IMG/VR virus record: IMGVR_UViG_3300044970_001852 | Span: 1 to 24,140 of that record | DNA: 24,140 bases | Strand: one strand, 5' to 3' | DNA from: a virus | Shown: positions 1 to 24,140 of the stretch, one piece after another | How positions within the stretch are numbered: position 1 is the first letter of the stretch | Layout: each line of letters starts with the position of its first letter | Notes under the pieces: generated by a model | Database searches by the model: none | Seen by the model: only the letters and a program-made list of their open reading frames with translations | Told to the model about the DNA's origin: nothing | Translations under genes and position numbers: made by a program

Positions 1-1
1 A

Positions 2-196
2 AAAACCGCAATAGGTATAGGCAAACTACTTTCCAACTTTCACCTTGATTTAGAGAAGGTTGGTTATTACTTAGCCAAAGCCACACCATATTTAGTTTAT
101 CGCAGGGCACTTGAAGTATTAGAATCAGCACAATTCCAACAAGACATAGAGGAACAGAAACGGATAGAGTATGGAAAATATGACAAACTTTACTAA
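2..196 (+). CDS. C-terminal end of an unidentified protein (cut by window edge)
   Basis: A reading frame is open from base 2 to a TAA at 194-196 and gives 64 residues ending EYGKYDKLY. The stretch is hydrophilic with an amphipathic, charged tail (QQDIEEQKRIEYGKYDKLY) that would form a helix. I do not recognise the family, and the start lies outside the window. It overlaps the next gene by 26 bases in a different frame, the tight packing usual in phage genomes. Nothing in it suggests a function. Confidence 0.5.
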   Translation, partial: KTAIGIGKLLSNFHLDLEKVGYYLAKATPYLVYRRALEVLESAQFQQDIEEQKRIEYGKYDKLY

Positions 197-449
197 CAAA
201 TGTGAGATACTAGGACAGTTCTATTCCCAATACCGAGAGGTAAAAGATTTCCAAGACTTTATAGATTTTAATGACTTAGGTTTGCCTCTAGCATATTTTG
301 TATCAGAAGATTTAGTTGAGGTTTCTGATGATGGTGTTAGATATATAAATGAAACATGGGATTTATTTATTGCATCATTGGAAATAAAGGATACAGGGTT
401 TGACAATTTAGAAGATGTGTTTTTAGCAGCAGGTCAATCTCAAGAGTAA
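171..449 (+). CDS. small acidic conserved phage protein
   Basis: This 92-residue, strongly acidic protein has no membrane segment and no cysteine pair. The core pattern (KCEILGQFYSQYR, then DFIDFNDLGLPLAYFV, then YINETWDLFIASL) resembles small conserved proteins that I recall from actinophage and freshwater phage genomes, where they have no assigned function. The start at 171 overlaps the preceding gene; an in-frame ATG at 180 (fourth codon) is equally possible. A GC-rich hairpin lies directly after the stop and a long non-coding stretch follows, so this is the last gene of its transcription unit. Confidence 0.75.
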   Translation: MENMTNFTNKCEILGQFYSQYREVKDFQDFIDFNDLGLPLAYFVSEDLVEVSDDGVRYINETWDLFIASLEIKDTGFDNLEDVFLAAGQSQE

Positions 450-456
450 GAGCTTG

Positions 457-473
457 GGCCCCTGCGGGGGGCC
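457..473 (+). terminator. GC-rich hairpin after the first gene, possible terminator
   Basis: GGCCCC (457-462) pairs with GGGGCC (468-473) around a 5-base loop. It starts 7 bases after the stop codon and is by far the most GC-rich stretch of an otherwise AT-rich region. No T-run follows, so it is not a standard intrinsic terminator. It may instead slow polymerase, protect the 3' end of the mRNA, or be part of the repeat region that follows. Confidence 0.45.
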
Positions 474-589
474 GGGGACCTATATGCCAAACCTTAAAAC
501 CTTATTACGATAAAGACATTACGATCCCAAACCTTATTTCCCAGAAATACATTAAGATGGTTTTCTAAAAAATCGCTGAAAGTTTTCAA

Positions 590-603
590 ACCTTATATAA
601 GGT
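590..603. promoter_or_regulatory. 14-base perfect palindrome upstream of a -10 box, candidate operator
   Basis: ACCTTATATAAGGT is a perfect palindrome. It contains the end of one AAACCTT heptamer (588-594) and ends two bases before the TATAAT at 605-610. A dimeric repressor bound here would block the promoter of the 617-766 gene. It links the heptamer repeats to transcription control rather than, or as well as, replication. Confidence 0.55.
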
Positions 604-604
604 G

Positions 605-610
605 TATAAT
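605..610 (+). promoter_or_regulatory. -10 box TATAAT for a leaderless start at 617
   Basis: A consensus TATAAT is followed by six bases and then ATG, so transcription would start at or next to the A of the start codon. No clear -35 box is present; the palindrome at 590-603 occupies the spacer. Confidence 0.6.
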
Positions 611-616
611 GTATAC

Positions 617-766
617 ATGAGTCCAAGACATTTTTCTAGTAGATATGGACCTTATTTCCGTAATGATGGTTTTACAAGACACAATGATTATATACCTCCT
701 GCTAAGGTTTCTATTATAGATAGGGTTAAAGCTTTCTTTAAGTCCCGGGCCAAAAAGCAAAACTAA
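617..766 (+). CDS. small basic hypothetical protein, leaderless
   Basis: A 49-residue, arginine- and lysine-rich protein starts MSPRHFSSRYGPYFRNDG and ends with an amphipathic basic segment (RVKAFFKSRAKKQN). It is the only open frame in the repeat region. It is supported by a TATAAT exactly six bases before the ATG, the pattern seen for other genes here. There is no Shine-Dalgarno sequence. Its net positive charge and position among repeats would suit a DNA-binding protein, but no known fold is visible. Confidence 0.5.
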   Translation: MSPRHFSSRYGPYFRNDGFTRHNDYIPPAKVSIIDRVKAFFKSRAKKQN

Positions 767-867
767 TAACCTAATTAGACATTACGACAGGCGCCAAAAA
801 ATCCCAGAAAGTTTTGCGGGATCTAAAAATCAATACACATAATACCCCCTATATAAAACAATAGAAT

Positions 868-931
868 ATCAAACCTTTTCTCCTGGTTTTTAAATATTTA
901 TCAAACCTTTTATATATTTTTTCCTGGTTTT
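868..931 (+). repeat. imperfect tandem repeat, two units
   Basis: Two units share ATCAAACCTTTT at their left end and TCCTGGTTTT at their right end (868-890 and 900-931), separated in the second by an extra run of A and T. Each carries one AAACCTT heptamer. The intervening DNA is almost pure A and T, as expected for a duplex-unwinding element. Confidence 0.55.
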
Positions 932-1154
932 CTGGGCAAATTTGGATATTTTTTTATAGGGTTTTAAGGTTTGACAAACCATTATATATGTGGTATAAGG
1001 TCATATTGGATATAAAGGTTTGACATATAAGGTTTGGTATGGTAAGGTTTGGCCGCCAGACATTACGAAGCCCCTTATAAAATCGCTCAATAACCCATTT
1101 CCCTCCCTTTTCCTCCACCAAAACCATATATTAAAAATATCAGTAAGATTTATA

Positions 1155-1207
1155 TGTGGATAACCTGTGGATAACTAACATATTTTAGGCTATTTACATG
1201 TGGATAA
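1155..1207 (-). other. cluster of three perfect DnaA boxes
   Basis: TGTGGATAA, the complement of the consensus DnaA box TTATCCACA, occurs at 1155-1163, 1166-1174 and 1199-1207. Each is followed by C. Starts are 11 and 33 bases apart, so all three lie on roughly the same face of the helix. They flank the AT-rich repeat region, an arrangement typical of replication origins that recruit the host initiator. Confidence 0.75.
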
Positions 1208-1213
1208 CTATCT

Positions 1214-1221
1214 GATATGAT
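1214..1221 (+). promoter_or_regulatory. extended -10 (TGA-TATGAT) for leaderless start at 1228
   Basis: TGA directly precedes TATGAT, wait-free of any spacer beyond the single n base, and six bases separate the hexamer from the ATG. The element starts seven bases after the last DnaA box, so DnaA binding could affect it. Confidence 0.55.
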
Positions 1222-1227
1222 GGGTAT

Positions 1228-1314
1228 ATGAAACAACTTCTTATAGGATTATTACTATTATTTCTCTTTGCTAACTACATGGCATATCTACAACATCTAC
1301 GTATGACTCAATAA
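1228..1314 (+). CDS. single-pass membrane micropeptide
   Basis: A 28-residue peptide starts MKQLLIGLLLLFLFANYMAY and ends with a short polar tail. The first half is one hydrophobic helix behind a single lysine, so it should insert in the cytoplasmic membrane. It is supported by an extended -10 box six bases before the ATG and has no Shine-Dalgarno sequence. Its size is like phage membrane micropeptides that modulate host enzymes or lysis, but no specific role can be read. Confidence 0.5.
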   Translation: MKQLLIGLLLLFLFANYMAYLQHLRMTQ

Positions 1315-1345
1315 TTTCCAGGGGATAAACAATCCTGGCTATCTG

Positions 1346-1362
1346 GGATATAGGTCATATCC
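1346..1362. promoter_or_regulatory. short inverted repeat upstream of the 1442 gene
   Basis: GGATAT (1346-1351) and ATATCC (1357-1362) form a 6-base-pair stem around AGGTC. It lies 45 bases before the -35 box of the next promoter. The flanks carry two direct copies of ATCTGGG (1341 and 1367). It may be an operator; no terminator T-run follows. Confidence 0.35.
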
Positions 1363-1406
1363 GTATATCTGGGGTGTATTACTACTAGGGGTAATAGTGC
1401 TTCTTC

Positions 1407-1435
1407 TTGACTTTCCCCCGAAAATTTGAGATAAT
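1407..1435 (+). promoter_or_regulatory. full promoter, -35 TTGACT, extended -10 TGA-GATAAT
   Basis: TTGACT (1407-1412) and GATAAT (1430-1435) are separated by 17 bases, the ideal spacing, and TGA precedes the -10. Six bases later comes the ATG at 1442. This is one of the clearest cases of a promoter placed for leaderless translation. Confidence 0.75.
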
Positions 1436-1441
1436 AGATAC

Positions 1442-1738
1442 ATGTCTATTAAACAAGTTAGAACAAAAAACAATACCTATAGCACTGTCAAGTATGATAG
1501 TGAAGGAAAGATCTTAACCCCAAGCAGACTAAGAGAGCTTAGAAAACTTAAAAAGGTTGCTAAAGAACTTCCTAAAAAGAACCATAAGAAGAAAACTAAA
1601 AGCTCTAAATGGATTAGGCTTGAAAGCAAGTTTGAGGGGGTCTGCTGTGCCTGCAACAACAATATCTATACTGGAACAGAAATCTTATGGAACAGAAAAA
1701 ATAAAAAAACTAAGCATAGATTTTGTGCTACCGTATGA
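1442..1738 (+). CDS. small basic zinc-finger protein
   Basis: The 98-residue protein has two parts. Residues 1-65 are highly basic (several KK and KKK runs) and would bind nucleic acid. The C-terminal third holds CCAC (69-72) followed after about 20 residues by H and C (KHRFC), a pattern for one zinc ion: C-x2-C...H-x2-C. Similar short zinc modules of the form CxxCgxxI..Gt..lWnr...H.fC are common in phage genomes. It starts directly at its promoter without a Shine-Dalgarno sequence and overlaps the next gene by ATGA. DNA or RNA binding is inferred. Confidence 0.75.
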   Translation: MSIKQVRTKNNTYSTVKYDSEGKILTPSRLRELRKLKKVAKELPKKNHKKKTKSSKWIRLESKFEGVCCACNNNIYTGTEILWNRKNKKTKHRFCATV

Positions 1739-1929
1739 AATGTAAAAAATGTGGGATGGAACAGGAAAACCTTGAATATTGGATTGTTCATCAAACCATG
1801 AGTGATAATACTATTTGGTGTGCTAATGCCAGATCTAAAAGAGTTGAAGATATAACTACCGATATTGTTAATAGATATAGGGCTGCAGTTAGATCTCAAT
1901 ATGGGAATAAGAAAAGACATAGGCAATAG
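1735..1929 (+). CDS. small zinc-ribbon-like hypothetical protein
   Basis: The protein of 64 residues starts MKCKKCGMEQENLEYWIVHQ. The CxxC at residues 3-6, HQ near 20 and WC near 30 could bind one zinc ion. The rest is a charged helix ending in a basic tail (GNKKRHRQ). The ATG at 1735 overlaps the stop of the previous gene (ATGA), which argues for coupling; an upstream GTG at 1723 would add four residues. I do not recognise the family. Confidence 0.65.
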   Translation: MKCKKCGMEQENLEYWIVHQTMSDNTIWCANARSKRVEDITTDIVNRYRAAVRSQYGNKKRHRQ

Positions 1930-1946
1930 GAGATATTAACCGATAT

Positions 1947-1961
1947 TGCCCGTGTAGGGCA
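1947..1961 (+). terminator. weak hairpin after the zinc-protein pair
   Basis: TGCCC (1947-1951) and GGGCA (1957-1961) form a 5-base-pair stem with loop GTGTA, followed by a T-rich stretch up to 1986. It lies between the end of one gene and the promoter of the next, so it may end the upstream transcript. The T-run is interrupted, hence low confidence. Confidence 0.35.
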
Positions 1962-2004
1962 TAGGGTGGTTTGTTTGTCTCTATTTTGCGCCGAACTTTA
2001 AATT

Positions 2005-2013
2005 TGATATAAT
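2005..2013 (+). promoter_or_regulatory. extended -10 (TGA-TATAAT) for leaderless start at 2020
   Basis: TGA (2005-2007) directly precedes a consensus TATAAT (2008-2013), and six bases follow before the ATG. The bases just upstream (AATTTGA) match those at the 1442 promoter. No good -35 box is seen. Confidence 0.65.
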
Positions 2014-2019
2014 GTTAAT

Positions 2020-2628
2020 ATGAAAATTCTTGTTCTTGCCCAATCCCGTTCGGGATCTACGGGCTTTCAGGCATGGCTAAAGTCTGAGTTTAATGAACCC
2101 GTAATGCTTGAACCATTTAACCATAACAGGCTTCCACAGGAAGAGCTTGACCTCCAACTAGAAACAGTTAAATCTGATGATGGACTTATCTTAAAATTTG
2201 TAGACAATATGTATTTAGATATGCCACACATAAACGATGTTAATGTTCTTATGGGCTACTTTGATAAAGTCATTGGCCTAACCAGAGAAAATGATTACGA
2301 TTGTGCTTACAGCAGGCTAATGAGTCATCTTTCAGATGATTGGAGAGGATCCCGTCAAACCATAAAAGTAGATCAAGAAACAATAGACTCAAACCTTTTC
2401 CTAATGGATGAGTATACTAAACATGCTCAGCATCATAAGGCTTACATTAGATCGCTACCGATTTTTCAAACCACATATGAAAAAATATATCAGGATAAAG
2501 ATGTTAAGGACCTTATAGACTATTTAGAGATTGAGCCTAAGCACTTAGATTATCTATTTGAGAATAAAAATGTTACCAGCAACTGGAACATGAAGATGTA
2601 TGAATACCACAAGCCTGTGATAGAATAG
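2020..2628 (+). CDS. sulfotransferase-like P-loop protein
   Basis: The 202-residue protein begins with a beta strand and the loop QSRSGSTGFQ (residues 8-17). This matches the 5'-phosphosulfate-binding loop of PAPS-dependent sulfotransferases (PRSGTT-type). TRENDYDCAYSRL at about 88-100 has the Arg and Ser (R89, S98) expected for the 3'-phosphate-binding motif. Such enzymes move a sulfate group from PAPS to a sugar, lipid or protein. It is shorter than most family members. A putative APS kinase at 14844-15602 could supply PAPS, which makes a sulfation pathway plausible. The start sits six bases after a TATAAT with no Shine-Dalgarno sequence. The acceptor is unknown. Confidence 0.7.
   Translation: MKILVLAQSRSGSTGFQAWLKSEFNEPVMLEPFNHNRLPQEELDLQLETVKSDDGLILKFVDNMYLDMPHINDVNVLMGYFDKVIGLTRENDYDCAYSRLMSHLSDDWRGSRQTIKVDQETIDSNLFLMDEYTKHAQHHKAYIRSLPIFQTTYEKIYQDKDVKDLIDYLEIEPKHLDYLFENKNVTSNWNMKMYEYHKPVIE
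2618..2626 (+). promoter_or_regulatory. extended -10 (TGA-TAGAAT) inside the end of the sulfotransferase gene
   Basis: TGA (2618-2620) and TAGAAT (2621-2626) overlap the last codons and stop codon of the upstream gene. Six bases later the ATG of the next gene begins at 2633. Confidence 0.5.
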
Positions 2629-2632
2629 ATAT

Positions 2633-2755
2633 ATGGAAGAAAAATGTTTTTATTGTAATAGGCCTGCTACTCATAACGATTTGGTTAAAGTGGGAGACGA
2701 CTATAAGGTTGCTAATGTGTGCCTAAAGCATATATCTTTTAGTCTTACCAGCTAA
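2633..2755 (+). CDS. zinc-binding micropeptide
   Basis: A 40-residue protein starts MEEKCFYCNRPATHNDLV and has CxxC at residues 5-8 followed by C and H (VCLKH) near 30-33, enough for a single zinc-ribbon site. It is preceded at six bases by an extended -10 box and has no Shine-Dalgarno sequence. It ends four bases before the converging hydrolase gene. Function is unknown; small zinc ribbons of this kind are frequent in actinophage genomes. Confidence 0.55.
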   Translation: MEEKCFYCNRPATHNDLVKVGDDYKVANVCLKHISFSLTS

Positions 2756-2759
2756 TATA

Positions 2760-3524
2760 CTAAGAATAGTTATAGTCGTCTGAAGCTTTAAACATATGTG
2801 TTGAATAATGAGAATACTTTTTTCTTAATGTTTCTTGATCATCATGTAGAAAACTCTCAATCAGTTTATCTATTGGACCATCTTGCTTGTTTAAGTAATC
2901 TAATATAAGATGTGGGGCATCTCTGAATATTAAGAAGGAAGCATCAATATCTTCTGTTTTACACATCTTTATGGTCTGATCAGAGGAGATTCTTTCTTCT
3001 TCATCCCCGCCAAGAATAATAAGATATTCAGTATCTTTTGCAAACTTAATAGTATGATTAACTAAATTTTCTATTCTGTCAACAAAAAACTTAAAGTCCC
3101 CATTAAATCTTTTGGGATCAACATTAAGTATTGTGTATTGTGGTCCTATGGCTAAGCACTTTTCAACCTTTATAAAATTAGAAAGATAGACAGCTTCAAA
3201 CCCACCCATAGACATTCCAGTGGTGTAAACCTTTTTATCTTTAATTAAATCTTTAATTTGTTCTATCACAAACTCTGCTGTAAAGTTATTAAAAAAACTA
3301 ACTTCTGAGTCAACAATATGTATTATGTTTTTATCATTCTTTGTATAAAAATGTAGGCTCTCCCTTGGCATTCTAGGAAGTGCCATAGCAAAGGCAAATA
3401 TGATTATTACAGAGTCTGAGTCATTGTCTATGTGAGATATTGTAATATTTTTATCTGCATAGATACTTTGTTTTTTTTCATTTATTTCTTCTATGGTTAA
3501 ATTTCTGTATGTTTGTTCAGGCAT
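2760..3524 (-). CDS. alpha/beta-hydrolase (esterase-like)
   Basis: The frame could open at 3599, but the best start is the ATG at 3524 (254 residues), seven bases after an extended -10 box. It carries a nucleophile elbow GMSMGG with serine at about 105, an acidic residue in LGGDEEE at about 174 and a histidine in DAPH at about 205, so a full Ser-Asp-His triad is visible. No signal peptide or membrane segment is present. The substrate cannot be read. Its place beside a sulfotransferase-like gene and upstream of a glycan island would suit an O-acyl esterase acting on sugars. It is one of only two minus-strand genes in the first half of the window. Confidence 0.7.
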   Translation of the reverse strand: MPEQTYRNLTIEEINEKKQSIYADKNITISHIDNDSDSVIIIFAFAMALPRMPRESLHFYTKNDKNIIHIVDSEVSFFNNFTAEFVIEQIKDLIKDKKVYTTGMSMGGFEAVYLSNFIKVEKCLAIGPQYTILNVDPKRFNGDFKFFVDRIENLVNHTIKFAKDTEYLIILGGDEEERISSDQTIKMCKTEDIDASFLIFRDAPHLILDYLNKQDGPIDKLIESFLHDDQETLRKKYSHYSTHMFKASDDYNYS

Positions 3525-3531
3525 AATATAA

Positions 3532-3540
3532 AGTATACCA
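3532..3540 (-). promoter_or_regulatory. extended -10 (TGG-TATACT) for the hydrolase gene
   Basis: On the minus strand TGG (3540-3538) precedes TATACT (3537-3532), then seven bases and the ATG at 3524. It lies back to back with the promoter at 3555-3583, so the two transcripts diverge and probably compete. Confidence 0.6.
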
Positions 3541-3554
3541 GAGAAGTTTGGTCC

Positions 3555-3583
3555 TTGACAGCAAGGTTTTGTATAGATATAAT
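3555..3583 (+). promoter_or_regulatory. perfect consensus sigma-70-type promoter
   Basis: TTGACA (3555-3560), a 17-base spacer and TATAAT (3578-3583) match the consensus at all twelve positions. ATG follows after six bases, at 3590. This is the strongest promoter by sequence in the window. Confidence 0.85.
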
Positions 3584-3589
3584 AGATAT

Positions 3590-3694
3590 ATGAATGCACC
3601 TAAGATTATGAATATGGACTGGAGAGCCTTGGGCTATTGGCCAGTATGGAAAAATGGTAAAAAGATATGGGTTAAAGATGAATCCAAAGATTAA
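3590..3694 (+). CDS. tryptophan-rich micropeptide, leaderless
   Basis: A 34-residue peptide starts MNAPKIMNMDWRALGYWPVW and continues KNGKKIWVKDESKD; four of its residues are tryptophan. It is fed by the perfect promoter at 3555-3583, and its ATG lies where transcription should start. No Shine-Dalgarno sequence is present. The 3' end overlaps the next small gene in another frame. A strong promoter driving so short a peptide suggests it matters early in infection, but no function is known. Confidence 0.55.
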   Translation: MNAPKIMNMDWRALGYWPVWKNGKKIWVKDESKD

Positions 3695-3839
3695 ATATAT
3701 GACTTATGATTTTTATGCAGGTGAGTGGCATGGCAATTGTGGTGCTTGTTTTACTGACTTATTTGCCCCCACAAAATCAGAGTATTTAATGCAATTTTCA
3801 AAACACACACACTCAGATAAATGTTTGGGTGGATACTAA
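3678..3839 (+). CDS. small zinc-binding hypothetical protein
   Basis: The frame is open from 3654, but MNPKIKYMTYDFYAG from the ATG at 3678 is a more natural start and gives 53 residues. GNCGAC in the middle and H-T-H-x3-C near the end (HTHSDKCLGGY) can bind zinc. It overlaps the preceding peptide by 17 bases (41 with the longer start). No strong Shine-Dalgarno sequence precedes either start, so it is probably translated by coupling. The family is not recognised. Confidence 0.55.
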   Translation: MNPKIKYMTYDFYAGEWHGNCGACFTDLFAPTKSEYLMQFSKHTHSDKCLGGY

Positions 3840-3849
3840 AACATATCGT

Positions 3850-3878
3850 TTGACTTATGTAGCAAAATAGTGTATGCT
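3850..3878 (+). promoter_or_regulatory. promoter of the SSB gene
   Basis: TTGACT (3850-3855) and TATGCT (3873-3878) are 17 bases apart. The start codon lies 26 bases downstream with AAAGG seven bases before it, so this transcript has a normal leader, unlike its neighbours. Confidence 0.6.
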
Positions 3879-3904
3879 TATAAATAACAAAGAAAGGTAA
3901 CAAA

Positions 3905-4306
3905 ATGTCAAATCCAATTATAACAATGACAGGTCGTATCGGAACAGAACCAGAAATGATTAATTATTCTGGCGGTAAGGGAATTAAATTCCGTATGGTA
4001 ACAAGTGATAGAGTTAAGAACAAATCTGGAGACTGGGAAGATAAAGATACTTCTTGGTGGAATGTTGAAGCATGGTCAAGAGTAGCAGAGCAGGCACAAC
4101 ATGTTCTTAAAAAGGGTCAAGAGATTACGGTTGTGGGAACTATTAGAGAAGAGTCTTATATTGATAAGGCTGGCAATAATAAGTTTGTTACTCAAATTAA
4201 AGCTAACAACATTTCTGTTAGTGTTTATAGCCTACAAAAAAACTTAGTTGGATCTGCGCCAAGTAAAGATAACTCTTGGAGCGTTGATGGTGACAGCCCA
4301 TTCTAA
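3905..4306 (+). CDS. ssb: single-stranded DNA-binding protein
   Basis: This 133-residue protein has the OB-fold layout of bacterial and phage SSB. It starts MSNPIITMTGRIGTEPEM, with a conserved core DTSWWNVEAWSRVAEQAQ (57-74) and GQEITVVGTIREESY (about 92-106), then a polar linker. It ends DGDSPF, the acidic aromatic tip that docks partner replication proteins. It coats single strands during phage DNA replication and recombination. AAAGG precedes the ATG by seven bases. It heads a run of small genes (4308-5101) and is the only clear replication gene in the window, about 3 kb from the candidate origin. Confidence 0.93.
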   Translation: MSNPIITMTGRIGTEPEMINYSGGKGIKFRMVTSDRVKNKSGDWEDKDTSWWNVEAWSRVAEQAQHVLKKGQEITVVGTIREESYIDKAGNNKFVTQIKANNISVSVYSLQKNLVGSAPSKDNSWSVDGDSPF

Positions 4307-4307
4307 A

Positions 4308-4409
4308 ATGTTTTGCTCTGTTTGTGGAACTAAGCTAATTAATTCAGACTGCAATAGTTGTTTTAGTAACTCTAATGCGTTAAAAGAATTTGAGGATGAG
4401 GATGACTAA
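4308..4409 (+). CDS. micro zinc-ribbon protein
   Basis: A 33-residue peptide starts MFCSVCGTKLINSDCNSCFS and carries two CxxC pairs (3-6 and 15-18), a compact zinc ribbon. An acidic tail (EFEDEDD) follows. The ATG comes one base after the SSB stop codon, and the last eight bases overlap the next gene, so it is probably translated by coupling in the SSB operon. It resembles the zinc-ribbon part of larger proteins, but its own role is unknown. Confidence 0.6.
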   Translation: MFCSVCGTKLINSDCNSCFSNSNALKEFEDEDD

Positions 4410-4617
4410 CTGGACTGAAGAACTATCTGATGAACATAAAGAACAGATTTGGCATTTTATTGTCGAAACTGTTAAAGATATTCGTGAACAAATTGCTCAA
4501 GACATTGAGGCTACTAACGGTCTTTGGAAACAAACTAGTGCTGGTAAATCTAGGAAAACTCAAAAAGCATTTGCAGTATCTGCTGCAATCGCAAGGGGAC
4601 AAAATGAAAAACTATAG
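4402..4617 (+). CDS. small helical hypothetical protein
   Basis: The best start is the ATG at 4402, six bases after GAGG, which gives 71 residues starting MTNWTEELSDEHKEQIWHFI. A TTG at 4390 and an ATG at 4396 are in frame. It is charged and helical, with no cysteine and no membrane segment, and ends AAIARGQNEKL. It overlaps the preceding zinc-ribbon gene by eight bases. The family is not recognised. Confidence 0.6.
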   Translation: MTNWTEELSDEHKEQIWHFIVETVKDIREQIAQDIEATNGLWKQTSAGKSRKTQKAFAVSAAIARGQNEKL

Positions 4618-4632
4618 GTTAGGGGGATACCA

Positions 4633-4725
4633 GTGATAAGTGTATTAATAGCAATAGCTTCTTTTGTTGTAGGATATGTTGCATGTTATTTTATTATGAC
4701 ACATAATGTAGATCAAAAAAAGTAA
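4633..4725 (+). CDS. single-pass membrane micropeptide, GTG start
   Basis: A 30-residue peptide begins with GTG at 4633, six bases after the Shine-Dalgarno sequence AGGGGG (4621-4626). One hydrophobic helix covers residues 2-22 (ISVLIAIASFVVGYVACYFI) and a polar tail (THNVDQKK) follows. The good ribosome-binding site and exact fit between flanking genes support it. Function is unknown. Confidence 0.55.
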   Translation: MISVLIAIASFVVGYVACYFIMTHNVDQKK

Positions 4726-4726
4726 T

Positions 4727-5101
4727 ATGAAAATTTGTAGTAAATGTAAAATAAACCTAGAGGATTCAGACTATTCTCCTTCCTCTGGGGGAAAATATTT
4801 AAGACCAGAATGTCGCAATTGTGCTAAAAAACTTTCTAAAGAAAGAACAGAGTTAAGAAAACTTTATGGATACCCGAAAGATGGGTATGTGTGTCCAATT
4901 TGTCTTAAAAATGAAGAAGAGTTAATAGGAACTGGTGGCAATGCAAGTGTTTGGGTAGTTGACCATAACCACACTACAAACACATTTAGGGGTCATTTAT
5001 GTCATAATTGTAATCGAGGCCTTGGAGTTTTTCAGGATGATCTTAATAGATTACAAAGAGCAATAGACTATTTAATTGGCAGCAATAGCTCAGTTGGTTA
5101 G
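4727..5101 (+). CDS. HNH / endonuclease VII-like nuclease
   Basis: The 124-residue protein has an N-terminal zinc pair (CSKC at 4-7 and CRNC at 29-32), a second zinc site (CPIC at 56-59 and CHNC at 92-95) and between them the catalytic WVVDHNHTT (DHNH at 79-82). The spacing C-x2-C...DHNH...G.LC..CN.GLG is that of phage recombination endonuclease VII, which cuts branched DNA. Single-domain versions are common in actinophages as free-standing nucleases. The gene's last 23 bases are also the 5' end of the tRNA gene that follows, including the stop codon inside the D-arm. Confidence 0.85.
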   Translation: MKICSKCKINLEDSDYSPSSGGKYLRPECRNCAKKLSKERTELRKLYGYPKDGYVCPICLKNEEELIGTGGNASVWVVDHNHTTNTFRGHLCHNCNRGLGVFQDDLNRLQRAIDYLIGSNSSVG

Positions 5102-5155
5102 AGCCCCGAACTCATAATTCGGTCGTCGTAGGTTCAAGTCCTACTTGCTGCACCA
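5079..5155 (+). tRNA. tRNA with anticodon CAT (Met, or Ile2 if lysidine-modified)
   Basis: A complete cloverleaf can be drawn: acceptor GCAGCAA/TTGCTGC, D-stem GCTC/GAGC, anticodon stem CCGAA/TTCGG with loop CTCATAA, T-stem GTAGG/CCTAC with loop TTCAAGT, and an encoded 3' ACCA. Anticodon CAT reads AUG, or AUA if the host modifies the C to lysidine. The CTCATAA loop is shared by both types and does not decide. The gene overlaps the 3' end of the HNH coding sequence. Phage tRNAs usually offset codon-use differences from the host. Confidence 0.95.
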
Positions 5156-5176
5156 ATAAAGATTATTAAAAATTTG

Positions 5177-5185
5177 TGGTATAAT
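5177..5185 (+). promoter_or_regulatory. extended -10 (TGG-TATAAT) upstream of the first TauD-like gene
   Basis: TGG (5177-5179) and TATAAT (5180-5185) lie 22 bases after the tRNA. Five bases further is ATG (5191), which opens a four-codon frame rather than the main gene. No -35 box is evident. Confidence 0.65.
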
Positions 5186-5190
5186 TTGGT

Positions 5191-5205
5191 ATGGAGGAAA
5201 AATGA
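5191..5205 (+). promoter_or_regulatory. four-codon leader ORF containing the ribosome-binding site
   Basis: ATG GAG GAA AAA TGA begins at the expected transcription start. Its second and third codons form GGAGG (5193-5197), the Shine-Dalgarno sequence of the oxygenase gene, and its stop overlaps that gene's start (ATGA at 5202-5205). The same layout recurs at 6093. It could be a coupling device or a chance result of the sequence ATGGAGG. Confidence 0.4.
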
Positions 5206-6023
5206 ACTATACTCAACCGATTGAATTTCCAGGACTAGAAAACGTAATAGAAAATGTAAACTTATATAAACAAAAGTTTTTAGATGATTCTATTGTTGTT
5301 TTTAGAAATGCCAACCTAACTTACGACGATCAGTCGTTTTTACATTCTTCTTTAGGAACACCTTTTATTTATTACATTGACACTGAAGGTGACGACAGAG
5401 CAGCTAGATATATTGAAAATCATTCTGAAAGAAATTTAATTGAAACAGCAACATCTAATGATATTTTGTTGCCTTGGCATATAGAACATCTTTACGCAGG
5501 CAATTCAAAAGTAACAGCAACATGGAATATGACAAAATTTACTACAGATATTGAAAATGGAAAAACATACTTTATAGATTGTGAAAAAGCGTATAACGCA
5601 ATGCCAGAAGAATGGAAAGCTTTTTTAAATGCTTGCAAGATCAATAACCCAAACCCAGCAACTGATGAAAATTTAGATGACTTTTCTCCAATTGTAAATC
5701 ATTGGATTACTGGAAACCCAACACTTAGACTTGCACCTAGAAAAAATAACAATAGTGGGTCTACACTTAGATCTGTTTATAATAGAGAAGCAACAGAACT
5801 TGAAAAAGCATTGTTTGAAGAAATCTTTACTTGGTTTGGCAATTACGTTTATGACAATGAAGAAGAAAGAATTGTCCATAAATGGCAACAGGGAGATCTT
5901 TTAATTGTTGACATATTTAAATTAGCCCATGCCGTTACTGGTGGATTTAGCCCAGACGATAGAGAATTTATTGGTATGTGGGGATTTAAGAATCCAACAG
6001 TTCCAAGCAACACTTTGCCTTAA
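5202..6023 (+). CDS. TauD/TfdA-like Fe(II)/2-oxoglutarate dioxygenase, copy 1
   Basis: The 273-residue protein has the order of motifs seen in TauD-type dioxygenases: an N-terminal VVFRNANLT strand, PWHIEHLY with H93-x-E95 as the first metal ligands, GKTYFIDCEKAYNAMP (120-135), then WQQGDLLIVDIFKLAHAVTGG with the distal H243, and R254 eleven residues later for 2-oxoglutarate. It would hydroxylate a small molecule or sugar using O2 and 2-oxoglutarate; the substrate is unknown. Glu replaces the more usual Asp in the first motif, which the family tolerates. GGAGG lies four bases before the ATG. It is a tandem paralog of the next gene. Confidence 0.8.
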   Translation: MNYTQPIEFPGLENVIENVNLYKQKFLDDSIVVFRNANLTYDDQSFLHSSLGTPFIYYIDTEGDDRAARYIENHSERNLIETATSNDILLPWHIEHLYAGNSKVTATWNMTKFTTDIENGKTYFIDCEKAYNAMPEEWKAFLNACKINNPNPATDENLDDFSPIVNHWITGNPTLRLAPRKNNNSGSTLRSVYNREATELEKALFEEIFTWFGNYVYDNEEERIVHKWQQGDLLIVDIFKLAHAVTGGFSPDDREFIGMWGFKNPTVPSNTLP

Positions 6024-6078
6024 AAATACTTTTAAGCCATACTTTATCTATTATTTGTAAAAACCAAGAACAACTGTG

Positions 6079-6087
6079 TGGTAAAAT
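6079..6087 (+). promoter_or_regulatory. extended -10 (TGG-TAAAAT) upstream of the second TauD-like gene
   Basis: TGG (6079-6081) and TAAAAT (6082-6087) are followed by five bases and an ATG (6093). The unit (promoter, leader ATG, GGAG) parallels that of the first copy, so promoter and gene were duplicated together or are under the same selection. Confidence 0.55.
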
Positions 6088-6092
6088 AAACT

Positions 6093-6116
6093 ATGGAGAA
6101 AAATGAAATATACTGA
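6093..6116 (+). promoter_or_regulatory. seven-codon leader ORF overlapping the second TauD-like start
   Basis: ATG GAG AAA AAT GAA ATA TAC TGA starts at the predicted transcript end, contains GGAGAA (6095-6100) used as Shine-Dalgarno sequence, and overlaps the main ATG at 6103 in another frame. Compare 5191-5205. Confidence 0.35.
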
Positions 6117-6921
6117 TCCAATAGAATACCCAGGCATGGACTTTTTTTTAGAAAACATGGAAATGTATAGGGAAAAATTTTTAAATGATTCTATTCTTGT
6201 TTTTAGAAATGCAAATTTAAACCTTACAGAGCAATCATACTTACACAAAGAATTGCGAAACGTCTTCAATTTTTATAATTTTAATAATGCAACAGATAAA
6301 TTGCACAAATATGAAGAAGACCACTCAAAAAGACAACTAATTGATGTAGCGGGAACTAATGACATTCTATTGAACTGGCATATGGAGCATACATATGAAA
6401 GCAATCCCATAGTTATCTCAACCTGGAATATGATAAATTTTTCTACTGACCCTGAAAATGGAAAAACATATTTTATGGACTGCCAAAAAATTTATGAAGA
6501 TATGCCACAAAATTGGAAAGATTTTTTAATTAGTTGCAAAGTAAATATTCCCTTTTTTACTGACACATTTAGGCCTGATGACTACTCTCCAATTCAATCC
6601 CATTGGATTACCTCAAGCCCATCAATAAGAATGATTATTGGAAAAGAGTCTGGCAAAATTAATAAACTTATGTCTGTAAATAACAACGAGCCAACACAGT
6701 CTGACAAAGATTTATTTGAAGAAATTTGTTTTTGGATTGGTAACTATGTTTATAATAATGAAGAAAGTAGAATTGTTCATAAGTGGCAACAAGGAGATTT
6801 GGTTATTCCAGATTTGTTTAAGCTAGCTCATGCTGTTACTGGAGGCTTTTCTCCAGAAAATAGAAAATTTATTGGCATCTGGGGTTTTAAGAATGCAGTA
6901 GATACAATCGATGTTTCATAA
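6103..6921 (+). CDS. TauD/TfdA-like Fe(II)/2-oxoglutarate dioxygenase, copy 2
   Basis: The 272-residue protein aligns with copy 1 almost without gaps. The metal-binding motif NWHMEHTY (H93, E95), GKTYFMDCQKIYEDMP, and WQQGDLVIPDLFKLAHAVTGGFSPENRKF (H243, R254) fall at the same residue numbers. All catalytic residues are kept, so both copies should be active. The most divergent parts are about 52-70, 145-160 and 180-200, loops that normally shape the substrate pocket, which suggests different substrates. It overlaps the next gene by 11 bases. Confidence 0.8.
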   Translation: MKYTDPIEYPGMDFFLENMEMYREKFLNDSILVFRNANLNLTEQSYLHKELRNVFNFYNFNNATDKLHKYEEDHSKRQLIDVAGTNDILLNWHMEHTYESNPIVISTWNMINFSTDPENGKTYFMDCQKIYEDMPQNWKDFLISCKVNIPFFTDTFRPDDYSPIQSHWITSSPSIRMIIGKESGKINKLMSVNNNEPTQSDKDLFEEICFWIGNYVYNNEESRIVHKWQQGDLVIPDLFKLAHAVTGGFSPENRKFIGIWGFKNAVDTIDVS

Positions 6922-7498
6922 AGATGGATTTAAAAAAATAGGTGAAGGCATATATATTTATAATAATTTTGTTACAGAAGACGAATGTAACTATATTGTA
7001 AATATTGCCGAATCTTTTTCGGAAAATGAATGGTCTGGAAGATTTAATACATCTGAAGAAGGTCACAAAGCATTAACTGTAGATATAGATCTTATATCCC
7101 AAATAAAAAAAAGATTATCAAATAAATTAGAAAAAGGAATTTACCTATCGGAAAACCTAAGTGTTGTTAGAATGAAAAAAGGAGCAACGTGGGGGCTACA
7201 TTCTGATAATCACGACTCTTTAAAGATTAGAGAAAAAAGTAAACAGTATAAAGATGGAGATGAGTTTACTTTAGAAAAAAACAACTTATGGGGAGTAATT
7301 ATGTATTTTAATAAATTTGAAGGGGGAAATTTATACTATCCGAATCAAAATAAAACTTATCAACCTAAAAAAGGTGATCTTGTAATACACAGTGCAGAAG
7401 ACCATTGTTTGCATGGTGTAAATGAATTAAAAAGTGATGTAAGATATTCTAATTCTAGTGACTTATTTAATTTAATAAAAGTGCCAAAAGGCATTTAA
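6911..7498 (+). CDS. prolyl-4-hydroxylase-like Fe(II)/2-oxoglutarate oxygenase
   Basis: The 195-residue protein has WGLHSDNHD with H97-x-D99, a strand NNLWGVIMYFNKFEGGNLYY typical of the double-stranded beta-helix core, the distal histidine in DHCLHGVN (H168), and R178 for 2-oxoglutarate binding. Phages often carry this family; substrates may be proteins, sugars or bases. The ATG lies inside the end of the preceding oxygenase gene, so three oxygenases form one coupled operon. Its stop overlaps by four bases the stop of the converging gene. Confidence 0.8.
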   Translation: MFHKDGFKKIGEGIYIYNNFVTEDECNYIVNIAESFSENEWSGRFNTSEEGHKALTVDIDLISQIKKRLSNKLEKGIYLSENLSVVRMKKGATWGLHSDNHDSLKIREKSKQYKDGDEFTLEKNNLWGVIMYFNKFEGGNLYYPNQNKTYQPKKGDLVIHSAEDHCLHGVNELKSDVRYSNSSDLFNLIKVPKGI

Positions 7499-8187
7499 AC
7501 CTGTTCATGTTTTGTAGGACTGTTAAACATTCTAGACAGCACTTTATCAAGTGCTAAACCAAAAGCTTGATCTTCAGTAGAAAGAAATGTTGAGTGCTCT
7601 GTTATTTCATTTGATCTGGCTGAATGCCTTTTATTTGTATAAATCTTAACATCTTCTATTTGACTTCCACCAACATTATAAACGTTTCCATACATTGATC
7701 TCCATAAACAACTAGGATATTTAGATATAATATGTTTTAGTTTTTCTTTTTTCATAAGCATTGGTATATGTAATTCATAGTCAAGTGGATCTTTTATTCC
7801 ACACCCAAATAATTTATCTCTTGTTAGCATTAATTTTTTAATATACATTGATGATCCAGTTATTTGTATATACCTATCTATTTTAGTAGACAACAAACCA
7901 TTATAAAAATGATCTATTTTATCTATCTTTTTTATAATAAAGAAATCATCATTCATTAAAATAAATTCTTCTGATATTTCATTTGAATCACATATAGCGT
8001 GTAGATTATTAATAGCATTGGCATACTTGTGATGGTTTTGTTCTATGGGTATGTAGTTACCAGAATACCATCTAGGTTTACCGCCAACTAGCCAAATGTT
8101 AGCATCTGGAAAACTATATAGGACAGACCTGATAGAGTATCTTAACTCTTCATTGTCCCCAGGCTTACATATATAAACAAAATCCAT
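7495..8187 (-). CDS. Stealth-like sugar-phosphate transferase / glycosyltransferase
   Basis: The frame is open from a GTG at 8196, but the ATG at 8187, ten bases after AAGG, is the better start (230 residues). DNEELRYSIRSVLYSFPDANIWLVGGKPRW (11-40) and EEFILMNDDFFI (73-84) match the conserved blocks of Stealth proteins, which move hexose-1-phosphate from UDP-sugars to a growing polymer. NDDFF is the metal-binding motif. It lies on the opposite strand to its glycan neighbours. The family's full length is usually greater, so this is a short version or a related GT-A enzyme. Confidence 0.65.
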   Translation of the reverse strand: MDFVYICKPGDNEELRYSIRSVLYSFPDANIWLVGGKPRWYSGNYIPIEQNHHKYANAINNLHAICDSNEISEEFILMNDDFFIIKKIDKIDHFYNGLLSTKIDRYIQITGSSMYIKKLMLTRDKLFGCGIKDPLDYELHIPMLMKKEKLKHIISKYPSCLWRSMYGNVYNVGGSQIEDVKIYTNKRHSARSNEITEHSTFLSTEDQAFGLALDKVLSRMFNSPTKHEQV

Positions 8188-8208
8188 AACCACCACACCT
8201 TTTACATA

Positions 8209-8217
8209 ATTATAGCA
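8209..8217 (-). promoter_or_regulatory. extended -10 (TGC-TATAAT) for the Stealth-like gene
   Basis: On the minus strand TGC (8217-8215) precedes TATAAT (8214-8209). The ATG at 8187 is 21 bases away with AAGG between, so this transcript has a short leader with a ribosome-binding site. Confidence 0.6.
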
Positions 8218-8222
8218 GAATC

Positions 8223-8231
8223 TGGTATACT
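8223..8231 (+). promoter_or_regulatory. extended -10 (TGG-TATACT) for the glycosyltransferase operon
   Basis: TGG (8223-8225) and TATACT (8226-8231) face away from the minus-strand promoter at 8209-8217. The two -10 boxes are only 11 bases apart, so polymerases bound to them would exclude each other. Confidence 0.5.
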
Positions 8232-8250
8232 TATATCAATACAGGATTGG

Positions 8251-9216
8251 GTGGATTTAGTGGCAAATATAGTTTTTCTTGGTAACTTTGAAGTGTCTTA
8301 TAGTAGTGAAAATCATCATGTTAAGTCTTTAGAGTCTCTTGGGCATACCGTTCAAAAAATGCAGGAAAAAAAAGCTGGTAGTTCTGAAATATTAAATGCA
8401 GCATTAAAGTCTGACCTATTTATATGGGTTCACACACACAGATGGCAAACCCCAGGATCTAGATCTATGACGGATGTATTAAAAGAATTAAAGTCTGCTG
8501 GCATACCTACCATGACATATCATTTAGATTTGTGGTTTGGCATTGAGCGTGAAAAAGATTTAAAGAATGATGACTTTTATACAAACATAGGTCACTTTTT
8601 TGCCACAGATAAACTAATGTGTGATTGGTTTAATAAAAATACAGAGGTTGTGGGACATTTCTTGCCTGCTGGAGTTTATGATCAAGAATGTTATATTCAT
8701 GAAGACTACGATTCAAATAATTTTGAAAATGATATTATATTTGTTGGCAGCAAAGGCTATCATCCAGAACATAAATATCGCCCAGAGCTAATAGATTTTT
8801 TAAGAAAGACATACGGTAAAAGATTTTTACATGTTGGTGGAGATGGCGATACTGGGACAGTTCGTGGCAATGCTTTGAACCGTATCTATGCAAAAAGTAA
8901 GATAGCCATAGGTGATAGTTTAAACATTAATTTTAACTATCCTTACTACACTAGTGATAGACTGTTTGAAAGCACTGGTCGTGGTGGTTTTACTATCTAC
9001 CCTCGGATTAAAGGACTTGAAGAATATTTTAAAGATGAGCAAGAGATTATATTTTATGAGCATGGAAACTTAGAAGACTTAAAGAATAAGATAGATAACT
9101 ACCTAGTGCATAATATATCAAGAGAAACTATAAGACTTGCAGGGCACCAAAGAACTAAAAACGAACACACATATGTCCATCGTTGGGCATCAATTATAAA
9201 GGAGCTAGGACTATGA
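8251..9216 (+). CDS. CgeB-like glycosyltransferase (GT-B fold)
   Basis: The protein of 321 residues has a Rossmann-like N-terminus (ANIVFLGNFEVSYSSENHHV) and a C-terminal half with VGSKGYHPEHKYRPELIDFL, YAKSKIAIGDSLN and SDRLFESTGRGGFTIYPRI. This is the pattern of CgeB/spore-maturation-type glycosyltransferases, where the FE-x-G..g region binds the nucleotide sugar. It would add a sugar to a cell-surface or virion acceptor. The start is GTG at 8251, four bases after AGGA; a second GTG at 8260, behind GGTGG, would give the more typical N-terminus. It opens a five-gene operon with overlapping ends to 12605. Confidence 0.75.
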   Translation: MDLVANIVFLGNFEVSYSSENHHVKSLESLGHTVQKMQEKKAGSSEILNAALKSDLFIWVHTHRWQTPGSRSMTDVLKELKSAGIPTMTYHLDLWFGIEREKDLKNDDFYTNIGHFFATDKLMCDWFNKNTEVVGHFLPAGVYDQECYIHEDYDSNNFENDIIFVGSKGYHPEHKYRPELIDFLRKTYGKRFLHVGGDGDTGTVRGNALNRIYAKSKIAIGDSLNINFNYPYYTSDRLFESTGRGGFTIYPRIKGLEEYFKDEQEIIFYEHGNLEDLKNKIDNYLVHNISRETIRLAGHQRTKNEHTYVHRWASIIKELGL

Positions 9217-9965
9217 TTTTTATTGAAAGGTCAGATATTAAATGGAAAACAGTTCCATATTTACGTCAAGGACAAACAAAAAACTATGACTATAGACTAA
9301 AACTTAATGAGCCATTAGCAAATTGGGATGTGTGGGACTATTGGGAAAGTGAAAGAGTCTATAGTATGCAAAAACATTTAAAAAAGGGTGATATATTTTT
9401 TGATATTGGAACAGAATCTGGATGGTGTAACTTAGCCTACGCCAATATTGTTGGCCCAGAAAACATGGTATTAATTGAGCCAACTCCTGAGTTTTGGGCA
9501 AATATTCATGCATTATGGTATAAAAATTATTCAGTAGATCCTTTAGCCTGCTATGCTGGACTTATTAGTAATGAAACAACAGATACTCGTAAGGGCAACA
9601 CCCTGAATGCCTGGGGAGACAAATATCTTGGGCCGATAATTGATAGGAATAAGTATATATATATTCATGATAACACAGAAAATATACCAATGATTAAATT
9701 AGATGATTATGTTTCTGAAGTTGGAATTGTTCCGAATGTTTTAAATATTGATGTAGAAGGTGCAGAGCTTTTAGTATTTAAAGGTGCAGAAAATACATTA
9801 CGAAACAACAACTTAAAAATATTTGTATCTATTCATGATGATTTAGGTATGCGTGATTATAATACAACTCCTGAAGATACAATATCTTATTTAGAATCGT
9901 TTGGCTATGTCGGAGAGTTTTTGGCAAAAAACCATGAAGCACATTGGTATTTTGAAAAGAAATAA
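9213..9965 (+). CDS. FkbM-type SAM-dependent methyltransferase
   Basis: From the ATG at 9213 the protein is 250 residues. FFDIGTESGW (62-71) is the SAM-binding motif I, and VLNIDVEGAELLVFKGAENTL (177-197) is the diagnostic FkbM block. Enzymes of this family O-methylate sugars, polyketides or peptides. AAGGAG lies eight bases before the start, which overlaps the preceding stop (ATGA); a TTG at 9183 is less likely. Set among glycosyltransferases, it probably methylates a sugar residue, capping or diversifying the glycan. Confidence 0.85.
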   Translation: MIFIERSDIKWKTVPYLRQGQTKNYDYRLKLNEPLANWDVWDYWESERVYSMQKHLKKGDIFFDIGTESGWCNLAYANIVGPENMVLIEPTPEFWANIHALWYKNYSVDPLACYAGLISNETTDTRKGNTLNAWGDKYLGPIIDRNKYIYIHDNTENIPMIKLDDYVSEVGIVPNVLNIDVEGAELLVFKGAENTLRNNNLKIFVSIHDDLGMRDYNTTPEDTISYLESFGYVGEFLAKNHEAHWYFEKK

Positions 9966-9968
9966 TAA

Positions 9969-10817
9969 ATGATAAGGGCATATCTATATTCTTTTGATGA
10001 AAAAGACTGTGCTTCCGACAAATGGGATTATGGTTTATTAAAAGAAATATTTGATAAGTATAGTATTGAACAGATAAAAGTAAACTCATTACCAGATGCT
10101 GATCGTGCATTTGTTGTTGTTCCTGGACCACAAAATCTTGGTCATGAGGAAGATGTTAATAAAGAGTTACAAAAAATAGGCAGAGTAGTTTTATTTTTTA
10201 CAGGAGATGAAGAAGTTAGGTTTGATTTAAGTAAGATTAATCATCCTAACATAGAAATATGGATACAGACTCCTCATAAGAAACATAAAAAATATAACAA
10301 ATTGCCATTAGGAACTCCACAACACTTAAAAAACTCTGTCCCAGAATATACTGAAAAAAAATATGATATATATTTTGGTGGACAGATAACACATTCAAGA
10401 CGACAGCAGCTATCTGATGCTATGAAAACCCTTTCTAATGCCCTTTTTAAGCCTACAAAAGGCTTTGCCCAAGGTGATCATCCAAAAGACTATTACGCCA
10501 ACCTTGCAAGCGCAAAGATAGCCCCATCACCTTCTGGTGCAGTTGTAATAGAATCTTTTAGGTTTTATGAAGCTTTAGAAATGTTGTCTTTACCAATAGT
10601 GGATGCTGTTGATCCACAAGGAAATGTTATTAAGTATTATGACTTTGTTTTTGAAGGTGAAACACCAATAAAATCAATAAAGAATTGGCACTCATTAAGA
10701 ACTGTAATTCCTGAATTATTAAATAGCTATCCTCAAAATATGCACGATGCTGTTTGTTGGTGGATTAAATATAAAAGAGATCTTGGTATTAAAATTATGA
10801 GGCAAATTAATGCATAA
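9969..10817 (+). CDS. exostosin-like glycosyltransferase
   Basis: The 282-residue protein shows KKYDIYFGGQITHSRRQQL (about 130-148) and YYANLASAKIAPSPSGAVVIESFRFYEALEMLSLPIV (about 175-211). The second block is the nucleotide-sugar site of exostosin/GT-B-type enzymes, with the conserved E-S-F-R-x-Y-E-A-L pattern. The N-terminal half is a divergent Rossmann-like domain. It has no signal peptide. Only a weak ribosome-binding site precedes the ATG, three bases after the upstream stop, so translation is probably coupled. The exact linkage formed is unknown. Confidence 0.65.
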   Translation: MIRAYLYSFDEKDCASDKWDYGLLKEIFDKYSIEQIKVNSLPDADRAFVVVPGPQNLGHEEDVNKELQKIGRVVLFFTGDEEVRFDLSKINHPNIEIWIQTPHKKHKKYNKLPLGTPQHLKNSVPEYTEKKYDIYFGGQITHSRRQQLSDAMKTLSNALFKPTKGFAQGDHPKDYYANLASAKIAPSPSGAVVIESFRFYEALEMLSLPIVDAVDPQGNVIKYYDFVFEGETPIKSIKNWHSLRTVIPELLNSYPQNMHDAVCWWIKYKRDLGIKIMRQINA

Positions 10818-11571
10818 AAGAGATGTAACTATTGTAATAGCAACCTCTGTTTTACCAAGTCATCCCAGCACATCTATTATTGATGAAACAATTGCTGCCA
10901 TAAGATTGCATTTTCCAGATAACGAAATTATTTTACAGATAGATGGATTGCGTGAAGAAAGGATGTCACGTAAATTAGATTATGATGAGTATAAGAATAG
11001 AGTATTATGGAAATGTCTTCACGAATGGAAAAATGTTTTACCAATAATTTTTAATGAGCATAGTCATCAGACTACAATGATGAAAAAAACTATTAAATTT
11101 ATTGACACTGCAGCAATGCTTTATGTTGAAGGTGATGCTCCATTAACCACTGATTGTGAAATTGATTGGCAAAAATGTTTAGACATGTTAGAAAATAAAA
11201 AAGCTAATACTATTCGTTTTCATTTTGAAGCACAGATTCCAGAACCACATAAACATTTAATGTTTGGTTTAGAAGATTGCTTTATGAAAACTGCACAATG
11301 GAGTCAGAGGCCTCACTTAAGCACTGTAAGATATTACAAAGATGTTGTTTTACCTTTTTCTGATGAAAGAACCTTTATTGAAGATAGATTTCACGGTAAA
11401 ATTCAAGATGATTGTTTGCCTTATGATACCTTTAGTGAAGAAGGTTGGAGTTATCACAAGCTTTGGATCTATCATCCAGAAGGGAATATAAAAAGATCAT
11501 ACCATTTAGATGGTCGTGAAGGAACTCAAAAATTTACTACAGATGATAAAATATGGGGATATAAAGAATGA
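10810..11571 (+). CDS. GT-A-type glycosyltransferase-like protein
   Basis: The 253-residue protein begins RDVTIVIATSVLPSHPSTSI, the first strand and loop of a GT-A nucleotide-sugar domain. It has LYVEGDAPLT (104-113), where EGDAP stands at the place of the metal-binding DxD motif, and later FIEDRFHG. Only one acidic residue follows the glycine, so it is an atypical DxD. It overlaps the genes on both sides (8 and 4 bases), with GAGG before the ATG. Its role in the glycan island is inferred from fold-like motifs and position. Confidence 0.6.
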   Translation: MHKRDVTIVIATSVLPSHPSTSIIDETIAAIRLHFPDNEIILQIDGLREERMSRKLDYDEYKNRVLWKCLHEWKNVLPIIFNEHSHQTTMMKKTIKFIDTAAMLYVEGDAPLTTDCEIDWQKCLDMLENKKANTIRFHFEAQIPEPHKHLMFGLEDCFMKTAQWSQRPHLSTVRYYKDVVLPFSDERTFIEDRFHGKIQDDCLPYDTFSEEGWSYHKLWIYHPEGNIKRSYHLDGREGTQKFTTDDKIWGYKE

Positions 11572-12605
11572 GATTAGGAATTATAGCAAGATCTGACAAT
11601 ACTGGTTTAGGTAATCAGACTATGGAACTTGTTAAGATGCTTAATCCTGATAAGATTCTTTTAATAAATTCCCAGTTTTTTAATAATAATAAGCAACATC
11701 CTGAATGGTATAAAGATTATAATGTTATTGAAACTAAAAAGGGTATGCCTAGAACCAACGAAGTGTTAGCATTTTTAGAAAACATCGATGTTGTTATTAG
11801 TTGTGAAACCTTTTATCATTTAGAGTTGGTTGATCTTGCTAAACAAAAAGGGATTAAAACTATACTTCAGTATAACTACGAACTATTCGGTCATTTAGCA
11901 CACCCAGAATGGACTTTGCCAGATGTATTGCTTGCTCCTAGTATATGGAACTTAGATGTAATCGTGCAAAAATTTGGAAACAAAACACAAGTAATGCATC
12001 TACCACCACCAACAGATCATGCTTTATTTAATCAAGCAAAAGAAATAAATCTATCCAAAGATCATAGGCGTATACTACATATTGCTGGTAAGAAAGCTGC
12101 AAAGGATAGGAACGGAACTGAAAGTATTCTTAAAATGATTAAATATTCTAAAGAAGATTACGAATTAGTTATAAAATCACAGACACCTTTAAATCTTATC
12201 TGTAATGATTCAAGGGTAAAAATTGAAATAGGAAATCCCGATAATAGACAAGATATGTATAGTGGGTTTGATGCTATGGTTTTACCTAGACGCTATGCTG
12301 GTCTTTGTTTGCCTATGAACGAAGCTCTTATGAGTGCCCTGCCAGTTTTTATGACTAACATATCACCCAATAATGCAATTCTACCATCGCAATGGTTAGC
12401 TGAATCGGGACAGATTGATAGTTTTAGAACAAAATCAATGGTTAATGTTTATGATGCAAAGTCAGATAGTCTTGCTAGAATTATTGATAAATATATTAAA
12501 ACTAATGAAAAAAATGAAATCAAAGAATTCGCATACAATATTGGTATAAATAATTTTTCTGTTGATAGTTTAAAAAACAAATATTTAGATATTATAAATA
12601 AATAA
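11568..12605 (+). CDS. GT4-like glycosyltransferase (GT-B fold)
   Basis: The 345-residue protein starts MRLGIIARSDNTGLGNQTME, with a glycine-rich donor/acceptor loop (GLGNQ, 13-17). The C-terminal domain has ILHIAGKKAAKDRNGTESIL (169-188) and DAMVLPRRYAGLCLPMNEAL (235-254), corresponding to the E-x7-E-type region of GT4 enzymes that bind UDP- or GDP-sugars. It is the last gene of the plus-strand operon and overlaps the previous gene by ATGA. A hairpin at 12609-12632 follows directly. Confidence 0.78.
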   Translation: MRLGIIARSDNTGLGNQTMELVKMLNPDKILLINSQFFNNNKQHPEWYKDYNVIETKKGMPRTNEVLAFLENIDVVISCETFYHLELVDLAKQKGIKTILQYNYELFGHLAHPEWTLPDVLLAPSIWNLDVIVQKFGNKTQVMHLPPPTDHALFNQAKEINLSKDHRRILHIAGKKAAKDRNGTESILKMIKYSKEDYELVIKSQTPLNLICNDSRVKIEIGNPDNRQDMYSGFDAMVLPRRYAGLCLPMNEALMSALPVFMTNISPNNAILPSQWLAESGQIDSFRTKSMVNVYDAKSDSLARIIDKYIKTNEKNEIKEFAYNIGINNFSVDSLKNKYLDIINK

Positions 12606-12632
12606 AAAGGCCAGCCCATTTCTAGACTGGCC
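12594..12632 (-). terminator. intrinsic terminator of the long minus-strand operon
   Basis: Read on the minus strand, GGCCAG (12632-12627) pairs with CTGGCC (12614-12609) and is followed by TTTTTATTTATTT. This is a textbook intrinsic terminator placed 16 bases after the last minus-strand gene. On the plus strand the same hairpin follows the GT operon but lacks a T-run; it may still act in both directions. Confidence 0.88.
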
Positions 12633-12647
12633 CTCTAATAGAAGATA

Positions 12648-12914
12648 TTACTTCTTCTTTGTTGTTGTTGCCTTCTTCTTTGCAGGTGCCTTAGCAGCCT
12701 TCAGAGCCTCATCTACGGCCTTAGCGTCTGGCAAGACACCAAAAGCCTTATCATTTGGATTAATTGCTCTTAATGCTACTGGAGCGATTGCAGCTACTAG
12801 AGCTGTCCACAAATCCTTTGGATCTGTTACTCCAGCCATGTATAGTGCTAGACCTGATGCAAGAACTGATCGACCATACGAAGCTAGCATTCCTTTTAGT
12901 TGTTCTGTATTCAT
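12648..12914 (-). CDS. holin-like two-helix membrane protein
   Basis: The 88-residue protein has two hydrophobic segments (about 14-29, SVLASGLALYMAGV, and 36-52, LWTALVAAIAPVALRAI) separated by the polar turn TDPKD. It ends in a strongly basic tail (KKKATTTKKK). Small size, two helices and a positive C-terminus fit a class II phage holin, which opens the membrane so that endolysin reaches the cell wall. AGGAGG lies six bases before the ATG, one of the best ribosome-binding sites here. It is last in the operon that begins with the endolysin. The holin role is inferred. Confidence 0.55.
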   Translation of the reverse strand: MNTEQLKGMLASYGRSVLASGLALYMAGVTDPKDLWTALVAAIAPVALRAINPNDKAFGVLPDAKAVDEALKAAKAPAKKKATTTKKK

Positions 12915-12924
12915 ATTATTCCTC

Positions 12925-13083
12925 CTAGGATATAACTCGTGTTAGTATTGTAAAACCAATCCATAAACCAATAATTCCTGCGACTCCCGCAAAAACTGGT
13001 GGTGCTGGAACTGGCAATTTGAATGCAGCAAACACGACGCCACATCCAAAACCTGTTATTGTTGATAGCACAATATCTTTCAT
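12925..13083 (-). CDS. XapX-domain membrane micropeptide
   Basis: A 52-residue protein starts MKDIVLSTITGFGCGVVFAA and continues FKLPVPAPPVFAGVAGIIGLWIG. The F-K-L-P-V-P-A-P-P block between two hydrophobic helices is the signature of the XapX domain, a short module of unknown function found in bacteria and phages. GGGG precedes the ATG by five bases. Its stop codon forms part of the Shine-Dalgarno sequence of the holin-like gene (TAGGAGG), so the two are coupled and may act together in the membrane. Confidence 0.8.
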   Translation of the reverse strand: MKDIVLSTITGFGCGVVFAAFKLPVPAPPVFAGVAGIIGLWIGFTILTRVIS

Positions 13084-13085
13084 TT

Positions 13086-13931
13086 TTACCCCTTAAATAT
13101 TCCTTCTTTGTATTGTTTTACAAAACTTATTATATTTATTCTTTCTTCAATTGGTGGATTGTATATTTGTTCGATTCCTCCAGCAGTTAAAAGAATATTT
13201 TCAATATTTTCATTCTTTAGTTTATCTATCACTTCAGCAAATTCTTTGTAGGTAAAGTAATCATATTCTTTACGATCATCTTGTTCAAGATACTTATTCC
13301 ATATTCCATCTGGTTTTGGCAAAGCCTCTAATTCTTCTTCTGTTTCTCTAAGCTTTGGCCTTATTGATACCATTATTTTTTTATTGTCTAACTCAAAAGC
13401 TTTACTTTTATACATAGCATAAGGAATAATCATTTTATTATTATGTTTTGACGCTGCATTAAAAACATATCTATTTGTTGTTGAAACAAAAAAATCTGGA
13501 AGTTTAGTATCAAGACCATTAAGCATGTCTAAGAAGTCTATTAAATAGTTTGATCTATCTATATTAGAAGACACATCTGTTACATCTCCCATGATTCCAC
13601 TAAAGTCTTTTTTGTCACCATCTATATATTCTCTTCTAGTTTGTTTAATAGCCTGTTGAGTAAGTCCACTTCCAGATACTAGATTTATTTGTATTCTTCC
13701 TGGGCTCATTTCATTAAGAGAGTTGTATAACAAACATAAAAATTGTGGAGACATTACATATGGACGAGCTGCTACTAAATATTTAAATTCTTTATCGCTA
13801 TCAATAACCCTAGCTATTTTTGTAAAAGATTCACCTTTTGTAACATCATAAATAAATAGACCACCATAAAAATGATTAGCATGTAGTTCTTCGACATCTT
13901 CTACGTGTGTGTTAAAGTAATAAAAGTTCAC
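13086..13931 (-). CDS. luciferase-like (LLM) flavin-dependent monooxygenase
   Basis: The 281-residue protein has GGLFIYD near residue 23 and YLVAARPYVMSPQFLCLLYNSL followed by SPGRIQINLVSGSG (51-89). This run is the hallmark of bacterial luciferase-like monooxygenases such as SsuD: R-P-x-x-M-S-P, a GR turn and an N-x-V-S-G flavin-binding strand. The family uses FMNH2 or F420 and O2 to oxidise sulfonates, amines or ketones. At 281 residues it is somewhat shorter than typical members of about 330-380, so part of the barrel may be missing. It starts with GTG, eight bases after AAGGTG. No flavin reductase gene is visible nearby. Confidence 0.72.
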   Translation of the reverse strand: MNFYYFNTHVEDVEELHANHFYGGLFIYDVTKGESFTKIARVIDSDKEFKYLVAARPYVMSPQFLCLLYNSLNEMSPGRIQINLVSGSGLTQQAIKQTRREYIDGDKKDFSGIMGDVTDVSSNIDRSNYLIDFLDMLNGLDTKLPDFFVSTTNRYVFNAASKHNNKMIIPYAMYKSKAFELDNKKIMVSIRPKLRETEEELEALPKPDGIWNKYLEQDDRKEYDYFTYKEFAEVIDKLKNENIENILLTAGGIEQIYNPPIEERINIISFVKQYKEGIFKG

Positions 13932-13933
13932 TA

Positions 13934-14365
13934 TTAAATCACCTTATCTATTTTTTCTGGTAATAGGGTTTTTAATTCTTCTATTGCATCTGATAATATG
14001 CTTATTTGTGTTGCATATGGTTCAATTTCTAATGAACCAAAATCGTTATGATAACTTACCGTATCTTTTGTTTTTTCTATAATACCATCTATTGATTTTT
14101 GAACATCTTCAATATATTGATATGCCCAGTCCCTAGAATCAGAAAGAAATTTAATAAAATTTTCCTTGTGAATATCATTCTCATTTTTAAATTGAACATT
14201 ATTATTGTCAATAAAGTCTTGTAATGATTTATGAGAAATTAATAGTCTTGTAAGTGATTTATTTAATTTATTTATTTTAAGCAATGAAATTAAATAAGCA
14301 AATGCAAAAGACCCAGCCAAGGTAAGGGATGTTGCAAGAATAATATTACTTATTAAAGATCCCAT
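13934..14365 (-). CDS. membrane-anchored coiled-coil hypothetical protein
   Basis: From the ATG at 14365 the protein is 143 residues. One transmembrane helix lies at about 5-30 (SNIILATSLTLAGSFAFAYLISLL), followed by a charged helical region with coiled-coil character to the C-terminus. TATACT sits six bases before this ATG, so it is probably leaderless; an upstream ATG at 14383 would lie before the promoter's start site. It overlaps nothing upstream and heads the last block of the operon (luciferase-like, XapX, holin-like). A spanin- or holin-related role is conceivable but unsupported by motifs. Confidence 0.6.
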   Translation of the reverse strand: MGSLISNIILATSLTLAGSFAFAYLISLLKINKLNKSLTRLLISHKSLQDFIDNNNVQFKNENDIHKENFIKFLSDSRDWAYQYIEDVQKSIDGIIEKTKDTVSYHNDFGSLEIEPYATQISILSDAIEELKTLLPEKIDKVI

Positions 14366-14371
14366 ATTATA

Positions 14372-14377
14372 AGTATA
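14372..14377 (-). promoter_or_regulatory. -10 box TATACT inside the minus-strand operon
   Basis: TATACT (14377-14372, minus strand) is followed by TATAAT and then ATG at 14365. Read with TATACT, the gap to the ATG is six bases, as elsewhere. It would give the genes from 14365 to 12648 their own promoter, separate from the one at 20993. Confidence 0.5.
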
Positions 14378-14413
14378 TACCATCTAGCACGTTGTTGTAA
14401 ATTAAAAATAACA

Positions 14414-14644
14414 TTATTTTATTGCCTCCCGTGTAACCAACACTATTGCTCCGTTCATTTCTAAAGCTTTTTTAACATTTACCACATACTGCAGTGCCTG
14501 TATTTTTTCATCATGAACCATTCTGGCAAATGAGTGTTCATTTAATTTAATTACAAGAAAATGATCACTATCAATAACTTGGACTTGGAATCCCTTTGGA
14601 GGGGTTATTGAATGAAAAGCTTTACGCATTGAATCTGTATACAT
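14414..14644 (-). CDS. hypothetical protein, 76 residues
   Basis: It is a small soluble protein with mixed strands and helices (FQVQVIDSDHFLVIKLNEHSFARM, ending AIVLVTREAIK). No motif is recognised. Its ATG shares one base with the stop of the preceding DUF2061 gene (TAATG), so it is cotranslated in the operon. It has the length and composition of accessory phage proteins. Confidence 0.65.
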   Translation of the reverse strand: MYTDSMRKAFHSITPPKGFQVQVIDSDHFLVIKLNEHSFARMVHDEKIQALQYVVNVKKALEMNGAIVLVTREAIK

Positions 14645-14847
14645 TATTTTCTACCCCAACTAACCCTGTTCCACCCTCGCTCATGAAAGTAATAAAGGAT
14701 TGTTTTTGTAACTACCTCAAAACTTGCAATTGCACCTGCTGTTACTGGTTCTTTGGTTATTACCCAAGATATAGCAAATGTATCTGCTGTGCCAATGACA
14801 CGCCAGGTGATAGCCTTAAGTGCTGATCTTTGTTTAGTTACATTCAT
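14644..14847 (-). CDS. DUF2061 small membrane protein, copy 1
   Basis: The 67-residue protein has RSALKAITWRVIGTADTFAISWVI, a second hydrophobic stretch (AGAIASFEVVTKTILYYF) and the closing motif HERGWNRVSWGRK. T-W-R-x-x-G-T-x-D-T and H-E-R-x-W are the signature of DUF2061, a two-helix membrane family of unknown function often found in marine bacteria and their phages, sometimes beside sulfate-assimilation genes. Here it overlaps by four bases the APS-kinase-like gene. A second, more divergent copy is at 19981-20181. Confidence 0.85.
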   Translation of the reverse strand: MNVTKQRSALKAITWRVIGTADTFAISWVITKEPVTAGAIASFEVVTKTILYYFHERGWNRVSWGRK

Positions 14848-15602
14848 ATACCCATCTCCTTGCGCTTTTGTGTAGCAGAGATAGCATGAATGTCTGCCCC
14901 CAAATCTACTTGTTCAATTTTATACCCAACATCACGTCCATAAACAATGTTAGTAATGTTAGGTAGTCTTAATACTAATGCACCATCCATGAATTCATCC
15001 TTGGCTATATATTCTTTTACCTGATCAAACTTTAAAGGATCTTTTTCACTTGTGTTGTATGTATTACGAACTCCAAGCAATACCTGATTTGTTCGCATTC
15101 CCGCCTCTAAATATAAAGCATGATGTCCTTCATGCCATGGTTGATAGCGACCAAGCATAAGTGTAGTTGGTGCGGACCAGTCATGTAACTGGCAAGCAGC
15201 AATAATAAGATCAGCTTCCTCCTTTACAGTCATCCCGCAAGAAATTCTGACATCGCATGACTCTGGATCTTCCCACATCTTGTTTGTATCTTCAAACCTT
15301 CCAGATTCAATTCTGTCTACCCAAATTAAAATATCTGGCTTACCAAAAACTGCACGGGTTAAATTAGTTGGACATACAAAGTCAACTATTACTGGAGCAA
15401 CATCTTGCTTAGCAATAAGTCTTGCCATATCCCCCATACGTCTTGCTTGTTCAATTCTATCTTCAGGGCTAAACCCTAAATCTGAGTTAACTGTTGCACG
15501 AACTTCATCTGCATTAAGGTGAATAGCATTAATGCGTTCTTTTAATTCTTTTGCAAGAATGGTTTTACCAGAACCTGGCAGTCCAATTATTTGAATAATC
15601 AT
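14844..15602 (-). CDS. APS kinase-like domain fused to an NMNAT-like nucleotidyltransferase
   Basis: The ATG at 15602 follows GGAGG by four bases and gives 252 residues. The N-terminal half has the P-loop GLPGSGKT (7-14), HLNADEVR (28-35), DLGFSPEDRIEQARRMGDMARLI and a lid region, the pattern of adenylylsulfate kinase, which phosphorylates APS to PAPS. The C-terminal half has GRYQPWHEGHHALY (151-164, HxGH motif) and ISATQKRK (241-248), typical of NadM/NMNAT-like nucleotidyltransferases. An ATP-sulfurylase-type role for this half is an alternative. The aspartate of the usual DGDNxR is changed to NADEVR, so another kinase substrate is possible. Its start overlaps the upstream membrane gene by ATGA. 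Confidence 0.82.
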   Translation of the reverse strand: MIIQIIGLPGSGKTILAKELKERINAIHLNADEVRATVNSDLGFSPEDRIEQARRMGDMARLIAKQDVAPVIVDFVCPTNLTRAVFGKPDILIWVDRIESGRFEDTNKMWEDPESCDVRISCGMTVKEEADLIIAACQLHDWSAPTTLMLGRYQPWHEGHHALYLEAGMRTNQVLLGVRNTYNTSEKDPLKFDQVKEYIAKDEFMDGALVLRLPNITNIVYGRDVGYKIEQVDLGADIHAISATQKRKEMGI

Positions 15603-15811
15603 ACTTCCTCCTTTTGCCATTGAATAAATGATTTAACGTATATAAACCCATAGGCAATGGCTGCTAAAATAAATCCATATTGTTTGGTAGTTACGGCATA
15701 AACTACCCACAAGCATTCATTAAGGCAAAGAACAAGCCATCCCCATATTGTTTTTTTACCAACAAAATAGATTCCAATAACACCAATTATTGCAAGTATC
15801 CAGGACCACAT
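15599..15811 (-). CDS. small tryptophan-rich membrane protein, possibly PnuC-like
   Basis: The 70-residue protein has three hydrophobic stretches (ILAIIGVIGIYFVG, GWLVLCLNECLWVVYAV, FILAAIAYGFIYVKSF). W-G-W-x-x-x-x-x-N-x-x-L-W-x-x-Y followed by Q-Y-G recalls part of the PnuC nicotinamide riboside transporter, but it is far shorter. Its stop overlaps the start of the NMNAT-like fusion gene, which would make a link to NAD salvage attractive. Small proteins of this type are common in actinophages with no known function, so the PnuC link is tentative. Confidence 0.65.
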   Translation of the reverse strand: MWSWILAIIGVIGIYFVGKKTIWGWLVLCLNECLWVVYAVTTKQYGFILAAIAYGFIYVKSFIQWQKEEV

Positions 15812-15812
15812 A

Positions 15813-16097
15813 TTATTTATCCATTGTTAAAGATTGCCAAGTTTCTGCCCAGCCTAATTTTGTTCTGTGACTGTTAAATTCTTTAGAAATTTCCCCAGAC
15901 TCTAAGTATACACCGCCCCAGATTCCCCATTCTTTAGAAGAAACTCCAACAGCAAAACATTTTTTTGCTACTGGACATCTACCACATAGTGAATCAATTA
16001 TTGGTCTTACTTCTAAGTCTTCTTCATAAGTTTCAAAAAATAAATTATTATCAAGGCCTAGACATGAAGCATCGTCTTTCCATAGGTGCTGTTTCAT
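15813..16097 (-). CDS. whiB: WhiB-family iron-sulfur regulator
   Basis: The 94-residue protein has the four iron-sulfur cysteines of the WhiB family (C12, then C38-x2-C41-x5-C47) and the turn motif GIWGG (58-62). The family occurs only in actinobacteria and their phages. It binds a 4Fe-4S cluster and acts through the housekeeping sigma factor to change promoter choice; the phage TM4 WhiB is known to repress a host whiB. The basic C-terminal tail of longer members is short here. TAGGTG lies about five bases before the ATG. This gene is the best marker of host phylum in the window. Confidence 0.95.
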   Translation of the reverse strand: MKQHLWKDDASCLGLDNNLFFETYEEDLEVRPIIDSLCGRCPVAKKCFAVGVSSKEWGIWGGVYLESGEISKEFNSHRTKLGWAETWQSLTMDK

Positions 16098-16105
16098 AAA
16101 AACAC

Positions 16106-16315
16106 CTACATCTTATACTTATGTGGAATATCCCAGCCATTGCGATCAATTTTAAATATTCGTTGTGTATACCACTGATCCCCAATTCGAACTCCATTAA
16201 CAGCAGTTCTGCCCATCTCTGTTTTTTTGCGTTCTACTACATCCCAGCCAATCCAAGAAAGTAAATTGTTTTGCTTTACTATCTTTTCCATAGTTTCTAG
16301 TTTGTTTATTAACAT
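16106..16315 (-). CDS. small basic hypothetical protein
   Basis: The protein is 69 residues. Its C-terminal half (WIGWDVVERKKTEMGRTAV, then GDQWYTQRIFKIDRNGWDIP) is rich in tryptophan and positive charge and is likely the conserved core. I recall similar proteins in freshwater actinophage genomes without assigned function. It precedes WhiB directly in the operon, separated by eight bases. Confidence 0.65.
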   Translation of the reverse strand: MLINKLETMEKIVKQNNLLSWIGWDVVERKKTEMGRTAVNGVRIGDQWYTQRIFKIDRNGWDIPHKYKM

Positions 16316-16329
16316 AATTTAGCCCCCAA

Positions 16330-16680
16330 CTAATATCGGAAAATACCGACCTCTATATTTTTTGATTCAGCAATGCTAACTAATTTTGATGCTGATTGTT
16401 TTGGCTTACTTAAAAAAGCAAAGTAGTTTACTTGCTCCATGTTTTCTTCAATCTGTGATGGAGGAACATAAAAAAATTTAATTTTTCTTCCACGAGATTT
16501 CATACCTCTTTCAGAAAGATTACAAAATTCAGAAGCAAAAGAATTAATGGTTGCTGGTCCAGCAGAATACAATATGAACTCTTTATCTTCATCTTTCATG
16601 CCTGAAAGAGCAACTCCCATAGCACGAATAAAAATGTTGTAGTCGTTAAATTCTTTTGTTCCCTGCACTGCCACTATCAT
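16330..16680 (-). CDS. Rossmann-like SLOG/DUF2493-type protein
   Basis: Starting at the ATG at 16680 gives 116 residues (MIVAVQGTKEFNDYNIF); an ATG at 16692 adds four. The first strand and loop VAVQGTKEF, a helix, then EFILYSAGPATINSFASEFC and IKFFYVPPSQ follow the layout of DUF2493/SLOG proteins, which bind nucleotides or nucleotide-derived ligands. The glycine pattern is weaker than in DprA or LOG. The gene overlaps the end of the upstream gene by 35 bases. The assignment is tentative. Confidence 0.5.
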   Translation of the reverse strand: MIVAVQGTKEFNDYNIFIRAMGVALSGMKDEDKEFILYSAGPATINSFASEFCNLSERGMKSRGRKIKFFYVPPSQIEENMEQVNYFAFLSKPKQSASKLVSIAESKNIEVGIFRY

Positions 16681-17071
16681 TTTTGTTTCCATTCTGTAAA
16701 TTATCTAATATCATTAGCATTTTTTCCATATCATTTTTTGACATGTTTTCTACATCTACTGGTCTTGCTGATGTAGACTCCACTTCTCCACCAATAGCGT
16801 TGGCTACATAAAAAATATTGTCAGATACCCAATAAGCTTCCTGGCCAATTACTATAACTCTAATCATACTCTTTTCTGTGTGTTTTGTCAACTGTGAAAA
16901 ACGTCTTTTTTGATTAGAGGAATCAATTGAAAAAAAATATTTAAGTAACTCATGAGTATCTTTTTGACTATACAGAGTTCTTGACATTTTTTTATTAATT
17001 TTTTTCTTCATTATAACAATTATAGCTAACGATGTTAGCAAAGTCAATATACATGCAATAATGTATTGCAT
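16646..17071 (-). CDS. membrane-anchored hypothetical phage protein
   Basis: The 141-residue protein has one N-terminal transmembrane helix (QYIIACILTLLTSLAIIVIM) followed by a lysine-rich stop-transfer segment, so the rest faces the cytoplasm. SMIRVIVIGQEAYWVSDNIFYVA (about 68-90) is the most conserved-looking part, and the tail is NGNKNDSGSAGNKRI. I recall homologs in freshwater actinophages, always next to small regulatory genes and of unknown function. It may use its aromatic EAYWV...FYVA strand for binding, but this is inference. Confidence 0.7.
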   Translation of the reverse strand: MQYIIACILTLLTSLAIIVIMKKKINKKMSRTLYSQKDTHELLKYFFSIDSSNQKRRFSQLTKHTEKSMIRVIVIGQEAYWVSDNIFYVANAIGGEVESTSARPVDVENMSKNDMEKMLMILDNLQNGNKNDSGSAGNKRI

Positions 17072-17072
17072 T

Positions 17073-17318
17073 TTATTCTAATTCTTTTACCTTAGTTGTT
17101 TTTTTTATATTTTTACCAATATCTTTAGTCTTTAATTCTTCAGAAAGTTTTTCAATTTCTACCTCTAAACTTCTGATCCTAGCTCCAAAGGTTGCTTTTT
17201 CAATCTTTGTTCTGTTAACAATAAGTTGAAGTTCTACATTTTTTAATTCAGCATCGGTAGTTCTTTTAACATAAAACTCCACTAATTGTTTAAAATCTTC
17301 AATATTTAATTCATCCAT
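17073..17318 (-). CDS. coiled-coil hypothetical protein
   Basis: The protein is 81 residues, almost wholly helical, and has heptad-like spacing of hydrophobic residues between charged ones (about 18-65), so a coiled coil is likely. It ends in a basic tail (KNIKKTTKVKELE). It has no cysteine and no membrane segment. It sits one base before the next gene in the operon. Function unknown. Confidence 0.65.
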   Translation of the reverse strand: MDELNIEDFKQLVEFYVKRTTDAELKNVELQLIVNRTKIEKATFGARIRSLEVEIEKLSEELKTKDIGKNIKKTTKVKELE

Positions 17319-17321
17319 AAT

Positions 17322-17696
17322 TTACCCCTTTCTAAAACTAAATGGACTTCCTATCCAAGCTTTTTCTGTTTTTTTCTTTTCACGTTCAACTATTGCTCTT
17401 GACCACGCAAAACCAGCATCTCCACCCCAAGCATCCCACATTATTCTTCCATTAGATGGAAATTCCGGACCATCAAAAAAACCTTTACCTTTTTTATCTA
17501 CTTCGTGACGAGAAAAAAAAGAAAACATTCTTTTAACAGTGCTAAGAGACATTGCTGATCCATTAACGATATCTGTTGCTCTACCCCAACCTACTGGAGT
17601 TCCAGCACCAGTTGCCTTGCCATCTTCTTTCCATTTCAAAGCACGTCTTGCAGCAGCCTTCATTCCAGATGTGGGGGTGTATGTGTCTTCAGCCAT
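17322..17696 (-). CDS. conserved phage protein of the type often joined to head proteases
   Basis: The 124-residue protein has three blocks: SGMKAAARRALKWKEDG (10-26), RATDIVNGSAMSLSTVKRMFSFFSRHEVDKKGKGF (39-73) and GRIMWDAWGGDAGFAWSRAIV (82-102). This arrangement recurs in many phage genomes, often as a domain of capsid maturation protease or portal-linked proteins. Here it stands alone. Its exact role is not established. It overlaps the upstream gene by eight bases. Confidence 0.7.
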   Translation of the reverse strand: MAEDTYTPTSGMKAAARRALKWKEDGKATGAGTPVGWGRATDIVNGSAMSLSTVKRMFSFFSRHEVDKKGKGFFDGPEFPSNGRIMWDAWGGDAGFAWSRAIVEREKKKTEKAWIGSPFSFRKG

Positions 17697-17847
17697 TAGC
17701 TATCACCTTATTTTGTTTTTGTTTGTGTGGGCCCAAATCTGCTTTAATGCTACCATCTTTTCTTAAACGAACAATTCTGCCATTTTTAATTTGCATTGGA
17801 TTAAATTTGTGATTTGAATAATAAGAGCCCGAAGATCTGTTTGCCAT
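17689..17847 (-). CDS. small basic hypothetical protein
   Basis: A 52-residue protein starts MANRSSGSYYSNHKFNPMQI and continues KNGRIVRLRKDGSIKADLGPHKQKQNK. It is rich in arginine, lysine and asparagine. Its ATG shares one base with the stop of the preceding gene (TAATG), and its last eight bases overlap the next gene, so it fits the operon exactly. Function unknown; nucleic-acid binding is possible from charge alone. Confidence 0.65.
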   Translation of the reverse strand: MANRSSGSYYSNHKFNPMQIKNGRIVRLRKDGSIKADLGPHKQKQNKVIANG

Positions 17848-18542
17848 TATTTTTCAATTCCTCTTGGATTAAAAGATCCATCCCAAATATTTTTTGTTGT
17901 AGATTGTGATTCTGACTTATAAGTTCCACCACGACGCTTATACTCTTGGACTACCCAAGAATTTGCAACTGCAGATGGATAAACATCAAACTTATCTTTT
18001 GCTGCTTGAACAACTCTTGCATACAGCTTAGGATTTGAAGGAGTTGATCCACCACGACGTGGTTGAATCATTTCACTATAGTTAGGCTTTTTTGCTTTTT
18101 CCATTTCATTTTCCTTATCTTTTAGTTTATTAACTGGAACACAGTTAGGAACCATTCTTCCATTTTTGTCTTTCATTCCTCTTTGTTCATAACCAACCCA
18201 ACAAGCCTTAGCCATGTTATCCCATTTATCTTCATCTTCATTGTCTGAATAATATGACTTCATTGTTTCTTCTGCATCCATACTGTGTGTATTGATATCT
18301 ATTTTTTGTGCATCTGCATACATCATTCCAATGCTATAAGCCGTTGGCTTCCAGCTATTGTTGTCTTCTTTGTAAACCCTAACAGACATTGCAGGATTTT
18401 CTGGTGGCTTTGATTCAAGAGCATACTCAGATCCAGGAGTTCCAAGAGTTCCTCCCTCAATCATAATGTGTTCAACTACACCATGAATAAGACCTTCTGT
18501 TGTTGTGCCCATAACAAAATCGCCTTCTTTAACTATACTCAT
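17847..18542 (-). CDS. two-domain phage accessory protein (Tudor-like plus DUF5872-like)
   Basis: In 231 residues three conserved blocks are visible. The N-terminal region (EGDFVMGTTTEGLIHGVVEHIM...SVRVYKE...WKPT) has the layout of small Tudor-like barrels. Residues about 111-136 (KACWVGYEQRGMKDKNGRMVPNCVPV) form a second block. The C-terminal block (NPKLYARVVQAAKDKFDVYPSAVANSWVVQEYKRRGG, about 170-207) matches a DUF5872-type motif as I remember it. Such blocks are often fused to phage capsid proteases; no protease residues are seen here. Transcription can start from its own TATAAT six bases before the ATG. Confidence 0.7.
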   Translation of the reverse strand: MSIVKEGDFVMGTTTEGLIHGVVEHIMIEGGTLGTPGSEYALESKPPENPAMSVRVYKEDNNSWKPTAYSIGMMYADAQKIDINTHSMDAEETMKSYYSDNEDEDKWDNMAKACWVGYEQRGMKDKNGRMVPNCVPVNKLKDKENEMEKAKKPNYSEMIQPRRGGSTPSNPKLYARVVQAAKDKFDVYPSAVANSWVVQEYKRRGGTYKSESQSTTKNIWDGSFNPRGIEK

Positions 18543-18548
18543 ATATTG

Positions 18549-18557
18549 ATTATATCA
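18549..18557 (-). promoter_or_regulatory. extended -10 (TGA-TATAAT) with TGA supplied by a stop codon
   Basis: On the minus strand the stop codon TGA of the upstream gene (18557-18555) is the TGn element in front of TATAAT (18554-18549). Six bases later is the ATG at 18542. It would start a leaderless mRNA inside the operon. Confidence 0.65.
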
Positions 18558-18890
18558 GACTTTGCGCTTAAGTAGTCTAATGATTTCTAAAAGAGACCAT
18601 CTTTCTTTATTGGTTAAGCCTGATATATCCTTTTCGTTAAAGGCTTTTGGGGTTAAAACAATGATTGGATCCGCAGAAAATAGGTCTATGTCTATAAACT
18701 GCTTTTCCCACAAATTCATTACTTCTGAATTAACGGCATCTATATGCTCTTTATATAGATCTGGCATAAGGTCTTTTATTTTTGGAGTAAATGAATATAA
18801 CATTTCTCCAGTATCCTCATCCAAGGCAGCAACTTCAAGGCCACCATTTAAAATTAAATCATTTATGATTCTATCTTCTTCACTGTTCAT
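18555..18890 (-). CDS. acidic conserved phage protein
   Basis: The 111-residue protein has AALDEDTGEMLYSFTPKIKDLMPDLYKEH (21-49) as its most distinctive stretch and ends WSLLEIIRLLKRKV. It is acidic, helical, and without cysteine or membrane segments. I recall similar proteins from freshwater actinophages without known function. It overlaps the thioredoxin gene by 11 bases, and its stop codon serves as part of the next promoter. Confidence 0.65.
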   Translation of the reverse strand: MNSEEDRIINDLILNGGLEVAALDEDTGEMLYSFTPKIKDLMPDLYKEHIDAVNSEVMNLWEKQFIDIDLFSADPIIVLTPKAFNEKDISGLTNKERWSLLEIIRLLKRKV

Positions 18891-19131
18891 TAATAAATTT
18901 AACCAACGATTCTCTTGTTTGTGCCCCAGAAATACGACTAATCTCTTTACCGTTTTCCATCAATATAAAGGTTGGAATAGATTTTACTTCAAACCTTTTA
19001 ACAAGCAGTTGTTCGTAATCAGCGTCTATCATTTGAAATTCAAAGCCTTCTTTTTTCATATCTTCAACAATAGGTTTTACCTTTTTACAAGGTGGGCACC
19101 AATCTGCTGTAAAATAAAAAACAGTTTTCAT
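18880..19131 (-). CDS. trxA: thioredoxin
   Basis: The 83-residue protein has the active site WCPPC (C12 and C15) after the strand KTVFYFTAD, the cis-proline in SIPTF (P53) and a final helix. All core thioredoxin elements are present, though it is about 25 residues shorter than bacterial TrxA because the first strand and helix are missing. WCPPC instead of WCGPC lowers the similarity to housekeeping thioredoxins. It reduces disulfides in the cytoplasm; phages use such proteins for ribonucleotide reductase or as polymerase clamps. It overlaps the nuclease gene by ATGA. Confidence 0.92.
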   Translation of the reverse strand: MKTVFYFTADWCPPCKKVKPIVEDMKKEGFEFQMIDADYEQLLVKRFEVKSIPTFILMENGKEISRISGAQTRESLVKFINEQ

Positions 19132-19535
19132 TTGTTATTTTTTGATCTAATCTTAGCAAGCAGCTCAAAATCTTTTATTTTAGTATCTCCAAGGTATCCC
19201 CAAGCATATCCATCATTAATCATTTTATCATTGAGTGAAATTGTATCTCCATTAACATAGAGCCAACCTAGAATGCGACCAAACTTTTCGGTTGAGTTCA
19301 TTTTTTCTGTTTTAATAATAACAGACTTAGCATCTTTTAATTGTTTCTTTAGATATTCTTTAGACTCAAGGCCAAGAGCCTTTTCTTTTAAATCTTTTGT
19401 GCGAGATTCAGGTGTATCAATACCAGCCAATCTTACACGGGACTGAAACAATATATCAAACCCTAAATCAATAATTACATCAATTGTATCTCCATCAACA
19501 ACATTTGTTACATCTTTAACAAAATACTCATACAT
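19128..19535 (-). CDS. thermonuclease (staphylococcal nuclease family)
   Basis: The protein of 135 residues has VDGDTIDV (13-20) and RVRLAGIDTPESR (33-45), with the catalytic set R35, D40, E43 and R87 (KFGRILGWL) all present, and KMINDGYAW near the C-terminus. It is a calcium-dependent nuclease that cuts DNA and RNA to 3'-phosphate ends. No signal peptide is present, so it acts inside the infected cell, for example in host DNA breakdown or recombination. It shares bases with the genes on both sides (TAATG upstream, ATGA downstream). Confidence 0.92.
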   Translation of the reverse strand: MYEYFVKDVTNVVDGDTIDVIIDLGFDILFQSRVRLAGIDTPESRTKDLKEKALGLESKEYLKKQLKDAKSVIIKTEKMNSTEKFGRILGWLYVNGDTISLNDKMINDGYAWGYLGDTKIKDFELLAKIRSKNNK

Positions 19536-19780
19536 TAATTTGCACTCCCTGTTAGTTTATTTTCTATAAGTTTTTCACGCTCGTCAACAACTTCAAGCAT
19601 AAAAGACATCATTTTTGTATAAGTTTCTGGATTATCCATAATTTTATTATAATGATGACTACAAAATAACAAATCGCCAGTAATTCCTGTTACCTTTACG
19701 TAAGCTTGTGCTTCACAGCTATCACAACGATCAAGAGAATTTAATATCCACTCTTTTGGTTTAATTTTTTCATCAATCAT
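19535..19780 (-). CDS. DUF7455-like small zinc protein
   Basis: With start at the ATG at 19780 it is 81 residues; an ATG at 19789 lies directly against the TATAAT and would be lost if transcription began there. DRCDSCEAQAYVKVTGITGDLLFCSHHYNK has CxxC and C-x-H-H, one zinc site of the type found in the actinobacterial DUF7455 family. Function is unknown. The family is another pointer to an actinobacterial host. Confidence 0.75.
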   Translation of the reverse strand: MIDEKIKPKEWILNSLDRCDSCEAQAYVKVTGITGDLLFCSHHYNKIMDNPETYTKMMSFMLEVVDEREKLIENKLTGSAN

Positions 19781-19789
19781 AGTATTCAT

Positions 19790-19795
19790 ATTATA
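19790..19795 (-). promoter_or_regulatory. -10 box TATAAT inside the operon
   Basis: TATAAT (19795-19790, minus strand) lies nine bases before the ATG at 19780 and abuts another ATG at 19789. It could start a near-leaderless transcript for the DUF7455-like, nuclease and thioredoxin genes. No TGn element is present. Confidence 0.4.
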
Positions 19796-19798
19796 CCG

Positions 19799-19981
19799 CT
19801 ACTTTCTGTTGTCGGTGGAATAAAATCCAGAACCATTAAAAACTGCACCTATATTAGAGTATACACGAACCAACCTGTTATTACAAGTATCACATGTATA
19901 CCCAGGATCATCTTCTTTTATTGATCTTTCTTTTACATACCTTTGTGCACAAGGCATACAGTCATATTCATATAGTGCCAT
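19799..19981 (-). CDS. FmdB-family zinc ribbon protein
   Basis: The 60-residue protein starts MALYEYDCMPCAQRYVKER and has YTCDTCNNRLVRVYS followed by GAVFNGSGFYSTDNRK. The two CxxC pairs and the closing G-S-G-F-Y-x-T-D are the signature of the FmdB/CxxC_CxxC_SSSS family of putative regulatory zinc ribbons, usual at 60-110 residues. Its role in phage is unknown; transcriptional or metal control is a guess from family naming. It shares one base with the DUF2061 gene before it. Confidence 0.85.
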   Translation of the reverse strand: MALYEYDCMPCAQRYVKERSIKEDDPGYTCDTCNNRLVRVYSNIGAVFNGSGFYSTDNRK

Positions 19982-20181
19982 TACTTAATTTTTTTTCCAA
20001 ACTTTGCCCAAACTCTTTCATGAAGAAAGTAACCAATGGCTTCCCAGCCTATATAAATAAGAGCACCTAAACTAGCATACTCCCACTCACCAGTAAACAA
20101 ATAAATTACTCCAGCAACACCAACAAGGTGAAAGGTTTCCCAACTTAATGTTTTAAGTAATGTTCTTTTATTTGATTCCAT
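19981..20181 (-). CDS. DUF2061 small membrane protein, copy 2
   Basis: The 66-residue protein has KRTLLKTLSWETFHLVGVAGVIYLF, a second hydrophobic stretch (ASLGALIYIGWEAIGYFL) and HERVWAKFG. The closing H-E-R-x-W and the position of both helices match copy 1 at 14644-14847; the first motif is degenerate (SWETFHLVG for TWRVIGTAD). The two copies probably diverged for different partners. It shares one base with the endolysin gene (TAATG). Confidence 0.75.
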   Translation of the reverse strand: MESNKRTLLKTLSWETFHLVGVAGVIYLFTGEWEYASLGALIYIGWEAIGYFLHERVWAKFGKKIK

Positions 20182-20966
20182 TACTTGACTCCTTTTAATC
20201 TACGAAATGTTTCTTCATCAACAATTCCTGTAACCTTAAGCTTTTCTTTTGTTTGAAAAGCTTTAACAGCCTTTTCTGTTGCTGGACCAAACTCTCCATC
20301 AACTTTAAGTTTTAGCATTGTTTGAATATTTTTTACGCCCTGACCCTTTGAGCCAATTTTTATTGGTTTAAATAGTTTAACTTCAGGAACGCTAACACCT
20401 TGAGACTTTGCAACTTCTGCAAGAGCAACCTTTTTTTCTTCAAGCGTTTTGACTGCTGGTGTATCTGCATCTGGATAATCAATTACCCCATACCCTGCAA
20501 TAAATACAGGAAGACCTTTTTTATTTGGTCCATACGCACGAAGTTTTTTTACACACTCTCCACCGTTTGATTGGCTACCGCTTTTTCCGTCTGCCGTAGT
20601 ATTTCCTTCAATAGTAATACATGTTCCATCACCATTATCTTTTAATACCCAACCAACGTGGTCAATATCTCTTCCTCCAGGAAAGTCAAAAAACACTACC
20701 CATCCTGCTTGTGGCTTATTTCCTTTTACTGGGACCCACTTGTTTTTACTTTTAAATGCTGCAACTCCTGCTGGAGTGTATACCACATTTGGAACTTTAA
20801 CCCCTGCTTGGTTTGCAGTCCACATAACAAATGAACCACACCAAGGCAAAAAGTTAGCTTTTGTAAATGCCCCATACTTTGTTTCATTATCCTTTGGACC
20901 TTCAACAGTTCCTAATTCTTTTTGAATCACTTCTAATAAAAATGCTCTTGTTCCTTTTACTGACAT
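20181..20966 (-). CDS. endolysin: CHAP amidase/peptidase with peptidoglycan-binding domain
   Basis: The 261-residue protein has an N-terminal CHAP domain with the catalytic cysteine in FLPWCGSFV (C43), histidine in DIDHVGWV (H103) and the acidic/polar pair in ITIEGNT (E120, N122). A linker of about 160-195 is followed by a peptidoglycan-binding_1 repeat (KPIKIGSKGQGVKNIQTML...GEFGPATEKAVKAFQ...GIVDEETFRRL). It cuts peptide bonds or amide bonds in the cell wall at lysis. No signal peptide is present, so a holin is needed. AGGAGG precedes the ATG. It opens the long minus-strand operon. Confidence 0.92.
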   Translation of the reverse strand: MSVKGTRAFLLEVIQKELGTVEGPKDNETKYGAFTKANFLPWCGSFVMWTANQAGVKVPNVVYTPAGVAAFKSKNKWVPVKGNKPQAGWVVFFDFPGGRDIDHVGWVLKDNGDGTCITIEGNTTADGKSGSQSNGGECVKKLRAYGPNKKGLPVFIAGYGVIDYPDADTPAVKTLEEKKVALAEVAKSQGVSVPEVKLFKPIKIGSKGQGVKNIQTMLKLKVDGEFGPATEKAVKAFQTKEKLKVTGIVDEETFRRLKGVK

Positions 20967-20992
20967 AAATTATCCTCCTATAGATATACTTA

Positions 20993-21001
20993 ATTATAGC
21001 A
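20993..21001 (-). promoter_or_regulatory. extended -10 (TGC-TATAAT) of the long minus-strand operon
   Basis: TGC (21001-20999) and TATAAT (20998-20993) on the minus strand lie 26 bases before the endolysin ATG, with AGGAGG in between. This is the likely main promoter for genes down to the terminator at 12.6 kb. Confidence 0.7.
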
Positions 21002-21277
21002 CTATGCCGTCTTTTTTGTCAACCTTTTGTGAGTTCGAATCCTGTGGCAATTTGCACAGACTACCTCACATTTTGATATTTCTTTTTTAATTGCTGCCCA
21101 AGAAAATCCATCGTGAATCATTCTAGAAATATTGTATTTTTTATTACTAAGGTGATCAAAATCCAAAACTATATGGTTGCTTTCTCCACAATCTACACAA
21201 CCAGATTTTTCTTTAATTTGTTTAAGGCGTTGTTTAAGCTCTTGTTTACCATATTGAACCAACTCTTTGTCAGTCAT
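21002..21277 (-). CDS. HNH endonuclease
   Basis: The 91-residue protein has CVDCGESNHIVLDFDHLSNKKY (27-48) and CEVVCANCHRIRTHKR (70-85). Two CxxC pairs bind a structural zinc and D-F-D-H...N...C-H-R-I-R-T provides the catalytic HNH/DH-type motif. Short free-standing HNH proteins are common in phages as packaging-related or homing nucleases. It has its own extended -10, eight bases before the ATG, and ends directly before the operon promoter. A structured element lies just upstream at 21306-21388. Confidence 0.88.
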   Translation of the reverse strand: MTDKELVQYGKQELKQRLKQIKEKSGCVDCGESNHIVLDFDHLSNKKYNISRMIHDGFSWAAIKKEISKCEVVCANCHRIRTHKRLTKKTA

Positions 21278-21285
21278 AGATCTTA

Positions 21286-21294
21286 ATTATATCA
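21286..21294 (-). promoter_or_regulatory. extended -10 (TGA-TATAAT) for the HNH gene
   Basis: On the minus strand TGA (21294-21292) precedes TATAAT (21291-21286); eight bases separate it from the ATG at 21277. The mRNA would be leaderless or nearly so. Confidence 0.65.
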
Positions 21295-21305
21295 GTAATT
21301 AAAGA

Positions 21306-21388
21306 GTCCTACACAGGTAGTCCGTCTGCAATGCGCCACGGTCATAATTAATGGGTAACTAAACCATCACTAAGGTCCTGTGTAGGAC
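21306..21388. ncRNA. candidate structured RNA with a 12-base-pair closing stem
   Basis: GTCCTACACAGG (21306-21317) is perfectly complementary to CCTGTGTAGGAC (21377-21388). Between them two smaller stems can form: CCGT/ACGG (21322-21325 with 21338-21341) and ATGG/CCAT (21351-21354 with 21364-21367). The result is a three-way junction of 83 bases, more GC-rich than its surroundings. No open frame uses it. Either strand could be transcribed. It does not match a tRNA, tmRNA or a riboswitch class that I recognise. A DNA role, such as a recombination or cleavage site, is also possible. Confidence 0.5.
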
Positions 21389-21434
21389 ATGCCAGATATT
21401 TTATGTCGCTGTCTCCCCCGACAGTTACATTATA

Positions 21435-21851
21435 CTACTTTATCTTAATTGTTTTTGGTTTCTTTTCTTCAGGAACAACACGATCAATACTTACGTGTAA
21501 CATTCCATCTTTAAGGTCAGCACCAGTAACTTCCATATACTCTCCTAGAGCAAATGAACGTGTAAATTTTCTGGTTGCAATTCCTTTGTGAACAACTTCA
21601 GCATCAGTTACTTCAACAATTTCTCCTTTAATAACAAGGGTTCCATTATCTACAGAAACATTAATATCATCCTTTGTGAATCCAGCAACTGCTACTGAAA
21701 GTCTATATGTATCTTCATCTAATTTAAGAAGATCATACGGAGGATATGCTTGTGAATTTGTTTTATGTGCGGTATTAAGACGGCCTAACTCTCTGTTAAA
21801 GCCAATAAAAAAAGGATCATTGAATAGATCCATAGCAAACTGTGTTACCAT
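21435..21851 (-). CDS. Hsp20-family small heat-shock protein
   Basis: The protein is 138 residues. An N-terminal arm (MDLFNDPFFIGFNREL) precedes an alpha-crystallin domain with YRLSVAVAGFTKDDINVSV, GTLVIKGEI, RKFTRSFALGEYMEV and GADLKDGMLHVSI. It ends KTIKIK, with the I-x-I anchor used for oligomer assembly. It holds unfolded proteins until other chaperones refold them. Hsp20 genes of this kind are frequent in marine and freshwater phages and may help virion assembly. AAGGGG lies six bases before the ATG. Confidence 0.92.
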   Translation of the reverse strand: MVTQFAMDLFNDPFFIGFNRELGRLNTAHKTNSQAYPPYDLLKLDEDTYRLSVAVAGFTKDDINVSVDNGTLVIKGEIVEVTDAEVVHKGIATRKFTRSFALGEYMEVTGADLKDGMLHVSIDRVVPEEKKPKTIKIK

Positions 21852-21881
21852 TTTATTCCCCTTTCAAGCGAATAAGTTAAT

Positions 21882-21915
21882 GTATCCCCGAAGGCAATAC
21901 ATATATATTATATCA
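21882..21915 (-). promoter_or_regulatory. promoter and 5' hairpin of the Hsp20 gene
   Basis: On the minus strand TGA-TATAAT (21915-21907) would start a transcript near 21900. Its first 19 bases (21900-21882) form a hairpin: GTAT/ATAC and CC/GG around the very stable tetraloop TTCG. The leader is about 49 bases and ends in AAGGGG. The hairpin may protect the 5' end of the mRNA; GCCTTC in it can also pair weakly with the ribosome-binding site. Confidence 0.55.
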
Positions 21916-21922
21916 TAAAAGC

Positions 21923-22513
21923 TTATTTATAATAAGTTTTGCTTTTTTCATAATCAAAACCAAAGACTACAGATGCCCTCGGCTCTGTTACTACGGCTTG
22001 ATGAATTACGCCTTTGGGTGCAAACAAAACATCTCCAGCATTAATCACATAGGTCTTATATTCGGAATCACTACTGTAAATATTCCAAGATACTGAGCCA
22101 ATACAGTTCCATAAAAGAACATCGTGATCATCAGAATGAATTCCATATTCTGCCTCATTTCCAATAAAATTAATTAATACCTTGGATCCAGGAAAATCTA
22201 TATTAAAAGAATTGTTTAATATTTTTAAAAACTCATCATACCATTTTTTATTGTATCCTAAAATATCAAAAACATGCATATCAAGATTATTATAAATTAG
22301 TATATCAGTTATCCTGTTGTTATTTTCTAGAAGCCTGTTTCCAGGTTCTTGTTTTGAATTTTGTTGATTTAAAGAATGATATTTATAATTTAAGATATCG
22401 ATAAAATTTTCCCATTTTAAAACATTGGGTAGTTGATTTTTAAATAAAACAACATCATTATTATCTCTAGCCTTTTTTATTAACTCTTTAATTTGTGGTG
22501 TATCTAAACTCAT
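21923..22513 (-). CDS. cupin/JmjC-type Fe(II)/2-oxoglutarate oxygenase-like protein
   Basis: From the ATG at 22513 the protein is 196 residues; an ATG at 22522 lies inside the upstream gene and only two bases from a possible ribosome-binding site. YGIHSDDHDVLLWNCIGSVSW gives H126-x-D128, NAGDVLFAPKGVIHQAV gives the distal H171, and PRASVVFGFD provides R179. These are the metal and cofactor ligands of cupin-like hydroxylases. It is the fourth such oxygenase of the window and not similar in sequence to the other three. It begins directly after the metalloprotease stop codon, so both are cotranscribed. Confidence 0.72.
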   Translation of the reverse strand: MSLDTPQIKELIKKARDNNDVVLFKNQLPNVLKWENFIDILNYKYHSLNQQNSKQEPGNRLLENNNRITDILIYNNLDMHVFDILGYNKKWYDEFLKILNNSFNIDFPGSKVLINFIGNEAEYGIHSDDHDVLLWNCIGSVSWNIYSSDSEYKTYVINAGDVLFAPKGVIHQAVVTEPRASVVFGFDYEKSKTYYK

Positions 22514-22514
22514 T

Positions 22515-23921
22515 TTATCCATTCACCTTACTTACAGAAACATAGTCCCCATTGTTTGTCTTTTTTAATACTTTAATTGTGTAGTTTTGATAGCTAACCG
22601 ATTCACCAACGCTTAATGTTCCTGTTAACCCAAAGCGTCCAACCTTAGTAGGTTGCAATTTACTAGGATTTGACACTATTGAAATTGAACCTTTCCCACC
22701 AGGCAACTTAGTATCAATTTTGTATACAACAACTCCCTCATATGCAGATGGAAATGTGTTCTCGGGTGAACTTCTCATCACTTCGATTGCAAGGGCAGAG
22801 CTTGGTGACAATTTTAAAATTACTGATTTATTTTCTTTAGTTGCAGTTGATAGTGGCGATATTAGATGAACCGTTTCTTTTGGTGCTGATTCGTCTAAGC
22901 AAGCAACTTGACTATCCTCAATCCAATCTAAATACCACCTTTGCCAACCGTGAAGTTCATCAAGACCAAAAACATTTCCCATGGGATCCCAGGCTCCTAT
23001 ATTCTTTTGATAATAGTCATAGACGTGAGTTAGTCCTAATAGATGCCCAGTTTCATGAAGCAGCCAATTATTTTTTGAAGGATCATTAATATATTCTCCT
23101 ATTGGACCAACTGTGCTTAAGAACGAAGTCTTGCCATCTACATTAAAGCCTGAGCCACCAGTCGCTCCTCCCTCAGCCTTTGGAAAAAAGGTTGGGGTAA
23201 CAACATTTACAAAGTCATACTTACTGAAATCAATATCATTATCGGCAATTGTTACTGCTGACTGAACAAACCTACTATATTCAAGGCCAAGTGCAGGAGT
23301 TGATCCCGCAACATTTACATATTCATTTTTAGTAAAAGTCTTATAGCTTCCTGGAAGTCTATAAATCTTTTCGTTTACATCGAATGAAATTCTATATTTC
23401 CCGTAGCTCAAACCATTAAACGTTTTTTCGGCCACTGGTATTTGAACATTCTTCCAAGTGTCTATCGCTTTATTATCTGCTACCAAGTCATCGAAATCAA
23501 CGAATAAGACTATTGATTTTCTTTCACCAATTGACGGGATATATCTTTGATTCCTTGGAAAACCAAGATAAGAATCGCTATCCGGCGCTGTGTAGGGCAA
23601 TTTGCAGATTGATGAATTGGCATAGACCGAACTTTCGCTGACTACTGGATCTGGCGTAGGAACCGGCGTTGGGGTTGGTGCTGGAGATGGAGTTGCTGGA
23701 GTTGCTGGAGTTGGCTTAACAACAACCACGCCTTTATTCCAAACTAACTTTTTTCCTGACTTAATACACGTATAGCTTTTATCTAGATAGACAGCTTTTT
23801 GTTTTTGGACTTTGCATTTAGACCCAGGATCAACTTTCTGCGCAGATATTGCTACTGCAGGAATTAGGGAGAGGGCCAGTGCAATCAACAACCCCTTGGC
23901 AATACTCCCCTTGGTTCGCAC
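22515..23921 (-). CDS. secreted M6-type zinc metalloprotease
   Basis: The 468-residue protein has a Sec signal peptide (GLLIALALSLIPAVAISA, cleavage about 27/28). A short module with two cysteines (KCKVQKQKAVYLDKSYTC) and KKLVWNKG, which I associate with secreted acI actinobacterial proteins, is followed by a proline/threonine linker (67-92). The protease domain has HETGHLLGLTH (H289, E290, H293, H299), an extended zinc motif, and WDPMG (311-315) as the Met-turn. The gene starts with GTG and has no Shine-Dalgarno sequence. Its G+C content is visibly higher than the rest, so it was probably taken from a host. Confidence 0.88.
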   Translation of the reverse strand: MRTKGSIAKGLLIALALSLIPAVAISAQKVDPGSKCKVQKQKAVYLDKSYTCIKSGKKLVWNKGVVVVKPTPATPATPSPAPTPTPVPTPDPVVSESSVYANSSICKLPYTAPDSDSYLGFPRNQRYIPSIGERKSIVLFVDFDDLVADNKAIDTWKNVQIPVAEKTFNGLSYGKYRISFDVNEKIYRLPGSYKTFTKNEYVNVAGSTPALGLEYSRFVQSAVTIADNDIDFSKYDFVNVVTPTFFPKAEGGATGGSGFNVDGKTSFLSTVGPIGEYINDPSKNNWLLHETGHLLGLTHVYDYYQKNIGAWDPMGNVFGLDELHGWQRWYLDWIEDSQVACLDESAPKETVHLISPLSTATKENKSVILKLSPSSALAIEVMRSSPENTFPSAYEGVVVYKIDTKLPGGKGSISIVSNPSKLQPTKVGRFGLTGTLSVGESVSYQNYTIKVLKKTNNGDYVSVSKVNG

Positions 23922-23987
23922 TAAACAAGGCTACTGGAAACTTCTAGCCAAATGGGGCTTAGAGCAATCTTTTCTACTCTTACCTCT

Positions 23988-24074
23988 CTAAATTTGCTCC
24001 CACATACTCAGATTCCAAGGTTTGGCAGGAAGAGGAAGCTTGGACCAGTCATCATGTTGAACTGTCAGTCCCGT
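23988..24074 (-). pseudogene. open stretch without start codon, possible gene remnant
   Basis: The minus-strand frame from 24074 to the TAG at 23990-23988 reads TGLTVQHDDWSKLPLPAKPW then NLSMWEQI. Its aromatic-rich, protein-like composition suggests real coding sequence, but a TAA stands two codons upstream and no suitable start exists. The frame that enters from the window edge (24139-24065) stops inside it, ten bases after the two begin to overlap. One frameshift would join them, so this may be the broken 3' end of a gene. Confidence 0.3.
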
Positions 24075-24139
24075 ATGTTAGCTTTTGCTTGTAAGAAGTT
24101 GTGGGTGTTATCTACAAAATCTGTATTTAATATCCACAC
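24065..24139 (-). CDS. possible C-terminal fragment entering from the right edge
   Basis: On the minus strand the frame is open from the edge and reads VWILNTDFVDNTHNFLQAKA then NIRD before TGA at 24067-24065. Only 24 residues are visible, so the family cannot be told. It may be joined by a frameshift to the remnant at 23988-24074. Base composition here is close to that of the metalloprotease gene. The 23922-24140 stretch holds no other convincing gene. Confidence 0.3.
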   Translation of the reverse strand: MWILNTDFVDNTHNFLQAKANIRD

Positions 24140-24140
24140 T

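Follow-up and report, generated by a model that had tools for sequence, protein, structure and literature searches.

Ten ATG codons in the window (the whole 24,140-nt stretch of viral DNA analysed) stand a few bases behind a TATAAT-like hexamer, which raises the question of whether these genes are transcribed from their own first base and whether they form a class apart. The phage group is uncultured and its hosts are probably freshwater Actinobacteria, a link provided by WhiB and by a single protein match, partial and located at a contig end. We consider it highly probable (roughly 0.85) that the sites are sigma-A promoters of the host type, whose position would make transcription begin on the A of the ATG. 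The -10 hexamer would cover -12 to -7, with recognition aided either by an extended -10 (TGn) or by a -35 resembling TTGACA at 17-bp spacing. Such an mRNA would have no 5' leader and the ribosome would begin on the 5'-terminal AUG, as ribosomes do on leaderless mRNA in other Actinobacteria. Spacing, base preferences and conservation, together with what is known of Actinobacteria, lead us to infer both the +1 position and leaderless translation. The design would fit a promoter into 12–15 bp between two genes of a genome that is ~91% coding by our own gene calls, and one family would even use the upstream stop codon as its TGn; TGA-as-TGn as a general device was rejected, being found in only one family (7 genes) of the non-redundant set.

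The hexamers lie 6–8 bases before the ATG at all ten sites (Table 1), as the earlier note had described, with a gap between hexamer and start codon of 6 nt at eight sites, 7 at 3524 and 8 at 21277. Its count of seven sites with TGn directly upstream of the hexamer (1228, 1442, 2020, 2633, 3524, 18542 and 21277) also holds, and the genes that it had assigned ribosome-binding sites (SSB, endolysin and Hsp20) do have Shine–Dalgarno (SD)-like sites; by a script rule, the 144 distinct copies of the endolysin family comprise 0 leaderless, 114 SD-led and 30 of neither kind. The register is a choice at 14365 and 3524, since a second hexamer (TATAAT and TATATT, respectively) lies there at gap 0. At 19780 this ATG is preferred as the likely start over ATG 19789, which abuts the hexamer, and the start is likely near-leaderless; its family (family 49) has gap 6 in 6 of 43 members and gap 9 in 1. 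The TGA of the four-codon ORF at 5191 overlaps ATG 5202 of a TauD-like gene; a similar gene at 6103, also unlisted earlier, follows TAAAAT (6082–6087) at gap 5 before a short-ORF ATG at 6093.

Table 1. Hexamer–ATG sites and the RNA element in the window.
Site	Elements	Span	Strand	Remark
617	TATAAT 605-610, 6 nt, ATG 617, 49-aa ORF (617-766)	605..619	+	no TGn (GTG instead)
1228	TGA+TATGAT 1213-1221, 6 nt, ATG 1228, candidate 27-aa hydrophobic ORF	1213..1230	+	
1442	TTGACT 1407-1412, 17 nt, TGA+GATAAT (1430-1435), 6 nt, ATG 1442, 98-aa ORF	1407..1444	+	
2020	TGA+TATAAT 2005-2013, 6 nt, ATG 2020, 202-aa protein	2005..2022	+	
2633	TGA+TAGAAT 2618-2626, 6 nt, ATG 2633, 40-aa ORF	2618..2635	+	within last codons of gene 2020-2628
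3590	TTGACA 3555-3560, 17 nt, TATAAT 3578-3583, 6 nt, ATG 3590, 34-aa ORF	3555..3592	+	no TGn (AGA)
3524	TGG+TATACT 3540-3532, 7 nt, ATG 3524, 254-aa protein	3522..3540	-	
14365	TATACT 14377-14372, 6 nt, ATG 14365, 143-aa protein	14363..14377	-	no TGn (GTA)
18542	TGA stop + TATAAT 18554-18549, 6 nt, ATG 18542, 231-aa protein	18540..18557	-	TGA (18557-18555) ends gene 18890-18555
21277	TGA+TATAAT 21294-21286, 8 nt, ATG 21277, 91-aa HNH-like protein	21275..21294	-	
19780	TATAAT 19795-19790, likely ATG 19780 at gap 9	19778..19795	-	unlisted in earlier note
5191	TATAAT 5180-5185, 5 nt, ATG of 4-codon ORF 5191-5205	5180..5205	+	unlisted in earlier note
RNA element	conserved RNA element, model match 21394-21292; outer stem 21387-21377 / 21317-21307	21292..21434	-	

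At site 617 the hexamer, spacing and ATG are unchanged in a near-identical record (G002), although the ORF has nonsynonymous differences in 12 of 50 codons and a synonymous one in 1; sites 1228, 2633 and 3590 show no variation in that record. For 2020 and 3524 there are no independent relatives, the single related viral contig found for each coming from the same phage. Site 1442 is not conserved, its 5 distinct copies being 1 leaderless (from the same phage), 2 SD-led and 2 neither. Relatives of 14365 in L084, L086 and G004 (TATACT) and in L190 (TATAAT) keep gap 6 with TTGACA upstream; the family (family 61) has gap 6 in 4 of 46 members and gap 7 in 6, and when doubtful hexamers are admitted under a looser rule, 24 of 105 relatives are classed as leaderless, 30 as SD-led and 51 as neither.

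A motif search upstream of genes in related phages, proposed in the earlier note as a check, reveals a sharp TATAAT peak at gap 6. Contigs sharing at least 10% of 21-mers with an earlier contig were removed, leaving 59 of 160 loci, and 88 contigs in a larger set; the sequence counted stops 10,000 bases short of the end of G003, 390 short in G004 and 83 short in G015, and start calls depend on our own codon-score caller, used in place of a standard gene finder. In the 59 contigs, 45 of 1,503 ATG genes have TATAAT at gap 6, against 0–10 at each other gap from 0 to 30, and in the 88 non-redundant relatives 67 of 2,145 do, against 0–16 at any other gap. The peak is one base wide (8 and 12 at gap 7, respectively) and persists when all 34,265 ATGs in the 59 contigs are counted (72 at gap 6, 9–37 at other gaps 0–25). 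GTG, TTG and seven other triplets in the same contigs give no gap-6 peak comparable to that of ATG. For the triplet GAT the count rises to 60 at gap 12, in contexts that are nearly all different, a count read as reading-frame periodicity. TATAATN6ATG occurs 102 times in 14 phage records and a reversed-pattern control 23 times, a comparison of little weight because the control has a different base order. Strict leaderless calls number 144 in the 88 contigs; ten other gaps give 5–26 (mean 13.6), so that chance would account for roughly a tenth of the 144. In this set ~130 genes (6%) look leaderless. Sixteen of the 144 start inside the upstream ORF or <7 nt past it, and some gap-6 matches (L015, L025, L036) have the sequence AGGAGG-TATAAT-ATG and are probably SD-led from a nearer ATG. 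Starts within families are often mixed, with gap 6, a distant hexamer or none.

The surrounding bases are those of a sigma-70 promoter in which TGn and -35 trade off. TGn is present in 72 of the 144 strict calls and the other half has the better -35, located at -35 to -30: the mean match is 2.85 of 6 with TGn (72 genes), 4.39 without (72) and 2.54 in shuffled sequence (p 1e-8, related genes counted separately), or, with one gene per family, 3.1 (40) and 3.93 (30). With TGn the -35 match thus lies near the shuffled level, as in extended -10 promoters. T occupies position -1 in 52 of the 70 leaderless families, compared with 24% of other genes, and SD-like motifs precede 15% of the 144 calls, compared with 52% of other ATG genes. 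TGn is equally common at TATAAT boxes 12–30 nt from the start (34/56) and at gap 6 (25/47), which makes it a feature of promoters in these phages generally rather than one specific to leaderless sites.

Bacterial start sites shift by a few bases, and transcription might instead begin 1–5 nt before the ATG, giving a very short leader that engages in no Shine–Dalgarno pairing. The HNH family of 21277 speaks for this, with gap 7–9 in 94 of 112 copies (ties between equal hexamers were assigned to the one nearer gap 7), so a 1–3-nt leader is possible there; 19780, at gap 9, points the same way. For the genes as a whole, however, the one-base-wide peak at gap 6, the T at -1 and the A at +1 make such a leader unlikely, and initiation on the A of the ATG is preferred.

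Upstream of the HNH gene lies an RNA element that is conserved, covarying and common in these phages. Its own TATAAT (21434–21429) directly follows the hsp20 TAG stop, and the distance from hexamer to stem is 41 nt in the window and 3–10 in most relatives. Among the 112 copies with an ORF behind the element, a hexamer stands at gap 6–9 in 97 and is missing in 15. The promoter survey has led to a structured RNA with no match in Rfam 15; its model (R1) gave no match in 151 genomes of the host order under strict filters, in a run containing no positive control, and the papers listed by a literature search on such RNAs included nothing relevant.

The 18542 gene, whose product bears a weak likeness to DUF5872, offers one promoter with two kinds of start. 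From 114 relatives with upstream room, 70 were kept (those with too little upstream sequence, matches <300 nt or an identical matched protein were dropped), and the promoter is retained in 69 of these 70 distinct members, the window's own counted; one member lacks TATAAT. The gap is 6 in 27, 7 in 2 and 23–26 in 40, predicting 29 leaderless members and 40 that are SD-led with an AGGAGG-like leader. Positions +1 to +3 are ATG in the former and most often ATA, followed by the AGGAGG-like site, in the latter, where the equivalent +1 is a purine in 37 of 40. The same gene thus appears leaderless in some phages and SD-led in others, with the promoter kept; in a quick tree of the family, 23 of 67 inner branches are unsupported. 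A tentative, on balance doubtful, extension is that the choice is a tuning device, toggled by evolution on a fixed -10, TGn and +1 base. If so, the leader would be an adjustable dial on expression strength or initiation-factor dependence during infection, and many natural promoter pairs exist to test it. With its two predicted 5' ends, this conserved promoter provides a natural test of why leaderless initiation persists, a question that the comparison in PMC3160421 approached across whole genomes.

The earlier note had further proposed that the leaderless genes, mostly small proteins, need only polymerase and 70S initiation and are perhaps expressed first. Six of the ten sites do fall among the mostly small unknown genes clustered on the left, and consensus-like promoters could act immediately. 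The size claim fails, however: leaderless genes show no tendency to be smaller (family medians 136.5 and 101 aa, p 0.63), and a perfect TATAAT goes with longer genes (151 and 108, p 0.005). Functions are mixed among the ten families examined, ten hand-picked proteins including ferritin/Dps-like, 2OG oxygenase, endonuclease VII, glutathione-peroxidase-like and methyltransferase-like members, one with a weak tail-spike match and the rest without assignment. In addition, the 21277 gene adjoins endolysin, the 18542 gene switches to SD in relatives and a host-order genome shares the layout, so that an early regulon is very improbable. What survives of the proposal is the leaderless promoter itself (gap-6 peak, -35 or TGn, T at -1, SD depletion, conservation, host-order peak); the special gene class is not supported, given the generality of TGn, the absent length bias, the mixed functions and SD switching. 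The leaderless design would thus be a way of starting a transcript that applies gene by gene and is interchangeable in evolution, rather than a demonstrated timing class. Annotation of start codons in these phages should allow for leaderless starts at ~6% of genes; very short ORFs missed by gene finders may be among them.

Within the window, spacing was compared with 300 dinucleotide-preserving shuffles, using a strict hexamer (T1, A2 and T6 fixed, at most one mismatch to TATAAT) and 226 ATGs (no more than three from any open stretch, each beginning an open frame of 25 codons or more). Gap 6 occurs at 8 of these ATGs and other gaps from 0 to 30 at 0–5; the shuffles average 1.2 and none of the 300 reaches the observed rate. 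Counting all 969 ATGs of the window with a looser one-mismatch rule gives no peak (13 at gap 6, 8–23 at other gaps 0–25); this count was then replaced by the gene-start counts, and it restricts the signal to likely gene starts. That AT-richness (~33% GC) simply yields TATAAT-like hexamers before ATGs, as this flat loose count might suggest, is refuted for the whole set by the shuffles, by the confinement of the relatives' peak to gap 6 and ATG and by the 18542 family, although the single sites 1228 and 2633 could still be chance.

In a Nanopelagicales MAG (the host order), TANNNT lies at gap 6 in 38 of 223 ATG genes and at other gaps in 0–11. TGNTATAATN6ATG occurs in only 1 of 41 host-family genomes, which speaks against a simple copy of host sequence, although the host hexamer is TANNNT. 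The phage tRNA-Met was rejected as an initiator tRNA, its first base being paired and its anticodon stem lacking the three G-C pairs (by eye). The phages seem to use the leaderless sigma-A design of the host, already known from such bacteria. Over 20% of genes in Actinobacteria are leaderless (TA-led) (Zheng et al., 2011; PMC3160421), and a 5' ATG or GTG is necessary and sufficient in mycobacteria (Shell, 2015; PMC4633059). In these papers, TA-led genes have a -10-like signal ~10 bp before the start, no SD and a start at the mRNA 5' end. The phage genes share this layout (hexamer at a fixed ~6–7 nt before the start codon, SD depleted upstream), the 5' end being predicted. The published cases are cellular with TANNNT, whereas the phages mostly have TATAAT or TATACT with TGn or TTGACA, at ~6% of genes. 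In Deinococcus-Thermus, TANNNT ~6–7 bp upstream of ORFs is likewise reported to act as the -10 of leaderless transcripts, with eGFP tests (PMC12340547); these are bacteria of a different phylum, and the word phage is absent from the main text. 'Ca. Nanopelagicales' phages (PMC10202952) are likewise freshwater actinophages with WhiB, but are set apart by their description (44.7–44.8% GC, ~39 kb, own sigma-70 factor). Mycobacteriophages of Cluster O have SigA-like promoters whose predicted +1 is the first base of the start codon (PMC4351075), and a leaderless transcript is likewise predicted for Adephagia gene 90 (PMC11373665). The portions of these two papers drawn on here concern few promoters per phage and do not describe ortholog-level switching, whereas such switching is predicted here; new in the present phages are the 18542 promoter with its leaderless/SD switching and the conserved RNA before the HNH gene.

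Ten ATG codons in the window had been reported by the earlier note to lie just behind a TATAAT-like hexamer (plus strand: 617, 1228, 1442, 2020, 2633 and 3590; minus strand: 3524, 14365, 18542 and 21277), and all ten exist as claimed. The gap between hexamer and ATG is 6 nt in eight of them, 7 at 3524 and 8 at 21277, and seven carry the TGn of an extended -10 box. Shuffled sequence does not reproduce the gap-6 spacing: eight ORF-opening ATGs have a strict hexamer (T1, A2 and T6, at most one mismatch) against a mean of 1.2 in 300 dinucleotide-preserving shuffles, none of which attains the observed rate. A looser count over all ATGs of the window has no peak at any gap, as expected if the signal is confined to gene starts. 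At 5191–5205 and from 6093 onward, TATAAT or TAAAAT stands 5 bases before the ATG of a tiny ORF that overlaps the start of each of two similar genes, the first of them TauD-like. The stop of the 5191 ORF shares an ATGA with the start of the following gene, an arrangement resembling the coupled leaderless mini-ORFs known from mycobacteria (PMC4633059).

Relatives were collected by scanning with the 18542 and endolysin proteins (best 80 matches each, 160 loci); removing redundancy left 59 contigs (902 kb). TATAAT occurs at gap 6 in 45 of their 1,503 called ATG genes, while the other gaps (0–30) give 0–10 each. In a larger set of 88 contigs (1.30 Mb) the figures are 67 of 2,145 versus 0–16 elsewhere, and only 1 of 191 non-ATG genes has TATAAT at gap 6. 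The strict hexamer is found at gap 6 in 144 genes of the larger set, belonging to 70 families, and at ten other gaps in 5–26 genes (mean 13.6), so that about 130 genes (6%) stand above chance. SD-like motifs precede 15% of the 144 versus 52% of other genes.

In the aligned upstream regions, bases -35 to -30 tend toward TTGACA, a spacer of 17 bp follows, and G is favoured at -14 and T at -1. The last is present in 52 of the 70 leaderless families (transcripts predicted to begin at the ATG) but in 24% of other genes, in which A predominates; transcription usually starts at a purine that has a pyrimidine before it. TGn is present in half of the 144 genes, and their -35 match (2.85) is near that of shuffled sequence (2.54), whereas it is higher without TGn (4.39; p 1e-8, related genes counted separately; 3.1 with versus 3.93 without, one gene per family). 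Such a trade-off between TGn and a better -35 is as expected of sigma-70 promoters. TGn is not peculiar to this spacing: perfect boxes carry it in 25 of 47 cases at gap 6 and in 34 of 56 at gaps 12–30. Of the 127 TGnTATAAT boxes no farther than 45 nt from an ATG gene, 36 have gap 6 and 21 have gaps 7–9. Forty-five of the 144 genes (10 of 70 counting one per family) begin 7–15 nt past a same-strand upstream gene, whose stop codon thus falls within or beside the -10. The commonest junction has TAG or TAA ending 15 nt ahead of the ATG (27 genes), and a second has TGA ending 12 nt ahead (7 genes, one family). In family 45 (G003 51958, on a related contig, and relatives; ~65 aa, function unassigned) 22 of 30 members are leaderless, and in most listed members a TTGAC -35 lies within a GGTCC..TTGAC stretch coding the end of the upstream gene.

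The 18542 family (the window's 231-aa minus-strand protein and relatives; weak likeness to DUF5872, under the Pfam cut-off) is a natural experiment. A TATAAT-like hexamer is kept at the junction in 69 of 70 distinct members, the window's included, and 59 of 67 classified members read TGATATAAT. The ATG lies at gap 6 in 27, at gap 7 in 2 and at gap 23–26 in 40, the last all behind an AGGAGG-like site. In these 40 leadered forms the equivalent +1 to +3 bases are ATA (29), AGA (4), GTA (3), TAG (2), ACA (1) and TAA (1), which makes the inferred +1 a purine in 37. By these counts promoter and +1 stay constant while the start shifts. The state switches at least 8 times on a quick protein tree in which 23 of 67 inner branches are without support, and members beginning ATGCCA occur in both states; recombination could be the source of the switches.

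The 14365 family has gap 6 in 4 and gap 7 in 6 of 46 members, several with TTGACA upstream. The 1442 site is not conserved; independent relatives of 2020 and 3524 were not found, and 1228, 2633 and 3590 are single observations. For the HNH gene at 21277, 112 copies behind a conserved RNA element show hexamer gaps of 6 (3), 7 (40), 8 (30) or 9 (24), equal hexamers being resolved toward gap 7, with no hexamer found in 15; this family is predicted to be leaderless or to have a leader of up to ~3 nt.

Conserved RNA element in the window and in a related phage contig (L250)
Feature	Location	Strand	Remarks
RNA element, ~100 nt, between hsp20 and HNH gene	window 21292-21434	-	conserved, covarying
RNA element in relative	L250:2383-2494		and others

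This element may represent a new family of phage RNAs. In all 48 aligned copies the 11-bp outer stem is unbroken, with 8 of 11 pairs changed on both sides, and the outermost pair is mismatched in 1 of 113 copies. At least 119 IMG/VR stretches contain the core. No Rfam match was obtained for the window and eight relatives (E up to 1), nor any blastn match in 50,697 phage records; a search of 151 host-order genomes, run without a positive control, also found none. A -10-like hexamer lies 3–15 nt ahead of the stem in 83 of 113 distinct copies versus 9 at a control position, most often preceded by TAG (30 of 83), and a separate promoter for the element is predicted just behind the stop codon of hsp20. 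An HNH gene neighbours 110 of 112 copies, in part a selection effect because many loci were found via the HNH protein. A glutathione-peroxidase-like gene follows in two copies; tRNA genes occur in 5 of 8 scanned loci, immediately before the element in two.

The 24,140-base virus record (~33% GC; IMG/VR class 'linear' or unstated) aligns over 1–23,902 at 99.4% with the 57,917-base record G002 (blastn), with zero differences between 1,000 and 23,500. Gene 617 (617–766, 49 aa) has 12 nonsynonymous and 1 synonymous codon differences, yet its hexamer, gap and ATG are unchanged. Bases 1–499 also differ, and either fast change or recombination may lie behind these differences. In 470–1200, a region of few genes, AAACCTT or AAGGTTTG-like words were seen by eye in many copies. 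The right end (23500–24140) diverges, with 98 differences in 23,500–23,902 and no alignment beyond; this lies at the 5' end of a metalloprotease gene, within the part of the window with the highest GC.

Actinobacteria are the probable hosts, judging from a WhiB gene and from one partial match (69% over 42 residues) between the metalloprotease and a contig end of a 'Ca. Nanopelagicales' MAG. In a sample of this MAG (291 kb, 20 stretches out of ~1.4 Mb, 44% GC) TANNNT lies at gap 6 in 38 of 223 ATG genes, with 11 at gap 7 and 0–7 elsewhere, and in 7 of 42 GTG genes; the likely host order thus shares this layout. Of 41 genomes from that host family, one contains TGNTATAATN6ATG, the strict form seen in the phages.

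The suggestion that these genes form a class of small proteins expressed early finds no support: length bias is absent, and products are mixed in ten hand-picked families of the 70. Judged from sequence, the best reading is that they would be transcribed leaderless by host sigma-A (probability about 0.85). Among the papers listed from a partial coverage of the literature, none is by title and abstract opening a survey of such genes in these phages. Actinobacteria (PMC3160421, PMC4633059) and Deinococcus-Thermus (PMC12340547) are known to use the design, a few mycobacteriophage promoters are predicted to be leaderless (PMC4351075, PMC11373665), and 70S ribosomes are able to initiate on leaderless mRNAs (PMC9031893).
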